Source: Amycolatopsis japonica | Lineage (GTDB): Bacteria > Actinomycetota > Actinomycetes > Mycobacteriales > Pseudonocardiaceae | Direction: 5' to 3' | Assembly (NCBI RefSeq): GCF_000732925.1 | Contig: NZ_CP008953.1 | Coordinates: 1,302,001-1,366,000 of the forward strand | Length of the DNA stretch: 64,000 bases | The notes under the pieces: model-generated | What the model was told of the DNA's origin: nothing | The model's database searches: none | Seen by the model: only the letters and a program-made list of their open reading frames with translations | In this document: one piece after another, positions 1 through 64,000 of the stretch | Numbering within the stretch: position 1 is the stretch's first letter | Layout: each line of letters begins with the position of its first letter | Translations under genes and position numbers: made by a program

Positions 1-79
1 GGAAATCGGCCAGCGTCCGCCGTGGTTCGCAGTCCGCGCGGTAGGTCCGGCCATTCACCGTCAGGGTGACCGTGATCAT
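1..79 (-). CDS. CoxS-type [2Fe-2S] small subunit of a molybdenum hydroxylase (5' end only)
   Basis: Only the first 26 residues lie in the window, beginning MITVTLTVNGRTYRADCEP. This is the usual start of the ferredoxin-like small subunit that passes electrons between the Mo cofactor and the FAD in CO dehydrogenase/xanthine dehydrogenase-type enzymes. The cluster-binding cysteines would lie beyond the edge. Its ATG overlaps the stop of the FAD subunit (ATGA), so it is the third gene of an L-M-S operon. The identification rests on the N-terminus and on the two subunits upstream. Confidence 0.8.
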   Translation of the reverse strand, partial: MITVTLTVNGRTYRADCEPRRTLADF

Positions 80-924
80 GCGCCCTCCTTGGCCCGTGCG
101 AGCGCACGCCGGGTGAGCACCGCGGCCATCTCGCGCCGGTAATCGGCCGGCGCGTGGAGGTCGCCGGGCGGATCGGTCGCCGCGGCGGCTAGTTCCGCGG
201 CGAGGGCGATCGCGTCGCCGGTCATGGGGCCGCCGGTGAGCGACGCTTCGGCGGCGGTGGCCCGGATCGGCGTCGGACCCGCGCCCGCGACGGCGATCCG
301 CGCGGATTCGCAGACCTCACCGGTCATCGTCACGGTCGCGAAGACGGCGACCAGCGCGAGATCGCGACTCCGCCTGCTCAGCTCTTCGACGGCCCAGCCG
401 CCTCGATGCGACGGCACCGAAATCCGCGTCAGCAGTTCGCCCCGGCCCAACGCCGTCCGATGCGGGCCGAGGAAGAAGTCCCGTGCCGCGACGGTCCGTT
501 CGCCGGAAGCGCTGCGGACGGTGAAATCGGCGTCGAGCGCGACCATCACCGCGGGCAGTTCCGCGGCCGGATCGGCGTGCGCGAGACTGCCGCCGATCGT
601 GCCCCGGTTCCGGATGGCCACGTGCCCCACGTGGCCGAGCGCCTCGGCGAGCAGGGGGATTTCGGACCGGACGACGGCGGACGTCTCGACCGCGCGGTGC
701 CGGGTGAGCGCGCCGATCTCCAGTCGTCCGTTCTCCTTGCGCAGGAAGGAAAGTTCGTCGAGCCGGTTGATGTCGACCACCAGCGACGGGCGCGCTTGAC
801 GCAGGTTCAGCAACGGCACGAGGCTTTGCCCACCTGCCAGCGCTCGTGCGTCCGGGGTGCCCAGGGCTTCGATGGCCTCGTCGAGCGACGTAGCCCGCAA
901 GTACTCGAACGGCGCGGCCTTCAC
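76..924 (-). CDS. CoxM-type FAD-binding middle subunit of a molybdenum hydroxylase
   Basis: The 282-residue protein is the flavoprotein subunit that takes electrons from the iron-sulfur subunit. It shows the family's two FAD motifs: AGGQS at residues 30-34 and NRGTIGG ending near residue 112, followed by AHADPAAELP. The C-terminal third matches the CO dehydrogenase flavoprotein C-terminal domain. The frame stays open upstream, but the GTG at 924 is the correct start. It overlaps the CoxL stop as GTGA, and the first residues, KAAPFEYLRATSLDEA, are a typical N-terminus. It is translationally coupled on both sides. The substrate is not readable from this subunit. Confidence 0.9.
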   Translation of the reverse strand: MKAAPFEYLRATSLDEAIEALGTPDARALAGGQSLVPLLNLRQARPSLVVDINRLDELSFLRKENGRLEIGALTRHRAVETSAVVRSEIPLLAEALGHVGHVAIRNRGTIGGSLAHADPAAELPAVMVALDADFTVRSASGERTVAARDFFLGPHRTALGRGELLTRISVPSHRGGWAVEELSRRSRDLALVAVFATVTMTGEVCESARIAVAGAGPTPIRATAAEASLTGGPMTGDAIALAAELAAAATDPPGDLHAPADYRREMAAVLTRRALARAKEGA

Positions 925-3251
925 CGGGCCGCTCCCCGCTTCAGCGCGGCCAGCAGCCGCGGCGGCGTGATCGGCAGCGAGGTGATGTCCACGTCGTGTT
1001 CGCGCAGCGCGTCCTCGACGGCGTGCGCGATCGCCGCGCCGCCGCCGATCACGCCCGCTTCCCCCATTCCCTTGAACCCACCGGGAACGTGCTCGGTGGG
1101 AGTCGTCATATGCGCCACGGAGAACGGCGGGATCTCGGTCGCGGTCGGCAGCAGATACCCGGCGAACGACGTGGTCTCCAACCGGCCGTCGGCGCCGTAG
1201 ACCAGTTCCTCGTACAGCGCCCCGCCGATCGCCTGCGCCGCGCCGCCGTGCAGCTGCCCGTCCACGATCGTCGGATTGATGACGGTGCCGCAGTCGTGCG
1301 CGATCAGGTAGTCCAACAGCGTCACGACGCCGGTTTCCTTGTCGACTTCGGCGAGGACGGCGGTGCAGCCGAACGAGGTCGCGACGTTGACCGGGTCGTA
1401 GACCTCGCGTTCCTCCAGTGTCGGCGTCTCGTCCTCGGGCCAGACGCCGTTCAGCCGCCGGTACGCCGCGTCGCCGATCGCGGCGAGGGTGACCTGCCTG
1501 CCGGGTACGCCTTTCACCGCGACGACACCGTCCTGAATGGACAGATCGTCGGGGGATGCCTCCAGGATGTGCCCGGCCACTCGCAGGATCTTCGCCCGCA
1601 GCCGGGTCGATGCGTTCAGCACGGCCGCGCCGCCGACGGCCGCCCCTCGACTCGCCGCCGTGCCGTAGCCGGTGTACGGACAGCTTTGGGTGTCCCCGGA
1701 GAGCACGGTGACGTGGTCGAGCGGGACGCCGAGCGTATGCGCGGCCACCTGCGCCAGCGTCGTGTGGATGCCCTGCCCGATCGCGGACAGTCCGGTGTGG
1801 ACGGTCACGTGGCCGGTCGAGTCGACCCGCACGACCTCCTCGTCGAACCCGGAATGCCCCAACCCGGCGAGGTTGATGATCCGGCTCGGCCCGAACCCGG
1901 TCAGTTCGTTGTGGAACGCGTACCCGATGCCGACACCATCTCCGCGACGTTCCGCCCAGCCCGCGTCCTCGACGGCCTTCAGGCAAAGATCGAGGCAGTC
2001 CTCGTAGCGGCCGCTGTCGTAGACGAACACCGGGCCCTGATACGGGAACGCCTCCGGTGGGATGAAGTTCTTGCGCCGCACGGCGTGCGCGTCCATGCCG
2101 AGCCGTTTCGCCAGCTGCTCCACCAGATGTTCGTGCACGAAGTTCGCCTTCGGCAGCCCGTAACCGCGGAACGATCCGTACGGCGACCGGTTCGTCATCA
2201 CGGCGACGAGGGTGAGTTCCGCGTTCGGGATGGCGTACGGCCCGGTCAGCAGGGCGGTCGTCGTCCAGCACGGGCTGGCGCCGACGGTCCCGAGCACGCC
2301 GCCGAGGACGCCGTACACGGTGGCGCGCAGGCCGGTGATCGTGCCGTCGTCCTTGGCCGCGAGTTCGACGTCGATCTTCTGCTCGCGCGAGTGCGCGTTC
2401 GCGACGAAGCTCTCTGCTCGGTCCTCGATGAGCTTGACCGGTTTCCCGGTGCGTCGCGAGAGGATCGCCGCGACGACTTCCTCGGCGTAGAAGTCGAACT
2501 TGTTCCCGAAGCCGCCGCCGACGTCGGGCGTGCGCACGCGGATCCGGTCCATCGAGAGCCCGAAGACCTCGCCGAACAGTTCACGCGCGAGGTTGGGCGC
2601 CTGGGTGGCGAGCCAGACGTCGAGCCGGTCGGTGAACGGGTCCCAGGTCGCCACCACACCCCGCGTTTCGATCGGCGTGCCCATCTGACGGGCGAACCGG
2701 AACGACTCGGTGAGCACGACGTCGGCTTCGGCGAACGCGGTGGCCACGTCACCCATCGGGATGGTGCCGGTGCCGGCGATGTTGTCCGGCCAGTCCTCGT
2801 AGAGCTTCGGGGCGTCGTCCGCCAGCGCCTGTTCGAGCGTGCCGGCGGCGGGGAGCTCCTCGTACTCGACCTCGATCAGCTCCAGCGCGTCCTCGGCGGT
2901 CGCCCGGTCCTTCGCCGCGACGGCCGCGACGCCTTGGCCGTGGTAGCGCACCTTTCCGATGGCCAGGGCGTGGGTTTCGGGCGTCCGCATATCCGGCAGA
3001 TTCGACCAGATCACCGGTTGGGGTGTCTTCGTGATCGCCCGGACGTCCTCGCCGGTGATCACGGCGTACACGCCGGGATGGGCTTCCGCCGCGGTCGTGT
3101 CGACGCGCAGGATCCGCGCGTGCGGCAGGGGACTGCGCAGAACGGCGGCCTCCAGCATCCCCGGCAGCCGTACGTCGTCGATGTACTGCGCCCGCCCGGT
3201 CAGCAGGCGGACGTCCTCCTGCCGGGTCACGCTCGCACCGATCAGCCCCAT
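921..3251 (-). CDS. CoxL-type molybdopterin-binding large subunit (aldehyde/purine-type hydroxylase)
   Basis: The 776-residue catalytic subunit has the aldehyde oxidase/xanthine dehydrogenase hammerhead domain followed by two molybdopterin-binding domains. The loop next to the active site reads YGSFRGYG near residue 358. The C-terminal GMGEAG motif near residue 727 carries the catalytic glutamate. The loop lacks the AYXCSFR signature of true (form I) CO dehydrogenase, so oxidation of an aldehyde, a purine or another N-heterocycle is more likely than CO oxidation. I chose the ATG at 3251 (MGLIGASVTRQEDVRLLTG), where homology begins. An in-frame ATG lies 12 codons upstream. It heads the L-M-S operon. 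No MoCo maturation gene is visible in the window. Confidence 0.88.
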   Translation of the reverse strand: MGLIGASVTRQEDVRLLTGRAQYIDDVRLPGMLEAAVLRSPLPHARILRVDTTAAEAHPGVYAVITGEDVRAITKTPQPVIWSNLPDMRTPETHALAIGKVRYHGQGVAAVAAKDRATAEDALELIEVEYEELPAAGTLEQALADDAPKLYEDWPDNIAGTGTIPMGDVATAFAEADVVLTESFRFARQMGTPIETRGVVATWDPFTDRLDVWLATQAPNLARELFGEVFGLSMDRIRVRTPDVGGGFGNKFDFYAEEVVAAILSRRTGKPVKLIEDRAESFVANAHSREQKIDVELAAKDDGTITGLRATVYGVLGGVLGTVGASPCWTTTALLTGPYAIPNAELTLVAVMTNRSPYGSFRGYGLPKANFVHEHLVEQLAKRLGMDAHAVRRKNFIPPEAFPYQGPVFVYDSGRYEDCLDLCLKAVEDAGWAERRGDGVGIGYAFHNELTGFGPSRIINLAGLGHSGFDEEVVRVDSTGHVTVHTGLSAIGQGIHTTLAQVAAHTLGVPLDHVTVLSGDTQSCPYTGYGTAASRGAAVGGAAVLNASTRLRAKILRVAGHILEASPDDLSIQDGVVAVKGVPGRQVTLAAIGDAAYRRLNGVWPEDETPTLEEREVYDPVNVATSFGCTAVLAEVDKETGVVTLLDYLIAHDCGTVINPTIVDGQLHGGAAQAIGGALYEELVYGADGRLETTSFAGYLLPTATEIPPFSVAHMTTPTEHVPGGFKGMGEAGVIGGGAAIAHAVEDALREHDVDITSLPITPPRLLAALKRGAAR

Positions 3252-3299
3252 GGCCTCACTTTTCCGTACCGAGGGCCCCTCGCGCATCGTGCACACGGG

Positions 3300-3620
3300 T
3301 CACGCGTCACCACCGCCGACGGCCGGTTCCGAAGCCTGGGCGACGATCTCGTGCAACGCGGCCACGTGACCGCGGTAGGCCTCTCGTCCGGCACTGGTCA
3401 GCAGGAGCCAGACGCGTTGACGCGTGTCGCGAACGGCCTTGTCCTGCCTGACGTAACCGGCGTCCATCAACACACCGACGTGTTTGCTGAGCACCGAAGC
3501 GCTGACGCCGAGCCGCTCCTGGACCACGCCGAACTCGGCGCGTTCCACGGAGTCGAGCAGGGCGCAGATCTTCAGTCTGTTCGGGGCGTGGATGATCAGG
3601 TCGAAGCCGTCCTCGCTCAC
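3300..3620 (-). CDS. Winged-helix transcriptional regulator (MarR/PF13601-like)
   Basis: This 106-residue protein has one winged helix: the HTH runs through ERLGVSASVLSKHVGVLMDAG and the wing through RQRVWLLLTSAGREAYRGH. It resembles the small HTH_34 regulators that are commonly paired with a membrane protein gene. Its GTG start overlaps the stop of that membrane protein (GTGA), so the two are co-translated. The inverted repeat at 4060-4097 in front of the pair is the obvious candidate operator for autoregulation. It is convergent with nothing and lies 48 bp upstream of the cox operon start, which could be a second target. Confidence 0.8.
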   Translation of the reverse strand: MSEDGFDLIIHAPNRLKICALLDSVERAEFGVVQERLGVSASVLSKHVGVLMDAGYVRQDKAVRDTRQRVWLLLTSAGREAYRGHVAALHEIVAQASEPAVGGGDA

Positions 3621-4066
3621 CGGGAGCGCGCCTCGCGTCGCATGATCGCGCCCAGCACCAAGACGAGACAGGCGAGCAGGCCGGACCCGGCGAACCAGAC
3701 CCAGACCTGGTCCATGACCTTGGCCACCACCATCGCGCCGATCATCACCAGCGCGGCGACGGCGAGCACCGGCCAGACGCGCCGGATCGGGACGGCGCTC
3801 AGCCGGGGCACGACGCCCGACTGCCGGATGAACGTCCCGATCGTGATCCCGAACAGCGCGGCCCAGACCGCGAGCCCGCCGAGGCCCAGTGCCGCGCCCG
3901 CCGCCGTCGACGGGGTGAGCTGGATGAGCGGCACGATGGCCAGCAACGCGGCCAGGGCGAGGAAGTACCACCACGGCGGTGGGACACGCGCCAGCGAGGC
4001 CTGTGCCTCTTCGATGTCCCGCAACGCGCTATTGGCTTCTTCAGGCGTCGGCCGCTTTGTTTCCAT
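3617..4066 (-). CDS. Four-helix membrane protein, partner of the winged-helix regulator
   Basis: This 149-residue protein has a short charged N-terminus (METKRPTPEEANSALRDIEE) and about four hydrophobic segments, including ALAALLAIVPLIQL, VWAALFGITIGTF and VLAVAALVMIGAMVVA. It has no catalytic motif. Proteins of this shape are usually encoded with a small PF13601-type regulator, as here. Its function is unknown. The ATG at 4066 is the only sensible start and lies inside the left arm of the inverted repeat 4060-4097. A protein bound there would block both transcription and translation initiation. Confidence 0.75.
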   Translation of the reverse strand: METKRPTPEEANSALRDIEEAQASLARVPPPWWYFLALAALLAIVPLIQLTPSTAAGAALGLGGLAVWAALFGITIGTFIRQSGVVPRLSAVPIRRVWPVLAVAALVMIGAMVVAKVMDQVWVWFAGSGLLACLVLVLGAIMRREARSR

Positions 4067-4097
4067 GTTGGAAACTTTACACTTTCCAACATGGAAA
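4060..4097. promoter_or_regulatory. Perfect inverted repeat, candidate operator of the winged-helix regulator
   Basis: Two 15-base arms, TTTCCATGTTGGAAA (4060-4074) and TTTCCAACATGGAAA (4083-4097), are exact reverse complements. Each is also nearly palindromic (TTTCCA..TGGAAA). The 8-bp gap puts the arm centres 23 bp apart, about two helical turns, which suits two dimers on one face. The element fills the gap between the LysR stop and the membrane-protein start, and the left arm contains the ATG at 4066. Confidence 0.7.
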
Positions 4098-4098
4098 G

Positions 4099-5043
4099 TC
4101 AGGGGAAGTCGGTCATGGCCTCCCGATCGGACACCGGGAGCCACTGCCGCACCGGATCGAAGGGCCGGTACGCGGAGCGGACGTGCTCGATCAGCAGCGG
4201 CAGCGTGGGATGCCGGTTGTCGTGCCGCCACAGCAGCGAGAACGGGTACACCGGTGTCGGGTCGACGAGCGGGATCTGGACGACGTCCGGATGCCAGGGC
4301 ACGTGCATCTTCGCGCCGACGAAGCCCAGCCGGTCCTTCGACTCGCCGATCACCTCGATGTGGTGTTCCAGTCCGTAGTTCGGGCCGTCGGTGTCGACCA
4401 GGATGCCGAACGCCGGGCAGAGTTCCGCCCAGAACTCCGCCCATTCGCTGGCACGCGCGTTGTAGGGCATCCAGGCGGTCAGGCCTTCGAGTTCCGCCAT
4501 CGCCACCTTTCGCCGCCGTGCGAGCGGATGCCGCCGCCCGACCAGCAGGTTCGCCGGTTCCAGATAGGCGGGTGTGCGGCCGATCCCCGGGGACGGCGCC
4601 GTGCTGACGCGGGCGAACGCGGCGTCGACGGACTCCGGCAGTAGCGCCCGGCGCACCGCGCCCAACCCTGGCGTGACGAGTTCCAGTTCGTCGTCGTGGT
4701 CGGCATGGAAGGCGCGGATGACCTCCATGGTCGCCAGCCGCGTGCCGAGGACGTCGACGCGCAGGGGACGTCGCCTGCCCTGAAGACGCTCGACGGCTTG
4801 GTCGGCGAGGCTGATGAGCGCCCGGGCGTGCTTGAGGAACTCCTCGCCGTCTTCGGTCGGTTCGGCGCCTCCGCGCGTTCGCGACAGCAGCCGCACGCCG
4901 AGATCGCTCTCGAGCTTCGCGACGCGTTTGGAGACCGCCTGCTGGCTCATGTCCAGCCGGATCGCGGCCTCGCTGAAGTACCGGTCCTCGGCCACCGCGA
5001 CGAACGCGCGCACCGCGCCGAGATCGAGTTCCCTTCCCGGCAT
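4099..5043 (-). CDS. LysR-family transcriptional regulator
   Basis: The protein has 314 residues. The N-terminal LysR HTH is clear (DLGAVRAFVAVAEDRYFSEA, then MSQQAVSKRVAKLESDLGVRLL near residues 31-52), and a substrate-binding domain follows. Its ATG overlaps the stop of the DinB gene upstream (ATGA), an unusual arrangement that makes the regulator the second gene of a two-gene unit and not divergent from its target. The effector domain is not close to a ligand class I can name. Confidence 0.88.
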   Translation of the reverse strand: MPGRELDLGAVRAFVAVAEDRYFSEAAIRLDMSQQAVSKRVAKLESDLGVRLLSRTRGGAEPTEDGEEFLKHARALISLADQAVERLQGRRRPLRVDVLGTRLATMEVIRAFHADHDDELELVTPGLGAVRRALLPESVDAAFARVSTAPSPGIGRTPAYLEPANLLVGRRHPLARRRKVAMAELEGLTAWMPYNARASEWAEFWAELCPAFGILVDTDGPNYGLEHHIEVIGESKDRLGFVGAKMHVPWHPDVVQIPLVDPTPVYPFSLLWRHDNRHPTLPLLIEHVRSAYRPFDPVRQWLPVSDREAMTDFP

Positions 5044-5540
5044 CACGCCGCGCGCCGCTGCATCCTGAGCTGCCCGATCTCCGACACGTTCTTCATCAGT
5101 TCTGCGTTCACCCACGCGACGGTATGGGCGAAGGTCAGCCCGGCTTCCTCGCCGAACGGGTACGCGGAGGGCGCGTCGAAGTCGGTGTCGGTCAAGCGGT
5201 CCAGCCATTCCTGGCGAAGGCCGCCAAGCCAGGCGATGGCGGTTTCCGCGCCGGGCCAGGCGATTTCCGTGCGCTCGCGCGGAGTTCGCCCGTTCGCGTG
5301 GTCCAGCGCCACGCTCCACCACCAGCCGATATGCCAGGTGAGCCAGGCGATCGTGGGGACCGGGACGGGGTCGGGTTCGGTGTCGGCCCAGTCGGGCGTG
5401 CCGTCCGGCCGTATCGTCCAGCAGTGGGACGTGGGCTCCCAGAAGAAGTCCTCCGACGTCAGGTCGGCGAGGTGATACTCGAACAAGGACCAGGTCAGAT
5501 CGAACTGCCAGCGGGACAGTTCCGAACGCGATGCGGGCAC
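5043..5540 (-). CDS. DinB-family putative metalloenzyme
   Basis: The 165-residue protein looks like a DinB/YfiT-type four-helix bundle. It contains LTWHIGWWWSVALDHANGR, with the histidine that normally starts the metal-binding set, and FAHTVAWVNAELMKN, with a later one. Such proteins are thiol-dependent transferases or have no known role. The GTG at 5540 has GAGGA nine bases upstream, which fixes the start in a longer open frame. The stop is shared with the LysR start. It is divergent from the aminotransferase at 5595, so the 54 bp between them hold both promoters. Confidence 0.75.
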   Translation of the reverse strand: MPASRSELSRWQFDLTWSLFEYHLADLTSEDFFWEPTSHCWTIRPDGTPDWADTEPDPVPVPTIAWLTWHIGWWWSVALDHANGRTPRERTEIAWPGAETAIAWLGGLRQEWLDRLTDTDFDAPSAYPFGEEAGLTFAHTVAWVNAELMKNVSEIGQLRMQRRAA

Positions 5541-5594
5541 CCGCCGGATCCTCGCTTCGGGGCACGGCGGCCGCAACCGGTTTACGGTGCGGGC

Positions 5595-6368
5595 ATGAGT
5601 CCCTATGTCGCGCAGCGGAACGGCCGGACGGCGACCGCCGAAGACTTGGCGCCACTCGCCTTCGCCGGCTTCGCCCACTTCACGGCCATGCAGGTGCGTG
5701 ATGGCCGGGTCCGCGGTCTCGACCTGCATCTGGATCGGCTCCGGACCGCTTCGCTGGAGCTGTTCGGCGACGCCCTGCCGGACGACCGGATCCGCTCGTA
5801 CGTGCGCGAGGCGCTGAAGTCCGGACCCGCCGACGTTTCTCTCACCGTGACGATCCACCTGCCGGGTGACCTCGAAGTCCTGGTGCGCACCCGGCCCCCG
5901 GCTTCGGGTCCGGCCGGTCCGCTGGTGCTGACGGCCGTCGGCCACGAGCGCGTCCTGCCCGCCCTCAAACACACCGGTGAGATGGCGAAGACCTACTTCC
6001 GGCGGCGGGCCGTCGCCGAAGGATGCGACGACGCGGCGTTCGTCGATCGCCGGGGCAGGCTGAGCGAGGCGACGATCTGGAACCTCGCCTTCTCCGATGG
6101 CGATACGGTGGTGTGGCCCGACGCCGATCTGCTGCAGGGGACCACGATGGGCATCGTCCGGCGACGGCTGGCAGCACTCGGTGTGCCGCAACGGGTCCAG
6201 GAGGTCACGCTCGCCGACCTGCCGGGGCTCGCGGGCGCGGTGGTCATGAACTCGTGGACGCCGGGGATCGCGGTGCACCGGATCGGCCCGGCGCCACTGC
6301 CGGAAGCGCCGTCGTTCGTCGAGGCGCTGCACCGGGCCTACGAAACAGAACCCCTTGTGCGACCTTGA
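5595..6368 (+). CDS. Class IV aminotransferase / aminodeoxychorismate lyase-like protein
   Basis: The 257-residue protein has the fold-IV PLP-enzyme layout. HTGEMAKTYFRRRAVAEGCDDAAFVDRRGRLSEAT carries the candidate lysine and the conserved E-x-x-x-x-N stretch (SEATIWNLAF). TTMGIVRRRL and AVVMNSWTPGI match the later phosphate-binding parts. Relatives act as branched-chain or D-amino acid aminotransferases or as 4-amino-4-deoxychorismate lyase. Without pabB-like neighbours I cannot choose among these. The ATG at 5595 follows a short, weak leader. It is probably transcribed alone from the divergent promoter region shared with the DinB gene. Confidence 0.8.
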   Translation: MSPYVAQRNGRTATAEDLAPLAFAGFAHFTAMQVRDGRVRGLDLHLDRLRTASLELFGDALPDDRIRSYVREALKSGPADVSLTVTIHLPGDLEVLVRTRPPASGPAGPLVLTAVGHERVLPALKHTGEMAKTYFRRRAVAEGCDDAAFVDRRGRLSEATIWNLAFSDGDTVVWPDADLLQGTTMGIVRRRLAALGVPQRVQEVTLADLPGLAGAVVMNSWTPGIAVHRIGPAPLPEAPSFVEALHRAYETEPLVRP

Positions 6369-6422
6369 AAGGAAAGCGCCGACACCGTTAGTCGGTTGAC
6401 CGCGCTGCCACAGTGGTCAGTC

Positions 6423-7430
6423 GTGACCACCCATGACAAGGACAGACAGGAATTCCTCCGGCTGGCCGGTCTCGCGACGCCGATGGCATTGCGCGTCGCC
6501 GTGACACTGGGACTGCCGGACCGGTTGTCCGGCGACGGCGCGGCCGCCATGGACCTGGCGGCGGAACTCGGCCAATCCCCGCTCGCGCTCGACCTGCTGC
6601 TGGGGCATCTGACCACGCTCGGCGTCCTCGAACGGACGTCGACCGGCTACCGCACCACCGAGTACGGGGCGAAACTCCGCGCCGACGCGGGCAACGGTCT
6701 CGCCGGGCTGCTGGACATCAACGCCGCCGGCGGACGGGGCGAACTGGCGTTCGTCGAACTCGCCTACAGCATCGCAACCGGCGAGGCGGGCTACGTCCGC
6801 CGCTACGGCCAGGACTTCTGGACCGATCTCGCCGAGAATCCTCATCTCCGGGAGACGTTCGACCGGCAGATGACCCAGCGGTACCTGACGCAGGTGCCGC
6901 GGTTCGTCTCCGGGTTCGACTGGTCGCGCTTCGGCACGCTCGTCGACGTCGGCGGGGGTCACGGCAGCCTGCTCGCCGCGATCTTGAAGGCCAACCCCTC
7001 GATGCGCGGTCACCTGGTCGATCTCGCGCCCACCGCGGCCGCCGCCGAAATGGAACTGCGCGAGCAAGGGCTCGGAGACCGGGTCGAGGTGAGCGCGGGC
7101 AGCTTCTTCGACCCGCTTCCGGCCGGGGCGGACGCCTACCTGCTGTCCGACATCCTCCACGACTGGGACGACGAGCACGCCCATCGCATCCTGGCCCGCT
7201 GTGCCGAGGCGGCCGGTGCCGGAAGCCGGGTCCTCGTCATCGAGGCGGTCGGCGGGCTCGGGGCCCAGACCGAGTGGGACCTGGTCATGCTCGTGCTCTA
7301 CGGCGGCCGCGAGCGACGTCTCGACGAGCTTCGCGAGCTCGCCGCCGCGCACGGCCTGGTCTTCGACTCCGTCACCACCCTGACCGAGCAGCGCAGTCTG
7401 CTGGAGTTCCATCGCCAAGATATTCCTTGA
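6423..7430 (+). CDS. SAM-dependent O-methyltransferase (plant/polyketide-type, family 2)
   Basis: About 335 residues. An N-terminal winged-helix dimerisation domain is followed by the Rossmann domain with the SAM motif LVDVGGGHGSLLAAIL. The catalytic-region motif SDILHDWDDEHAHRIL supplies the general-base histidine of O-methyltransferases that act on polyketide or phenolic hydroxyls. WDLVMLVLYGGRERRLDEL completes the family pattern. The start is uncertain: the GTG at 6423 gives the usual N-terminus, a TTG at 6396 would add nine residues, and neither has a good ribosome-binding site. There is no biosynthetic cluster around it, so the substrate is unknown. Confidence 0.85.
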   Translation: MTTHDKDRQEFLRLAGLATPMALRVAVTLGLPDRLSGDGAAAMDLAAELGQSPLALDLLLGHLTTLGVLERTSTGYRTTEYGAKLRADAGNGLAGLLDINAAGGRGELAFVELAYSIATGEAGYVRRYGQDFWTDLAENPHLRETFDRQMTQRYLTQVPRFVSGFDWSRFGTLVDVGGGHGSLLAAILKANPSMRGHLVDLAPTAAAAEMELREQGLGDRVEVSAGSFFDPLPAGADAYLLSDILHDWDDEHAHRILARCAEAAGAGSRVLVIEAVGGLGAQTEWDLVMLVLYGGRERRLDELRELAAAHGLVFDSVTTLTEQRSLLEFHRQDIP

Positions 7431-7456
7431 CAAGAATATTCTGCTGAGTGAATACT
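7427..7456 (+). promoter_or_regulatory. Promoter with internal palindrome for a leaderless ArsR-family transcript
   Basis: TTGACA at 7427-7432, which includes the methyltransferase stop codon, is followed 18 bp later by AATACT at 7451-7456. The ATG at 7464 then lies about where transcription should begin, so the mRNA is probably leaderless. The spacer holds the perfect palindrome AGAATATTCT (7433-7442), a plausible ArsR-type operator placed to block RNA polymerase. Confidence 0.6.
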
Positions 7457-7463
7457 TCTCGGT

Positions 7464-8264
7464 ATGGAGCAGATCGCAGCAGCACTGGGAGACGGAGCGA
7501 GGTGGCGCCTCGTCGAGCTTCTCGCCGAGCGGCCCCGGTCCGTCGGTGAGCTCGCCGAGCTGACCGGCCTGCGGCAACCGCAGACCACCAAGCACCTGCA
7601 GACCCTCGCCCGCGTCGGGCTCGTGACGGTGTTCCCGCTCGGGCAGCGTCGCGTCTACGCGGTCGAAGCGGGCCCGCTGAAGGACCTCGAAGGGCGGCTG
7701 CGGACGCTGAGCACGACCATCGAGGCGAACGCGGGTGAGCGCGACGTCCTCACGCGCTATCAGGCCGCGATCGGCGCGGACACCGAGGCCGCGAAGCAGG
7801 ACCGGTGGGCGGACGGGCGGGCGTTCTCGTTCGACCGTCTGCTCGCCGCGTCGCGGAACGACGTCTGGCGGCACTGGACGGAGCCCGCGCTGCTCGCGTC
7901 CTGGTGGGCGCCGCCCTCGATGACCGTGACCGACTGCGTCATCGAGCCGTGGACCGGTGGCCGTGCCGTGCTCGACTACCGCGACGCGGAAGGGCGCTAC
8001 CGGTCTGCGGGGGAGGTCCGCGCCGCGACCGAACCCGAACATCTCGAATTCGACCTCTCGGTGCTGGACCCCAAGGGGGACACCTTCTTCACCGGTCATT
8101 ACGACCTGCACTTCACCGAGGCGCCGGGCGGGACCCGGCTCCGGCTCGACCTGCGCATCACCGAAACCACCGTCGAGGCCGTCCCCTTCATCGCCGGCAT
8201 CGAAACCGGCTGGGGCCAGGTGCTCGACAACCTCGCGACAACACTGACCCAGGAAAAGGACTGA
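7464..8264 (+). CDS. ArsR-family HTH fused to an SRPBCC/AHSA1 domain
   Basis: The 266-residue protein has two parts. Residues 1-90 are an ArsR winged helix (ALGDGARWRLVELLAERPRSVGELAELTGLRQPQTTKHL). The rest is an AHSA1-type START/SRPBCC domain (FDRLLAASRNDVWRHWTEPALLASWWAPPSMTVTD...WTGGRAV). In many actinomycetes these are two adjacent genes; here they are one chain, suggesting a repressor with a built-in hydrophobic ligand pocket. There is no metal-binding cysteine motif. It probably represses its own promoter at 7427-7456 and is cotranscribed with the DHFR-like gene 5 bp downstream. Confidence 0.85.
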   Translation: MEQIAAALGDGARWRLVELLAERPRSVGELAELTGLRQPQTTKHLQTLARVGLVTVFPLGQRRVYAVEAGPLKDLEGRLRTLSTTIEANAGERDVLTRYQAAIGADTEAAKQDRWADGRAFSFDRLLAASRNDVWRHWTEPALLASWWAPPSMTVTDCVIEPWTGGRAVLDYRDAEGRYRSAGEVRAATEPEHLEFDLSVLDPKGDTFFTGHYDLHFTEAPGGTRLRLDLRITETTVEAVPFIAGIETGWGQVLDNLATTLTQEKD

Positions 8265-8269
8265 ACGAC

Positions 8270-8869
8270 ATGACGAACCACACCGCCCGCCGCGTCACCG
8301 CCAACATCAGCCTCACCCTCGACGGCCACTACAGCGGCCCTGGCGGCCCCGGCGACATGGGCGCGATCGTCTCGTACGCCACCACCGACGTCGCCCGCGC
8401 CCACCTCGGCCGTATCCACGAGACGGCGACCACCGCGGTGCTCGGCAGGCTGAACGCCGAGGGCTTCCTGGGCTTCTGGCCGACCATCGCCGCCGACGAG
8501 AACGCCGACCCCCGCGACCGCGCGTACGCGAAGTGGCTGGTGGATGCCGAAAAGGTGGTCTTCTCGACCACGCTGACCGAAGCGCCCTGGGACCGCGCCC
8601 GCGTCGTGAACGCCCCTGCCGCCGAGGTCATCGCCGACCTCAAGGCGGACGGGGAAGGCGACATCCTGGTCAACAGCAGCGCCAGCGTCATCAAGGCCCT
8701 GCTCGCGGACGACCTGATCGACCGGCTGTACCTGATGATCTGCCCGGAGATCACCGGCGGCGGGCAGCGGCTGTTCGTCGACGGCCTGCCGGCTTCGAAG
8801 TGGGCGCTGGCTTATCAGGAGGTCGGGGAGCTGGGGGAGATGGCGCTGGTCTACGACCGGGTGCGCTGA
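8270..8869 (+). CDS. Dihydrofolate reductase-like (RibD C-terminal family) protein
   Basis: The 199-residue protein belongs to the DHFR/RibD-C superfamily. NISLTLDGHYSGPGG is the N-terminal strand-loop, VFSTTLTEAPWDRARVV and GEGDILVNSSASVIKALL form the NADPH-binding region, and LMICPEITGGGQRLF is the end signature. Such YyaP-like proteins are stand-alone reductases of unknown substrate, often encoded next to ArsR-SRPBCC regulators as here. It starts 5 bp after the fusion gene stop and is almost certainly in the same transcript. Confidence 0.85.
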   Translation: MTNHTARRVTANISLTLDGHYSGPGGPGDMGAIVSYATTDVARAHLGRIHETATTAVLGRLNAEGFLGFWPTIAADENADPRDRAYAKWLVDAEKVVFSTTLTEAPWDRARVVNAPAAEVIADLKADGEGDILVNSSASVIKALLADDLIDRLYLMICPEITGGGQRLFVDGLPASKWALAYQEVGELGEMALVYDRVR

Positions 8870-9049
8870 GTCACTTGGGTCTCGTGAGTGGTCAGGACGG
8901 TTAGCCTGTTGCCGAGAAACGGCGACACGTCCGAACTTCAGAAGCGGCCGCCGCTCATTCCGATGCCCGCGTCGAGTTCGAGAATCAGGCTCACGTGGCC
9001 GCGCGTGGTCCGATGTGACGCTTCGACCTCGCAGACTGATCTAGCTCGC

Positions 9050-9114
9050 GCCCATGTCCTGAAGGCCCCCTTTGAGACGTTCAACGTCTCAAAGGGGGCC
9101 TTCAGGACATGGGC
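9050..9114. terminator. 65-bp perfect palindrome between convergent transcription units
   Basis: Arms 9050-9081 and 9083-9114 are exact 32-base reverse complements around a single base. The arms read GCCCATGTCC, TGAAGGCCCCCTTT, GAGACGTT. No T-tract follows on either strand. It lies between the DHFR-like gene (+) and the tRNA (-), where a bidirectional terminator is expected. The TGAAGGCC..CCTT core recurs at 37895, 38076 and 51535. Confidence 0.65.
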
Positions 9115-9143
9115 ACGCTCCGGGGGAGCGCCGCTCACGTGTC

Positions 9144-9190
9144 CCCAATGTCGCATAGGGGACGCTGAGCGTCTCAAATGCGACATTGGG
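9144..9190. repeat. Nested inverted repeat beside the 9050 palindrome
   Basis: Outer arms CCCAATGTCGCAT (9144-9156) and ATGCGACATTGGG (9178-9190) are perfect over 13 bp. An inner stem GACGCT/AGCGTC (9161-9166, 9168-9173) is separated from them by an internal loop. Together with the 9050 element it makes a double hairpin in the same gap. Confidence 0.55.
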
Positions 9191-9265
9191 AACCTTGCTG
9201 CACCCGGCCCAGTCCCGACGTGTCGCGAAAGCACTTTCGGGACATCGGCACCCGTCTGGCCGCGG

Positions 9266-9295
9266 TTGTCCACAGCCCTTCACTGTTGTGGATAA
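9266..9295. promoter_or_regulatory. Pair of inverted DnaA boxes
   Basis: TTGTCCACA at 9266-9274, identical to the actinomycete DnaA-box consensus, faces TTATCCACA on the opposite strand (TGTGGATAA, 9287-9295) across 12 bp. There is no dnaA, dnaN or AT-rich unwinding region nearby, so this is not oriC. DnaA titration or local regulation is possible. Confidence 0.5.
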
Positions 9296-9462
9296 CCCGA
9301 CCCCGCCAGCGCTTTCCCGGCGGGTCCCGCCTTCAACCCCCGATAGGCTGGACTCGGGGCCGCCCCCCTGGGACGGGTGGGGGCTGCGTAGGTGAGTTAA
9401 GAGCGGAGGGTTCGGCGACTTCGGCCTGACTTTCGCGCGGTCCGGTCGTCGAGCAGGTTGGG

Positions 9463-9536
9463 TGGGCCCGGAGAGACTCGAACTCTCACTGGCACGGACC
9501 TAAACCGTGTGCCTCTGCCAATTGGGCTACGGGCCC
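9463..9536 (-). tRNA. tRNA with UAG anticodon (Leu-type loop) but a short variable region
   Basis: The cloverleaf is complete: acceptor GGGCCCG/CGGGCCC, three-pair D-stem GCC/GGC with an 11-base D-loop, anticodon stem CACGG/CCGTG with loop TTTAGGT, T-arm GAGAG-TTCGAGT-CTCTC, discriminator A and no encoded CCA. The anticodon is UAG, which reads CUA/CUG. The loop TTTAGGT and the three-pair D-stem are what bacterial leucine tRNAs carry. However, the variable region is only CCAGT (5 bases), whereas leucine tRNAs normally have a long variable arm. An automated caller would label it tRNA-Leu(UAG). Its charging identity is open. Confidence 0.85.
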
Positions 9537-9661
9537 CCAGTACTGCCCCGAAATCGTAGCGTGCGACACGTTCGGCGTTTCTCGGCGTGGCCGATGCCAC
9601 GGCGTGGGGTGGCGTCCTCTAACGTGGGCTACCAGCAAGTCCGTCGCGGCGAGGAGGACAC

Positions 9662-9883
9662 GTGGCTCGCGATCCCGAGACCATCGAGCGTGAGATCGAG
9701 CAGGCCAGGAACGCGCTGGTCGCCACGCTCGACCAGCTGGGCACGAAGGCGAACCCCGCGAAGCTGGTGGATTCCGCGAAGACCGGTCTGCGCGCGAAGC
9801 TGGACGAGCCCAAGGTGAAGTACCCGCTCATCGGCGGGGCCGTGCTGATCGGCGTCCTGCTGATCCGCAAACTCCTGAAGTAG
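9662..9883 (+). CDS. DUF3618 single-span membrane protein
   Basis: The 73-residue protein begins ARDPETIEREIEQARNAL, the DUF3618 signature, continues with an amphipathic helix, and ends with one membrane helix (YPLIGGAVLIGVLLI) plus RKLLK. The GTG start has a strong GAGGAGGA ribosome-binding site. Family members are often encoded near phage-holin-like or stress membrane proteins, and none is here. It converges on the next gene with only 3 bp between stops. Function unknown. Confidence 0.8.
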   Translation: MARDPETIEREIEQARNALVATLDQLGTKANPAKLVDSAKTGLRAKLDEPKVKYPLIGGAVLIGVLLIRKLLK

Positions 9884-9886
9884 GTC

Positions 9887-10297
9887 TCAGGAGGTCTGGG
9901 CCGCCTTGGCGGGTGTCTTGGCAGGCTCGGACTTCTCCTTGGACTTCGCCTCGTCGACGGCCTTCGGGAGTTCCTTGCCCTGGGGTACCGGAGGCTTGCC
10001 GCCGGTCTTCTCCTTGGCCTTGCCGTTCGCCGGCGGGGGAACCTCGAGCGGTTCGATCTCCGGGAGCGTCAGCCTCGCCGTCATGTAGGCGGCGGTGAAC
10101 TCGAGCGCGCTGCCGTTCAGCAGGTGCACCACGGTCGAATGTTCCGGCGGGGACAGTTTCTCGACCAGCTGGTCGGCCCGGTCCCGTGCCGCGATGATGC
10201 CCGGCGCGCGACCGGTCAGTTCCTTACCGGAGCCGCTGACCGTGACCTTCCAGTCGTCGTCCTCTTGGACGTACGACGCGGTGATCGGTTCGGTCAT
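9887..10297 (-). CDS. Hypothetical protein with a small folded head and a Lys/Pro/Ala/Glu tail
   Basis: I do not recognise a family. Residues 1-90 (MTEPITASYVQEDDDWKVTVSG, then ELTGRAPGIIAARDRADQL) look like a compact alpha/beta domain of about the size of DUF1902/HicB-like modules. Residues 95-136 are low complexity (KAKEKTGGKPPVPQGKELPKA...KTPAKAAQTS), probably disordered. I chose the ATG at 10297, behind GAGGGGTGAGG, over an upstream in-frame start at 10324. Upstream there is a hairpin GTGTC-acaa-GACAC (10454-10467) in the gap to the TetR gene. Confidence 0.65.
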   Translation of the reverse strand: MTEPITASYVQEDDDWKVTVSGSGKELTGRAPGIIAARDRADQLVEKLSPPEHSTVVHLLNGSALEFTAAYMTARLTLPEIEPLEVPPPANGKAKEKTGGKPPVPQGKELPKAVDEAKSKEKSEPAKTPAKAAQTS

Positions 10298-10530
10298 CCG
10301 CCTCACCCCTCTCCTCGCGAGCATGCGTCACTCAATGGACTTCGTCACGCCGCCGTCATGACGCCACTTTCGGGTGGTGGCGCCCCCTCCTGACGGAGGC
10401 CGCGACTGTCCATCAGACTTTCTACAGTGTCATCGATACAGTAGGACAACTCTGTGTCACAAGACACTGGCGGCAATGTGCTCTGAGTGACGACCGAATG
10501 GCCTAATGCACGAGCATCTTCACGGTCGTT

Positions 10531-11130
10531 TCAGCGGGCCCTCGCCGACAGGCCTGACCAGAGGATGTCCATCGCGTATCCGGTCGCCGTTTCGGGGCTG
10601 ACGTCCTCGTGTCGTTCGCACCAGATCGCGAGGCGTTCGCACGCCCCGACGACGAACTCCGCGGACGCCTCGGCGCGGAGGTCGTCGGCCTGGTCGAGGT
10701 GGTCGCTCATCAGCGCGGCGATCAGGTCGGTCTGCTGGCGGCGGGTCTGCTCGATCTCGTCGGCGGCGCCGGTCCCGATCAGCGCCATCTCGTGGCGGAG
10801 CAGTGACCAGGCCTGTCGCCGTTCCCGGATGAAGACGAAGAACGCGAGCAGTCCGCGCCGCAGCGCGTCCTCGGCCGACGTCGCGCCGACGGTCGCCCGT
10901 TCGGTGACTTCGCGCAGGGCCGCCCGCGACTGCTGGATGCAGGCGAGCAGGAGTCCCTCTTTCGAGTTGAAGTACTCGTAGAGCATCGGCTTGGAGACCC
11001 CGACGCGTTCCGCGATGTCGTCCATCGACGCCGCGCTGTAGCCGCGATCGGCGAAGACTTCTTCAGCGATCTCGATCATTTGCCGCATCCGCTCTGCTCG
11101 TGGCATGCGTTTGCGCTTCGCCGTCGTCAT
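10531..11130 (-). CDS. TetR-family transcriptional repressor
   Basis: The 199-residue protein has a clear TetR HTH near residues 18-60 (IEIAEEVFADRGYSAASMDDIAERVGVSKPMLYEYFNSKEGLL), followed by an all-helical ligand domain. It is divergent from the flavin monooxygenase at 11211, with an 80-bp gap containing symmetrical elements. The usual reading is that it represses the monooxygenase until a substrate-like ligand arrives. The start is ATG 11130, or GTG one codon earlier. Confidence 0.88.
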   Translation of the reverse strand: MTTAKRKRMPRAERMRQMIEIAEEVFADRGYSAASMDDIAERVGVSKPMLYEYFNSKEGLLLACIQQSRAALREVTERATVGATSAEDALRRGLLAFFVFIRERRQAWSLLRHEMALIGTGAADEIEQTRRQQTDLIAALMSDHLDQADDLRAEASAEFVVGACERLAIWCERHEDVSPETATGYAMDILWSGLSARAR

Positions 11131-11147
11131 CACAACACTCTACCGAA

Positions 11148-11190
11148 GGTAACCTACTTCGAGTAAGGTGAACTCCCGGTAACAGGTAAT
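11148..11190. promoter_or_regulatory. Candidate TetR operator between tetR and the monooxygenase
   Basis: The divergent gap contains GGTAACC (11148-11154) overlapping TACT-tcg-AGTA (11155-11165) within CCTACTTCGAGTAAGG. A second GGTAAC lies at 11179-11184. Overlapping dyads placed midway between two divergent starts are typical of a TetR operator. The precise boundaries are inference. Confidence 0.45.
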
Positions 11191-11210
11191 GCGAACGAGA
11201 GGTCGGGGTC

Positions 11211-12671
11211 ATGGGCAACCGCACCGAGACCGGTGTCGTCATCGTCGGAACCGGCTTCTCCGGGTTGGGCATGGCCATTCAGCTGCGGAAAGAGGGCCGC
11301 GAGGACTTCGTCATCCTGGAGAAGGCCGACGACGTGGGCGGCACGTGGCGCGACAACACCTACCCCGGCTGCGCCTGCGACATCCCCTCGCATATGTACT
11401 CGTTCTCGTTCGAGCAGAACCCCGGCTGGTCCCGCACGTACTCGCCGCAGCCCGAGATCTGGCAGTACATGCGCGACGTCGCCGCGAAGTACGACCTGCA
11501 CCGCTTCATCCGCTTCGGCCAGGAGATGACCGGCGCCCGCTGGGACGCCGACGAGAACCGCTGGCACGTCGCGTCGAAGTCGGGCGACGAGTTCGTCGCG
11601 CCCGCGCTGGTCGCCGGCGTCGGTGCGCTGCATCTGCCGCAGATCCCGAAACTGCCCGGCATCGAGCGCTTCAAAGGCCGTGCGTTCCACTCCGCGCAGT
11701 GGGAGCACGACTACGACCTCACCGGCAAACGGGTCGCCGTGGTCGGCACCGGCGCGAGCGCGATCCAGTTCGTGCCTCAGATCGCGAAGGACGTCGCCGA
11801 GCTGACGCTCTTCCAGCGGACACCGCCGTGGATCATGCCGAAGCCGGACCGTGAGATGCCCCAAGCGCTGCGGAAGACGTTCAGCTCGGTGCCGCTGCTG
11901 CAGCGCGCTTTCCGCGACGTTCTCTACTGGGGCCTCGAAGCCCGCGCGATCGGCTTCAACGGGCAGCCGTGGGTGATGAAGATCGGCCAGCGCATCGCGA
12001 AGCGCAACATCTTCAAGAGCGTCAAGGATCCCGAACTGCGCAGGAAGCTGACGCCGGACTACACCATGGGCTGCAAGCGGGTCCTGGTCTCTAACGACTA
12101 CTACCCGGCGCTCGCGCGGGACAACGTCGACGTCGTCACCGACGGCGTGAAAGAGGTCCGTGAGCACAGCGTCGTCGACGGCGCCGGCGTCGAGCACGAG
12201 GTCGACGCGATCATCTACGGCACCGGATTCCACGTCACCGACGCCTTCGACGACCTGGAGATCATCGGCCGCGACGGGCGCAACCTCGGCAAGGAGTGGG
12301 CGACCGAGGGGATGCGGACCTATCAGGGCATCACCGTGTCCGGGTTCCCGAACCTGTTCTTCCTGCTCGGCCCGAACACCGGGCTGGGGCACAACTCCGT
12401 GGTGTTCATGATCGAGGCGCAGATCTCGTATGTCGCGCAGGCGCTGCGGCTCGCGCGAGGCAAGGCGCTCGACCCGCGGCCGGAGGCGCAGGAGCGTTTC
12501 AACGGTGAGATCCAGCGCAAACTCGCCAAGGGCATCTGGACCCAGGGCGGCTGCAAGAGCTGGTATCTCGACGCGAAGGGCGTCAACCGCACGATCTGGC
12601 CGGGCTTCACCTGGCGGTACTGGCTCGACACCCGCAAGGTGCGCCGCGAGGACTACGAACTCCTCGGCTGA
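11211..12671 (+). CDS. Flavin-containing (Baeyer-Villiger type) monooxygenase
   Basis: The 486-residue protein has an N-terminal FAD-binding motif VGTGFSG (12-18) followed by EKADDVGGTWRDNTYPGCACDIPSHMYSFSF, the classic class B monooxygenase start. A second dinucleotide motif VVGTGASA binds NADPH. Between them, FKGRAFHSAQWEH (about 154-166) corresponds to the Baeyer-Villiger fingerprint FxGxxxHxxxW[PD], with E in the last position. Such enzymes insert oxygen into ketones or oxidise heteroatoms. The divergent TetR gene suggests it is substrate-induced. It is followed by the hairpin at 12684-12725. Confidence 0.88.
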   Translation: MGNRTETGVVIVGTGFSGLGMAIQLRKEGREDFVILEKADDVGGTWRDNTYPGCACDIPSHMYSFSFEQNPGWSRTYSPQPEIWQYMRDVAAKYDLHRFIRFGQEMTGARWDADENRWHVASKSGDEFVAPALVAGVGALHLPQIPKLPGIERFKGRAFHSAQWEHDYDLTGKRVAVVGTGASAIQFVPQIAKDVAELTLFQRTPPWIMPKPDREMPQALRKTFSSVPLLQRAFRDVLYWGLEARAIGFNGQPWVMKIGQRIAKRNIFKSVKDPELRRKLTPDYTMGCKRVLVSNDYYPALARDNVDVVTDGVKEVREHSVVDGAGVEHEVDAIIYGTGFHVTDAFDDLEIIGRDGRNLGKEWATEGMRTYQGITVSGFPNLFFLLGPNTGLGHNSVVFMIEAQISYVAQALRLARGKALDPRPEAQERFNGEIQRKLAKGIWTQGGCKSWYLDAKGVNRTIWPGFTWRYWLDTRKVRREDYELLG

Positions 12672-12683
12672 GGAAAGGGGGAG

Positions 12684-12725
12684 GGTCCGTGAAAGCCAAG
12701 ATGGGGGGCATGGCCTTCACGGACC
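12684..12725. terminator. Hairpin between convergent genes
   Basis: Arms 12684-12698 and 12711-12725 pair over 15 bp with one mismatch (GGTCCGTGAAaGCCA against TGGCCTTCACGGACC), with a 12-base loop. It fills the gap between the monooxygenase (+) and the XRE gene (-). It has no T-tract. The GTCCGTGAAGGCC word recurs in the palindrome at 51535. Confidence 0.6.
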
Positions 12726-12739
12726 GGGGAACGCCGCGC

Positions 12740-13210
12740 TCATGAGGGGTTGAGCCGGCGAAGCCTTCCGATGAGATCGACGGTGGGGATGCCGCAGAGT
12801 TCGGCCATCCGTTCCAGCGCCGCGAAATCGAGGTGGACCTCGGCCGAGCCGTTGTCACTCGATCTCTTGAGCCGGTCGTCGGCCCACCGTCGCAGCGGGA
12901 GCAGTTCCTGCTGCTCGTCCTTGATCACCAGGCGCAGGTCGATCCGCACCCGGCCCGGTTCGTCCACGAACACCCGGCGGTGCACCTTGGCCAGCAGATC
13001 CTGTGGCAGCTCGTCCATCGCGACGCACAGTTCGACCAGCCGCACCACGGAACAGTGCCGGGTGCCCAGCTCGTAGGTGGCCAGCGTCTGGAGCGAGATC
13101 TCGCTCTGCAGATGCTGGTTCAGTTCCTTGCGTGTCCAGCCACGTTTACGGCGGAGCTTGCGGAGCTCGTCTCCGAGTATCCGCTGATAGCTCTCAGCGT
13201 CGATCAGCAC
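12740..13210 (-). CDS. XRE-type helix-turn-helix regulator
   Basis: The 156-residue protein has an N-terminal HTH_3/XRE domain (LGDELRKLRRKRGWTRKELNQHLQSEISLQTLATYELGTRHCSVVRL, residues about 10-60). A C-terminal part of unknown fold is typical of Pseudonocardiales DNA-binding proteins of this size. The GTG at 13210 (VLIDAESYQRIL) has a G-rich ribosome-binding site. An in-frame GTG/ATG further upstream would add low-complexity residues and is less likely. The gap to the LCP gene downstream of its promoter is 184 bp and shows only GAGCGCGCTC (13271-13280). Confidence 0.78.
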   Translation of the reverse strand: MLIDAESYQRILGDELRKLRRKRGWTRKELNQHLQSEISLQTLATYELGTRHCSVVRLVELCVAMDELPQDLLAKVHRRVFVDEPGRVRIDLRLVIKDEQQELLPLRRWADDRLKRSSDNGSAEVHLDFAALERMAELCGIPTVDLIGRLRRLNPS

Positions 13211-13394
13211 TCCCCATCCCCTGCCTTGCCAACCTTCTCCACCGCCCGTCCCATGTGACAAAACCAGGGACGAGCGCGCTCACGTGTATGAAAGTCGGCA
13301 GGGGCGCCGCTCTTACGCGGTTTCGGGGGTGGTTTTCCCATCTATTTTGGCCGGCTGGGCCGAATGGGTGAAGAAACCCTGCTCGAAGAGCGCG

Positions 13395-15017
13395 TCAGTT
13401 GACGCAGGGCACGCCTTCGGCGGTGATCGGCTTCTCGTCGGACTGCTCAGGCGGCGGAGCCGCGGCCGACGAACCGGCGGCGTTCTGCGACGAACCGGAG
13501 CCTTCGGCGCCGCTCGGCGCCTTGAAGTCCGAGCCGAGGAAGACCATCACGTGCCCGGCCTCGACGCTCTTGTCCTCTTGGACGGTCGGGTTGCCGCCGA
13601 GTGCGTCGGCGACCGCCTGGCCCGCCGCCTTCTCGCCCTTGGCGACCCAGACCACCGTCTTCTTGCGCGCGCTCGCGGTGGCCGTGTCGCCCGCGGTGAA
13701 GCCCTTGTCGACGAGCTGCTTCAGCACCGACGAGGCCAGCCCGTCCCGGTTCGTGGAGTTGCGGACGTCGACCGTGGTCGCCTTGTTGGCCGACTCGGCG
13801 GGCGGCGCCTGCTGCTGTTCGCCGGGCTGCGGGCCCGCGAGCCCCTGGACGAAGCTCTTGACCTGTTTCGGGTCGACCTGGATGGCGACGCCGTCGTTCG
13901 GGGTCTTGTACTCGATGTTGACGATCGGGATCGTCCGGAACTCGAGCTGACCGCCGGTCAGGCTCTTCATCTGCTGCGCGAACCCGAAGACGTCCCAGTT
14001 CTGGTTGAGCACGACCGACTTCTTGATGGCCGTGATCAGGTCGTTGAGCTTGCCCGGGTTCGCGAGCGTGCCCGCCGAGAGCACCTTCCGCGCCATCCCG
14101 GCCATGAACACCTGCTGCCGGACGACCCGGTCGAGGTCGCCGCGCGGCAGGCCGTGCCGCTGCCGGACGAAGCCGAGCGCCTCGACGCCGGAGATGGTGT
14201 GCGGGCCCTTGGTGAACTTCGCGCCGGAGAACTGGTCGTTGACGTCGTCGTTCAGGCAGACGTCGACCCCGCCGATGGCCTGCGTGATCTCGCTGAAGCC
14301 CAGCAGGTTGATGGCGGCGTAGTTGTCGATGGTCGAGCCGGTCAGCTGCTCGACCGTCTTGATCAGCGTCTTCGCGCCGGCCTCGTTGGCCTTCTGATCG
14401 AGTTCCTTCGGGTCGGAGACGCCGTCTTCCTGCAGCTTCTTGCGCTCGTCGAGCATCGCGCGGGCGTAGGCGGAGTTGATCTTGTGCTTGCCGAAGCCGC
14501 CGGGGATGTCGACGTAGGAGTCACGCGGGAGCGAGATCGCGACGGCCTTGGAGCCGTCGTTCGGGATGTGCACGAAGATCAGCGAGTCGGTGTTCAGCTC
14601 GCCGTCGGCCTGCCCGGCGCGCAGCTGGGCCAGCACTTCCTTCGACAGCGGGTTGCCCTGCGCGTCCGTGCGGCTGTCGAGGCCGACGAGCAGGATGTCG
14701 CGGGCACCGTCGGCGGGTTTGTCGCCTTCGTCCGCGCCGATGCCGACGTTCGCGAAGGTCAGGCCGTCCATCGCGGCCCACGCGTACCCGGTCAGGCCCA
14801 TCACCAGCAGCGACACGAGGCCGAGGGCGATCTTGGGGCCGCGGAACGACTTGCGCCGCGGGGCCGGGCGCCGGGGCGGCTGGCCCGCGGACTGCCGGGC
14901 GGGCACCGGGCGGGCTCCACGGGGCGGGGCCGGGCGGGAAGGAACGCGTCCGGGCGCGTCCTGCCTAGGCCGGGCGGGACGTCGATCCCCATGCCCATTC
15001 CGAGGCGGGTACTCCAC
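13395..15017 (-). CDS. LytR-CpsA-Psr (LCP) family cell-wall ligase with LytR C-terminal domain
   Basis: The 540-residue protein attaches glycopolymers such as arabinogalactan or teichoic acids to peptidoglycan on the outer face of the membrane. It has a Pro/Arg-rich cytoplasmic tail (1-58) and one membrane helix (about 61-83). The LCP domain follows, with LLVGLDSRTD, SLPRDSYVDIPG and RHGLPRGDLDRVVRQQ, the arginine/aspartate motifs that hold the polyprenyl-pyrophosphate. A LytR_C domain (VDVRNSTNRDGLASSVLKQL) comes next, and then a Ser/Ala/Pro tail. The GTG start has AGGAG nine bases upstream. Both neighbours are on the same strand but widely spaced. Confidence 0.92.
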   Translation of the reverse strand: MEYPPRNGHGDRRPARPRQDAPGRVPSRPAPPRGARPVPARQSAGQPPRRPAPRRKSFRGPKIALGLVSLLVMGLTGYAWAAMDGLTFANVGIGADEGDKPADGARDILLVGLDSRTDAQGNPLSKEVLAQLRAGQADGELNTDSLIFVHIPNDGSKAVAISLPRDSYVDIPGGFGKHKINSAYARAMLDERKKLQEDGVSDPKELDQKANEAGAKTLIKTVEQLTGSTIDNYAAINLLGFSEITQAIGGVDVCLNDDVNDQFSGAKFTKGPHTISGVEALGFVRQRHGLPRGDLDRVVRQQVFMAGMARKVLSAGTLANPGKLNDLITAIKKSVVLNQNWDVFGFAQQMKSLTGGQLEFRTIPIVNIEYKTPNDGVAIQVDPKQVKSFVQGLAGPQPGEQQQAPPAESANKATTVDVRNSTNRDGLASSVLKQLVDKGFTAGDTATASARKKTVVWVAKGEKAAGQAVADALGGNPTVQEDKSVEAGHVMVFLGSDFKAPSGAEGSGSSQNAAGSSAAAPPPEQSDEKPITAEGVPCVN

Positions 15018-15179
15018 GCGGTCTGCTCCTTCTGTTCGTTACCGGTTCGACGGTCTCTTCAAGGGACGCATGGTGCCTGTTGCGGGTTGTCGCAGGATTA
15101 CACATCCCCCCGAAGATGTGGCACGCACCACCGGTTTCCTCTCAAGGGTACGGAAATCCCCTGGTCAGCGCCGTGTGGT

Positions 15180-17342
15180 TCAGGGGAGGACACGCCGGGC
15201 CGCGCGGGCGGGGACCAGCGTGGCGGCCGCCGCGAGCATCGCGACGACGATCGTCGCGACCGGCAGCGCGACGGAGGCGGCGCTCACCCGCTCGCCTTCG
15301 AGGGCGGTCATCAGGGGCGGCGCGCACGCGACCGCGCAGACCAGCCAGGTCCCGGTCATCCGGCTCGTGCCGTTGCGCACGGTGTGCAGCAGGTACACCC
15401 CGAGCAGCAGGTTGACCAGGCTCTGGACCGGACCGAACCGGATCCCGAGGAGGTCGGCGTCGGCCGAGGCGCCGCCGAACCGCGTCAGCGCGAACCCGAA
15501 CACGCCGAGCATCGAGTACGCCATCCCGACCGTCGCCGCCGCGCGGCAGAACACCATGGCCCGCAGACCCGGCTCGTCGACCGCCCGCTGCTGAGGTCCC
15601 GAATGGCGTTCGAACCACCAGAAGACGAGCACGGCGGGCACGGCGAGCAGGGCCATCGCGAGCAGGACCTTCGGGCGGGCCAGCCAGCTGAGCCCGTCCA
15701 CGAACGGCCCCGGCAGGTAGACGACCGCCACGAGCAGCAGCATCGCGGCGAGGAAGCCGAGGTACAGGCTCATCGGGGCGCGCAGGACGAGACGCGCGGC
15801 CGCGGCGACCGCCGGACGGCCGCCGAGCCGGGCCAATGGCCGGGCGAGCAGGCCGAGGAGCGCGAGCTGCACCAGGCCGAGCAGCAGCACGCCCCACGGC
15901 GGACCCGAAAGCGCGGCCGGGGCGCCGGGACCGCCGAGCAGCATCGGTCCTTCGCCGCGGACGGCGACCGTGAGGCCCAGCCCGGCGGCGCCGGTGAACG
16001 CCGTCGCCACGAGGACGCCGCGCGACGGGCGGGCACCGGCGGCGTGGGCGAACGCCAGTTGCTGGACGAAGAGGGCGAGGAACAACGTCTCCGCGTAGCG
16101 GGGGACGGCCGAGCCGGACCACTGCGCGGCCGCCTCGCTCGCCAAGGTCAGCGCCAGCAGCCCGGCGACGGAGGCGGCCCGCGTCCGGTGATACAGCGCC
16201 AGCAGCGCCGGCGCGAGGACGACGGTCAGCAGGAAGACGCCGAGCAGCCAGAGCGGATGCAGCGCGATCCGCATGACCGTGGCGTTCGTGCCCGTCGGGA
16301 TCCCCAGCACCTCCAGCGCGAGCGGGACGACCAGCGCGACCACGGCGAAGATCAGCGCCGGGCGCAGCAGCGGGCTCGCCCGGTCGGCGAGGTACTGCGG
16401 GTAGCGGCCGCCGTTCGCGCGGATCGACCGCCAGCCCGCCTCGTTGATGCGGCCGACCGCGAAGAAGATGAGCGGACAGAGCTGGGCCAGCCAGGTGAAC
16501 GGCCACAACGACCGCTCCGGCGCCCCCGCCCAGTGCGCGAGCGCGACGGCGGATTCGCCGAGCACCATCAGCACGACCCCGGCGACCCCGAGCAACGCCC
16601 ATCGGCCGACCGGGACGACCGGCCGCGGTTCGCGGGGGAGCGTGACGGCCGTGCGGCGGGTGCGGACCCAGCCGCGGAGGCGGAACACCAGCAGCGCGCC
16701 GATCACCAGCACGCCGACGATCATCGGGCCGAGCGGGTCGCCGACCGGCGGCCCCCAGCGCTGATGCCAGGAGTTGAGCACCAGACCGGCGGTATAGAGG
16801 GAGGCGACCACGTCGCAAGTGCCGCGTGAGTCCATCGGGTTGAGGACGCAGGCGTTGTGCATGTCGGCGGAGAGCCGGTCGTCGAGCGAGGCCCTCGCCT
16901 CCTGGCCGAGCGGGTGACCCTTGCGTTCGGCGTAGCGGAGGATGTCGTAGCCCAGGTCGTGGGCCTTGCAGGGGACCGCGTAGTCCCACTTGGTGTTGTC
17001 GTCGCCCCAGGGCGCCGAGCAACCGCCGTCGGTGTGGACGGCGCGTACGGTGCCGTCCCGCGCCGTCATCACCCCCGGGGTGATGCCGCTGACCGCGGTG
17101 AAATCGGCGGGGAGTTCGGCGATCACGTTCTCGACCGGGCCCGGCCGCACCAGCGCGTCGACCGCGTTCTGCGCGGCGAGGAGATCACCCGTCGGTGGGC
17201 CCTGGTCCGGCGGCGAGGCGGGCCGTGACGCGATCAGGCCGAAGCCGAAAACCAGCACCGTGACCAGCAGCAACCAGCCCGAAGTCGACCATGGCCGCCG
17301 GATCCGGGCAGGTCGAGCGGCGGCGTCGGCTGTCGCTGGCAT
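15180..17342 (-). CDS. Phospholipase A2 domain fused to a multi-pass membrane domain
   Basis: The protein has 720 residues. After one helix (22-38), residues 45-185 form an extracytoplasmic prokaryotic phospholipase A2 domain: GGCSAPWGDD, then CKAHDLGYD with the catalytic His128-Asp129 pair, and disulfide-type cysteines at about 108, 125 and in NACVLNPMDSRGTCD. From about residue 205 to the end there are roughly 12-14 hydrophobic segments with the size and spacing of an integral membrane acyltransferase, although I see no clear acyltransferase catalytic motif. Secreted bacterial PLA2s are normally about 120-150 residues, so the fusion is the notable point. The likely role is membrane phospholipid turnover. 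Confidence 0.82.
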   Translation of the reverse strand: MPATADAAARPARIRRPWSTSGWLLLVTVLVFGFGLIASRPASPPDQGPPTGDLLAAQNAVDALVRPGPVENVIAELPADFTAVSGITPGVMTARDGTVRAVHTDGGCSAPWGDDNTKWDYAVPCKAHDLGYDILRYAERKGHPLGQEARASLDDRLSADMHNACVLNPMDSRGTCDVVASLYTAGLVLNSWHQRWGPPVGDPLGPMIVGVLVIGALLVFRLRGWVRTRRTAVTLPREPRPVVPVGRWALLGVAGVVLMVLGESAVALAHWAGAPERSLWPFTWLAQLCPLIFFAVGRINEAGWRSIRANGGRYPQYLADRASPLLRPALIFAVVALVVPLALEVLGIPTGTNATVMRIALHPLWLLGVFLLTVVLAPALLALYHRTRAASVAGLLALTLASEAAAQWSGSAVPRYAETLFLALFVQQLAFAHAAGARPSRGVLVATAFTGAAGLGLTVAVRGEGPMLLGGPGAPAALSGPPWGVLLLGLVQLALLGLLARPLARLGGRPAVAAAARLVLRAPMSLYLGFLAAMLLLVAVVYLPGPFVDGLSWLARPKVLLAMALLAVPAVLVFWWFERHSGPQQRAVDEPGLRAMVFCRAAATVGMAYSMLGVFGFALTRFGGASADADLLGIRFGPVQSLVNLLLGVYLLHTVRNGTSRMTGTWLVCAVACAPPLMTALEGERVSAASVALPVATIVVAMLAAAATLVPARAARRVLP

Positions 17343-17418
17343 GGGATCAAGGGTGCCATCCGCCGATCGGGGCCGACATCCGGATAACCCCCGGGTTCAC
17401 CCACCAGGTGTCCCTCGG

Positions 17419-18843
17419 TCAGGTGGCGGGCCGGTCGACGTCCTGGGCGAAGCGCACCTGGTTCCGGCCGTTCTCCTTGGCCACGTAGACGGCGGCGTCG
17501 GAGGCGTGCAGGAGTTCTTCCAGGGATTCACCGTGACGAGGGAACAGTGCGGCCCCGATCGAGGTCGTGCGGCCCGAGATGGTCACCCGGCTGCCCCTTT
17601 TGTCGGTAGTCACTATATGCAGTTCGGCGATAGCGCTGCGCACTCGCTCGGCGGCCAGTTTGGCCGCCGTTTCGTCGATATCCGGCAGGAGTACGAGGAA
17701 TTCCTCGCCGCCGAACCGGCCGATGACGTCGGCGGGCCGGGTGACCTCGTCCAATTTCCGCGCCACATCGCGGAGGACGTCGTCGCCCGCCGGGTGTCCA
17801 TATGTGTCGTTAATCCACTTGAAGTGGTCGAGATCAATCATCAGAAGTGCCAGGTTGTCGTCCGATCGGGCAGTCCTTCCGAGCGCCCGATCGGCCGACT
17901 CCGACCATCCGCGCATGTTGAGAACACCGGTTTTCGGGTCCGTCCGCGCGTCGTTTTGCAGTTGGTCGATCTCGGCGAGGCGATTGAACACCACCGTCAC
18001 CACGGCCATCACGATCACCATCGGTGGCATGATCAACAGCAGTACCGCGGTGACCGCGCCGAGGCCGATCGTGATGGCCTCCAGCAGGTTGTCCGCCGCG
18101 TTGCCGAGCACGGTGGACAGCGACGGCCGCTTCGGCGAGCCGATCGCGAGGATGCCGCCGATGTAGGCGATCTGCACCGCTTCGAAGACCATCCCGGTGA
18201 CGATCAGGACACCGAACTCGCCGAGGGTGTCCCAGCCGGAAATCCTTCCCCATTCATGCGGTCCGAACGCGGCGAAGGTGAGCGAGGCCAGTGTCACCGA
18301 AACGCCGTGCGTGACCGACGAGAACACGAAGTTGTGTGCGGGCCGGCGGGCGATGAACCAATGCTGGATCCGGACGATCGCGATGATGGAAAGCGTCAGC
18401 GAAAGCGGCAGGATGACCGCGGCCGGAAATGTCCATACCGCGGTGAGGTCGATGAGGACGGTGCGGCTTCGATCGCGCCGTCTTTCTTCTTGACGCTGAG
18501 TGAGCTGAATATGTGCCGTGGCGCCGACGGCGAGAATGGCGAAACGAACCCAGTCGATTCTTCCCGGATTCGTGGAATTCATCGTCGCGACGACCATGAT
18601 CGCGATTCCGATGGCCTCCATCGCGAAAAGGAACGCGATGAACCGCTTCGGCCGCTGCCACAGCGCCCACGCCCTGGGATCGTAGGGATGGCGCTCCGGA
18701 GGTCCGGCCTGGTCACCTTCCGGGCTTGCCTGCCCGCGTTCGGTCACCGGTACACCGCTGTCCGCGGCGGCCGCGGCCGTTGCGCCGTCAAGGTCGCCGG
18801 TGCCGTCACCGTGCTGGCGGCGGTCGCCGGTCTCGGCTGGCAA
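17419..18843 (-). CDS. Membrane-bound diguanylate cyclase (GGDEF)
   Basis: The 474-residue protein makes cyclic di-GMP. A polar N-terminus (1-60) is followed by a 6-8 helix membrane sensor (about 65-295) and a GGDEF domain (about 310-465) whose active site reads RFGGEEF near residue 378. RPAD lies five residues before it, which is the product-inhibition I-site. An intact active site and I-site predict an active, feedback-limited enzyme. The start is TTG at 18843, fixed by AGAGG seven bases upstream. No EAL phosphodiesterase is present in the window. Confidence 0.9.
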   Translation of the reverse strand: MPAETGDRRQHGDGTGDLDGATAAAAADSGVPVTERGQASPEGDQAGPPERHPYDPRAWALWQRPKRFIAFLFAMEAIGIAIMVVATMNSTNPGRIDWVRFAILAVGATAHIQLTQRQEERRRDRSRTVLIDLTAVWTFPAAVILPLSLTLSIIAIVRIQHWFIARRPAHNFVFSSVTHGVSVTLASLTFAAFGPHEWGRISGWDTLGEFGVLIVTGMVFEAVQIAYIGGILAIGSPKRPSLSTVLGNAADNLLEAITIGLGAVTAVLLLIMPPMVIVMAVVTVVFNRLAEIDQLQNDARTDPKTGVLNMRGWSESADRALGRTARSDDNLALLMIDLDHFKWINDTYGHPAGDDVLRDVARKLDEVTRPADVIGRFGGEEFLVLLPDIDETAAKLAAERVRSAIAELHIVTTDKRGSRVTISGRTTSIGAALFPRHGESLEELLHASDAAVYVAKENGRNQVRFAQDVDRPAT

Positions 18844-19229
18844 TTGCTACCTCTTTTCCGCCCGGACGGCACGGCTGAGTAATCTCACCGGTACCGACTG
18901 ATACACCGTTCGTATTCCACGGCCGGTATCATCCCATCGCAACAGTTGTCCGACACCGGCAAGGGTGCCCGCGAACACGGACCGGAGGTGGCAATCGTGT
19001 CCCGTGATTTCTGATCTTGGTCGCTGAATGTTTTTCGAGACGCGTCGCGGAAGGGGTGACGGATAGTGTCCAGTCGTGACTTCTGAGCCCGGACAAGGTA
19101 TTAGTTCGCAGCAACGAGGATGCCGGGAGGTGTCGGACAGTGTCGAGCCGTGACTTCTGATCGAGAGTCGTTTCTTTTCGCCCAAGTGTCGAAGGGCCGA
19201 GCGTGGAAGCGGTGTCCCGTGTGGATTCC
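18844..19229. other. Intergenic region with a threefold dispersed repeat
   Basis: 386 bases without a plausible gene, between the MFS stop and the cyclase start, both on the minus strand. It must hold the cyclase promoter. Its most visible content is the repeat described at 18997-19162. I see no riboswitch I can recognise and no strong terminator. Confidence 0.5.
18997..19162. repeat. Three spaced copies of a GTGTC..GTGA(c/t)TTCTGA(t/g)C word
   Basis: The copies are at 18997-19016, 19061-19088 and 19135-19162. The last two are 28-mers sharing 24 positions (GGAYAGTGTCSAGYCGTGAC then TTCTGAKC). The GTGTC starts are 69 and 74 bp apart, about seven helical turns. They are direct, not inverted, repeats upstream of the cyclase gene. 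Confidence 0.55.
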
Positions 19230-20444
19230 TCATGACAGCAACGGTTCCGGGCTGGATCCGTTGATGTGGCCCCAGCTGAGCGCGACCAGTACGGCCAGCA
19301 GCAGGCCGACCACGCCTGCCAGCGCGATGGCCGAGGTCGCCGCCCCGAGCCGATCGGCGGCGAGCCCGCCGAGTCCCGCCCCTATTCCTTGAGCCACCCG
19401 CAATCCCGTGCGGTACACCCCACCCGCACCGCCCCGGAGTTCGTTCGGGACCCACGTGATGAACGTGGCGCTCACCGTGATCAGGTACGCCCCCGCGGCA
19501 CCCGCCGCCGCCAGCAGGAGCAACGCCGGAATCAGCCCCGGCTTGAGCGCGAAGGCGATCAGGGCGACCATCGGTAGTGCCGCCAGCACGCCGAGCAGCT
19601 TCCTCCGTTGTTCCGCGGAGACGAATCGGGACAGCAGGAACGCCCCGATCACGAATCCCAGCGGATCGGCGGCCAGCAACCAGCCGACGGCTTGTTTCCC
19701 CACGCCCATCTCCGCGGCGAGCGGCGCGGCCAGCCCTTCGGGGATGACGGCCAGGCCGACCAGCCACGAGAACCAGATCAGCACCCGCAGATGGCGGTTG
19801 CCGAAGACCTGCTTCACCGCGCCGAACCAGCTGCCGTTGCCGTCGGACGCCGCCGCCCGCCTGGAGACGGAGAAGCGGACAACGGCCGCGCTCAGCAGGA
19901 ACGTCGCGGCGTCCAGCGCCAGCGCCCAGCTCGCCCCGACGTGCGACACCAGCAGACCGCCGCCCGCCAGCCCGAGCAGCATCGCGGTGTTGGTCGAGAT
20001 GCCCCGGATGTCCTGGCTCTTCAGATAGAGGTCGTCGTCGGTGAACACCTCGCGGGTCAGCGCGTTCTGTGCCGCGTTGCCGGGCGCGTTCGCGAGCCGG
20101 GCCAGCACCACCAGCCCACACAAGAGGGCGAGCGGGGTGCCAGGGATCGCCATGATCGCGATCAGCGCGCCTTGGATGAGGGACGAGACGACGAGGACGG
20201 TGCGCCTCGGGTAGCGGTCGGCCAGCTGGGAGAGGCCGAGACCGCCGGCCAGCGCGGGCAGGAAGGTCAGGGAGTAGACCACCGCGGACAGCAACGCGGA
20301 GCCGGTCCGGTCGTAGACGAGGATCGCCAGCGCCACGATGGTGAGCTGATCCCCGATGAGGGACTGCACCTCGGCGAGCCAGAGTGCGCGGAACTCGCGG
20401 TTCGCCAGGGCGGCGGTCATCCGCGGCGCCGCGTTCATCTTCAC
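19230..20444 (-). CDS. MFS transporter (drug-efflux type)
   Basis: The 404-residue protein has about 12 hydrophobic helices and the MFS loop motif LADRYPRRTVLVVSS between helices 2 and 3. The overall look is that of MFS_3/enterobactin-exporter-like efflux proteins (NREFRALWLAEVQSLIGDQL). The substrate is unknown. The GTG at 20444 has GGGGAGG upstream; an ATG two codons in is the alternative. It stands alone between two long intergenic regions and is divergent from the SDR gene. Confidence 0.85.
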   Translation of the reverse strand: MKMNAAPRMTAALANREFRALWLAEVQSLIGDQLTIVALAILVYDRTGSALLSAVVYSLTFLPALAGGLGLSQLADRYPRRTVLVVSSLIQGALIAIMAIPGTPLALLCGLVVLARLANAPGNAAQNALTREVFTDDDLYLKSQDIRGISTNTAMLLGLAGGGLLVSHVGASWALALDAATFLLSAAVVRFSVSRRAAASDGNGSWFGAVKQVFGNRHLRVLIWFSWLVGLAVIPEGLAAPLAAEMGVGKQAVGWLLAADPLGFVIGAFLLSRFVSAEQRRKLLGVLAALPMVALIAFALKPGLIPALLLLAAAGAAGAYLITVSATFITWVPNELRGGAGGVYRTGLRVAQGIGAGLGGLAADRLGAATSAIALAGVVGLLLAVLVALSWGHINGSSPEPLLS

Positions 20445-20815
20445 TGCGTGACCACCTCCCCCCGATCGGGTGAACTTGCTTTCCTCGCATTCTTGCCTGC
20501 CGTGTTACGTGGTCAGCGAGGGAGTCACAGTTGCCGTCCCGCCGGACGACGTTCAGTATGCCTCCGGCTACAGCGAGACGAACAGAAGACCGGCCGATCC
20601 TTCGCCTGTTGGGCTGATCGGGCTACGCCGTCTGACCGGTGGGTGATGTCGGCCTGACTCGTCCGCGGGTATCTCCGGGCCGATCGCCCCACCCTCGCTC
20701 GGCGCAGCCGGGCCGCCGTTCGCCGCCGCCGGAGGTCCGGCTGGGCCGAATGGTCCAACACTGAGTAGAGACCGGTCTGGAGGTGGAGGCCGGCTGGGTC
20801 AAAGGGGTGAAGGCG
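20445..20815. other. Divergent promoter region, nothing further recognised
   Basis: 371 bases between the MFS start (minus) and the SDR start (plus). It must contain two promoters. I see no clear -35/-10 pair, no long dyad and no RNA gene. The SDR ribosome-binding site AAAGGGGTGAAGG is at its right end. Confidence 0.4.
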
Positions 20816-21709
20816 ATGAACGGTTTGCTCGACGACAAGGCCGTCGTCGTGACCGGGGCGGGTCGTGGCCTCGGCGAGGCGTTCGCGGTGCACGTGGCGA
20901 GGGCGGGCGGGGCCGTCGTGGTGAACGACATCGACGCCGAACTGGCCGAACGGACGACGGAGAACATCCGGCGGTTCGGGGGCAGGGCGGTCGCCAGCGG
21001 TCACAGCGTCGCCGATCCGAAGCAGGCGCAGGAGATCGTGGACCTCTGTCTCGCGGAGTTCGGCGCGATCGACGGGCTGGTCAACAACGCGGGCCTGAAC
21101 TACGAGGCGCTGCCGTGGGAGGACGACGTCGAGCAGGCCCGGGAACTGGTCGAGGTGAACGTCCTCGGCGTCATGTACACCGGGCTCGCCGCGATCAAGG
21201 CGATGGTTTCGCGGGGCACGCCCGGCTCGATCGTCAACATCTCGTCCGGGGCGTCGCTCGGGCAGCGCAAGCTCGGCGTGTACGCCGCCAGCAAGGGCGC
21301 CGTCGCTTCGCTGACCTACTCCTGGGCGCTCGACCTGGAGGAGAGCGGGATCCGGGTGAACGCGGTCTGCCCGCTCGCGCACACCCGGATGGTGTGGAAG
21401 TCCGAACGGTCGCTGCGGGCCTGCCCACCGGACCGGACGCCGTCGCGGATCGCGCCGGTCGTGCTCTTCCTGCTCGGCTCCGGATCCGACGGGATCACCG
21501 GGCAGATGATCCGCTGCAACGGGCCGCAGCTGCACGTCATGGGCCAGCCGTACCTGAAGCAGCCCATCCTCGAGCGGCCGGTGTGGGACACCGAGACCGT
21601 GCAGCGCGCCTTCGACGAGGTCTTCAGCGCGCACCTGGAGAACTACGGCCTCGAAAAGCGTGTCCCGCCCCGGCTCCGCAAATGGACGGAGTCCACCCGG
21701 ACCGCCTGA
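20816..21709 (+). CDS. Short-chain dehydrogenase/reductase
   Basis: The 297-residue protein is a classical SDR oxidoreductase. It has the cofactor motif VTGAGRGLGEAF at about residues 12-23, NNAG at about residue 90, the catalytic serine region SIVNISSG and YAASK at about 155-159. The acidic residue in VVNDIDAE after strand 2 favours NAD(H). A C-terminal extension of about 50 residues (VWDTETVQRAFDEVF...) exceeds the usual 250. The ATG at 20816 is chosen for its AAAGGGGTGAAGG ribosome-binding site; a GTG upstream lacks one. The substrate is unknown. Confidence 0.88.
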   Translation: MNGLLDDKAVVVTGAGRGLGEAFAVHVARAGGAVVVNDIDAELAERTTENIRRFGGRAVASGHSVADPKQAQEIVDLCLAEFGAIDGLVNNAGLNYEALPWEDDVEQARELVEVNVLGVMYTGLAAIKAMVSRGTPGSIVNISSGASLGQRKLGVYAASKGAVASLTYSWALDLEESGIRVNAVCPLAHTRMVWKSERSLRACPPDRTPSRIAPVVLFLLGSGSDGITGQMIRCNGPQLHVMGQPYLKQPILERPVWDTETVQRAFDEVFSAHLENYGLEKRVPPRLRKWTESTRTA

Positions 21710-21723
21710 CACCCGTGATCAGA

Positions 21724-21860
21724 CGGACGACACGCGTGATCAGAGACGGAACTCGCGTGATCAGGCGGCGAACTCACGTGATCAGAGACGGAACGCCTCC
21801 AATCACGCGAGTCCCGTCCCCAATCACGCGAGTTCGCCATCCAGTCACGCGTGTCGTCCG
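21724..21860. repeat. 137-bp mosaic palindrome built from GTGATCAG units, between convergent genes
   Basis: Four left-hand units (ending in CGCGTGATCAG or CACGTGATCAG, with different linkers such as AGACGGAACT and GCGGCGAACT) face three reverse-complement units (AATCACGCGAG.., CAGTCACGCG..). The outermost 16 bp, 21724-21739 and 21845-21860, are a perfect inverted repeat. Inner units pair with one or two mismatches. It fills the gap between the SDR (+) and DinB-like (-) genes. The same unit recurs at 37725-37838. Confidence 0.7.
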
Positions 21861-21862
21861 GT

Positions 21863-22519
21863 TTAGCCGATGACGAAGGGCAGCTTCGCGGCCAAGTCGC
21901 CTAGAGCGGCCTTCTCGGCGTCGGTCGCTTCGCGGCGTCCGGTGCCGACCAGGAGCGCGTCGGTGTCGGAGAACGACTCGGGGAACTTCTCGCCGGTCCG
22001 CTCCTCCAGGATCCGCCGCGTCTCGGCGAGGCCCTCGGCGGCGGGGCCGTCGAGGTGCGGGAGGTGCGCGACCAGGTCGAGGTGGTGCAGCGTCCACTCC
22101 AGGACGTATGCGGAAAGGAAGTCGCCCGCGGTCAGGACGATGTCGCGGGTGGCGACCCGGGCCGCCGGGTCGGCGAGGGTGGCGGCCCTGCCGGCGGCGG
22201 AACCGACGTCGTCGAGGTGGAACTTGAGCAGCCGCGGCTCCTGGTATGCGGCGGCGAGCCGCACGATCAGCGCGTCGAGGTCGTCCTCACCGGTGGGCGG
22301 TTCGTCGGACACCTCCCAGTAGGTGACCGCGTCGCGCGTCGGTTCCGTGTCGGCGGGGGTGGCGAGGGTGATCAGCACGTCCTGGGCGTCGATCACGAGG
22401 TGACACGCCAGGTCCCGCACCAGCCAGCCGGCGCAACCGGACGGTTTGTCGAAGTCTTCGTCGGGGGTTTCGGCGACGGCGGCGAGCAGCGCCGCCCAAG
22501 ATCGGGAAAAGAGATCCAC
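21863..22519 (-). CDS. Maleylpyruvate isomerase/DinB-family mycothiol-dependent protein (TIGR03083 type)
   Basis: The 218-residue protein opens MDLFSRSWAALLAAVAETPDEDFDKPSGCAGWLVRDLACHLVIDAQDVL. This is the DinB-like N-terminal bundle of actinobacterial maleylpyruvate isomerase-related proteins, with the first metal-ligand histidine in ACHLV. YVLEWTLHHLDLVAHLP supplies the later histidines. Members use mycothiol in isomerase or S-transferase reactions, and no substrate can be named. The hairpin 22583-22625 separates it from the acyl-CoA ligase upstream. Confidence 0.8.
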   Translation of the reverse strand: MDLFSRSWAALLAAVAETPDEDFDKPSGCAGWLVRDLACHLVIDAQDVLITLATPADTEPTRDAVTYWEVSDEPPTGEDDLDALIVRLAAAYQEPRLLKFHLDDVGSAAGRAATLADPAARVATRDIVLTAGDFLSAYVLEWTLHHLDLVAHLPHLDGPAAEGLAETRRILEERTGEKFPESFSDTDALLVGTGRREATDAEKAALGDLAAKLPFVIG

Positions 22520-22582
22520 GGCGGCAAGTTAGCAGCGGTCGCCGACCGGTCGCGACTCCTTTCGGCCCGGTCCGCGTGCGAT

Positions 22583-22625
22583 GAACGGTCCTTTCCTGGC
22601 AAATTTCGCAAGGAAAGGACCGTTC
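22583..22625 (-). terminator. Palindrome downstream of the acyl-CoA ligase gene
   Basis: Arms GAACGGTCCTTTCCT (22583-22597) and AGGAAAGGACCGTTC (22611-22625) are perfect over 15 bp and extend inward with two mismatches to an AAATTT centre. The sequence is nearly the same as the palindromes at 31328-31382 and 42421-42475. It has no T-tract. Confidence 0.6.
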
Positions 22626-22642
22626 CTGGCGCGCGCGAGGGG

Positions 22643-24508
22643 TCAGGAGCCGGCGGCAGGAGCGGGTTCGGGGGTGGCGGCCGCGTACAGGTCCGCGATG
22701 GTCGGCGCGTACCGGTCGTTGATGATCCGCCGCTTCAGTTTCAAAGTCGGCGTCACTTCGCCGGTTTCCGGCGTCCACGCCTTGGGGATCACGTGATACC
22801 GCTTGATCTGCTCGATCCTGGCCAGCCGTGCGTTCGCCGCCTCGACGGCCTTCTCGATCTCCGCGCGGACCTCGGCGTTGTCGGCGAGCGATTCGCCCTC
22901 GGCGAGCTGGATGCCGTTCGCGGTCGCCCAGCCCGGCGCGATCTCGTCGTCGACGACGATCAGCGCCGTGACATACGGCCGTTTCTCGCCGATCGCGACG
23001 GCCTGCCCGATCAGCGGGTGTTCCTTGAGCAGCCCTTCGATCTTCGTCGGGGCGATGTTCTTGCCGCTCGAAGTGATGATCAGTTCCTTCTTGCGGTCGG
23101 TGATCGTGACGAAGCCGCGTTCGTCGATCGTCCCGATGTCGCCGGTGGCGAGCCAGCCGTCGGCGTCGACGTCCGGTTTGATCGTGCCGTCCGCCTGGAG
23201 GTAGCCGAGGAACACGATCGCGCCGCGGACGAGGAGTTCGCCGTCTTCGGCGACCTTCACCTCGATGCCTTCCAGCGGGCGGCCGACCGAACCGGCCTTG
23301 AACGCCGTCGGCGTGTTCGACGTGACCGCGCCGGTGGTCTCGGAAAGTCCCCAGACCTCCTGGATCTCGACGCCGAGCCCGGCGATGAAGTACAGGATCT
23401 CCACCGGCAGCGCGGCGGCGCCGCTGGACGCGACCTCGATCTGGTCGAGGCCCAGCATCGCCCGCACCGGCGCGAGCGCGGCCGCGTCGGTCTGCGCGAT
23501 CTTCTCGGCGAGTTCCGGCGGCACTTCCTTGCCGTCACTGCGCAGTTTGTAGCCCTGCTGCAGCAGTTCGTTCGCGCCGATCAGGCCGTTCCGCTTCTCC
23601 TCCGGCAGCGAGCCGAGCAGGTTCTTCAGACCCGCCACCATCTTTTCCCACACGCGCGGGACACCGAAGAAGCTCTTCGGGTGCACCTGGCCCAGCGCGC
23701 CGACGACGCCCGTCGGATCGCCGACGGTGTGCACGTGCCCGGCCCACACGATCGGCATGTAGATCGACAGTTCCCGTTCGGCGATATGCGCGAGCGGCAG
23801 ATACGCGATGTTCGTGGCGTGCATCGGGGAGTCGTGCAGCTTCTGGACGGCGACGGCCTGGTAGATCGCGTTGCGGTGCGACAGCACGACACCCTTGGGG
23901 TCGCCGGTGGTGCCCGAGGTGTAGATCATCGACAGCGGGTCGTCCGGCGTGATCGCGGACCACGCCGTCTCGAACGCCTCCGGGTCGGCCGCGTGCGCCT
24001 CGGCGCCCGCCGCGCGGAGATCGGCGAAGGACAGGAAACGCTTGTCGTCCTGGGGAATCACGGACGCGTCGAGCAGCACGACGTGCCTCAGCGCGGGCAG
24101 GTCGTCGAGCACCTGGGACCAGCGGTCGAGTTCGTCGGCACCGGCGAGGACGACGACGCCGGCGGCGCTGTGCCGGGCGACGAACCCGATCTGCTCCGGG
24201 CTCAGCGTCGCGTACGCGGTGCAGGGGATCGCGCCGAGATGGGCGGCGGCGAGGTCGGCGATCAGGTGCTCCGGGCTGCTCGGCGCCATGATCAGCATCC
24301 GGTCGCGGACGCCGAGCCCGAGACCGGCGAGCCCACGGGACACCTCCGCGATGGCGGTGCGGAATTCGGCCCAGGTGAGGGTCGGCTTGCCCTCGATGTC
24401 GAGTGACGTCACCGCCGGCAGGTCACCGAACTCCTGGGCGTTGCGGTGAAGCAGGGCGGGGATGGTCTGGCCTTCGATCTGCTCGGCGACGGTCGGCTGG
24501 GTGGTCAA
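22643..24508 (-). CDS. Long-chain acyl-CoA synthetase (FadD15-like, AMP-forming)
   Basis: The 621-residue enzyme activates fatty acids with ATP and CoA. YTSGTTGDPKGVVLSH is the P-loop motif, WGLSETTGAVTSNTP the A5-like motif, GWLATGDIGTIDERGFVTITDRKKELI the hinge, and GKNIAPTKIEGLL the A10 region with its lysine. A start at TTG 24508 is supported by GAGGAGG at the right distance. An upstream in-frame ATG at 24541 would place that site inside the gene. It stands alone, divergent from the TenA-like/kynureninase pair. Confidence 0.92.
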   Translation of the reverse strand: MTTQPTVAEQIEGQTIPALLHRNAQEFGDLPAVTSLDIEGKPTLTWAEFRTAIAEVSRGLAGLGLGVRDRMLIMAPSSPEHLIADLAAAHLGAIPCTAYATLSPEQIGFVARHSAAGVVVLAGADELDRWSQVLDDLPALRHVVLLDASVIPQDDKRFLSFADLRAAGAEAHAADPEAFETAWSAITPDDPLSMIYTSGTTGDPKGVVLSHRNAIYQAVAVQKLHDSPMHATNIAYLPLAHIAERELSIYMPIVWAGHVHTVGDPTGVVGALGQVHPKSFFGVPRVWEKMVAGLKNLLGSLPEEKRNGLIGANELLQQGYKLRSDGKEVPPELAEKIAQTDAAALAPVRAMLGLDQIEVASSGAAALPVEILYFIAGLGVEIQEVWGLSETTGAVTSNTPTAFKAGSVGRPLEGIEVKVAEDGELLVRGAIVFLGYLQADGTIKPDVDADGWLATGDIGTIDERGFVTITDRKKELIITSSGKNIAPTKIEGLLKEHPLIGQAVAIGEKRPYVTALIVVDDEIAPGWATANGIQLAEGESLADNAEVRAEIEKAVEAANARLARIEQIKRYHVIPKAWTPETGEVTPTLKLKRRIINDRYAPTIADLYAAATPEPAPAAGS

Positions 24509-24657
24509 CGCTGGCCTCCTCGATGCTGCCTGATCAGGCACACTGTAAGGGCTGTCGGCAGTGCTGGATAGAGAATCGCGGCCACGGTTGCGCTACGCGA
24601 AATGTCCACCTTTTCCGTTTTCACCGCGTCAGCCCCGAACAAGGAGGAGCCTCGACG

Positions 24658-25305
24658 ATGACCGGTTCGGCACGCGAGTTGATCGACGCGGTCCAGGCGG
24701 AACTCGCCCCGCGCGACGGCGAGAACAGGCTGGTCCCGTCGGTCGAAGCGGGCGAGGCGCCGCGGGAGGTCTTCGCCGCGATCGCCGAGGAGGAGTACCG
24801 GATCGTCCGCAGCGACTGGCGCAGTTTCCTGCACCTCGCCTCGCGTGCGGGGGAGCGGAACGCGAGAGAGTTCTTCGCGGCCTTGGCTTCGGGCGAGGGG
24901 CTGGCGCTCGGCAAGCTGGCGGCGCTCGCGGAGGAATCGCCCGATTTCGAGCCGCGCGCGGGATGCCAGGCGTATCCGGCGTTCGTCGCCTGGCTGGCGC
25001 TCAACGGCGAACCGGCGGACGTCATCGTGGCGATCGTCGCGAACTTCGCCGCCTTCGGCCGGTACTGCGCCGCGATCGCCGCCGCGATGCGCGAGCGGTA
25101 CGGCTTCGACGACGAGGCCTGCGCCTTCTTCGACTTCTTCGGCGCGCCGTCGCCCGAGCTCGAAGACCTGGCCGTCCGTGCCGTGCAGGCCGCGCTCGAC
25201 GCCGGTGAACTGTCCGAAAAGGACGCTCGGACGCACGCGCGGCTCTTCCAGTCGTACGAACTGGACTTCTGGAACACACTCGCCGACGATGGTGGCCGTG
25301 ACTGA
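24658..25305 (+). CDS. TenA/heme-oxygenase-fold protein encoded with kynureninase
   Basis: The 215-residue all-helical protein resembles the TenA/THI-4 or iron-containing redox fold: FAAIAEEEYRIVRSDWRSFLHLASRAG, PRAGCQAYPAFVAWLALNG, FGRYCAAIAAAMRERYGF. I do not see the full histidine/glutamate set of the di-iron (HDO) subfamily, nor enough of TenA's active site to call thiaminase II. Its stop overlaps the kynureninase start by 17 bp, so the two are co-translated and probably act together in tryptophan/kynurenine metabolism or its regulation. No tryptophan dioxygenase gene is adjacent. Confidence 0.7.
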   Translation: MTGSARELIDAVQAELAPRDGENRLVPSVEAGEAPREVFAAIAEEEYRIVRSDWRSFLHLASRAGERNAREFFAALASGEGLALGKLAALAEESPDFEPRAGCQAYPAFVAWLALNGEPADVIVAIVANFAAFGRYCAAIAAAMRERYGFDDEACAFFDFFGAPSPELEDLAVRAVQAALDAGELSEKDARTHARLFQSYELDFWNTLADDGGRD

Positions 25306-26470
25306 CCTCGTAGCCGAGGCCGCGGCGCTGGACGCGGCCGATCCCTTGGCGCACAAGCGAAACGACTTCGACCTCGACGCGGGCGTCGCCTATTTCGACG
25401 GCAACTCGCTGGGCGCCCCGCCGAAACACGTGGCCGGACGGCTCGCCGCGGTCGTCCGCGAGCAATGGGGCGGCCGGCTCATCCGGTCCTGGTCGGAGGG
25501 CTGGTGGGAGGCGCCGGTACGGGTCGGCGGGCGGATCGCGCCGCTCGTGGGCGCGGCGCCGGGTCAGGTCGTCGTGGCGGACTCGACGAGTGTGAACCTG
25601 TTCAAGGCACTGGTCGCCGCCACCCGGCTCCAGCCCGGCCGCGACGAGATCCTCGTCGACGCCGACACCTTCCCGACCGACGGCTACATCGCCGACGAGG
25701 CCGCCCGGCTGACCGGGCGCACGGTGCGCCGGGTGGTCGCCGAGGACATGCCCGCCCAGGTGAGCGAGCGGACGGCCGTCGCGCTGATCAACCACGTCGA
25801 CTACGTCACCGGGCGCGCGCACGACCTGGCCGGGCTGACCGCGGCACTGCACCGCGCCGGGGCGCTGGCGCTCTGGGACCTCTGCCACAGCGTCGGCGCG
25901 CTGCCGGTCGAGCTGGACGCGGCAGGCGTGGACCTCGCCGTCGGCTGCACCTACAAATTCCTCAACGGCGGCCCCGGCGCGCCCGCTTTCCTTTACGTGG
26001 CGACGAAATGGCTGGACCGCTTCGAGCAGCCACTGGCGGGCTGGGCGGGTGACCGCGACCCGTTCGCGATGCGGGGCGCGTACGAGGCGCACGCCGGTAT
26101 CGAGCGTGGCCGCGCGGGCACGCCCGACATGCTTTCGCTGCTCGCGCTCGACGCCGCCCTCGACGTCTGGGACGGCGTGGACCGCGGCGTGCTGCGGGAG
26201 AAGGGCCTCGCGCTCGGCGACTTCTTCTTCCGGTGCGCGGACGAGCTCCTCGGCGGCGCGAAGATCCCGACCCCGCGCGGCCGGGACCGCGGGCATCAGA
26301 TCTCGGTGATCGACGACGACGCGGCCGAGACGATGGCGGCCTTGATCGACCGTGGGGTGATCGGCGACTTCCGCCCGCCCAACGTGCTGAGGTTCGGGCT
26401 CGCGCCGCTCTACACCACGTACGGCGAGGTGCTCCGCGCCGTCACGACGCTGCGGGATCTCCGGGGCTGA
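25289..26470 (+). CDS. kynU: Kynureninase
   Basis: This 393-residue PLP enzyme splits kynurenine to anthranilate and alanine. Family hallmarks are YFDGNSLGAPPKH, SWSEGWWEAP, NHVDYVTGRAHDL, LWDLCHSVGALPVEL and the PLP-lysine motif GCTYKFLNGGPGAPAF (Lys near 223). HAGIERGRAGTPDMLSLLALDAAL is close to the usual GTPPI region. The length is normal. The ATG at 25289 lies inside the upstream TenA-like gene. Anthranilate formed here could feed the genome's tryptophan or secondary pathways, but no such genes are in view. Confidence 0.93.
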   Translation: MVAVTDLVAEAAALDAADPLAHKRNDFDLDAGVAYFDGNSLGAPPKHVAGRLAAVVREQWGGRLIRSWSEGWWEAPVRVGGRIAPLVGAAPGQVVVADSTSVNLFKALVAATRLQPGRDEILVDADTFPTDGYIADEAARLTGRTVRRVVAEDMPAQVSERTAVALINHVDYVTGRAHDLAGLTAALHRAGALALWDLCHSVGALPVELDAAGVDLAVGCTYKFLNGGPGAPAFLYVATKWLDRFEQPLAGWAGDRDPFAMRGAYEAHAGIERGRAGTPDMLSLLALDAALDVWDGVDRGVLREKGLALGDFFFRCADELLGGAKIPTPRGRDRGHQISVIDDDAAETMAALIDRGVIGDFRPPNVLRFGLAPLYTTYGEVLRAVTTLRDLRG

Positions 26471-26711
26471 GCGCGGAGTGATACCCGGTGTGGTGAAAAT
26501 GGTGAACCGCATTCGGAAATGGGTGGCAAATAGGTGATCGCCTCGCCCCGGTGGGGGAGAACGGGCGATCTTTCGCGAATCCGCTGTTAATCTCGACATT
26601 CGCTCTCGCCGCGAATGTGACGTAGATCCTTCCCCTGTGGCGTAAGGAAAACCTACGTCGCCCGTCTTACCGGTGAGGCGCGGGCCACGGCGCCTGGAGA
26701 AGGAGGGGATC

Positions 26712-27062
26712 GTGTCGTTCACCTATGTCGTCGTCGCCGTGTTCGGTGTCGCCTCCGGTTTCCTGCTCAACGAATTCGGCTCCCGGTACCCGGTGGAGAC
26801 GGTTCTCGTCGCGATCCTGATCTGCGGGGTGGGGACCTTGTGCTGGGCGGGCGTCCGGATGCTGCGGGACGCGTCCGGGCGGGTCGAGGCGCTCATCGAC
26901 GACGAACTCGGCCGCCGCGACGAAGATCATTTCGCCGAATCGGCCCCGATAAGCGTCGGAAATTCTCGATTCCGTGGCGCGAAGGGTGTTACGACGGCGT
27001 TCCTCCGCGGTGATGTCGTTCGCAAACCGAACGGTATGTGGAGCCCTGGTCCAAAAGCGTGA
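26712..27062 (+). CDS. Hypothetical membrane protein preceding the cvn operon
   Basis: The 116-residue protein has two membrane helices (YVVVAVFGVASGFLL and TVLVAILICGVGTLCWAGV), then an acidic helix (GRVEALIDDELGRRDEDH) and a basic tail. I do not recognise it. The GTG has an AGGAGGGG ribosome-binding site, so it is a real gene. The 241 bp upstream contain a hairpin CATTCG..CGAATG and no other gene. A 373-bp gap with its own promoter separates it from cvnA. Confidence 0.65.
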   Translation: MSFTYVVVAVFGVASGFLLNEFGSRYPVETVLVAILICGVGTLCWAGVRMLRDASGRVEALIDDELGRRDEDHFAESAPISVGNSRFRGAKGVTTAFLRGDVVRKPNGMWSPGPKA

Positions 27063-27435
27063 GCGACGTCACGGCGAGTAGTTTTCGTCGACTTTTTCGC
27101 TGAGACGCGGACGTCACGAGGTGTGACTTGATCGTGTCCGAAGAGCGTCGATCAAGCCGCTGCCTGCGCTAAACCGCCAGGTGATCTACTGGTCGGTCAC
27201 TTAGCCGGGTGCCCTGTCCCACGTGGTGGACTTTCCTGGTCCGGCTGCCTCTTGTCAGCAGGTCACGGCCATACGCGACTACCCTTCGCGTCTGGACTTG
27301 ACTCACCCGTTTGGGTCTCCTAGCGTCTTCGCGGGCGGAGCGGACCACGCTGTGTTGATCCGGCTATCGGATCCCGCGGGTATGAGATCCCCGGCGACCC
27401 GACACCAATAACTGCCGGAAGGAAAACGGACCACG
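27063..27435. other. Promoter region of the conservon
   Basis: 373 bases without a gene. The left part has the dyad CTTGATCG/CGATCAAG (27127-27134, 27149-27156), which may end the small membrane-protein transcript. The right part carries the promoter at 27298-27326. I looked for riboswitch cores and found none I could defend. Confidence 0.5.
27298..27326 (+). promoter_or_regulatory. Predicted sigma-70-type promoter of cvnABCD
   Basis: TTGACT (27298-27303) and TAGCGT (27321-27326) are separated by 17 bp. The spacer contains ACCC-gttt-GGGT. The predicted start leaves a leader of about 100 bases before the GTG at 27436. Confidence 0.5.
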
Positions 27436-29949
27436 GTGAAGCAGATTTCCCTTGGACGAGGCCGCGGCTCTTCGATTCGTTCGCGCGTTCTGACGATCGC
27501 GCTCATTCCGAGCATCGCGCTGATGCTGGTCGGTCTGGCGATCGGCGGGTACCTGATCTTCGACGCGGTCAATGGCCGTGACTACGCGCAGCGGATCCGT
27601 GACTCGGAAGCCCCTTCTCTCCCCTTCTTCGTCCAAGTACAGGAAGAGCGGCGCCTGGCGCTGCGCGAGCTCGCCGGCGACCGGTCGCAGCACGCCACGC
27701 TCACCGAGCAGCGCGCCAAGACCGACGCCGCCGCCCAGGGTGTCGCCGCGCATCTGCAGAAGTTCATCGGGGACTCGCCCGACAGCGTGCAGCGCAACAT
27801 CGCCACCCTGAACGGGCTCCTCCAGAAGATGCCGCAGATCCGGCAGTCGGCCGACTCCGGTCAGCTTCCGCTGCTGGACGCCTTCACCTTCTACAACCAG
27901 ATCCTCGACCAGTTCGTCGACGGTCTGACCGGGCTGGCCCAGGACGCGCCGAACGCCGAGAACGCGTATCAGCGGATCACGGCGGTCCCGCTGTTCACCG
28001 CGATCGACCAGATGCAGCGCGCGAACGCCCTCGCCGCCGCGGCCGTCGCGGGCGGCGGCTTCACCGACGAGACCTACCGCGCGTACGTCACGGAGGTCGG
28101 TTCCTACCGCTCGCAGCTGGAGTCGTCGGTCTCGCGGATGCTCCCGGACGTCAAGGCGAAGTTCGACCAGCTCGTCGCGAGTGATCCGTGGAAGGCCGTC
28201 AACACGGTCGAGAACACCTTCCTGCAGAACAGCAAGGCCACGCTCCCCATCCCCGAGCAGACGTGGCTGCAGGCCGCGCGCGGCGTCAGCGACGCGATGA
28301 TGCGCGGCTTCGTCGAGCAGAGTGGTACGGCCACGACGCAGGCGGTCGACGACGCCGACCGGACGCTGATCACGTCGGCCATCGCCGCGGCCATCGCGCT
28401 GCTGGTGGCGATCGGCGTGTTCGTCATCGCCCTGCGGCTGTCGAACCGGCTCATCGGACGGCTGGCCCGGCTGCGCGAGGACACCCTCGACGTCGCCGAG
28501 ATCCGGCTGCCGGAGCTGGTGGACCGGGTGCGCGCGGGCGAACCCGTCGACCTCGACGACAAGGGTCACTTCCTCGACCACGGCGACGACGAGATCGGCC
28601 AGGTCGCCGAGGCCTTCAACAAGGCTCAGCAGACCGCCATCGCGGCCGCCGTCGAAGAGGCCCGGACCCGTGAGGGCACCAAGACGGTGTTCCTCAACAT
28701 CGCGCACCGCAGCCAGGTCATCGTGCACCGCCAGCTCAAGGTGCTCGACCAGGCCGAGCGCAAGCAGGAGGACCCGGAGCAGCTGGACACGCTCTTCCAA
28801 CTGGACCACCTCTCCACCCGCGCCCGCCGCAACGCCGAGAACCTGATCATCCTCGGTGGCGGCCAGCCCGGCCGTCAGTGGCGCAAGCCGGTGACGCTCG
28901 CCGAGCTGACCCGCGGCGCCTCGGCCGAGACCGAGGACTTCGCCAGGGTGAAGACGGCGAAGATGCCCGCGATGGCGGTGCAGGGCCCGGTCGTCGGCGA
29001 CCTCGTGCACCTGCTCGCGGAGCTCATCGACAACGCGACCTCGTTCTCGCCGCCGCAGTCGCGTGTCGAGCTGCGGGGCAACGTGGTCGGCAAGGGTGTC
29101 GTGATCGAGGTCGAGGACCAGGGCCTCGGTATCGAGCCCGAGCAGGCCGCCGAGCTGAACGCGATGTTGGCCGATCCGCCGGACTTCGGCATCATGGCCT
29201 TGTCAGCCGAGCCACGGCTGGGCCTGTTCGTGGTCGCGCGCCTCGCCGCACGGCACGGGATCTCCGTGCACCTGCGCGAATCCGCGTACGGCGGCACCAG
29301 GGCCATCGTGCTCGTCCGCACCGACCTGCTCGCGCCGGTCCCGTCTGATGAGCCGGAGGACGAGGTGGACCCCGAGAGCACCGAGGTGCCGGAGGCCGCG
29401 CCGCTGCTTCCGGGCCGTCGTGCCCGCCACCGCACCGAGTTCCCCGCGGAGCGGCCCGAGCTGCCCGTGCCGATGCCGGTCGCGCCGCAGCCCCAACCCC
29501 AGCCGCAGGTGCAGCAGGGACCGGAGCAGCCTGGAGGCGCCTTGCCGCCGCTGCCCCCGCGCCCGCCGCGCGTGCCCCGGCCGGAAACGCCGCGGCCCGA
29601 GCCGATCCGCCCGGAACCCGCGCGTGCCGAGGCCCGTCCGCAGCCGGTGCAGCCGCCGGCGTGGCCGCCCGCCGACACCCGGCCCCAGGACGGCCGTCCG
29701 CCGCAGACCCGGCGGCCCGGCCCCGAGGCGCCCGGCAGGCCACCGCTGCCGCAGCGCCGTCGTCAGGCGAACCTGGTCCCCCAGCTGATGGAGGACCGGC
29801 CGGCCGCCCAGCGCGAGGAGGTCCGCGAGGACACCCCCGAGCTGGCCAGGAACCGGCTCGCCGCGTTCCAGCAGGGCACGCGCCGCGGCCGGGACACCGA
29901 ACCCACCGACGACTACACCGACCTCGACATGTGCGGAGATCGTGACTAG
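27436..29949 (+). CDS. cvnA: CvnA-type sensor histidine kinase of a conservon
   Basis: The 837-residue protein has a membrane helix at about 17-40 and an extracytoplasmic nitrate/nitrite-sensor-like domain at about 45-310 (EERRLALRELAGD). A second helix at about 315-340, a HAMP-like linker and an ATPase domain follow. The ATPase N-box is LLAELIDNATSFSPPQSRVE near residue 525, with later G-boxes EDQGLGIE and RLGLFVVARLAARHG. A proline-rich tail runs from 640 to about 790. Conservons couple such a kinase to a roadblock protein, DUF742 and a small GTPase, much like a bacterial G-protein receptor system. All four genes follow here with overlaps or no gap. Confidence 0.93.
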   Translation: MKQISLGRGRGSSIRSRVLTIALIPSIALMLVGLAIGGYLIFDAVNGRDYAQRIRDSEAPSLPFFVQVQEERRLALRELAGDRSQHATLTEQRAKTDAAAQGVAAHLQKFIGDSPDSVQRNIATLNGLLQKMPQIRQSADSGQLPLLDAFTFYNQILDQFVDGLTGLAQDAPNAENAYQRITAVPLFTAIDQMQRANALAAAAVAGGGFTDETYRAYVTEVGSYRSQLESSVSRMLPDVKAKFDQLVASDPWKAVNTVENTFLQNSKATLPIPEQTWLQAARGVSDAMMRGFVEQSGTATTQAVDDADRTLITSAIAAAIALLVAIGVFVIALRLSNRLIGRLARLREDTLDVAEIRLPELVDRVRAGEPVDLDDKGHFLDHGDDEIGQVAEAFNKAQQTAIAAAVEEARTREGTKTVFLNIAHRSQVIVHRQLKVLDQAERKQEDPEQLDTLFQLDHLSTRARRNAENLIILGGGQPGRQWRKPVTLAELTRGASAETEDFARVKTAKMPAMAVQGPVVGDLVHLLAELIDNATSFSPPQSRVELRGNVVGKGVVIEVEDQGLGIEPEQAAELNAMLADPPDFGIMALSAEPRLGLFVVARLAARHGISVHLRESAYGGTRAIVLVRTDLLAPVPSDEPEDEVDPESTEVPEAAPLLPGRRARHRTEFPAERPELPVPMPVAPQPQPQPQVQQGPEQPGGALPPLPPRPPRVPRPETPRPEPIRPEPARAEARPQPVQPPAWPPADTRPQDGRPPQTRRPGPEAPGRPPLPQRRRQANLVPQLMEDRPAAQREEVREDTPELARNRLAAFQQGTRRGRDTEPTDDYTDLDMCGDRD

Positions 29950-30360
29950 ATGGCCAACGCGGGAGTCAGTGAACTCGACTGGTTGCTGGATGACCTGGTC
30001 AAGCGCGTCAGCGGGGCGGACAGGGCGGTGGTCCTGTCCTCCGACGGCCTGCTGATCGGACGGTCCGGGAACCTGTCGGAGCAGGACGGCGAGCACCTGT
30101 CCGCGGTCGCGTCGGCGTTCCAGAGCCTCGCGCGGGGCACGGGACGGCACTTCGGCGGCGGCAACGTCCGTCAGACCATGGTCGAGATGGACCACGCCTT
30201 CCTGTTCGTCACCGCGGCCGGCCGCGGCGCGTGCCTCGCGCTGCTGGCGAAGGAGGACGCGGACATGGGCCTCGTGGCCTACGAGATGAACCTGATGGTC
30301 AAGCGGGTCGGCGCGGTGCTCACCTCGGCGCCCCGCGCCGCGACTCCCACTTCGCCATGA
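29950..30360 (+). CDS. cvnB: CvnB-type roadblock/LC7 protein
   Basis: The 136-residue roadblock/LC7 domain protein (ELDWLLDDLVKRVSGADRAVVLSSDGLLIG) is the family of GTPase-regulating platforms. It starts on the base after the CvnA stop, and its own stop overlaps the next start as ATGA. In conservons it is thought to modulate the CvnD GTPase. The length and pattern are typical. Confidence 0.92.
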   Translation: MANAGVSELDWLLDDLVKRVSGADRAVVLSSDGLLIGRSGNLSEQDGEHLSAVASAFQSLARGTGRHFGGGNVRQTMVEMDHAFLFVTAAGRGACLALLAKEDADMGLVAYEMNLMVKRVGAVLTSAPRAATPTSP

Positions 30361-30728
30361 GCGGGCGGCACGAGTCGTGGTTCGAGGAGGAGGCCGGGCC
30401 GCTGGTCCGGTCGTACGCCGTCACGGGCGGGCGCACCCGCTCGGACACGCTCGGCCTCGACCTGATCACCCTGGTGGTCGCCATGCGCTCCTCGCACGAG
30501 GTCGCGGGCTTCGAGCCGGAGTACGGGCGGATCCTCAACCTGTGCCAGAGACCGACGTCCGTCGCGGAGGTCGCCGCGCGTATCGATCTGCCGTTGCCGG
30601 TGGTGAAGGTGCTGCTGAGCGACCTCATCGAACAGAACCTCGTGCTGTTCCGCACCGCGACCCCGGTCACCGACACCCCCAACAAACACGTACTCCAGGC
30701 GGTTCTTGATGGCATCCGGAAACTCTGA
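30357..30728 (+). CDS. cvnC: CvnC-type DUF742 protein
   Basis: The 123-residue DUF742 protein has the standard start WFEEEAGPLVRSYAVTGGRT and the winged-helix-like end RIDLPLPVVKVLLSDLIEQNLVLF. It overlaps CvnB by 4 bp and CvnD by 20 bp. It may bind DNA or act as an adaptor; its exact role in conservons is not settled. Confidence 0.92.
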   Translation: MSGRHESWFEEEAGPLVRSYAVTGGRTRSDTLGLDLITLVVAMRSSHEVAGFEPEYGRILNLCQRPTSVAEVAARIDLPLPVVKVLLSDLIEQNLVLFRTATPVTDTPNKHVLQAVLDGIRKL

Positions 30729-31314
30729 GCCCCGGCGATCGTTGACCGCGAACGCGGTCAAGGTCCTCATCGCCGGCGGGTTCGGGGTCGGTAAGACCAC
30801 GATGGTCGGTTCGGTCAGCGAGGTTCCCCCGCTGCGCACCGAGGAGGTCATCACCGCGGCGTCCGAGGGCGTCGACGACCTCACCGGCGTCGAGAAGAAG
30901 ACGACCACCACGGTGGCGCTGGACTTCGGCCGCATCACCATCAACCCCGAGCTGATCCTGTACCTGTTCGGCACGCCCGGTCAGGACCGGTTCTGGTTCA
31001 TGTGGGACGAGCTGGCCGAAGGCGCGCTGGGCGCCGTCGTGCTGGCGGACACCCGGCGGCTCGACAGCTGCTTCGCGGCCGTCGACTTCTTCGAGCGCCG
31101 CGGGCTGCCGTTCGTCGTCGCCGTCAACTGCTTCGACAACGCGTACCGCTACGGCACCGAGGAGGTCCGGCAGGCGCTCGACGTCGGCATGGACGTCCCG
31201 CTGCTGCTGTGCGACGCGCGGGAACGCGAGTCGACCAAGCAGGTGCTGACCGTGCTGATGGAGCACGTGCTGGCGCTTTCGGACCTGGCCGCCGGGTTGC
31301 CGCAGGGCCGCTGA
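30709..31314 (+). CDS. cvnD: CvnD-type small GTPase
   Basis: The 201-residue Ras-like ATP/GTP-binding protein carries the P-loop GGFGVGKTT (23-31), switch II FGTPGQDRFWFMW and VNCFDN in place of the canonical NKxD, as is usual for CvnD. The ATG at 30709 gives this start; a TTG lies one codon earlier. It is the last gene of the conservon, and the 24-bp-arm palindrome 31328-31382 follows the stop by 13 bases. Confidence 0.92.
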   Translation: MASGNSEPRRSLTANAVKVLIAGGFGVGKTTMVGSVSEVPPLRTEEVITAASEGVDDLTGVEKKTTTTVALDFGRITINPELILYLFGTPGQDRFWFMWDELAEGALGAVVLADTRRLDSCFAAVDFFERRGLPFVVAVNCFDNAYRYGTEEVRQALDVGMDVPLLLCDARERESTKQVLTVLMEHVLALSDLAAGLPQGR

Positions 31315-31327
31315 CGCCTCTCCGGAG

Positions 31328-31382
31328 TGCCAGGAACGGTCCTTTCCTTGCAAATTTCGCAAGGAAAGGACCGTTCCTGGCA
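31328..31382. terminator. 55-bp palindrome between cvnD and doxX
   Basis: Arms 31328-31351 and 31359-31382 are perfect over 24 bp (TGCCAGGAACGG, TCCTTTCCTTGC) around AAATTTC. It separates convergent genes. Fifteen inner bases are shared with the palindrome at 22583, and the TCCTTTCCTTGC word with that at 42421. Confidence 0.7.
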
Positions 31383-31393
31383 TCGGCGGGGGT

Positions 31394-31819
31394 TCAGGAC
31401 TTGCGGCGGCGGCGCAGGGTGTCGAGCGCATAGGTGCCCGGTCCCACCACCGCGAACAGCAGGAAGATCCAGGAGTACAGCGCGGCCGTCTCGCCCTTGT
31501 TCTGCAACGGAAGCAGCGCGTCGGGCTGGTGTACGACGAAGTACGCGTACGCCATCGTGCCCGAGAGCAGGATCGCGACGGGGCGGGTGAACAGGCCCGC
31601 CAGGACGAGCAGCGAACCGACCGTTTCGATCACCCCGGCGTACCAGCCCGGCCAGGTGCCGACCGGTACGGCGGCCTTGTCGAACAGTCCCATCTTCTGC
31701 AAACCGTGGCAGAGGAAGAGGAACGACACCACAACGCGGACCACGGAGAGGGCAAGTCCCTGCCACTTCGGAGCGGTCGGGCCCACCTCGGTGGTCGTGG
31801 CGGCGGCTGTCTGGGTCAT
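31394..31819 (-). CDS. DoxX-family membrane protein (copy 1)
   Basis: The 141-residue protein has four membrane helices with the DoxX motifs VVSFLFLCHGLQKMGLF, WYAGVIETVGSLLVLAGLFTRP and SGTMAYAYFVVH. DoxX proteins are quinone-type or thiosulfate-linked membrane redox proteins and often have no known role. The ATG at 31819 has AAGGA seven bases upstream. The adjacent upstream gene (32016-32456) is a paralogue, and the intrinsic terminator between them indicates separate transcription. Confidence 0.85.
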   Translation of the reverse strand: MTQTAAATTTEVGPTAPKWQGLALSVVRVVVSFLFLCHGLQKMGLFDKAAVPVGTWPGWYAGVIETVGSLLVLAGLFTRPVAILLSGTMAYAYFVVHQPDALLPLQNKGETAALYSWIFLLFAVVGPGTYALDTLRRRRKS

Positions 31820-31966
31820 GACGCATCCTTCCGGCTCAAGGTGGTCTAAACCATTGATGTGATTGAGGATGCCGGATACCCCCATCGGTAGGGAACTTTC
31901 TTTCGGGGGGTAATTCCATGTTATGCCCTCATTTATTGACAGCGAATCGACAGGTACGCGATAAAA

Positions 31967-32003
31967 AGGCTCCTTTCCTGGAATCAATCCAGGAAAGGAG
32001 CCT
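31967..32003 (-). terminator. Intrinsic terminator with T-tract after doxX copy 2
   Basis: Arms AGGCTCCTTTCCTGGA and its complement (31967-31982, 31988-32003) are perfect over 16 bp. Read on the minus strand, the stem is followed directly by TTTTTATC. This is the only member of the palindrome family here with a clear T-tract. Confidence 0.8.
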
Positions 32004-32015
32004 CGCGATTCCCGT

Positions 32016-32456
32016 TCAGCGTCGACGGCGCAGGGTGTCGAGGGCGTAGGTGCCCGGGCCGATCGCGGCGATCAGCAGGAAGATCCAGCAGTAGAGGGTC
32101 GACAGCTCGCCCATGTTCTGAAGCGGCAGCAGGCCTTCCGGCGCGTGCACGGTGAAGTAGGCGTAGGCCATGACGCCGGAGAGGAGTACCGCGACCGGCC
32201 GGGTGAACAGGCCCACCAGCACCAGCGCGGCGCCGACGACCTCGATCACGCTGCCGTACCAGCCGGGCCAGGAACCGAGCTCGACCGAGCCGCCCGCGCC
32301 GTCGACGCCACCGAAGAAGCCGAATCCCTGCAAACCGTGGCAGAGGAAGAGGAACGAGACGACGATCCGGACGGCCGACTGGATCGCGCCCTGGGCCTTG
32401 GCGGCACGCGAGGTGGTGGCGGTGGTGGTCTCGGCGGGGGTGATGGTCTGCGTCAT
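32016..32456 (-). CDS. DoxX-family membrane protein (copy 2)
   Basis: The 146-residue paralogue of the gene at 31394 keeps the same landmarks: VVSFLFLCHGLQGFGFF, WYGSVIEVVGAALVLVGLFTRP, SGVMAYAYFTVHAPEGLLPLQNMGE and the identical end GPGTYALDTLRRRR. The two differ mainly in the N-terminal tail and in the loop after helix 1 (GGVDGAGGSVELG here). This is a local tandem duplication. The ATG at 32456 matches the other copy's MTQT start. Confidence 0.85.
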   Translation of the reverse strand: MTQTITPAETTTATTSRAAKAQGAIQSAVRIVVSFLFLCHGLQGFGFFGGVDGAGGSVELGSWPGWYGSVIEVVGAALVLVGLFTRPVAVLLSGVMAYAYFTVHAPEGLLPLQNMGELSTLYCWIFLLIAAIGPGTYALDTLRRRR

Positions 32457-32597
32457 GGTTCCGGTCCTTCCGGGAGTGTCTGTCGGGCGGCTTCTGACAA
32501 CGCGTCGGACAGGCTCGACGCGAATCGACATCCACGACGAAACTTTTTTCGCGGGCCGGTCACATCACCCGGTCGGAGCAAGGCCAGACTGGACGGC

Positions 32598-33065
32598 ATG
32601 GCGGGTAAGACGAGTGCCGGGATCCTGCTCTTCCGCAGGTCGGGCGAGGTGACCGAGGTGCTTCTCGGGCATATGGGCGGGCCGTTCTGGGCGAAGAAGG
32701 ACGCGGGCGGCTGGTCGGTGCCCAAGGGGGAGTACGAGCCGGACGAGACGCCGGAGGCCGCGGCGCGGCGCGAGTTCCAGGAGGAGCTGGGGCTGCCGGC
32801 GCCGGAGGGGGAGTACCTCCCGCTCGGGGAGGTGAAGCAGTCCGGCGGCAAGGTCGTGACGGTCTGGGCGGTGGAGGGCGACCTCGACCCGGCTCAGGTC
32901 GTGCCGGGTGTCTTCGAGATGGAGTGGCCGCCGCGGTCGGGCCGGACGCAGGAGTTCCCGGAGGTCGACAGGGTCGCCTGGTTCGGGCTGGCCGAAGCCG
33001 AGGAGAAGTTGCTCAAGGGGCAGCGCCCGTTCCTCGTCCGGCTGGGCGACCTGCTCGACGGCTGA
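32598..33065 (+). CDS. Nudix hydrolase
   Basis: The 155-residue protein has a full Nudix box at residues 44-66 (GEYEPDETPEAAARREF then QEELG). It hydrolyses a nucleoside-diphosphate-linked substrate, and WAKKDAGGWSVPKG is the sequence around the box found in diadenosine-polyphosphate or NTP-type members. The last 53 bases overlap the end of the convergent HAD gene. Confidence 0.88.
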   Translation: MAGKTSAGILLFRRSGEVTEVLLGHMGGPFWAKKDAGGWSVPKGEYEPDETPEAAARREFQEELGLPAPEGEYLPLGEVKQSGGKVVTVWAVEGDLDPAQVVPGVFEMEWPPRSGRTQEFPEVDRVAWFGLAEAEEKLLKGQRPFLVRLGDLLDG

Positions 33066-33699
33066 GCAGCTCGCCGAGTGGTTTGTCGGCCAGCGAACCC
33101 AGCACGAGGTCGGCGTGGTCGAAGTTCAGCACCGCGGTGATCGCGTTCGGCACGGCGACGCATTCGAGCCCGGCGGCCTTCGCCGCGGTGACGCCGTGCG
33201 GTGAGTCCTCGAACGCGATCGCCTCGGCCGCGGGCAGATCCAGCGCGGCGAGCGCGGCCAGGTAGAGGTCCGGGCTCGGCTTCGCCTGGTGGAGGTCGCC
33301 GGTGAGCACGGCCTCGAACGCGTCCGTGAGGCCGAGCCGGTTCAGGTGGGTGGTGACCCAGTCGCCGGTCGAGCTGGACGCGATGGCCAGCCGCAGGCCC
33401 TGCTCCTTCGCGTCCGCGAGGTACTCCTCGACGCCGGGACGCGGCCCCACGGCTTCCAGCAGTTCGGTGACCCTGGCGCGGACGCCGGTGCGGACCGCGA
33501 CCCGGTCGAGGTTCTCGTCGTTCTTTTCCAGCAGCTCGAACATCGCGACGGCGGTGTTCTGCGTGCCGATCACGGTGTGCCAGACGTCGAGGGGGAGTTC
33601 GTCGCCGCGGGCGCGGAAGGTCTCCTGCCAGGCCACGAGGACGGCCGCCTCGGTGTCGACCAGCGTCCCGTCGAAGTCGAAGATCAATGCGCCGGTCAT
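33013..33699 (-). CDS. HAD-superfamily phosphatase (beta-phosphoglucomutase/phosphatase-like)
   Basis: The 228-residue protein shows DFDGTLVDTEAAV with Asp8 and Asp10, SSSTGDWV (motif II), KPSPDLYLAAL (motif III lysine) and AFEDSPHGVTAAKAAG (motif IV). Subclass I cap residues lie between motifs I and II. Likely substrates are small sugar phosphates or glycerol phosphate. The final 18 codons overlap the Nudix gene on the other strand, so the tail (SRRAGRPAGRGTGAAP) may be an extension read from that gene's complement. Confidence 0.87.
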   Translation of the reverse strand: MTGALIFDFDGTLVDTEAAVLVAWQETFRARGDELPLDVWHTVIGTQNTAVAMFELLEKNDENLDRVAVRTGVRARVTELLEAVGPRPGVEEYLADAKEQGLRLAIASSSTGDWVTTHLNRLGLTDAFEAVLTGDLHQAKPSPDLYLAALAALDLPAAEAIAFEDSPHGVTAAKAAGLECVAVPNAITAVLNFDHADLVLGSLADKPLGELLSRRAGRPAGRGTGAAP

Positions 33700-33730
33700 G
33701 GGACGAGTCTACGTCTTGACTCACTGAGTG

Positions 33731-33774
33731 GTACGGATTACCGTACGCATTCGTTAGGAAACTTACCAAACGAA
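33731..33774. promoter_or_regulatory. Two dyads upstream of the secreted phosphoesterase gene
   Basis: GTACGG-atta-CCGTAC (33731-33746) is a perfect dyad. It is followed at once by TTCGTTaGG/CCaAACGAA, an interrupted dyad at 33750-33774. They lie between the HAD start and the phosphoesterase start and are good operator candidates; no regulator gene adjoins them. Confidence 0.5.
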
Positions 33775-33847
33775 CAAGTGTACTCGAAGTGAACGCCGCG
33801 CACCCGTCCCTCTCAACCCGCCGCCACGGATTCCCGGGGAGATCGAT

Positions 33848-35434
33848 GTGAAGGCCCGAACCCGACTACTGCCACTAGGCGCGGCCGCCATCCTGTTGCC
33901 GACGCTGCTCAGCGGCAACGCGCAGGCCGCTGATGTCCTTTTGTCCCAAGGAAAACCCGTCCTCGTCTCCTCGGTGGAGTCGTCGTCCTACGGCGGTCCG
34001 CTCGCGGTCGACGGCAAGACGAGCACCCGCTGGGCGAGCGCCGAAGGCGTGGACCCGCAGTTCATCCGCATCGACCTCGGCGGCCCCTCGGCCATCAACC
34101 GGGTCAAGCTGAACTGGGAGGCCGCGTACGCCAGCGCGTATCGCCTGGAAGTCTCCAACGACGGCTCGGCGTGGACCTCGATCAAGTCCGTCACCGGCGG
34201 CAACGGCGGGACCGACGATCTCACCGGGCTGTCCGGCCGCGGCCGGTACCTGCGCCTCGTCGGCACCAAACGCGCCACCAGTTACGGCTACTCCCTTTGG
34301 GAGATGCAGGTTTACGGGACGTCGGACTCGTCCGGCGACACGCAGGCGCCCACCGCGCCGACGAACCTCAAGGCCGGTTCGATCACCGCGTCCACTGTGG
34401 ACTTGACGTGGACCGGTTCGACGGACAACGTCGGCGTCAGCGGCTACGAGGTGCTGCGGAACGGTCAGGTCGTCGGCACAACTGAAAGCGCTTCCTACAC
34501 CGACAGCGGGCTGAGCGCGTCGACCGCGTACAGCTACACAGTCCGTGCGAAGGACGCCGCCGGCAACACCTCGGCGGCCAGCAACCAGGTGCAGGCGACC
34601 ACGCAGGCGGGCGGTTCGTCGTTCGTCCTCGCCGCTTCCGGTGACATCGCCGAACAGTGCACCGCGTCCTCGTCCTCGTGCATCCACCCGAAGACCGCCG
34701 CGCTGGTCGGCCAGATGAACCCGGCCGCGGTGATCACCATGGGCGACAACCAGTACGACGACGCCCACATCGAGGACTTCACGAGCTACTTCGACAAGAC
34801 CTGGGGCAAGTACAAGAGCATCATGCACCCGGTCCCCGGCAACCACGAGACCTACGACCACACCCCGCTGGGCGCCTACAAGCAGTACTTCGGCAAGATC
34901 GCGACGCCGAACGGGAAGACCTACTACAGCTGGGAAATGGGCAACTGGCACTTCGTCGCCATCGACAGCACGGAGTTCTCGCCCGGTCTGGCCGCGAACG
35001 GGATCAGCGACGAGCAGCTGAACTGGATCAAGCAGGACCTGAAGAGCAACACCAAGCCCTGCGTCGCCGCGTACTACCACCACCCGCGCTACACCTCGGG
35101 TGACCACGGCGACAACGACAAGATGGCGACGCTCTGGGAGACCATGGTCGGAAACAAGGTCGACCTGGTCCTCAACGGGCACGACCACCACTACGAGCGC
35201 TTCTACCCGCAGAACGCCGACGGCGACAAGGACGCGGCCGGTCCGGTGCAGATCATCGGCGGTGGCGGCGGAGCGACCCTCTACCCGGTCAAGACCGAAC
35301 ACCCGGCCACCGCGAAGGCGATCTCGACCTACGGCGTGCTCAAGCTGAACATGTCGGACAACGCCTTCTCGACCCAGCTGATCGGTCTCGACGGCAAGAC
35401 CATCGACTCCTCTCCCACCTACACCTGCCACTGA
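33848..35434 (+). CDS. Secreted F5/8C - FN3 - metallophosphoesterase
   Basis: The 528-residue protein has a signal peptide (1-28, ending NAQA-AD) and an F5/8 type C carbohydrate-binding-like domain at about 30-158 (GGPLAVDGKTSTRWASAEG...FIRIDLGG). A fibronectin III module at about 165-255 follows (APTNLKAGSITASTVDLTW). A calcineurin-like phosphoesterase at about 262-528 has ASGDIAEQC, MGDNQYDD, VPGNHETYDH, YYHHPRYTS and LNGHDHHYERF, supplying all metal ligands. It probably releases phosphate from sugar-linked or purple-acid-type substrates outside the cell. The start is GTG 33848. A 13-bp hairpin at 35443 follows. Confidence 0.9.
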   Translation: MKARTRLLPLGAAAILLPTLLSGNAQAADVLLSQGKPVLVSSVESSSYGGPLAVDGKTSTRWASAEGVDPQFIRIDLGGPSAINRVKLNWEAAYASAYRLEVSNDGSAWTSIKSVTGGNGGTDDLTGLSGRGRYLRLVGTKRATSYGYSLWEMQVYGTSDSSGDTQAPTAPTNLKAGSITASTVDLTWTGSTDNVGVSGYEVLRNGQVVGTTESASYTDSGLSASTAYSYTVRAKDAAGNTSAASNQVQATTQAGGSSFVLAASGDIAEQCTASSSSCIHPKTAALVGQMNPAAVITMGDNQYDDAHIEDFTSYFDKTWGKYKSIMHPVPGNHETYDHTPLGAYKQYFGKIATPNGKTYYSWEMGNWHFVAIDSTEFSPGLAANGISDEQLNWIKQDLKSNTKPCVAAYYHHPRYTSGDHGDNDKMATLWETMVGNKVDLVLNGHDHHYERFYPQNADGDKDAAGPVQIIGGGGGATLYPVKTEHPATAKAISTYGVLKLNMSDNAFSTQLIGLDGKTIDSSPTYTCH

Positions 35435-35442
35435 TCCCCGTG

Positions 35443-35474
35443 AGGAGGTGCCGCGTCGCGTCGCGGCACCTCCT
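35443..35474 (+). terminator. Hairpin after the phosphoesterase gene
   Basis: Arms AGGAGGTGCCGCG (35443-35455) and CGCGGCACCTCCT (35462-35474) are perfect over 13 bp with a 6-base loop. It lies between two genes on the same strand, 8 bases after one stop and 20 before the next start, and so may only partly terminate. Confidence 0.6.
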
Positions 35475-35494
35475 TCCGGCGCTGGAGGTCTCCC

Positions 35495-36739
35495 ATGTAC
35501 ATCGCCACCAGTAGGGGATCGGACGCCGCGGCGGATGTCCCGAAGAGCGGCGTCAAGCGGGCCGTCACCGGGAACGTCGTCGCGCTCGGCCTGGTCAGCC
35601 TCGTCACCGACATCTCGTCGGAGATGGTGACCGCGGTCCTCCCGCTCTACCTCGTCCTCGGTCTCGGCCTGAGCCCGCTGCAGTTCGGTGTGCTCGACGG
35701 CCTCTATTCCGGTGTCACCGCCGTCGTCCGGCTCGTCGGCGGCCATCTCGCGGACCGCTGGCAGAAGCTCAAGGCGGTCGCCTGCTTCGGTTACGGGCTC
35801 TCGGCTTTGGGCAAGATCGGCCTGATGCTGGCGGGTTCGTCCACCGTCGCGATCGGCGCCGTGCTCGCGGCCGACCGCACCGGCAAAGGCGTCCGGACCG
35901 CCCCGCGCGACGCGCTGATCACCTTGAGCAGCGATCCCGAACACCTCGGCCGCGCGTTCGGCGTGCACCGCGCGATGGACACCTTCGGCGCGTTCCTCGG
36001 CCCGCTGGTCGCGATGGCCGTGCTCTGGCTCAGCCTGGGCAGCTACGACTCGGTGTTCTTCACGAGCTTCTGCATCGCCGCGATCGGCGTGATCATCCTG
36101 GTGGTGCTGGTCAAGGACCACCAGCCGAAGCCGCGAGCCGAGCGGACCAAGGTCTCCTTGCGGGAGACGGCGGGCCTGATCCGGCAGGCGTCGTTCCGGC
36201 GGATCTGCGTCTGGGCGGCGCTGCTGGGCCTGGTCACCCTCAGCGACTCGTTCCTCTACCTCGTGCTGCAGCGCCGCTGGGAACTCGGCGCGGTCTTCTT
36301 TCCCTTGCTGCCGCTGGGAACCGCGGGGGTGTACCTGCTGCTCGCCGTCCCGTTCGGCAGGCTTTCGGACCGGATCGGCCGCTGGAAGGTGTTCCTCGGT
36401 GGGCACGTCGCACTGGTCGTCGCGCTGCTGGCGCTGCTCGGCCCGGTGGACGGCGGCATCCTCGCGGTGCTGGCGCTCGTGCTGCACGGTGTCTTCTACG
36501 CGGCCACCGACGGTGTCCTGATGGCCGCCGCCGGGCCGCTGCTGCCCGAACACCAGCGGGCGAGCGGGCTGGCGCTGGTGCAGACCGGGCAGGCGACGAC
36601 GCGGATGCTCGCGTCCGTCCTTTTCGGACTCGCCTGGACCACCTGGGATCTGCACGCCGCGGTCCTGGTCGCCGCGGGCGCGCTGGCCGTGGTGGTCGTG
36701 GCGGCCGCCGTCCTCCGTCCGTTGCGGACCTACGCATGA
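35495..36739 (+). CDS. MFS transporter
   Basis: The 414-residue protein has about 12 helices. LVTDISSEMVTAVLPLYLV, DGLYSGVTAVVRLVGGHLADRWQKLKAV and AADRTGKGVRTAPRDALI are the pattern of the MFS group often annotated as multidrug or lysophospholipid-type transporters, with the motif GxLADR. Its stop overlaps the start of the TolB-like gene (ATGA). The pairing suggests the beta-propeller protein works with the transporter, but the substrate is unknown. Confidence 0.87.
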   Translation: MYIATSRGSDAAADVPKSGVKRAVTGNVVALGLVSLVTDISSEMVTAVLPLYLVLGLGLSPLQFGVLDGLYSGVTAVVRLVGGHLADRWQKLKAVACFGYGLSALGKIGLMLAGSSTVAIGAVLAADRTGKGVRTAPRDALITLSSDPEHLGRAFGVHRAMDTFGAFLGPLVAMAVLWLSLGSYDSVFFTSFCIAAIGVIILVVLVKDHQPKPRAERTKVSLRETAGLIRQASFRRICVWAALLGLVTLSDSFLYLVLQRRWELGAVFFPLLPLGTAGVYLLLAVPFGRLSDRIGRWKVFLGGHVALVVALLALLGPVDGGILAVLALVLHGVFYAATDGVLMAAAGPLLPEHQRASGLALVQTGQATTRMLASVLFGLAWTTWDLHAAVLVAAGALAVVVVAAAVLRPLRTYA

Positions 36740-37719
36740 GGGCGCGGATCCTGGGAGTGGCGGCGGCGGTCGTCGTCCTGATCGCGGCGGCCGTCGGCTA
36801 CGGCGTCCTCTCCCGGGACCGCGGGCCTGCCGTCAACTCGGTCGCGGTCGTGACCGGGCAGCCGGTTTCGGTGCAGGCCAAGGGACAACTGCTGTTCCGC
36901 AACACCGCTGAAGGCCCCGACTTCGGCCATCTCGCCACCGTTCCGGCCGACCGTCCCGGCGAACCCCGGAAGGTGTCCGGCCTCAGCTGCGACCGGTTCG
37001 CCGCTTCGGCGGGGACGGCGCTGTGCCTGGCCGCGCAGCCAGGAGTGCTGCCGCCGATGACCGACGTCATCGTGCTGGACAAGGACCTCAAGGAGATCCG
37101 CCGGATCGAACTGCCCGGCACGCCCAGCCGCGGCCGGGTCTCGCCGGACGGGAAGCTCGCCTACTGGACGCTGTTCGTCAATGGGGATTCCTATGCGGAG
37201 ACCGGGTTTTCGACCAGGGCGGGGATCTTCAACCTGGCCACCGGGAAACTGATGAAGAGCATCGAGGAGATGGGGCTCCTGCTCGACGGCAAGCCGTACT
37301 ACTCGTCCGACGTGAACTACTGGGGGATCACCTTCGCCCCCGACGGCAAGAAGTTCTACGCGACCGTGGGGACGAAGGGGAAGACGTACCTGGTCGAGGC
37401 GGACTACGAGAAACTCGTCGCGAGGATGATCCGGGAGAACGTCGAATGCCCGTCGCTCTCGCCGGACGCGAAGCGGATCGCGTTCAAGAAGAAGGTCTCC
37501 GCCGATCTCGCGGCGCCTTGGCGGCTGGCCGTCCTCGATCTGGCTTCCGGCAAGGAGACCATGCTGGCCGAGACACGGAGCGTGGACGACCAGGCGGCCT
37601 GGCTCGACGACCGGACCGTGGCGTACGGCGTGGACTCGGCGGTCTGGTCGGTTCCGGCGGACGGGAGCGGGGCGCCGCGGGAGCTGGTCGCGCAGGCCGC
37701 CTCACCTGCCGGTGTGTAG
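36736..37719 (+). CDS. TolB-like beta-propeller protein with N-terminal anchor
   Basis: The 327-residue protein has one hydrophobic segment (about 5-26, AAAVVVLIAAAVGYGVL) that anchors it outside the membrane, followed by WD40-like/TolB repeats (RVSPDGKLAYWTLF, ITFAPDGKKFYATVG, PSLSPDAKRIAFKK, YGVDSAVWSVPADG). It has no catalytic motif. It is coupled by a 4-bp overlap to the MFS gene and is followed by the repeat-rich gap 37720-38151. Confidence 0.8.
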   Translation: MRARILGVAAAVVVLIAAAVGYGVLSRDRGPAVNSVAVVTGQPVSVQAKGQLLFRNTAEGPDFGHLATVPADRPGEPRKVSGLSCDRFAASAGTALCLAAQPGVLPPMTDVIVLDKDLKEIRRIELPGTPSRGRVSPDGKLAYWTLFVNGDSYAETGFSTRAGIFNLATGKLMKSIEEMGLLLDGKPYYSSDVNYWGITFAPDGKKFYATVGTKGKTYLVEADYEKLVARMIRENVECPSLSPDAKRIAFKKKVSADLAAPWRLAVLDLASGKETMLAETRSVDDQAAWLDDRTVAYGVDSAVWSVPADGSGAPRELVAQAASPAGV

Positions 37720-37724
37720 TGGGT

Positions 37725-37838
37725 CGTGAGTTGCACCGCACTCACGTGATCGAGGGCGGAACTCGCGTGATCAGAGGCGGAACACCCGAGTGCGGCCTCC
37801 AGTCACGCGAGTCACGTCCCTGATCACGCGAGTCACGC
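37725..37838. repeat. Second copy of the GTGATCAG mosaic palindrome
   Basis: It contains ACTCACGTGATCGAGGGCGG and ACTCGCGTGATCAGAGGCGG facing CCAGTCACGCGAGT and CTGATCACGCGAGT. Nested dyads CGTGAGT/ACTCACG (37725-37731, 37740-37746) and CCGCACTC/GAGTGCGG are present. The units match those at 21724-21860, and the position (after a plus gene, before a minus gene) is the same. Confidence 0.65.
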
Positions 37839-37894
37839 CGTTGCTCACGCTGCGCCCTGCGCTTCGGATCGGTAGATACTGGGTCGGGCACCTG

Positions 37895-37953
37895 AAGTAC
37901 ATGAAGGCCCCCTTCCTTGCGCCTGGCGCAAGGAAGGGGGCCTTCATGTACTT
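37895..37953. terminator. 59-bp perfect palindrome
   Basis: Arms 37895-37923 and 37925-37953 are exact 29-base complements (AAGTACATGAAGG, CCCCCTTCCTTGCGCC). The TGAAGGCCCCCTT core is shared with the element at 9050, and CCTTCCTTGC resembles the 42421 element. It has no T-tract. Confidence 0.7.
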
Positions 37954-38067
37954 GGGGAAGGGGTGAAGGTCGAGTTTCCTCGGCTGAGCCGAGGGATGGG
38001 GGCCTTCACGCGCCGCCGTGGTGGTCGTTGTGATTGCTGGTGCAGGTGAGCTGCAGGTGGCGATCTC

Positions 38068-38122
38068 TGAAGGTAGTGAAGGCCTCCTTCACTACCTTCA
38101 GGGTAGGTAAGGAGGCCTTCAC
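38068..38122. terminator. Two mutually exclusive hairpins
   Basis: Hairpin A pairs 38068-38082 with 38086-38100 (TGAAGGTAGTGAAGG, 15 bp perfect). Hairpin B pairs 38076-38089 with 38109-38122 (GTGAAGGCCTCCTT, 14 bp perfect). The bases 38076-38089 belong to both, so only one can form at a time. Downstream of the macrodomain gene (-) and the TolB-like gene (+). Confidence 0.6.
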
Positions 38123-38151
38123 GGACTTTCGACCAGCAGGTACGTAAGGTC

Positions 38152-38700
38152 TTAGCCCGAATCGCCACTCACGAGGCCCATGGCGTCCGCCTGCTCCCGG
38201 AACACGTCGTAGGCGGCGGTCCCGAAGAGCACGAACCGCACCAGTTCCACCGAACAAGACCCGGCCGCGAGCGTGTTCGTCACGGTCTCGAGGGCGATTT
38301 CCGCCGCGGACTCGACGGGCCACCGGTAGATCCCGGTCGAGATCGCGGGGAACGCCACGGTGTGCGCGCCGAGATCGGCGGCGACGTGCAGCGAGTTGCG
38401 GTGGCAGGCCGCCAGCAGTGCCGAACGGTCTTCGGAATCGGACCACACCGGCCCGACGGTGTGCACCACCCAGCGCGCCGGGAGGCGGCCCGCCGTGGTG
38501 GCGACCGCCTCTCCGGTCTTCAGTCCCTTGCCGTAGTGGCCCGCGCGCAGGGCCCGGCATTCGGTGAGGATCTCCGGCCCGCCGCGGCGGTGGATCGCGC
38601 CGTCCACCCCGCCGCCGCCGCCGAGCAGTGACGAGTTCGCGGCGTTGACCACGACGTCGACCTCTTGTTCGGTGATGTCGCCTTCGACCAGTTCGATCAT
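38152..38700 (-). CDS. Macrodomain protein (O-acetyl-ADP-ribose deacetylase type)
   Basis: The 182-residue protein is a single macrodomain. GDITEQEVDVVVNAANSSLLGGGGGVDGAIHRRGG contains the asparagine and GGGGGVDGAIH loop that bind and cleave ADP-ribose derivatives in the MacroD/YmdB class. FPAISTGIYRWPVESAAEIA is the second loop. It is expected to hydrolyse O-acetyl-ADP-ribose or mono-ADP-ribosyl groups. It is the last gene of a three-gene unit (gaps of 13 and 23 bp) with the hydrolase and DUF998 genes. Confidence 0.92.
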   Translation of the reverse strand: MIELVEGDITEQEVDVVVNAANSSLLGGGGGVDGAIHRRGGPEILTECRALRAGHYGKGLKTGEAVATTAGRLPARWVVHTVGPVWSDSEDRSALLAACHRNSLHVAADLGAHTVAFPAISTGIYRWPVESAAEIALETVTNTLAAGSCSVELVRFVLFGTAAYDVFREQADAMGLVSGDSG

Positions 38701-38713
38701 CGGGATCGCTCCG

Positions 38714-39511
38714 TCAGTCGGTGAAGTACTCGATCAGGATTGGGGCAACGGCCTTCGGCTTGAGCATATGCGTCTGGCCCTCGATCGTGCGGTGCTCGGC
38801 GCCGGGCACCGCCTTCGCCAGGGCGGCGACGCCGTTGCGGACCCAGGCGGGGCTCTTGCCGCCGTCCATGACCAGCGTCGGCACGGAAACGCTCGCCCAG
38901 CGGCCTTCGGGCAGCGGGGTGCCGTCGTGCAGGCCGTCGAACAACGCGGCGTCGTAGCGCAGGGTCGGCGCGACCTTCTTCAGCTTCGGCCACGCGGGCA
39001 TGAACTGCATCATGAAGACGACCGGCGCCGGGACGCGGACGCCTTCCCGCATGAAGGTCTTGATCGCGGTGCCGGGACGGCCGGCGGCGATGGCTTTCTC
39101 CAGCCGCTCGTCGTAGTCGGCCGGGACCGGCGGGCGCGTGTCGTCGACGACCAGCGGGAATTCGTAGACCGCCAGTTTCGTGATCGGCAGCCCGCCCTTC
39201 GCGGCTTCGAGGGCGAGCGCGGCGCCGGACGAGATCCCGTAGACGTGGGCCGTCCCGCCCGCTTCCTTGATCAGTGCAGCGATGTCCTCTACTTCGCGGG
39301 CGACGGAGAACGGCGCGGTGTCGCCGCTCTCGCCGCGGCCGCGGCGGTCGTAGGTGTAGACGGTGAAGTGCGCGGCCAGTTCGGCGGCCAGCGGTTTGGC
39401 CGGGCCGAACTCGCGATGGCACATCGCGCCGTCGACCAGGATGACGGCGGGGCCGGAGCCGGTGCGGGTGTAGGCGATGGTGGTGCCGTCTTGCGAGGTC
39501 ACGGTGCTCAT
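38714..39511 (-). CDS. Alpha/beta hydrolase
   Basis: The 265-residue protein starts MSTVTSQDGTTIAYTRTGSG, the usual edge strand. The nucleophile elbow is YGISSGAAL (serine), the oxyanion region VDGAMCHREFG, and the final histidine is in EGQTHMLK. This resembles small epoxide-hydrolase- or esterase-like enzymes. The substrate is unknown. It is flanked in the same operon by a DUF998 membrane protein and a macrodomain protein. Confidence 0.87.
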   Translation of the reverse strand: MSTVTSQDGTTIAYTRTGSGPAVILVDGAMCHREFGPAKPLAAELAAHFTVYTYDRRGRGESGDTAPFSVAREVEDIAALIKEAGGTAHVYGISSGAALALEAAKGGLPITKLAVYEFPLVVDDTRPPVPADYDERLEKAIAAGRPGTAIKTFMREGVRVPAPVVFMMQFMPAWPKLKKVAPTLRYDAALFDGLHDGTPLPEGRWASVSVPTLVMDGGKSPAWVRNGVAALAKAVPGAEHRTIEGQTHMLKPKAVAPILIEYFTD

Positions 39512-39534
39512 GGCGGGAATTCTCCTGTAGTCGT

Positions 39535-40179
39535 TCAGCGGGTGGTGCGGAGGATGACGGCGGTGACCCAGCCCCAGGCCAGCATCACGGCGGCCCAGAA
39601 GGCGAGCATCACGACGGCGTTCGCGTTGCCGGAGCTCATCGTGGCGAAGGCGGCGAAGAACGCGATGCCGGTGGCGCGGGAGTAGGCGGCCCAGCCGCGG
39701 TGGCCCTCACGGGAGAAGCGGCTCGCGAACACGAAGGTCGCGGCGATCAGCGAGAGGAAACCGACCGAGCCGGCGGTCATGTGCAGGATGCCCGCGGTGC
39801 TGATGGTGGCGGGGCCGGAACCGGCCGGGAAGCCATTGCCCGGGTCGGCCTTGAAGACCGCGGCGAAGAGCAGGCTCACGCCGAAGACGCCCAGCAGCCG
39901 TGGCCCCCACGTGCTTCCTCTGCCCGGTTCGAGTGTCCGGCTCAGGCCGACCGCTCCCGCGATCATCAGGACCCCGGTGACCAGGAAGTTCGTCACCTGG
40001 ATCCAGCCGGCGTCGCCGTTGCTCAGCATGCTCGCCGGGTGCTTCGTCAGGTCGAAGCCGTCGCGTACGGCGGCCTGGGTGAGCGAGGTCAGGAAGTACA
40101 GCGGGCCCGAGACGGCGCCGCAGGCGAGCAGGGCGCGGGCGGGAAGCGCGACGTGGGGCCGGGTGGCGGTGATGGTCAT
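39535..40179 (-). CDS. DUF998 membrane protein
   Basis: The 214-residue DUF998 protein has about six helices and the family's marks: ALLACGAVSGPLYFLTSLTQAAVRDGFDLTKHPASMLSNGDAGW in the first part and RATGIAFFAAFATMSSG near the end. Function unknown. The ATG at 40179 is preceded by AAAGG. It heads the DUF998-hydrolase-macrodomain unit, whose promoter region contains the dyads at 40238-40260. Confidence 0.85.
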   Translation of the reverse strand: MTITATRPHVALPARALLACGAVSGPLYFLTSLTQAAVRDGFDLTKHPASMLSNGDAGWIQVTNFLVTGVLMIAGAVGLSRTLEPGRGSTWGPRLLGVFGVSLLFAAVFKADPGNGFPAGSGPATISTAGILHMTAGSVGFLSLIAATFVFASRFSREGHRGWAAYSRATGIAFFAAFATMSSGNANAVVMLAFWAAVMLAWGWVTAVILRTTR

Positions 40180-40237
40180 CGGTTTCTGCCTTTCGGGGCG
40201 GGGTGCGTTGGCACAACTCTCGCTCCGAAAGGCTCTA

Positions 40238-40260
40238 TTGTCAAGACAAAAAAATTTGTC
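40238..40260. promoter_or_regulatory. Overlapping dyads covering the DUF998 operon promoter
   Basis: TTGTCAAGACAA (40238-40249) is a perfect 12-bp palindrome. GACAAA-aaaa-TTTGTC (40245-40260) overlaps it. On the minus strand this places TTGACA inside the first dyad as a -35 element, so a bound regulator would block the DUF998 operon. The A/T run is unusual in this GC-rich DNA. No regulator gene is adjacent. Confidence 0.6.
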
Positions 40261-40301
40261 GGTGATGCCGATGAGGCACGAGAGGTGTCGCAACGGGGTG
40301 G

Positions 40302-41435
40302 CTACTTGCCGTTTCGCAAGGTCAGGAGGGTGATCTCGCTCGGCGCGAAGACACGCAGCGGCGGTCCCCAGAAGCCGGTGCCGCGGCTCGTGTAGAGCTG
40401 CGTGCGCGCGCCGTGGCGCGAAAGGCCGGCCAGCACGGGCTGGTCGAGCCGGACCAGGAGATGGAACGGCCAGATCTGGCCGCCGTGGGTGTGTCCGGAG
40501 ATCTGGAGGTCGATACCCGCCTCCGCGGCCTGCTTGACCTGCTTCGGCTGGTGGGCGAGCAGGACGACCGGCGTGCTCGCGGCGACGCCGTCGAGCGCGG
40601 CGGGGAGGTCGGGGCCGTGGCCGGGCAGGCCGGAGGCGGCGCCGGTCGGGTCGTCGATCCCGGCGAAGACCAGTGTGTCGCCGCCCTGGTGGACGGGCAG
40701 ATGCCGGTTGTGCAGCGGCTCCCAGCCGAGGTCGCGCATATGGTCGAGCCAGGCCTGCGCCTCGCCGAAGTACTCGTGGTTGCCGGTGATGTAGAACTTG
40801 CCGAGTTTCGCCCGCACCTTCCCGAGTGGCGCGACCTGCTCTTGGCGCTTCGCAACTGAACCGTCGGCGAGGTCACCCGCGTGGGCCACGACGTCGGCGT
40901 CGAGTTCGTTCACCACTTCGACGACCTTCTCCGACCACTTCATCCGGTTCAGCGGGCCGAAATGGGTGTCGGTGATGATCGCGAAGCGGAGGCCGTCGAG
41001 TCCGGCGCCGAGGCGGGGGAGCACGACGTCGAGTTCCTTGAGCCTCGGCACGCGCCGGGCCTCGGCCATCCCGTACGCCGCCAGCGCCACGAAGGCCACC
41101 AGGACGACGCCGGACACAATGCCTGCCGCACTGTCCACTCCGGACACGGCGAGGATCAGCCGCAGTACGTTTCCGAGTACGGACAACGAGAACAGCAGCC
41201 AGATCAGCCCGAGGGAAAGGTCGCCGATCTTCGCGGCGAGGTCGCGCTGCCACGGGCCGTGGCCGAGGACCATGCACGCGGGCACGGCGAGGGCCGCGAC
41301 GGCGAACACGATCGTTCCGAGGACTTCGAGCGCGGCCGGGAGCTCGGGGGAGCCGATGATCGTCCACCACGGCACACCGAACAGGAGGGCGAGGACGGCG
41401 ATCAGCGCGGCGACGCGGACAAGGATGCGGGGCAT
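40302..41435 (-). CDS. Membrane-anchored metallophosphoesterase
   Basis: The 377-residue protein has about four N-terminal membrane helices (1-135), then a calcineurin-like domain: ITDTHFGPLNRMKW, AGDLADGSV, TGNHEYFGEA, LLAHQPKQV and SGHTHGGQIWPF, a full metal-ligand set. This is the YkuE/YaeI-like arrangement, which acts on lipid-linked or cyclic phosphodiesters such as UDP-diacylglucosamine relatives. The DUF998 promoter lies just beyond its stop. It is divergent from the membrane gene at 41574. Confidence 0.9.
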   Translation of the reverse strand: MPRILVRVAALIAVLALLFGVPWWTIIGSPELPAALEVLGTIVFAVAALAVPACMVLGHGPWQRDLAAKIGDLSLGLIWLLFSLSVLGNVLRLILAVSGVDSAAGIVSGVVLVAFVALAAYGMAEARRVPRLKELDVVLPRLGAGLDGLRFAIITDTHFGPLNRMKWSEKVVEVVNELDADVVAHAGDLADGSVAKRQEQVAPLGKVRAKLGKFYITGNHEYFGEAQAWLDHMRDLGWEPLHNRHLPVHQGGDTLVFAGIDDPTGAASGLPGHGPDLPAALDGVAASTPVVLLAHQPKQVKQAAEAGIDLQISGHTHGGQIWPFHLLVRLDQPVLAGLSRHGARTQLYTSRGTGFWGPPLRVFAPSEITLLTLRNGK

Positions 41436-41573
41436 GATGACGGCCAGACTAACAGCCCATTGGTCTCTACCGCCGTTTTCGCTGAGGGGCGTCTCAGGTA
41501 CGTAGACGGACGTACGCGCGGTGTCGCTTCACGGCCGACGCTTTCCTCGTCGCCGCGGAAGACACTCGACGGC

Positions 41574-42428
41574 ATGATGCGGACGATCGAACGTGTCGCC
41601 TACGCGACCGGGGCGCTCCTGTTCCTCAGCGGTCTCGTGCACGCGGTCGTGCTGATCGCGTCCGGCGGTTCGTGGACCGGGCCGCTGTCGATGCGGAAGG
41701 CGGTCACGTTCGGCCTTTCGTTCGGGCTGACGCTCGCCACCGTCGCCTGGGCGACGTCGTACGTCGCGGTCCGGCCACGCGTGCGGAACACGCTGCTCGG
41801 CGTGTTCACGGGGGCGAGTGTCGTGGAGACGGTGCTGGTGAGCATGCAGGCCTGGCGCGGGGTGCCGTCGCATTTCAACTTCGAGACCGGCTTCGACAAC
41901 GCCGTGTCGACGACGCTCGCGGCGGGCGGCGGCGTCATCATCCTGACGGCGGTGACCTTCACGGCCGCGGCGATGCGCGGCGAAGGGGAGACGACGGCGA
42001 GCATGCGGCTCGCGGTGCGGTTCGGGCTCGTCGCGCTCCTGGTGGCGCTGGGCGCGGGCGCGGCGATGATCGCGAGCGGCGTCGTCGAGGCGCGGGGCGG
42101 GAATCCGCAACTCGCGTACACCACCGCCGGCGCGCTGAAGCCGCTGCACGCGGTGGCGATGCACGCGATCCTCATCGTGCCGGGGCTCGCCTGGCTGCTG
42201 CGGTTCGCGGACTGGACGGAACGGCGGCGCGTGCGGCTGGTGTGGGTGGCGATCGGCGCCTACTCGGTGCTGACCGCGGTGGTGGGGCTGGAGTCGGTGA
42301 CCGGGGTTTCGCCGCTGGCGGCTTCGCCGGTGGAGATGGTGACTTCGGGACTGGCCCTGGTGGTGCTGGGGCTTATCGGTGCGGTGGCCGGCCGTGAAGC
42401 GGTTCGGCGTCGGTCCCGGCTGCCATGA
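41574..42428 (+). CDS. Seven-to-eight-helix membrane protein of unknown function
   Basis: The 284-residue hydrophobic protein has helices such as ATGALLFLSGLVHAVVLIASGG, LVALLVALGAGAAMIASGVV and LHAVAMHAILIVPGLAWLL, and histidines in several helices (VHAVV, LHAVAMHA) that might bind haem or a metal, although no family is certain. The ATG at 41574 (an ATG ATG pair) is the first start after a divergent promoter region. The palindrome 42421-42475 begins inside its last codons and contains the stop. Confidence 0.7.
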   Translation: MMRTIERVAYATGALLFLSGLVHAVVLIASGGSWTGPLSMRKAVTFGLSFGLTLATVAWATSYVAVRPRVRNTLLGVFTGASVVETVLVSMQAWRGVPSHFNFETGFDNAVSTTLAAGGGVIILTAVTFTAAAMRGEGETTASMRLAVRFGLVALLVALGAGAAMIASGVVEARGGNPQLAYTTAGALKPLHAVAMHAILIVPGLAWLLRFADWTERRRVRLVWVAIGAYSVLTAVVGLESVTGVSPLAASPVEMVTSGLALVVLGLIGAVAGREAVRRRSRLP

Positions 42429-42475
42429 AAGGTCCTTTCCTTGCAAATTTTGCAAGGAAAGGACCTTTCATGGCA
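42421..42475. terminator. 55-bp palindrome containing a stop codon
   Basis: Arms 42421-42447 and 42449-42475 are exact 27-base complements (TGCCATGAAAGG, TCCTTTCCTTGCAAA). The stop TGA at 42426-42428 of the membrane-protein gene is inside the left arm, and the UvrA-like stop is 5 bases to the right. It shares TCCTTTCCTTGCAAA with the element at 31328. Confidence 0.75.
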
Positions 42476-42479
42476 CGCG

Positions 42480-44741
<2,262 letters not shown>

Positions 44742-44762
44742 GGCTCTCCCCTGGTTGGAACT

Positions 44763-44810
44763 CTTTAGCCTGTAAAGTGAGGGTAGCAGAGGTTAGTTTA
44801 TGCTGTAAGG
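44763..44810. promoter_or_regulatory. Candidate TetR operator, dyad plus direct repeat
   Basis: CTTTA-gcctg-TAAAG (44763-44777) is a dyad. Its TTAGCCTGTAAAG half recurs as TTATGCTGTAAGG at 44798-44810 (10 of 13 the same), 33 bp or three helical turns away. Both lie in the 78-bp gap between the divergent UvrA-like and TetR genes. Confidence 0.5.
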
Positions 44811-44819
44811 AGTTGGCAA

Positions 44820-45602
44820 GTGGTCGTCTACGCGGCGCAGGGTGACCCTCGGCGGTCGATGGCACTGCTGTGGCGGACCGAGCCGCCGGACGCCGAGCGG
44901 CCCGGCCCCAAGCCGGGGCTTTCGGTGGAACTGATCGTCGAAACCGCCATCACCATCGCGGACGCCGAAGGCATGGCGGGCCTTTCGATGCGTGCGGTCG
45001 GGGACAGGCTCGGCCGGACGGCCATGGCGCTCTACACCTATGTCCCGAGCAAGAGCGAACTCGTCGATCTCATGTACGACAAGGCGCTCGCCGAGGTCTC
45101 GGTCGTTTACGACGGAGACGGCTGGCGCGCGGACGCCGCGCGCTGGGCCGAGGATCTCTGGGACTTCTACCTTCGGCACCCGTGGGTCCTGCAGGTCTCG
45201 CAGGCGCGGCCGGTGCTCGGGCCGAACGAGTACGTCGTGCTGGAAGCGCTGGTGAAGATCCTGCGCCGGACCGGGTTGCGCCCGGCGGCGCTGCGACGGC
45301 TGGTCAGCGCGCTGTACTCGTGCGTGCGAGAGCCCGCCAGGACGGCTTCGGAGGCCAGGCTCGCCGAAAAGGTGACAGGGCAATCCGACGACGAGTGGTG
45401 GCACGCGAGGTCCGCGCATCTGAAGGAGGTCTCGCCGGACTTCGCCGAGCGATTCCCGACGCTGACCTGGATGGAGGCCGAGCAGGCGTTCCGCATGGAG
45501 GACGAGACGGTGTCCTATCTGGAGCAGGAGGCGAGGGAGGCCTTCGAGTTCTCGCTGTCCGTCTTGCTGGACGGAATCGAAGTCGCGACCAAAGCGGAGT
45601 AG
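44820..45602 (+). CDS. TetR-family regulator (tetracycline-repressor-like C-terminal domain)
   Basis: The 260-residue protein has an HTH at about 37-85 (LIVETAITIADAEGMAGLSMRAVGDRLGRTAMALYTYVPSKSELVDLM). The C-terminal domain is of the TetR_C_33/TetR_C_1 kind (PARTASEARLAEKVTGQSDDEWW). The GTG at 44820 has AAGGAG nine bases upstream. An ATG at 44859 is a weaker start. It is divergent from the UvrA-like gene, its most likely target, and 10 bp upstream of the Ddn-like gene, which may be cotranscribed. Confidence 0.87.
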   Translation: MVVYAAQGDPRRSMALLWRTEPPDAERPGPKPGLSVELIVETAITIADAEGMAGLSMRAVGDRLGRTAMALYTYVPSKSELVDLMYDKALAEVSVVYDGDGWRADAARWAEDLWDFYLRHPWVLQVSQARPVLGPNEYVVLEALVKILRRTGLRPAALRRLVSALYSCVREPARTASEARLAEKVTGQSDDEWWHARSAHLKEVSPDFAERFPTLTWMEAEQAFRMEDETVSYLEQEAREAFEFSLSVLLDGIEVATKAE

Positions 45603-45612
45603 CCTTCTCCGC

Positions 45613-46044
45613 ATGCCCTCCGATTTCGCCTTGAAGACCATGAACGCCGTCCACCGCGTCATCCAGAAGGTCAGCGGCGGCCGCGCCGGCTGGCAGGTCG
45701 CCGGGATGACCGTCCTGGAACTGACCACCATCGGCCGCAAATCCGGCCAGCCGCGCACCGTCCTGCTGACCTCGCCGCTGCGCGAGGGCGACGCGTACGT
45801 CATCGTCGCCTCCCGCGGTGGCGACGACCAGCACCCGGCGTGGTTCCTCAACCTCCGCGACAACCCCGACGTCCAGGTCACGCTGAAGGGCGAGGCCGCG
45901 AAGCCGATGGTCGCGAGCGTCGCCGACGCCGATCTGCGCGCCCGCCTGTGGCCGAAGATCACCGCGGACTTCAAGAACTACGCGCAGTACCAGACCAAGA
46001 CCGACCGGGAGATCCCCGTCGTCCTGCTCTCGCCCAAGGCGTAA
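45613..46044 (+). CDS. F420-dependent nitroreductase/quinone reductase family (Ddn-like)
   Basis: The 143-residue split-barrel protein has MTVLELTTIGRKSGQPRTVLLTSPLREGDAYVIVASRGGDDQHPAWFLNL, the deazaflavin-dependent nitroreductase core. DNPDVQVTLKGEAAKPMVA and YAQYQTKTDREIPVVLL complete it. Family members use reduced F420 to reduce quinones or nitro compounds. The short N-terminal helix may reach the membrane. It lies in the same orientation between a TetR gene and the PNPOx-like/DosS-DosR-like genes. Confidence 0.88.
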   Translation: MPSDFALKTMNAVHRVIQKVSGGRAGWQVAGMTVLELTTIGRKSGQPRTVLLTSPLREGDAYVIVASRGGDDQHPAWFLNLRDNPDVQVTLKGEAAKPMVASVADADLRARLWPKITADFKNYAQYQTKTDREIPVVLLSPKA

Positions 46045-46066
46045 CCCGGCATCCCCCGCACGGGCC

Positions 46067-46096
46067 GGGTCCATCGGCCCTACCGGCGAGTCGGTA
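46067..46096 (+). promoter_or_regulatory. DosR-box-like dyads upstream of the PNPOx-like gene
   Basis: GGGTCCATCGGCCCT (46067-46081) resembles the mycobacterial DosR box GGGACTWWAGTCCC in length and symmetry, with several mismatches. It is followed by TACCG-gcgagt-CGGTA (46081-46096). The encoded response regulator 2 kb downstream is DosR-like, which makes the match worth noting. The assignment is tentative. Confidence 0.35.
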
Positions 46097-46144
46097 AGCC
46101 GGGGACCGTGGACCTCGACGCAGAGGAACTACGAGAACGCGGGG

Positions 46145-46624
46145 ATGCCGATGTCCGACTCCTTGGGTCTCGAAACGCTCGATCGCGAGCAGTGCCTGGC
46201 GCTGCTCGCGCGGGCCGGGCTCGGCCGGGTGGTGTTCACCTCCCGGGCCATGCCCGCCATCCAGCCGGCGCGGTTCGCGCTGCACCACGGCGCGATCGTG
46301 GTACGGACGCCGTCACAGAGCGCGCTGTTCGCCGGGGTACTCGACAGTGTGGTGGCCTTCGCCGTCGACGAGTTCGCCAAGGACCTGGGGACGGGCTGGT
46401 ACGTCACCGTCGTCGGCCGCGCCTCCGAGGTGCGCGACCCCCTGGTGATCGCCGAACTCGAGACCTTGCCGCTGGGCTGCTGGACCGGCCGGACGGACTC
46501 CCGGTATCTCCGGATCCCCATCGAGTCGGTAACCGGTCGAAGGATCCTCGGCGCTTGCAGTAACGAAGCACTGTCCGTGATCGACGCACCAGATGAGCGA
46601 TCCGGGCGCGTTTGTCATTCCTGA
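46145..46624 (+). CDS. Pyridoxamine 5'-phosphate oxidase-like (split-barrel flavin) protein
   Basis: The 159-residue protein is a PNPOx-like split barrel. LALLARAGLGRVVFTSRAMPAIQPARFALHHGAIVVRTPS is the flavin/F420-binding start, and VAFAVDEFAKDLGTGWYVTVVGRASEV the middle strands. Such small proteins in Actinobacteria often reduce or bind F420 or haem and are frequently DosR-regulated. A start at ATG 46145 is chosen; a second ATG is two codons on. It ends 30 bp before the sensor kinase. Confidence 0.82.
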   Translation: MPMSDSLGLETLDREQCLALLARAGLGRVVFTSRAMPAIQPARFALHHGAIVVRTPSQSALFAGVLDSVVAFAVDEFAKDLGTGWYVTVVGRASEVRDPLVIAELETLPLGCWTGRTDSRYLRIPIESVTGRRILGACSNEALSVIDAPDERSGRVCHS

Positions 46625-46654
46625 CCCCACTGCCCGGGGAGTTACTCCGGGACG

Positions 46655-48202
46655 GTGACGGCGGTGCGGCGGGTGAGTGCGGCGAGTGACGCCAAGGCGC
46701 CCAGGATTCTGGACGCGGTGGCGGGGATCGCCCACGATCTCAGCCTGTCCGACGTCCTGCGGCGGATGGTCGAATCCGCCTGCGAGCTGACGGGTGCGCC
46801 GTTCGGCGCGCTCAGCGTGCTCGATTCGGACGAGTTCATTCGCTTCGGCGAGGCCTGGGAGCGGCCGCCGTCCGACGACGACGCCCGCGTGGTGCCCATC
46901 CGGATGCGCGGCCGCATCTTCGGGATGCTGTACCTGGCGCGTAAACCGGACGGTGAGGAGTTCACCGAATCCGAGGACGACCTGCTCGTCGCGCTCACCG
47001 CGGCGGCCGGTGTGGTGATCGAGAACGCCGCGCTGTTCGACCAGGTGCAGCGGCGCGAGCGGTGGCTCGAAGCCTCGTACCACGTCACCGGCGCGCTCCT
47101 GACCGACCAGGATCTGACCGCGACCCTCCGCCTGATCGCCGAACGCGCGCGCGTCGTCGCCGGCGGTACCGCGGGCGCGGTGGCCCGGCCGCGCGGCGAC
47201 GGGCAGCTGGTCTTCGAGATCGTCGAGCCGCCGGGACCGGACTCGGACAAGCTCGCCGGTATCGCCGTGCCGACCGAGGGCACCGCGACCGGGATGGCGT
47301 TCACCACCGGAAAACCCGTCGTGGTCCGGGATTACGGCGAGAAGGTGGTCGAGTACCAGGGCGATCGCGGCGCCGTGATGCCCGCGGCGATCAAGGACCT
47401 CGACTCCACGGTCGCCGTTCCGCTGATCGTCGGCGAGGAGAAGCTCGGTGTCCTGCTGGTCGCGAAGTTCCGCGACCGGACCCCGTTCTCCGCCTACGAC
47501 GTCCAGCTGGCCGAGACCTTCGCCGCGCACGCCGCGCTCGCGGTCGAGTTCGCCCGCGCGCAACAGGACAGGCAGCGGCTCGCCGTCTTCGAAGACCGCG
47601 ACCGGATCGCCCGCGACCTGCACGACCTGGTGATCCAGCGGCTGTTCGCGATCGGGCTCGGGCTGGAGGGGCTCAGCAGGCTCGCGAGCGAACCCTCCGT
47701 CGCCGACCGGGTGACCGGCTTCGCGCACGAGATCGACCGCACCATCCGCGAGATCCGCAACAGCATCTTCTCCCTGCAGGAACCGGCGGAGGCACAGGGC
47801 AGCCTCCGGTCGGAGCTGCTGCGGGTCGCGCTGGACGCGGGCTGCGCGTCGGAGCCCCGGGTCGGGTTCGACGGGCCGCTCGATTCCACCGTGCCGGACA
47901 CGGTCCGCTCGGATCTCATCGCGACGCTGCGCGAAGCACTGTCCAATGTGGTCAGACATGCCGCGGCGACGACGGTCTCGGTCGACGTCTCGGTCGATCG
48001 CGACGGGCGGTGGCTCAAACTCTCGGTGGTGGACGACGGCGTCGGCATGCCTGCCGAACCCGGCCATCGCAGCGGGGTGGCGAACCTCGCCGAACGCGCG
48101 GCCCGGTGGAACGGGACGTTCCGCGTCGAGGCGCGGCCCGAAGGCGGCACGAGGCTCGACTGGTCGGTGGAACTGCCGGCCCGACAGGGGAGTGTGGGAT
48201 GA
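46655..48202 (+). CDS. GAF-domain sensor histidine kinase, DosS/DevS-like
   Basis: The 515-residue cytoplasmic kinase has two GAF domains (about 17-135 and about 150-300), a dimerisation/phosphoacceptor helix RDRIARDLHDLVIQRLFAIGLGLEGL (His near 323) and an HATPase domain (LREALSNVVRHAAATTV, DDGVGM). The order is that of mycobacterial DosS/DosT. The first GAF is about 40 residues shorter than usual: the stretch after ALSVLDSDEFIRFGEAWERP goes directly to VVPIRMRGRIFGMLYL. The GTG at 46655 is the start, and its stop overlaps the response regulator (ATGA). Confidence 0.9.
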   Translation: MTAVRRVSAASDAKAPRILDAVAGIAHDLSLSDVLRRMVESACELTGAPFGALSVLDSDEFIRFGEAWERPPSDDDARVVPIRMRGRIFGMLYLARKPDGEEFTESEDDLLVALTAAAGVVIENAALFDQVQRRERWLEASYHVTGALLTDQDLTATLRLIAERARVVAGGTAGAVARPRGDGQLVFEIVEPPGPDSDKLAGIAVPTEGTATGMAFTTGKPVVVRDYGEKVVEYQGDRGAVMPAAIKDLDSTVAVPLIVGEEKLGVLLVAKFRDRTPFSAYDVQLAETFAAHAALAVEFARAQQDRQRLAVFEDRDRIARDLHDLVIQRLFAIGLGLEGLSRLASEPSVADRVTGFAHEIDRTIREIRNSIFSLQEPAEAQGSLRSELLRVALDAGCASEPRVGFDGPLDSTVPDTVRSDLIATLREALSNVVRHAAATTVSVDVSVDRDGRWLKLSVVDDGVGMPAEPGHRSGVANLAERAARWNGTFRVEARPEGGTRLDWSVELPARQGSVG

Positions 48203-48846
48203 CGATTTCGGTGTTCCTCCTGGACGATCACGAACTCGTCCGCACCGGGCTCAAGACCGTTTTCGAGGCCGAAGACGATTTCACCGTGGTCGGCGAAGCG
48301 TCCACCGCCGCCGAGGCGTACGTGCGGATCCCCGCGGTCAAACCGCAGGTCGCGGTCCTCGACGTCCGGCTGCCGGACGGCGAGGGAGTGAGCGTCTGCC
48401 GGGAGATCCGGGCGTCCATCGACCCGCCGCCCGCCTGCCTGATGCTGACGTCCTATTCGGACGACGACGCCTTGTTCGGCGCGATCATGGCGGGCGCGGC
48501 GGGTTACATGCTCAAGCAGGTCTCCGGGGGCGCGCTCGTCAAGGCCGTCCGCACGGTCGCCGCGGGCGGATCGCTCCTGGACAGCACGCTGACGGCGTCG
48601 GTGATGAACCGGCTGCGCGGCGAGACCGACGCCCCGGACCCGCGGTACGAACAGCTGAGCCCGCAGGAGCGGCGGGTGCTCGACCACATCGCCGACGGGC
48701 TGACCAACCGCCAGATCGCGGAAAAGCTGTACCTGGCGGAGAAGACGGTCAAGAACTACGTGTCGTCCCTGCTGCACAAGCTCGGCTTCGAACGTCGCAC
48801 CTCCGCCGCCGTCTACGCCACCCAGCGCCGTAAGTCCTCTTCCTAG
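48199..48846 (+). CDS. NarL/DosR-like response regulator
   Basis: The 215-residue protein has a receiver domain with Asp55 (VLDVRLPDGEG), DD at 9-10, and T/K in LTSYS and LKQVSGG. A LuxR-type HTH at about 147-205 follows (LSPQERRVLDHIADGLTNRQIAEKLYLAEKTVKNYVSSLLHKL). The HTH and the long linker resemble DosR/DevR. It overlaps the kinase by 4 bp, so the pair is one two-component system. The last four bases overlap the end of the convergent sigma-factor gene. Confidence 0.92.
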   Translation: MTISVFLLDDHELVRTGLKTVFEAEDDFTVVGEASTAAEAYVRIPAVKPQVAVLDVRLPDGEGVSVCREIRASIDPPPACLMLTSYSDDDALFGAIMAGAAGYMLKQVSGGALVKAVRTVAAGGSLLDSTLTASVMNRLRGETDAPDPRYEQLSPQERRVLDHIADGLTNRQIAEKLYLAEKTVKNYVSSLLHKLGFERRTSAAVYATQRRKSSS

Positions 48847-49478
48847 AAGAAGGTGAAACCACCGGCGAAATCGGGATCCTCGCGCAGCACGCGGCGCAGT
48901 TCGTTGAGGGCCCGGTGCTGGGTGACGCGGACCGCGCCCGCGCTCGCCATACCCAGCGCGCCCGCGGTCTCTTCGGCGCTGTACCCGTGGATCACGCGCA
49001 GCACCAGCACGTCGCGCTGCTTCGCCGAGAGAACCTCGAACAGCCGGGACAGCCGGCGGCTGCGATCCGCCCTCTCGACCTCTTCGAACGTCGGGTTCCA
49101 CGGTCCGTCCTGTTCGGGCTCCGGATCGGGCACCGGCGCGGACGGGTCGCGCGCGAGGTTGCGGCGGACGTCGGCGACCTTGTGCGAGGCGATCCCGAAG
49201 ACGTACGGCAGGAAGCTGTTGTCCTGGTAGCTGTAGCGCGGTAACGCGACGAGGACGGCCATCAGGACCTCCTGTGCGCAGTCCTCGGCACCCGCGACGC
49301 CGCGTGTCGTCCCGCCCAGCCTGCCCGCGCAGTACCGGAACACGATCGGCCGGAGGAGGGCCAGCAGGCTCTCGACGGCCCGCCGGTCACCGCTGATCGC
49401 CGCGCGGATCAGCTCGCCGTCCGGTTCCCCCGGCCGGGGTACATAGGTGGGACGCACGGCTTCGGACACGGTCATCAC
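48843..49478 (-). CDS. ECF sigma factor (SigD/ShbA-like)
   Basis: The 211-residue sigma factor has region 2 (GDRRAVESLLALLRPIVFRYCAGRL...AEDCAQEVLMAVLVALPRY, FLPYVFGIASHKVADVRRN) and region 4 (LSAKQRDVLVLRVIHGYSAEETAGALGMASAGAVRVTQHRALNELRR). The pattern is close to mycobacterial SigD and streptomycete ShbA, the sigma factor that drives the principal sigma gene. No guaB or groEL neighbours are visible, so I leave the symbol blank. No anti-sigma gene follows. The start is GTG at 49478 or ATG one codon later. Confidence 0.87.
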   Translation of the reverse strand: MMTVSEAVRPTYVPRPGEPDGELIRAAISGDRRAVESLLALLRPIVFRYCAGRLGGTTRGVAGAEDCAQEVLMAVLVALPRYSYQDNSFLPYVFGIASHKVADVRRNLARDPSAPVPDPEPEQDGPWNPTFEEVERADRSRRLSRLFEVLSAKQRDVLVLRVIHGYSAEETAGALGMASAGAVRVTQHRALNELRRVLREDPDFAGGFTFF

Positions 49479-49615
49479 GCCGGATCGCCCGTTCTCGGCA
49501 CGCTCCTGTGCGTTCCCATCATCCCCACCTCCCGAAAGCCCCCAGCCCTCTTTGGCCCTTCCGACGTTACGGAGCGCGCCCGCGCGTCACACCGGTACAG
49601 CAGCCCGGAGTAGTC

Positions 49616-49629
49616 GGGTCTTTAGACCC
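49616..49629. promoter_or_regulatory. GGGTCT-TT-AGACCC dyad upstream of chitinase 1
   Basis: The 6-bp arms are perfect. It lies 31 bp before the dre-like site, and its GGTCT/AGACC core is that of a DasR site. It may be a second weak dre or part of the sigma-factor promoter. Confidence 0.4.
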
Positions 49630-49659
49630 TGGTGGGCCAGGGGTATGGACTTTCGCCAG

Positions 49660-49674
49660 ATTGGTCTAGACAAT
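49660..49674 (+). promoter_or_regulatory. dre-like DasR-binding site of chitinase 1
   Basis: ATTGGTCTAGACAAT contains the 8-bp palindrome GTCTAGAC and matches the dre consensus A(C/T)TGGTCTAGACCA over its first 12 positions. It lies about 45 bp before the start codon of a GH18 chitinase. DasR is the GntR-type repressor of chitin/GlcNAc genes in actinomycetes. The regulator gene is not in this window. Confidence 0.75.
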
Positions 49675-49718
49675 TAGCCCAGCGCGGCGGCAGGCCGCCC
49701 TTTCACGGAGGAATCGCG

Positions 49719-51488
49719 ATGAGGCGTTCCAGATCCATGGCATTTCTGGCCGTTTTGGTGCTCACCTTCACCGGCCTGATCACGGGCGGCGGCACCGCGA
49801 ACGCGGCCAACCTGCTCCTCAATCCCGGTTTCGAGGCGGGTTCGACCTCCGGCTGGTCCTGCGCGGCGGGCGCGGCCGTGAGCACACCGGTCCGTTCGGG
49901 CGGTTACGCCGTTTCGGTCACGCCCGGCTCGACGATCGGGAAATGCGCACAGACGGTATCCGTCCGGCCGAACACAACCTACGCGGTTTCCGCCTGGGTG
50001 AACGGGAATCCGGTGTACCTCGGCGTCACGGGCGGGCCGTCGACCTGGACCGCGGCGACCTCGTACACGCAGCTCTCGCTCTCGTTCACGACGTCGGCCA
50101 CGCAGACGACGGCCGAGGTGTACGTCCACGGCTGGTACGGGTCGGGCACCTTCTACGCGGACGACATCAGCCTCGACGGCCCCGGCGGTGGCACGCCCGG
50201 CGCGCCGCCGACCCCGGGAAACCCGGCCGTCGGCACGGTGACGAACTCGTCGATCGCGCTCTCGTGGGGCGCCTCGGCGGGGACGGTGACCGGCTATCGC
50301 GTGTACGAGGGCGGGACCGTGGTCGCGACGGTGACCGGGACTTCGGCGACGATTTCGGGGCTGACGGCCTGTTCGTCGCACAACTACTCGGTGGCCGCGT
50401 ACAACAGCGCGGGCGAATCGCCGAAGACCACCGAGGCGGGCGCCACGACCTCCGGCTGCGTGGACACCGGCCTGCCGAAGCACGCGCTGATCGGCTACCT
50501 GCACGCGAGTTTCGCCAACGGGTCCGGCTACACGCGGATGGCCGACGTCCCGGCGGCGTGGGACATCATCAACTTGGCCTTCGGTGAGCCGACCTCGGTG
50601 ACCTCCGGCGACATCCGCTTCACGCGGTGTCCGGTCGCGGAATGCCCGGCCGTGGAAAGCGACGCGGACTTCATCGCCGCGATCCGCGCGAAGCAGGCGC
50701 AGGGCAAGAAGGTGCTGATCTCCATCGGCGGCCAGAACGGCCAGGTCCAGCTGACCACGACCGCGGCGCGCGACGCGTTCGTCAGCTCGGTGTCCGCGAT
50801 CATCGACCGGTACGGGCTGAACGGGCTCGACATCGACTTCGAGGGACACTCGCTGTACCTCAACTCCGGGGACAACGACTTCCGCAACCCGACCACGCCG
50901 GTGATCGTCAATCTCATTTCGGCGTTGAAGACGCTGAAAGCCCGCTATGGCGCGGGATTCGTGCTGACGATGGCGCCGGAGACGTTCTTCGTGCAGACCG
51001 GGTACCAGTACTACGGCGGCCTCGGCGGCGCCGACAACCGGACGGGTTCGTACCTGCCGGTGATCCACGCGATGCGGGACGCGCTGACCGTGCTGCACGT
51101 CCAGGACTACAACTCCGGGCCGGTGATGGGCCTGGACAACCAGTACCACTTCATGGGCGGCGCGGATTTCCACATCGCGATGACCGACATGATCAAGGCG
51201 GGCTTCACAGTGTCGTCGACCGGGTTCCGGTTCCCGGGGCTGCGTGAGGACCAGATCGCGTTCGGCCTGCCCGCCGCGGTGAGCGCGGGCAACGGGCACA
51301 CCGCGCCGGCGGCGGTGCATTCGGCGCTGAACTGCCTGGTGAAGAACTCCGGATGCGGGTCGTATTCCTTGCGCGGCGGTGCTTCGCCGGCGTTGCGGGG
51401 GCTGATGACGTGGTCGATCAACTGGGACCGGTACTACGGGTGGGAGTTCCAGAACGCCCACGAACCGTTCCTGAACGCTTTGCCCTGA
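49719..51488 (+). CDS. Secreted GH18 chitinase 1 (carbohydrate-binding module - FN3 - GH18)
   Basis: The 589-residue protein has a signal peptide (1-30, cleaved after NA), a CBM4/9-like jelly-roll module (about 31-155, NLLLNPGFEAGSTSGWSC), an FN3 module (about 165-245, GNPAVGTVTNSSIALSWG) and a GH18 barrel (about 258-585). The catalytic motif is NGLDIDFEG with the acid at about Glu375. ISIGGQNGQV is the other barrel signature. It should hydrolyse chitin outside the cell. The ATG at 49719 has ACGGAGGAA. The dre-like site at 49660 indicates DasR control. Two stem-loops lie after the stop. Confidence 0.92.
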   Translation: MRRSRSMAFLAVLVLTFTGLITGGGTANAANLLLNPGFEAGSTSGWSCAAGAAVSTPVRSGGYAVSVTPGSTIGKCAQTVSVRPNTTYAVSAWVNGNPVYLGVTGGPSTWTAATSYTQLSLSFTTSATQTTAEVYVHGWYGSGTFYADDISLDGPGGGTPGAPPTPGNPAVGTVTNSSIALSWGASAGTVTGYRVYEGGTVVATVTGTSATISGLTACSSHNYSVAAYNSAGESPKTTEAGATTSGCVDTGLPKHALIGYLHASFANGSGYTRMADVPAAWDIINLAFGEPTSVTSGDIRFTRCPVAECPAVESDADFIAAIRAKQAQGKKVLISIGGQNGQVQLTTTAARDAFVSSVSAIIDRYGLNGLDIDFEGHSLYLNSGDNDFRNPTTPVIVNLISALKTLKARYGAGFVLTMAPETFFVQTGYQYYGGLGGADNRTGSYLPVIHAMRDALTVLHVQDYNSGPVMGLDNQYHFMGGADFHIAMTDMIKAGFTVSSTGFRFPGLREDQIAFGLPAAVSAGNGHTAPAAVHSALNCLVKNSGCGSYSLRGGASPALRGLMTWSINWDRYYGWEFQNAHEPFLNALP

Positions 51489-51534
51489 TCCGCATCCAGA
51501 GGACTAAACGCGTCGCTTGTGGGCGTCGGGACTT

Positions 51535-51587
51535 TCCGTGAAGGCCTCCTTGAGGGACCCAGAGTCCCTCAAGGAGGCCTTCACGGA
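51535..51587. terminator. 53-bp palindrome between convergent chitinase genes
   Basis: Arms 51535-51558 and 51564-51587 are perfect over 24 bp (TCCGTGAAGGCC, TCCTTGAGGGAC) with a 5-base loop. It shares TGAAGGCCTCCTT with the hairpin at 38076. It has no T-tract. Confidence 0.7.
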
Positions 51588-51600
51588 CCGGCGACCCCAC

Positions 51601-51662
51601 GCATTTCGTCCTCTGAATGCGATCCTTGCGCGTGCAACGATCGCATTCAGAGGACGAAACGC
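51601..51662. terminator. Second palindrome, arm word GCATTTCGTCCTCTGAATGCG
   Basis: Arms 51601-51624 and 51639-51662 pair over 24 bp with one mismatch, and the loop contains a TTGC/GCAA stem. A near copy of one arm (CGCATCCAGAGGACTAAACG) follows the chitinase 1 stop at 51491. Another 21-base copy is inside the coding sequence at 58339. Confidence 0.65.
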
Positions 51663-51731
51663 GGGCAACAAGGGAGCGAGCCCGCACCGTGCAGCATCGG
51701 TGCGGGCCCGCAGTACGGGGAGCAAGGGACG

Positions 51732-53102
51732 TCAGAAGCCCGCGGTGATCCGCGTGAAGTCCCAGTCGTTCTGTGCGATACCACTGCAGTTCTCGGCGAC
51801 CCCGCCGTTCGGGCAGCCCCGGTCACGGTTGGTCGACCAGAACGCCAGCCTGGCGATCTTGTTGGTCTTCGACCAGTTCGTGATCCGGGTCCAGGTGTCG
51901 AGACTCGTGAGTTCCCGCTGGTCCGAAAGACCGTTCATCCCGCTGATGCCCAGGTGGCCGTACGCCGTGGCGTCGTTCCACCCGAAGGTCGACTTCAGCT
52001 TGTCCCGCAGACCGTTCGCGGCGTTGATCGTGTTGCCGTACATGTCCGCGCCGCCGCCGAAGTCGAACGGCATGATCGTGTAGACGTCGATCCCGGCGTT
52101 CAGCGCCTTCGACTGGTCGATGAGCCGCTGGCCCCAGAAGTTCGGGCCGGTGGTCGTCGTGCCGAAGGTGAGAATGGTCTGGATACCGGGGTTGTTCGCC
52201 TTCACGATCTTCAGCGCGTTCAGCACGCGGTCCTGCACGGCCGCGTTCTCGAATTCGTCGGTGTTCTCGATGTCGATGTCGATCGCCTTGAGACCGTAGG
52301 CGTCGATCACCTTCTGGTAAGCGCCGGCGAGCGCTTCGGGCGTCGAGCAGTTCGGGCCGAGCTTGTTGCCGCTCCACCCGCCGAAGGACGGCACGATCTG
52401 CCCGCCCGCGGCCTTGATCTGCGCGATCGCGTTCGCGTCGACGCCGCCCTGCAGCGGACGGCTGCCGTCCCAAGCCGGGTTGCAGCCACCGGACGACAGG
52501 ATGAACGCCATCGTGAACCATTTGATCCCGGTCGCGTTCATGACCGTCTGCGGGTTCGGCGGACTTCCCCAGCCCATGTACAGATACGGCGCGCCACGGC
52601 CGCCGGGCAGGGGCGGGTTGCTCGTGGTGGTCGTCGGGGAGGACGTCGTGGTCGTGCTGGTGGGCGTGGTCGGCGTCGTGGTCGGGCCGCCACCGCCCGG
52701 ATCGCACGAGCCACCGTTGATCTTGCAGTTCGCCGGGGCGACGTAGCCGCCGGAGTACTTGACGTTGAACCCGAAACTGGTGCTGCCACCGTTGGAAAGG
52801 TTGCCGTTCCAGGTGTTCTTCACCGTCACGTGCTGCCCGGAGACCGAGTAGCTGCCGTCCCACAGCGAAGCGATCGAGTGCCCGGCCGGGAGGTCGAATT
52901 CGACCGTCCAGGCGGGAAGGCTCGATCCCGAGTTGTTGCTGATCGTGTACTTGCCCTCCCAGCCGGAGCCCCAGTCGGAGCCCTTGCTGAAGGCGGCACC
53001 GACGCCGCCGGCCGCGGAGGCCGGCGCGATCACGAGGACCGCGCCGGCCGTTGCGGCAGCGGCGGACAGGCCGATGGCCTGGATCCAAGTCCGCTTAGCC
53101 AC
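51732..53102 (-). CDS. Secreted GH18 chitinase 2 with CBM2
   Basis: The 456-residue protein has a signal peptide (1-31), a CBM2 module (about 33-130, KGSDWGSGWEGKYTISNNSG, ending APANCKINGGSCDPGGG), a Thr/Pro/Ser linker and a GH18 domain of the shorter chitinase-D/endo type (YMGWGSPPNPQTV) with catalytic KAIDIDIENTD (Glu near 279). The GTG at 53102 follows GAGAGG by six bases. A TTG two codons earlier is less likely. It starts about 10 bp after chitinase 3 ends, so both are transcribed from the promoter at 54908. The CBM2 is nearly identical to that of chitinase 3. Confidence 0.92.
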   Translation of the reverse strand: MAKRTWIQAIGLSAAAATAGAVLVIAPASAAGGVGAAFSKGSDWGSGWEGKYTISNNSGSSLPAWTVEFDLPAGHSIASLWDGSYSVSGQHVTVKNTWNGNLSNGGSTSFGFNVKYSGGYVAPANCKINGGSCDPGGGGPTTTPTTPTSTTTTSSPTTTTSNPPLPGGRGAPYLYMGWGSPPNPQTVMNATGIKWFTMAFILSSGGCNPAWDGSRPLQGGVDANAIAQIKAAGGQIVPSFGGWSGNKLGPNCSTPEALAGAYQKVIDAYGLKAIDIDIENTDEFENAAVQDRVLNALKIVKANNPGIQTILTFGTTTTGPNFWGQRLIDQSKALNAGIDVYTIMPFDFGGGADMYGNTINAANGLRDKLKSTFGWNDATAYGHLGISGMNGLSDQRELTSLDTWTRITNWSKTNKIARLAFWSTNRDRGCPNGGVAENCSGIAQNDWDFTRITAGF

Positions 53103-53112
53103 AGTCAACCTC

Positions 53113-54750
53113 TCAGTTCAGGCCATTGCGCATGGCCGTGACCAGTTCACCGTTCGAGGTGTCGCCACTGAGCTCCCAGAAGAACGCGCCGCCGAGACCC
53201 TGGTTCTTGGTCCAGCCCATCTTTCCGTTGATGGTGGCGGGAGTGTCGTAGCTCCACCAGTTGTTGCCGCACTTCGCGTACGCGGTGCCCGCGATCGTGC
53301 CGGTCGACGGGCAGCTGTTCTTGAGGATCTTGTAGTCCTCGATGCCCGCCTCGTACGTGCCCGGCGCCGCACCGGTCGCGGTGCCGCCCGGGGCGTCCTG
53401 GGTGACGCCGGTCCAGCCTCGGCCGTAGAAACCGATACCCAGCAACAGTTTGCTCGCCGGGACACCCTTGGCCTTGAGCTTCTGGATGGCGTCGTCGGAG
53501 TTGAAGCCCTGCTGCGGGATGCCGGGGTAGGACGTCAGCGGCGAGTGCGGGGCCGTCGGGCCCTGCGCCGCCCAAGCGCCGAAGAAGTCGTACGTCATGA
53601 CGTTGTACCAGTCGAAGTACGCCGACGCGGGGCCGTAGTCGGCGGCGTCGATCTTGCCGCCGCTGCTGGCGTCCGCGGTGATCGCGGCGGTGACCAGGAA
53701 CGAGGAGCCGAACTTGGTGCGCAGGGCCTGTGCCACGTTCTTGATCGCGGCGGGACCGCTGGTGTCACACGTGAGACCGCAGGCGTTCGGGTATTCCCAG
53801 TCGATGTCGATGCCGTCGAAGACGTCGGCCCAGCGCGGGTCCTTGATCAGCTTGTAGCAGGATTCCGCGAAGGCGGTCGGGTTCTTCGACGCCTGGCCGA
53901 AGCCGCCGGACCAGGTCCAGCCACCGAACGACCACAGCACCTTCAGGCCCGGGTACATCTTCTTCAGCTTGCGCAGCTGGTTGAAGTTGCCGCGCAGCGC
54001 GCCCGCGTCCCACGTGTCCGCGACACCGTCCACACTGGACCCGGCGTCGTAGAACTTGTCGTAGTCGGCGTAGGTGTCGTCGTTCGCCGTGCAGGAACCG
54101 TTAGTGACGTTGCCGAACGCGTAGTTGATATGCGTCAGCTTGGCCGCAGAACCGGAAGTGTGGATGTTCTTCACGTGGTAGTTACGGCCGTAGACGCCCC
54201 ACTGCACGAAGTAGCCGAGGTTCTTCTTCGCGCCCGGGTTCGGGTTCGAAGTCGTGGTGGTCGGCGGGTTGCTCGTGCTGGTCGACGTCGGGGGATTGGA
54301 CGTCGTGGTGGTCGGCGTGGTCGGCGTCGTGGTCGGGTTGCCGCCACCCGGGTCGCAGGAGCCGCCGTTGATCTTGCAGTTGGCGGGCGCGGTGTAGGCG
54401 CCGGAGTACTTGACGTTGAAGCCGAAGCTGGTCGAGCCACCGTTGGAAAGGTTGCCGTTCCAGGTGTTCTTGACGGTCACGTGCTGGCCGGAGACGGTGT
54501 AGCTGCCGTCCCACAGCGAAGCGATCGAGTGTCCCGCAGCGAGATCGAACTCGAGGGTCCAGGAACTCAGGCTGGATCCCGAGTTGTTGGTGATCGTGTA
54601 CTTGCCTTCCCAGCCGGACCCCCAGTCCGAGCCCTTGGTCAGGGTGGCTCCGACCCCGCCCGCCGCGTTCGCCGGGACGGTCACCAGACCGACCGCGAGC
54701 GCCGCGACGGCCGTGAACAGGCCGACCAGATGCCATCTTTTTCTCGACAT
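53113..54750 (-). CDS. Secreted GH18 chitinase 3 with CBM2
   Basis: The 545-residue protein has a signal peptide (1-29), a CBM2 (about 32-130), a Thr/Ser/Pro linker and a GH18 barrel of the streptomycete ChiC/Chi63 type (NLGYFVQWGVYGRNYHVKNI). The active-site motif is FDGIDIDWEYP with Glu near 319. VLWSFGGWTWSGGFGQA is the second signature. It is likely an endochitinase. It is first in a two-gene unit with chitinase 2. The ATG at 54750 has GGAGTGAA. Upstream lie a possible leader peptide (54800-54865) and a dre-like site. Confidence 0.94.
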   Translation of the reverse strand: MSRKRWHLVGLFTAVAALAVGLVTVPANAAGGVGATLTKGSDWGSGWEGKYTITNNSGSSLSSWTLEFDLAAGHSIASLWDGSYTVSGQHVTVKNTWNGNLSNGGSTSFGFNVKYSGAYTAPANCKINGGSCDPGGGNPTTTPTTPTTTTSNPPTSTSTSNPPTTTTSNPNPGAKKNLGYFVQWGVYGRNYHVKNIHTSGSAAKLTHINYAFGNVTNGSCTANDDTYADYDKFYDAGSSVDGVADTWDAGALRGNFNQLRKLKKMYPGLKVLWSFGGWTWSGGFGQASKNPTAFAESCYKLIKDPRWADVFDGIDIDWEYPNACGLTCDTSGPAAIKNVAQALRTKFGSSFLVTAAITADASSGGKIDAADYGPASAYFDWYNVMTYDFFGAWAAQGPTAPHSPLTSYPGIPQQGFNSDDAIQKLKAKGVPASKLLLGIGFYGRGWTGVTQDAPGGTATGAAPGTYEAGIEDYKILKNSCPSTGTIAGTAYAKCGNNWWSYDTPATINGKMGWTKNQGLGGAFFWELSGDTSNGELVTAMRNGLN

Positions 54751-54799
54751 TTCACTCCTTACAACCCGGTGCAGGGAAATGATCTTGGAGATGATTTCG

Positions 54800-54865
54800 T
54801 CAAAGGGAAATCGGCGACATCGCGTTGCCTCGGCCGAAACCGGGCAGGCGGGGATGAGTCTTCAT
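54800..54865 (-). CDS. Possible leader peptide upstream of chitinase 3 (21 residues)
   Basis: An ATG with a perfect GGAGG six bases upstream opens a frame of 21 codons (MKTHPRLPGFGRGNAMSPIS then L and stop). It lies between the dre-like site and the chitinase start. No family is recognised. A start signal this good in a leader is unlikely to be ignored by ribosomes, so it may affect expression downstream. Without comparative data it could be chance. Confidence 0.3.
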   Translation of the reverse strand: MKTHPRLPGFGRGNAMSPISL

Positions 54866-54907
54866 CGACCACCTCCATGCGGAACGCTTTGTTGCGGGAG
54901 ACGGTAC

Positions 54908-54922
54908 GTGGTCTGGACCAAT
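54908..54922 (-). promoter_or_regulatory. dre-like DasR site of the chitinase 3-2 unit
   Basis: TGGTC-TG-GACCA at 54909-54920, inside GTGGTCTGGACCAAT, has the perfect DasR-type arms and only the central TA changed to TG. A second symmetrical element, CTACGTAG within CACTACGTAGAGTG, is 15 bp further upstream. It lies about 160 bp before the chitinase start, so the promoter is probably here and the leader is long. Confidence 0.75.
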
Positions 54923-55011
54923 ATGGGAAGCATCACTACGTAGAGTGGTGATTTTCCTGCGAACGGCCTAATACGTTCGACAGCGTTAATCGTTCACTGG
55001 TCCGCTGCCCT

Positions 55012-55443
55012 TCAGCGGCGGAATTCGTCCATTTCGCCGAGCCGGGCGATATTCGCGGATTCGTCGGGGTCGGGCAGGACACCGGAAAGGAACACGTCGG
55101 TGATTTCGACGGCCACGTCGGGCGCGAGCCGCTTGAGGCTCAGTGCCAGCACGTTCGCGTCGTTCCACTTGCGCGCGCCCGCGGCGATCCAGGTGTCCCA
55201 GGCCAGCGCCGCGCGGACCCCGGGCACCTTGTTGGCCGCGATCGCCGTGCCCGTCCCGGTCCAGCACATCACCACGCCGAAATCGGCCTCGCCGTCCGCG
55301 ACCGCCCGGCCCACCGCCGCGCCGAGTTCCGGCCAGACGTCCGACGCCGCCGGGCGCAGCACCTCGTGGCCCGCCTCGGCGAGATACGCCTGGACGGCGT
55401 CCGTGGTGGCGTTCCGGTCGTCGGCGGCGAAGGCGATCCTCAT
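55012..55443 (-). CDS. RpiB/LacA/LacB-family sugar-phosphate isomerase-like protein
   Basis: The 143-residue protein has the RpiB fold pattern: MRIAFAADDRNATTDAVQAYLAEAGHEV, VGRAVADGEADFGVVMCWTGTGTAIAANKVPGVRAALAWD (active-site cysteine in VMCWTGTG) and NDANVLALSLKRLAP. Typical RpiB has GxGNGE/GTGxGMxxAxNK; WTGTGTAIAANK is close. It may isomerise ribose-5-phosphate or another aldose phosphate. The gene is monocistronic and divergent from a TetR gene. Confidence 0.85.
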   Translation of the reverse strand: MRIAFAADDRNATTDAVQAYLAEAGHEVLRPAASDVWPELGAAVGRAVADGEADFGVVMCWTGTGTAIAANKVPGVRAALAWDTWIAAGARKWNDANVLALSLKRLAPDVAVEITDVFLSGVLPDPDESANIARLGEMDEFRR

Positions 55444-55503
55444 GTCCGGATCGTAACGCCGCGTCGACAGGTGACGAACCCGAAGTCATGGGAGGATCTC
55501 GGC

Positions 55504-56133
55504 GTGGACTCGTCTGCGGAGGAGCACCAGGTCCAGCGTGAGCAGGAGATCGCACGGACACGGATTCTCGAAACCGCCGCCCGCCTGATCGGCGAGGCAG
55601 GTTTCGCCCGGCTCAAGATCGGCATGATCTGCGCCAGGACCGGCTATCCCAGCGGCGTCGTCTACCAGTTGTTCGGCTCGAAGGAGACGCTGGTGCAGCG
55701 GCTCGTCGAGTTCGCCGCGGAGAAGTTCGCCGACGTCTTCAGCGCCGCCGTCGCCACGCGGACCGGCGGGCTGACGCCCAGCCCGATGGACATGCTGCGT
55801 GCCCTCCTGGACATCTTCTTCGAGCTGCTCACCGACATGCCGCCGCTGAACCGGGCGTTCGTGGTGCTCTGGACGGACGCGACCGTCGGCGATCCGGCGG
55901 TGCGGTCGGCGATGACCGAGGCCGACCGCCGGTACCGGTTCGCCATCGCGCAGACCGTCGCCGCCGGACTCGCGGACGGTTCGATCACCGGCGTCCGCGA
56001 CCCGGACGCGTACGCGGCGGCGCTGGTGGGGCAGCTGCGGGGGATCGCCGTGGCCTCGATCATCGACCCGGGCGGTATCGACTTGCGGGCGGTCCGCGCG
56101 GAGATGGAGTACGCCGTGGACCGGCTCGCCTAA
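55504..56133 (+). CDS. TetR-family transcriptional regulator
   Basis: The 209-residue protein carries an HTH at about 18-65 (ARTRILETAARLIGEAGFARLKIGMICARTGYPSGVVYQLFGSKETLVQRL), then a ligand domain of the TetR_C type. The GTG at 55504 has GGAGG eight bases upstream, which decides between several in-frame starts. It is divergent from the RpiB-like gene with a 60-bp gap; that gene is the likely target. A small CAGGC/GCCTG stem (56167-56179) lies before the convergent DM13 gene. Confidence 0.85.
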   Translation: MDSSAEEHQVQREQEIARTRILETAARLIGEAGFARLKIGMICARTGYPSGVVYQLFGSKETLVQRLVEFAAEKFADVFSAAVATRTGGLTPSPMDMLRALLDIFFELLTDMPPLNRAFVVLWTDATVGDPAVRSAMTEADRRYRFAIAQTVAAGLADGSITGVRDPDAYAAALVGQLRGIAVASIIDPGGIDLRAVRAEMEYAVDRLA

Positions 56134-56183
56134 CCCGGACCCCGCCCCGCCGCCACCCTCAACGGACAGGCTTCGCCTGGCTG

Positions 56184-56738
56184 TCAGATCTTGGCCAGCT
56201 CGGCCGCGCCGAAGGACACGTTGAACCGGTCGCACCAGATCGTCACGCTCGAATAGCGCGCCAGATCGGTGCCCGCCGGCAGCGTGTAGTTCTGGCTTCC
56301 CTTGTTGCCCTTGAGTTTCCCGGCGCTCACGTACGCGCCGTCGTCGAACACGGACCAGCCGTCCTTGCCGGGGAGTACCGGCGCGTCGGTGAGCCAGACC
56401 CGCAGATCCGGGCCGTTGCTCGTGTCGAGGTTTTCCAAGCGCAGCACCAGCGATCCGTCGGCCGCGCGCAGGATCCGGACGTCGCCGGTGGTCGCGTGCT
56501 CGTGGCTGATCAGCGTGCCGGTCGCCACGACCATGGGCTCTTTCGGGGCGGGCGTGGCACTTCCGGTGGCTTGGGTGGTGGGCTGGGCCGTGGTCTCGGC
56601 GACGGGCAGCGCCTCCTGGACCGTCTCGTTCACCCAGAGCTTCCACGGCTGGAACCAGTAGAGGCCCGCGGCCACCGCCACCACCAGTCCGGCCGCCACG
56701 ACGGCGAGCACCCGCTTGCGTTTCATGCGTTCATTCAA
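56184..56738 (-). CDS. Anchored DM13-domain protein
   Basis: The 184-residue protein has an N-terminal helix (about 9-28), a Thr/Ala/Pro linker and a DM13 domain: GTLISHEHATTGDVRIL, LRLENLDTSNGPDLRVWLTDAPV, then VTIWCDRFNVSFGAAEL with the conserved cysteine. DM13 is thought to be an electron-transfer or redox module. It presumably faces outward. The start is ATG 56738 (MNERMKRKR); ATG 56726 is possible. Its promoter faces that of the symporter gene at 56870. Confidence 0.85.
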   Translation of the reverse strand: MNERMKRKRVLAVVAAGLVVAVAAGLYWFQPWKLWVNETVQEALPVAETTAQPTTQATGSATPAPKEPMVVATGTLISHEHATTGDVRILRAADGSLVLRLENLDTSNGPDLRVWLTDAPVLPGKDGWSVFDDGAYVSAGKLKGNKGSQNYTLPAGTDLARYSSVTIWCDRFNVSFGAAELAKI

Positions 56739-56869
56739 CCCCGTGCGGGGCGAGGAGTGCGGTTACCGAACTCTTACGGGTCACGTCTGGGTTTCGGTGG
56801 CTTGACCGGGTTCTCGCCGCTTGACACGATTGCCGATCTGAAAAGGGCATATCGGACGGAGGCCCCTCG

Positions 56870-57736
56870 ATGGGTACGGCGATGTTTTCGATCCTCCTGC
56901 CGATAGCGCTGGCGCTCGTCATGTTCGGGCTGGGACTGACCCTGACCGTCGGCGACTTCACGCGCGTGCTGAAGTACCCGAAGGCCGCCGTCATCGCGCT
57001 GGTGTGCCAGATGATCGTGCTGCCCGTGATCTGCGTGGGCCTGATCGTGCTGTTCGGGCTGGAAGGCGTGCTCGCGGTCGGGATGATGCTGCTCGTCGCG
57101 TCGCCCGGCGGCACGTCGGCGAACCTGTTCAGCCACCTCGCCGGCGGCGACGTCGCCCTCAACGTCACGCTCACGGCGATCAACTCCGTACTGGCCGTGT
57201 TCACCCTGCCGCTGGTGGTCGGCCTGTCGATGGCCGAATTCCTCGACGGCGGCGCCTCGGTCGGGCTCCAGCCCGCGAAGTTCGTGCAGGTCTTCGCGAT
57301 CGTGCTGATCCCGGTCGTGCTCGGGATGGCGGTGCGGCACCGGTTCACCGCCTGGGCCGAGCGGATGCGCAAACCGGTCAAGATCGGCTCCGCCGTGGTG
57401 CTCGTGCTGGTGATCGCGGCCGCGATCGCGCAGGAGTTCCGGACGCTGGTGGACAACATCGGCACGCTCGGGCCGGTGGCGCTGGCGCTTTCCGTGCTCA
57501 GCCTCGCGATCGGGTACTACGTGCCACGCCTGTTCCGGGTGGACCGCGGGCAGGCGATCGCGTCCGCCATGGAGATCGGTGTCCACAACGCCACCCTCGC
57601 GATCGCCGTGGCGTTCTCCGTGCTCGGTGACAAGGCGATGGCCGTGCCGGCCGGGGTCTACGGCGTGCTCATGTTCCTGCCCGCCGGGATCGCGGCGTTC
57701 CTGTTGTCCCGCAGCAGGGAGAGCGCGCCGGTGTGA
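56870..57736 (+). CDS. Bile acid:sodium symporter family transporter
   Basis: The 288-residue protein has about 9-10 helices and the SBF signature: LGLTLTVGDFTRVLKYPKAA, SPGGTSANLFSHLAGGDVALNVTLTAINSVLAVFTLPLVV (the sodium-site region) and MEIGVHNATLAIAVAF (the later crossover). The substrate is unknown; bacterial members carry pantoate-, keto acid- or organic anion-like compounds. It is followed 14 bp later by the alpha/beta hydrolase, probably in the same transcript. Confidence 0.9.
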   Translation: MGTAMFSILLPIALALVMFGLGLTLTVGDFTRVLKYPKAAVIALVCQMIVLPVICVGLIVLFGLEGVLAVGMMLLVASPGGTSANLFSHLAGGDVALNVTLTAINSVLAVFTLPLVVGLSMAEFLDGGASVGLQPAKFVQVFAIVLIPVVLGMAVRHRFTAWAERMRKPVKIGSAVVLVLVIAAAIAQEFRTLVDNIGTLGPVALALSVLSLAIGYYVPRLFRVDRGQAIASAMEIGVHNATLAIAVAFSVLGDKAMAVPAGVYGVLMFLPAGIAAFLLSRSRESAPV

Positions 57737-57750
57737 GCTAGTTTGGGGGC

Positions 57751-58554
57751 GTGGCGCGTTCCCCCATCGGCGACATCCTCGACGTGAACGGCGTCGCCGT
57801 CCATGTGCGTCAGGACGGCGCCGGGCCGCCGGTGGTGTTGCTGCACGGGTATTGCGGGTCGGTGCACTGGTTCGACCGGCTCACCCTCGGCCTGTCCGCG
57901 ACGCGGCACGTGATCCGGGTGGATCTGCTGGGGCACGGATGCACCGGTGGTTCGTCCGGGCTCGACGCGGTGTCGCAGGCGCGCATGGTGGCCGGCGTCC
58001 TCGATGCGCTGGGCGTCGAGGACGTTCTGGTCGCCGGTCACTCCTTCGGCGCGGATGTCGCCTTGGCGCTGGCCGAAATCTCGCCGCGGGTGGGTTCCCT
58101 GGTGCTGATCGGGCAGGCGCCGGATTACAGCTACGCGTCCTTTCCGCCGGGGAGTGCGGTGCTGCTGCCGATGGTCAGCGCGCTCGTGCGGCTCGTGGCT
58201 CACCGCCCATGGGTGCGGTTCGCGTCGCGGTTTCGCCGAGCGGGCTGGTTCGACGATCCCTTGCAGGACTTGGCCGATCACGCGGTCACCTCGCCCGCGA
58301 TGGCCCGGGTGGTACTCGTGGAACGCGCGCGACTGCTCGCATTTCGTCCTCTGGATGCGCAAGTGGCGGCCTTGGGGTTGCCGTGCCTGGTGATTCTCGG
58401 GCGCCGGGACCGTTTTTACGACTGTGACAAGACTTTCGCGCGGTATTCGGCGGTCGGGGCGCGGGTGGAGGTCGTCGAAGGCGTCGGGCATTCGCCGTTC
58501 TTGGAGCGGCCTGGCGAGGTCGCTCGGTTGCTTCAGGAGTTCAGGGGGTCGTGA
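57751..58554 (+). CDS. Alpha/beta hydrolase
   Basis: The 267-residue protein has VVLLHGYCGSVHWFDRL (oxyanion HG), the nucleophile elbow VAGHSFGADVAL, ILGRRDRFYD (acid) and VEGVGHSPFLERP (histidine). The fold is that of esterases/epoxide hydrolases. The start is GTG 57751. The segment LLAFRPLDAQVAA near residue 200 is encoded by the 21-base word at 58339 that also appears in intergenic palindromes. The palindrome at 58547 covers the last three codons. Confidence 0.87.
   Translation: MARSPIGDILDVNGVAVHVRQDGAGPPVVLLHGYCGSVHWFDRLTLGLSATRHVIRVDLLGHGCTGGSSGLDAVSQARMVAGVLDALGVEDVLVAGHSFGADVALALAEISPRVGSLVLIGQAPDYSYASFPPGSAVLLPMVSALVRLVAHRPWVRFASRFRRAGWFDDPLQDLADHAVTSPAMARVVLVERARLLAFRPLDAQVAALGLPCLVILGRRDRFYDCDKTFARYSAVGARVEVVEGVGHSPFLERPGEVARLLQEFRGS
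58339..58359. repeat. Palindrome arm word inside a coding sequence
   Basis: The 21 bases starting GCATTTCGTCCTCT and ending GGATGCG differ at one position from 51601-51621, which is an arm of an intergenic palindrome. The reading frame of the hydrolase runs through it without disturbance. Confidence 0.6.
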
Positions 58555-58594
58555 GTGGCGTTTCGGGTTCTAACCCGAAACGCCACTCACGACC
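58547..58594. terminator. 48-bp palindrome containing a stop codon
   Basis: Arms 58547-58569 and 58572-58594 are perfect over 23 bp (GGTCGTGAGTGG, CGTTTCGGGTT). The hydrolase stop TGA (58552-58554) lies in the left arm. It separates the plus-strand hydrolase from the minus-strand decarboxylase. It has no T-tract. Confidence 0.75.
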
Positions 58595-58620
58595 AGCGCG
58601 CCCCAAGACCGGCTTGCCTT

Positions 58621-62080
<3,460 letters not shown>

Positions 62081-62096
62081 GCTCCGTATGCTCGAA

Positions 62097-62116
62097 CCAT
62101 CACATAGATGTGAAGG
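62097..62116. promoter_or_regulatory. 20-bp MerR-type operator
   Basis: CCATCACAT-AG-ATGTGAAGG is an inverted repeat with 8 of 9 pairs matched. It lies in the 64-bp gap between the MFS and MerR genes, as is standard for a MerR regulator that controls a divergent exporter. TTGACC on the minus strand (62115-62120) may be the MFS -35 element. Confidence 0.65.
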
Positions 62117-62144
62117 TCAAGTCGGCCGGAGTGAGGTGGCGCAC

Positions 62145-62516
62145 ATGCGGATCGGGGAGCTGGCGGAGCGGACGGGGACGTCGCGCCGTCTGCTGCGGTA
62201 CTACGAGGAGCAGGGTCTCATCATCTCGGAACGGCTGGCGAACGGCTACCGCGACTACGCCGAGCCGTCGGTCGACAGGGTCATCCAGGTGCGCGGCCTG
62301 CTCGACGCCGGGCTGCCCACCAGGATCATCAAGCAGATCCTGCCGTGCCTGGACAAACCCCGGCAGATCTACTTCCCGGACGCGACCGCGGAGATGCTCC
62401 AAACCCTGGAGGCCGAACGCGACCGGATGACCCGGCGGGCCGAATGCCTGCTCCGCAACCGGGACGCCATCACCGAGTACCTCGACGCCGTCCGCGCCTA
62501 CGACCCCGCTTCCTGA
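62145..62516 (+). CDS. MerR-family regulator
   Basis: The 123-residue protein has a MerR N-terminal HTH (MRIGELAERTGTSRRLLRYYEEQGLI...NGYRDY) and a coiled-coil helix (MLQTLEAERDRMTRRAECLL). The only cysteines are not in a metal-site pattern, so it is likely a multidrug-type regulator. The ATG at 62145 follows GAGG by eight bases. It is divergent from the MFS gene, with the 20-bp dyad between them. Confidence 0.88.
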   Translation: MRIGELAERTGTSRRLLRYYEEQGLIISERLANGYRDYAEPSVDRVIQVRGLLDAGLPTRIIKQILPCLDKPRQIYFPDATAEMLQTLEAERDRMTRRAECLLRNRDAITEYLDAVRAYDPAS

Positions 62517-62543
62517 GCCGGAGGGACTTTCCTCGCATCGGTC

Positions 62544-62592
62544 TTGACAGGGTGAGAAAGCGCTTTCAGGATGTGGTCAGGAAAGCGCTTTC
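62544..62592 (+). promoter_or_regulatory. Promoter with two LacI-type operators
   Basis: TTGACA (62544-62549) precedes two identical perfect palindromes GAAAGCGCTTTC at 62556-62567 and 62581-62592. Their centres are 25 bp apart. The first overlaps the -10 region, and the second lies between it and the AAAGGAGA ribosome-binding site. GAAAGCGCTTTC is the classic core for LacI/GalR-family repressors. No lacI gene is in view. Confidence 0.8.
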
Positions 62593-62604
62593 AAAGGAGA
62601 ACGG

Positions 62605-63744
62605 ATGACCACGCGGAAACTCGGCGTCGTGATGAACGGCGTCACCGGGCGGATGGGCTATCGGCAGCACCTGGTGCGCTCGGTCCTGGCGATCAGGGAG
62701 GCCGGCGGGGTCGAGCTGGCCGACGGTTCGCGGGTCCAGCTGGAGCCGGTCCTGGTGGGGCGCAACGCGGACAAGCTCGAAGAGATCGCCACCCGGCACG
62801 GGCTGACCCGCTGGACCACCGACCTCGACGCCGCGCTCGGCGACGACGACCTCCCGCTCTACTTCGACGCGCAGCTGACCGCGGTCCGCGAGAAGTCGAT
62901 CGTCCGTGCCATCGACGCGGGCAAGCACATCTACACCGAGAAGCCGGTGGCCGAATCGGTCGAAGGCGCGCTCGCGCTGGCGCGGCACGCCGAGGCGGCC
63001 GGGGTCAAGAACGGCGTCGTCCACGACAAGCTGTACCTGCCCGGTCTGCTCAAGCTGAAGCGCCTGATCGACAGCGGTTTCTTCGGCCAGATCCTCTCCG
63101 TGCGCGGCGAGTTCGGCTACTGGGTCTTCGAGGGCGACTGGCAGGCCGCGCAGCGCCCCAGCTGGAACTACCGCGCCGAAGACGGCGGCGGCATCGTCGT
63201 CGACATGTTCTGCCACTGGAACTACGTGCTGGAGAACCTCTTCGGCGCCGTCAACGCCGTGACCGCCAAGGCCGTCACCCACATCCCGGAGCGCGTCGAC
63301 GAGAAGGGCGACCGGTACGCGGCCACGGCCGACGACTCCGCGTACGCGATCTTCGAGCTCGAAGGCGGGGTCATCGCCCAGCTCAACTCGTCCTGGTGCG
63401 TGCGGGTCCACCGTGACGAACTGGTGGAGTTCCAGGTCGACGGCACCAAGGGCAGCGCGGTCGCCGGTCTGCACAAATGCGTCATCCAGCCGAGGGAAGC
63501 CACGCCGAAGCCGGTGTGGAACCCGGACCTCGCGGAGACTCAGTCCTATCGGTCGCAGTGGCAGGAAGTGCCGGACAACGAGGACTTCGGCAACGGTTTC
63601 CGCGCACAGTGGGAGCAGTTCGTCCGCCACGTCGTGGACGACGCCCCGCACCCCTACGACTTCATGGCGGGGGTGCGCGGCATCAGGCTCGCGGAAGCCG
63701 GCCTCGAGTCCTCGCGCGAGGGCCGCCGGATCTCGCTGGGCTAA
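62605..63744 (+). CDS. Gfo/Idh/MocA-family oxidoreductase
   Basis: The 379-residue protein has an N-terminal NAD(P)-binding domain (LGVVMNGVTGRMGYRQHLVRS) with the family's EKP motif in HIYTEKPVAES, followed by the C-terminal alpha/beta dimer domain with FCHWNYVLENLFG. It should oxidise or reduce a sugar or cyclitol, but the substrate is unknown. The two GAAAGCGCTTTC operators suggest carbon-source-dependent repression, as with sugar catabolic genes. Its stop overlaps the stop of the convergent ANTAR gene. Confidence 0.88.
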   Translation: MTTRKLGVVMNGVTGRMGYRQHLVRSVLAIREAGGVELADGSRVQLEPVLVGRNADKLEEIATRHGLTRWTTDLDAALGDDDLPLYFDAQLTAVREKSIVRAIDAGKHIYTEKPVAESVEGALALARHAEAAGVKNGVVHDKLYLPGLLKLKRLIDSGFFGQILSVRGEFGYWVFEGDWQAAQRPSWNYRAEDGGGIVVDMFCHWNYVLENLFGAVNAVTAKAVTHIPERVDEKGDRYAATADDSAYAIFELEGGVIAQLNSSWCVRVHRDELVEFQVDGTKGSAVAGLHKCVIQPREATPKPVWNPDLAETQSYRSQWQEVPDNEDFGNGFRAQWEQFVRHVVDDAPHPYDFMAGVRGIRLAEAGLESSREGRRISLG

Positions 63745-64000
63745 CGCCCGAAGACCGCGCTCGGGTCCTCGGCGATCAGCACCGAGATCTCCCGGATCTT
63801 GCGGTTCGTGTGCTGCGACGCCTCGGTGAGCCAGCGAAAGGCCTCATCGGCGTTCAGCTCCAGACGTGCCATCACGATTCCCTTCGCGGTGGCGATGGCG
63901 TCCCTGGTCTCCAACGCGGCGACCAGGGTCTCCGCCTGGCGTTCGGCGGCGGCCCAGCGGGACGCGGTCAGGATGATCGCCGAGATCGCCGAGGTGAACA
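63741..64000 (-). CDS. ANTAR-domain protein (C-terminal part)
   Basis: Only the last 86 codons are inside the window. They read as an ANTAR RNA-binding domain: a helix (ERQAETLVAALETRDAIATA), then KGIVMARLELNADEAFRWL and SQHTNRKIREISVLI. ANTAR proteins in Actinobacteria usually carry an N-terminal GAF domain and act on two-hexaloop RNA terminators; here the N-terminus lies past the edge. It overlaps the oxidoreductase stop by 4 bp (CTAA read from both strands). Confidence 0.85.
   Translation of the reverse strand, partial: FTSAISAIILTASRWAAAERQAETLVAALETRDAIATAKGIVMARLELNADEAFRWLTEASQHTNRKIREISVLIAEDPSAVFGR

Follow-up and report, generated by a model that had tools for sequence, protein, structure and literature searches.

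Gene ends in the genome of Amycolatopsis japonica, and above all the gaps between converging genes, hold a dispersed population of long and often perfect palindromes that tend to be spelled differently from species to species, with cores that at orthologous sites of close relatives differ in both arms. As judged from sequence comparison, these REP-like elements probably serve as terminators or 3'-end barriers and are homogenised by copying between sites, most likely through gene conversion.

Within the 64-kb window, the whole stretch of DNA analysed, all eight convergent junctions at which an earlier note on this DNA had placed inverted repeats do carry them. Of the ten non-overlapping convergent junctions, six pass a strict rule that asks for a score of 14 or more and a loop of 0-8: 9050, 31328, 37895 with 38067, 42421, 51535 with 51600, and 58547. 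None of the elements is assigned a strand. A perfect palindrome of 32+1+32 with TGAAGGCCCCCTT words (9050-9114, part of 9047..9117) lies between a plus-strand gene whose end is at 8869 and a tRNA on the minus strand at 9463-9536; a second palindrome at this junction (9141..9193) has 26-nt arms that are 85% complementary. The TGCCAGGAACGGTCCTTTCCTTGCAAA palindrome occupies the convergent junction at 31328..31382. Further along, an inverted array of CGTGATCAG and CACGCGAGT words (37740..37849) precedes the perfect 29+1+29 palindrome AAGTACATGAAGGCCCCCTTCCTTGCGCC (37895..37953), for whose 20-mer TGAAGGCCCCCTTCCTTGCG the genome contains 88 exact matches (43 forward, 45 reverse), and a composite repeat (37954..38122) of split GTGAAGG..CCTTCACGCGCC arms, a spacer and a CTGAAGGTAGTGAAGG hairpin at 38067-38101; by eye, a matching composite lies at a different junction in G007, a relative of 96% identity. 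The perfect 27+1+27 palindrome TGCCATGAAAGGTCCTTTCCTTGCAAA (42421..42475) occupies the gap between genes ending at 42428 (plus strand) and 42480 (minus strand), and the perfect 23+2+23 palindrome GGTCGTGAGTGGCGTTTCGGGTT (58547..58594) overlaps the stop of the plus-strand gene ending at 58554. At 51535..51587 lies the perfect 24+5+24 palindrome TCCGTGAAGGCCTCCTTGAGGGAC ccaga, whose 21-mer GTGAAGGCCTCCTTGAGGGAC matches its own genome 161 times, followed by the CGCATTTCGTCCTCTGAATGCGATCCTTGC palindrome (51600..51663, 28 of 30 pairs) and by a GCGAGCCCGCACCG hairpin (51676..51711) adjoining the minus-strand gene at 51732. This last hairpin, found in all eight genomes compared, resembles an ordinary terminator of vertical descent and provides a contrast case.

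The remaining two of the eight junctions are weaker. The GGTCCGTGAAAGCC / GGCCTTCACGGACC hairpin at 12684..12725 (13 of 14 pairs around a 14-nt loop, judged by eye) is alignable in six genomes; in the relative G015 an additional inverted repeat with CGCGTGAAGGCCCCCTTCCCTC arms and a loop exceeding the strict rule lies between it and the stop codon. The inverted array of CGTGATCAG and CACGCGAGT words at 21701..21862 (61-nt arms, 74% complementary) is absent from three of the six relatives in which both flanks were found (G020, G043 and G016), where the gene ends overlap or lie 5 bp apart. The two convergent gaps named earlier as exceptions, 9883-9887 and 56133-56184, are indeed exceptions; overlooked were palindromes of the same families in tandem gaps, such as the GGTCCTTTCC-type element that an inverted-repeat scan places at 22573..22635. 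At Rfam gathering thresholds the window yields tRNA only and no other known RNA family.

A census of 61 pieces (1.26 Mb) of the same Amycolatopsis genome returned 166 long palindromes, compared with none in one block-shuffled control, and an origin by chance or composition is rejected on this result and on the 200 arm shuffles described below. Convergent gaps hold 95 of them, tandem gaps 51 and divergent gaps 12, with seven in genes and one at a piece edge; the extragenic copies number 159. Of the gaps of 40 bp or longer, 80 of the 119 convergent ones have a palindrome, as against 44 of 282 tandem gaps (Fisher p 1.6e-23) and 7 of 200 divergent gaps (p 1.2e-36). Palindrome density falls from 2.88 per kb in convergent gaps to 0.79 in tandem and 0.19 in divergent gaps, and to 0.006 within genes. 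The proposal that such palindromes mark convergent junctions is thus borne out genome-wide as a strong enrichment, but it was too strongly put, as strict confinement to these junctions is rejected by the tandem, divergent and genic copies. Convergent elements lie a median of 10 nt from the nearest stop, and in 46 of 51 tandem elements the upstream stop is closer than the next start. Divergent gaps, with their 12 palindromes, are places where a terminator would be unexpected.

The structure of the elements points to a role in RNA. Perfect stems with arms of 20 or more account for 53 of the 159 extragenic copies, in keeping with the earlier remark that the arms exceed what a terminator needs, and the flanks are T-poor, as had also been noted: among convergent elements, only 31 of the 190 flanks contain 3 or more T in 8. 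Eight elements folded on both strands gave a stable hairpin shortly after the stop codons on both sides, with few Us. Read in the sense of the transcript, tandem stems with a score of at least 12 contain 36 G-U and 12 A-C mismatches (one-sided p 0.0004), and those at score 14 contain 25 and 9 (p 0.0045), whereas convergent stems contain 21 and 22; the tandem-convergent difference has p 0.016. A bias found only in tandem stems fits RNA hairpins that are read one way in tandem gaps and both ways in convergent gaps. This bias, together with the proximity of tandem elements to the upstream stop, makes the function look like termination at the level of RNA, and the best reading of the palindromes is that they are two-way, U-less terminators. 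Where the loop is short and the palindrome nearly perfect, RNA from either strand would fold into much the same strong hairpin, so that a single element could stop the transcripts of both facing genes with no need of a U-tract.

Dispersion is evident from the arms themselves. Reuse of a small set of words across sites, a central claim of the earlier note, is seen in 125 of 159 arms, which have at least two 10-mers in common with another element, as compared with a mean of 2.29 and a maximum of 9 in 200 arm shuffles. About ten sequence families can be distinguished within a clade of Amycolatopsis, and their spelling is largely specific to the species (exact matches summed over both orientations, with a single genome for each species). 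The AAAGGTCCTTTCC-type core has 136 matches in this genome and 1 in G007, and the AACGGTCCGTTCC-type core 0 and 90. GAAAGGTCCTTTCCTTGC is matched 136 times in this genome (G000), once in G007, 121 times in G049, 55 in G016 and not at all in G020 or G046; GAACGGTCCGTTCCTTGC has 0 matches in G000 and 90 in G007; and GAAMGGCCCGTTACTTGC has 179 in G020, 130 in G046 and 0 in G000. In a second family, GTCCTCTGRATGCGG has 195 matches in G000, 15 in G020 and 3 in G043, and GTCCTCTGGTYGCGG has 0, 64 and 95. Reversed-pattern controls gave 0 matches for the 20-mer, the 21-mer and the first-family patterns, and at most one per genome for the second family, which likewise speaks against chance. Homogenisation is incomplete, since a broader GGTCC-family pattern (185 matches in G000, 121 in G007) outnumbers the main spelling of each genome and spellings are mixed in G032 (45 and 57) and G015 (18 and 8).

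At orthologous junctions the element persists with a core that differs in both arms, and families also replace one another. Three of four GGTCC-family sites present in both G000 and G007, unselected for spelling, differ in core in both arms and one shows no core difference; five extra sites, chosen among those where G007 has its own spelling, differ from G000 without exception; and of the 12 sites compared at which G000 has this family, 3 carry a different family in G007. When the ortholog of 42421 is aligned across seven species, 11 of its 26 pairs show a change on both sides and none on one side only; of the 182 cells, 24 are changed on both sides, 0 on one side only and 4 are unpaired. The TGCCAGGAACGGTCCTTTCCTTGCAAA type at 31328..31382 recurs in G032, G020 and G046, while G015 and G016 have identical outer words around a different core, G007 has a different family and G043 has other inverted repeats.

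The spelling shared within a species and the symmetric differences in core at orthologous sites favour copying, one of the options raised earlier beside a shared processing protein and a role of the DNA itself. The suggestion of something beyond mere termination is therefore upheld only for the shared words, which copying explains best. Copying between sites of one genome, most likely ectopic gene conversion and perhaps triggered by breakage or repair at an extruded hairpin, would keep family copies alike, so that a species would tend to spell dozens of sites in its own way and symmetrically across the two arms; at one and the same junction, elements are also gained, lost or replaced by members of other families. 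Repeats of 55 bp are short for homologous exchange, which counts against conversion. Conversion of REP sequences was reportedly put forward by Higgins in 1988, and homogenisation by conversion is the same idea; new here are orthologous sites of close species with cores differing in both arms. A bolder version can be offered only tentatively, namely that the terminators of this clade are a palindrome population rewritten in place, genome-wide and symmetrically in both arms, by hairpin-triggered copying without a REP transposase. Molecular drive would then govern how the stop signals of dozens to hundreds of gene ends evolve, and sister species would differ in them. If copying between sites is right, antibiotic-producing actinomycetes have gene-end signals of one class that evolve in concert, and the old question of how REP-like repeats stay alike could be tested in a genome where PF01797 has no match.

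The strongest competitor, which we regard as unlikely, is classical REP or MITE behaviour, in which transposition, driven by a transposase in trans, accounts for the spread and turnover of the elements, species spelling reflecting recent bursts and orthologous occupancy reflecting re-insertion at preferred gene ends. High copy number, presence and absence that vary between relatives with conserved flanks, the alternation of several families at one junction and one palindrome nested inside another are all consistent with it. At one junction, compared by coordinates only, a query containing a 70-bp element is matched from end to end in 7 of the 17 genomes, only 5-12 bp separate the flanks in G007, G053, G018, G019 and G032, and the remaining five differ otherwise. 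The outer bases of the left arm, by our own reading, divide the eight differing sites equally: four have them changed along with the core, so that exact replacement by a new copy may have occurred, but four have kept them around a changed core (CGCTATG in both species, for example), which is not what re-insertion would give. Moreover, PF01797 (the Y1/REP transposase family, RAYT) has no match in this genome, in a search in which 5 of 14 control genomes were positive; neither a GTAG foot (4 of 318 feet, 19 of 1272 control places) nor a CGTC foot (12 of 318, 103 of 1272) is enriched; and the few cases inspected show no target duplication beyond a 2-bp repeat. A 63-bp presence/absence difference between nearly identical flanks is bordered by repeats of GA only and could equally be a deletion; as proof of mobility, clean insertion is weakened, for the empty state may reflect deletion between short repeats.

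Less probable still is that the core is the target of a factor acting in trans, whether protein or RNA, and that all sites follow by selection as its specificity drifts. Selection for a common sequence may lie behind the shared spelling, and in favour of such a factor are core words that by our own reading are common to several families (TGAAxGGNCCxTTC), the species-specific spelling at many sites at once, and an inner palindrome in the arms that is longer than in shuffles (mean 4.01 for 142 unique arms, 3.13 in shuffles, the highest of 100 shuffles being 3.4). Nonetheless, families with unrelated words fill equivalent places, orthologous junctions exchange families, and the G020 core AAAGGCCCGTT disrupts the inner palindrome. 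A DNA-level role at convergent junctions, as cruciforms absorbing the positive supercoiling that accumulates between convergent genes or as nucleoid or condensin sites, would suit the near-perfect symmetry but is very improbable: limited checks gave no evidence for it, the strand-specific G-U bias of tandem stems speaks for RNA, and the element is missing at some convergent pairs with overlapping stops (G000, G019, G014).

The copied two-way terminators favoured here resemble several known systems. Terminators in Neisseria and Haemophilus are built from DNA uptake sequences, a likeness in that gene-end terminators arise there too from shared words in inverted pairs; here many word families rather than one are involved and the palindromes are rarely genic (7 of 166). 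A link between terminators and uptake signals is mentioned in the literature (PMC2267715). REP, BIME and REPIN elements with RAYT are short extragenic palindromes in many copies, mainly in convergent and tandem gaps (PMC3733652, PMC3116915); to that extent the Amycolatopsis elements are alike in copy number, gaps occupied, species-specific sequence and composite arrays, but their arms are longer and often perfect, GTAG or CGTC feet and a PF01797 match are lacking, and several families alternate at one junction. The I-shaped or U-less terminators of GC-rich bacteria, exemplified by HS-U-lack and bidirectional 3' ends in Streptomyces clavuligerus (PMC8269248), share the stable hairpin behind stops, the few Us and, probably, the two-sided use; the present elements, known from sequence alone, differ as dispersed repeat families with shared species-specific sequence. 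Reports of such elements in Amycolatopsis were not found among the literature matches listed. In GC-rich hosts the elements could be used directly as short two-way terminators, and being so symmetric they would make good probes of the way in which bacteria maintain long palindromes.

Occurrence across the order is rejected: among 150 sampled genomes the 21-mer GTGAAGGCCTCCTTGAGGGAC was found in six, all among the seven drawn from the same genus, and in none of the 143 from other genera. In sampled stretches (20-120 kb per genome), palindromes with a score of 20 or more are absent from nine of ten genomes of other genera, G139 having one, and from the distant genus members G004 and G030. At score 14 the density in these twelve genomes is 0-17.5 per 100 kb, highest in G086, as compared with 11.7-21.7 in seven relatives.

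The palindrome system of this genome (Amycolatopsis japonica, here G000; 9.05 Mb in two contigs, the window spanning C1:1302001-1366000) is real and strongly structured. In the window together with 60 evenly spaced 20-kb stretches, 166 long near-perfect palindromes were found, against none in one block-shuffled control. Genes were called with a purpose-written script, with no curated annotation (1136 genes, 85.7% coding). Among gaps of at least 40 bp, elements are held by 80 of 119 convergent, 44 of 282 tandem, and 7 of 200 divergent gaps, counts in which the window pair at 9050 is scored as tandem because the gene calls do not include tRNA genes; seven palindromes lie inside genes, and another sits at the edge of a sampled piece. 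The earlier note had described palindromes at eight of the window's ten convergent junctions, and inverted repeats were found at every place named, with six junctions qualifying under a strict rule (score at least 14, loop 0-8) and eight under a looser view.

Sequence is widely shared among these elements. Clustering yields 12 groups of at least two members (127 elements) and 32 singletons, the largest group (48 elements) uniting TGAAGGCCTCCTT and TGAAGGCCCCCTT types, followed by the GGTCC types (24), GAAAGCCACTTTC (15), and CGTCCTCTGAATGCG (13). By a slightly different rule, 125 of 159 arms contain words common to other elements, compared with a mean of 2.29 in 200 shuffles.

Position and stem composition bear on function. 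At convergent junctions the median distance from element to nearest stop is 10 nt, and 46 of 51 tandem elements lie closer to the upstream stop. Since a G-U pair turns into an A-C mismatch when the complementary strand is read, the ratio of the two among transcript-sense stem mismatches should reflect direction of use: at scores of at least 12 it is 36:12 in tandem gaps, whereas it is 21:22 in convergent ones (25:9 and 20:21 at score 14), matching an RNA hairpin used one way and both ways, respectively. Flanks are T-poor, with at least three T in eight at 31 of 190, and folding energies of the first eight listed convergent elements span -26 to -56 kcal/mol, whichever strand is folded. From these sequence features the elements are taken for putative U-less bidirectional terminators; in Streptomyces, structured 3' ends with few Us, as well as bidirectional ones, have been reported (PMC8269248). 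The earlier suggestion of a role beyond termination thus holds only in part, as the function is probably ordinary two-way termination while the evolution is unusual, marked by dispersal, family swaps, and spelling by species.

Conservation of pairing is illustrated by the junction at 42421. A genus search with this region gave matches, paralogous ones among them, in 60 of 60 genomes; synteny was compared in seven relatives, and both flanks are present in 13 relatives' loci out of 30. A palindrome of the same type, differently spelled, occurs in six (G032, G020, G015, G046, G043, and G016), and a GCGAAAGCCACTTTCGC type in four (G007, G031, G006, and G008); the other three have a short hairpin (G053), other families (G049), or no element (G022). 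In a seven-row alignment 97.8% of 182 cells are paired, with four unpaired, and changes affect both sides in 24 cells and one side only in none. None of 500 shuffles matched the covariation score, a result that is not a probability because the rows are related.

Element family also differs between species at 31328, 37895, and 51535. At G000 C1:1235149, where both flanks could be read in nine of 17 genomes (the piece compared from each of the other eight fell short of covering both), the stops overlap and the element is absent in G000, G019, and G014; elements of the GCGCGTGAAGGCC type occupy the junction in G007 and G032, those of the TCGTGAGTGG type do so in G018 and G049, and G053 has a GTGTGTGG type, with no element in G016 under the palindrome rule used. 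In a comparison of G007 C13 with the G000 C1:1275992 region, a GGTCGTGAGTGGCGATTCGGGTT-family palindrome is nested in the apex of a GTCCTCTGGATGCG-family palindrome in G007.

Spelling within a family tends to follow the species. Exact GGTCC-family matches on both strands of 17 genomes gave, for GAAAGGTCCTTTCCTTGC, 136 in G000, 121 in G049, 55 in G016, 53 in G022, 45 in G032, and 18 in G015, with 1-6 in six more (one in G007) and none in five. GAACGGTCCGTTCCTTGC occurs 90 times in G007, 57 in G032, 12 in G031, 8 in G015, and 3-4 times in three others, with no exact match in G000 and nine others; GAAMGGCCCGTTACTTGC occurs 179 times in G020, 130 in G046, three in G043, once in G008, and nowhere else among the 17. 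A broader family pattern, counted in eight genomes, matches 185 times in G000 and 121 times in G007; the main spelling is therefore dominant but not sole. Over 164.8 kb of alignment, identity between G000 and G007 is 95.9%. For a second family, counted in 12 genomes, GTCCTCTGRATGCGG is found in G015 (319), G049 (257), G046 (221), G000 (195), G016 (179), G032 (170), G007 (78), G020 (15), G022 (4), and G043 (3), and GTCCTCTGGTYGCGG in G043 (95), G020 (64), G046 (19), G016 (7), G049 (5), G032 (4), G015 (3), and G007 (1), with none in G000 or G022; both are absent from G030 and G004.

Orthologous sites indicate how such differences may arise. In a collinear region, G000 and G007 share four sites occupied by the GGTCC family; at three the core is AAAGG-type in G000 and AACGGTCCGTT in G007, and at one (window 22573) it is AACGGTCCTTT in both. 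Three further G000 sites of this family hold a different family in G007. Five more orthologous sites, a biased choice since they were picked via G007's list of its own spelling, all show the same core difference, the last aligned over one arm only; two of them carry an element in G032 and G046 as well, each time in a spelling frequent in that genome. The simplest reading is that the element predates the species and that its core was altered later. Gene conversion between copies is the preferred cause, and an overall reading of REP-like palindromes, putative terminators, homogenised by copying, probably through gene conversion, is considered reasonably probable. Spread and turnover by transposition is the main rival and appears unlikely. 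Of the eight differing sites, read by eye, four retain the outer left-arm bases and four have them altered, a split that slightly raises the standing of transposition and slightly lowers that of the copying reading. Exact replacement of the element and parallel selection are possible causes of the core difference.

The nearest known system is REP/RAYT, with which these elements agree in place, copy number, and species specificity. PMC3733652 places most REPs in gaps between co-directional or convergent genes and describes a CGTC class that apparently lacks a dedicated transposase. The elements behave like REPs but are not filed as such because tests for two defining features came out negative: they have no characteristic GTAG foot, and a search of G000 gave no Y1 transposase. 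Amycolatopsis is not named in the main text of RepRanger as available (PMC12306157). One family's 21-mer occurs in 6 of 150 genomes of the order, all six within the genus, and long palindromes are rare in small sampled stretches of ten other-genus genomes and two more distant genus members; the system looks confined to an Amycolatopsis clade.

Other repeats in the window take different forms. An AT-rich palindrome (TTTCCATGTTGGAAA, 4060-4097) that may be an operator lies close to the start of a gene, within an 808-bp stretch missing from G007. Inverted arrays of CGTGATCAG and CACGCGAGT words at 21701-21862 and 37740-37849, with several repeats per arm, differ from simple palindromes. The composite repeat at 37954-38122 has split arms, then a spacer and a second hairpin, and a matching composite, recognised by eye, lies at another junction in G007; the arrangement resembles a BIME mosaic. 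Hairpins at 31967-32003 and 51676-51711 are in place in eight of eight compared genomes and look like ordinary vertical terminators, unlike the dispersed families beside them.
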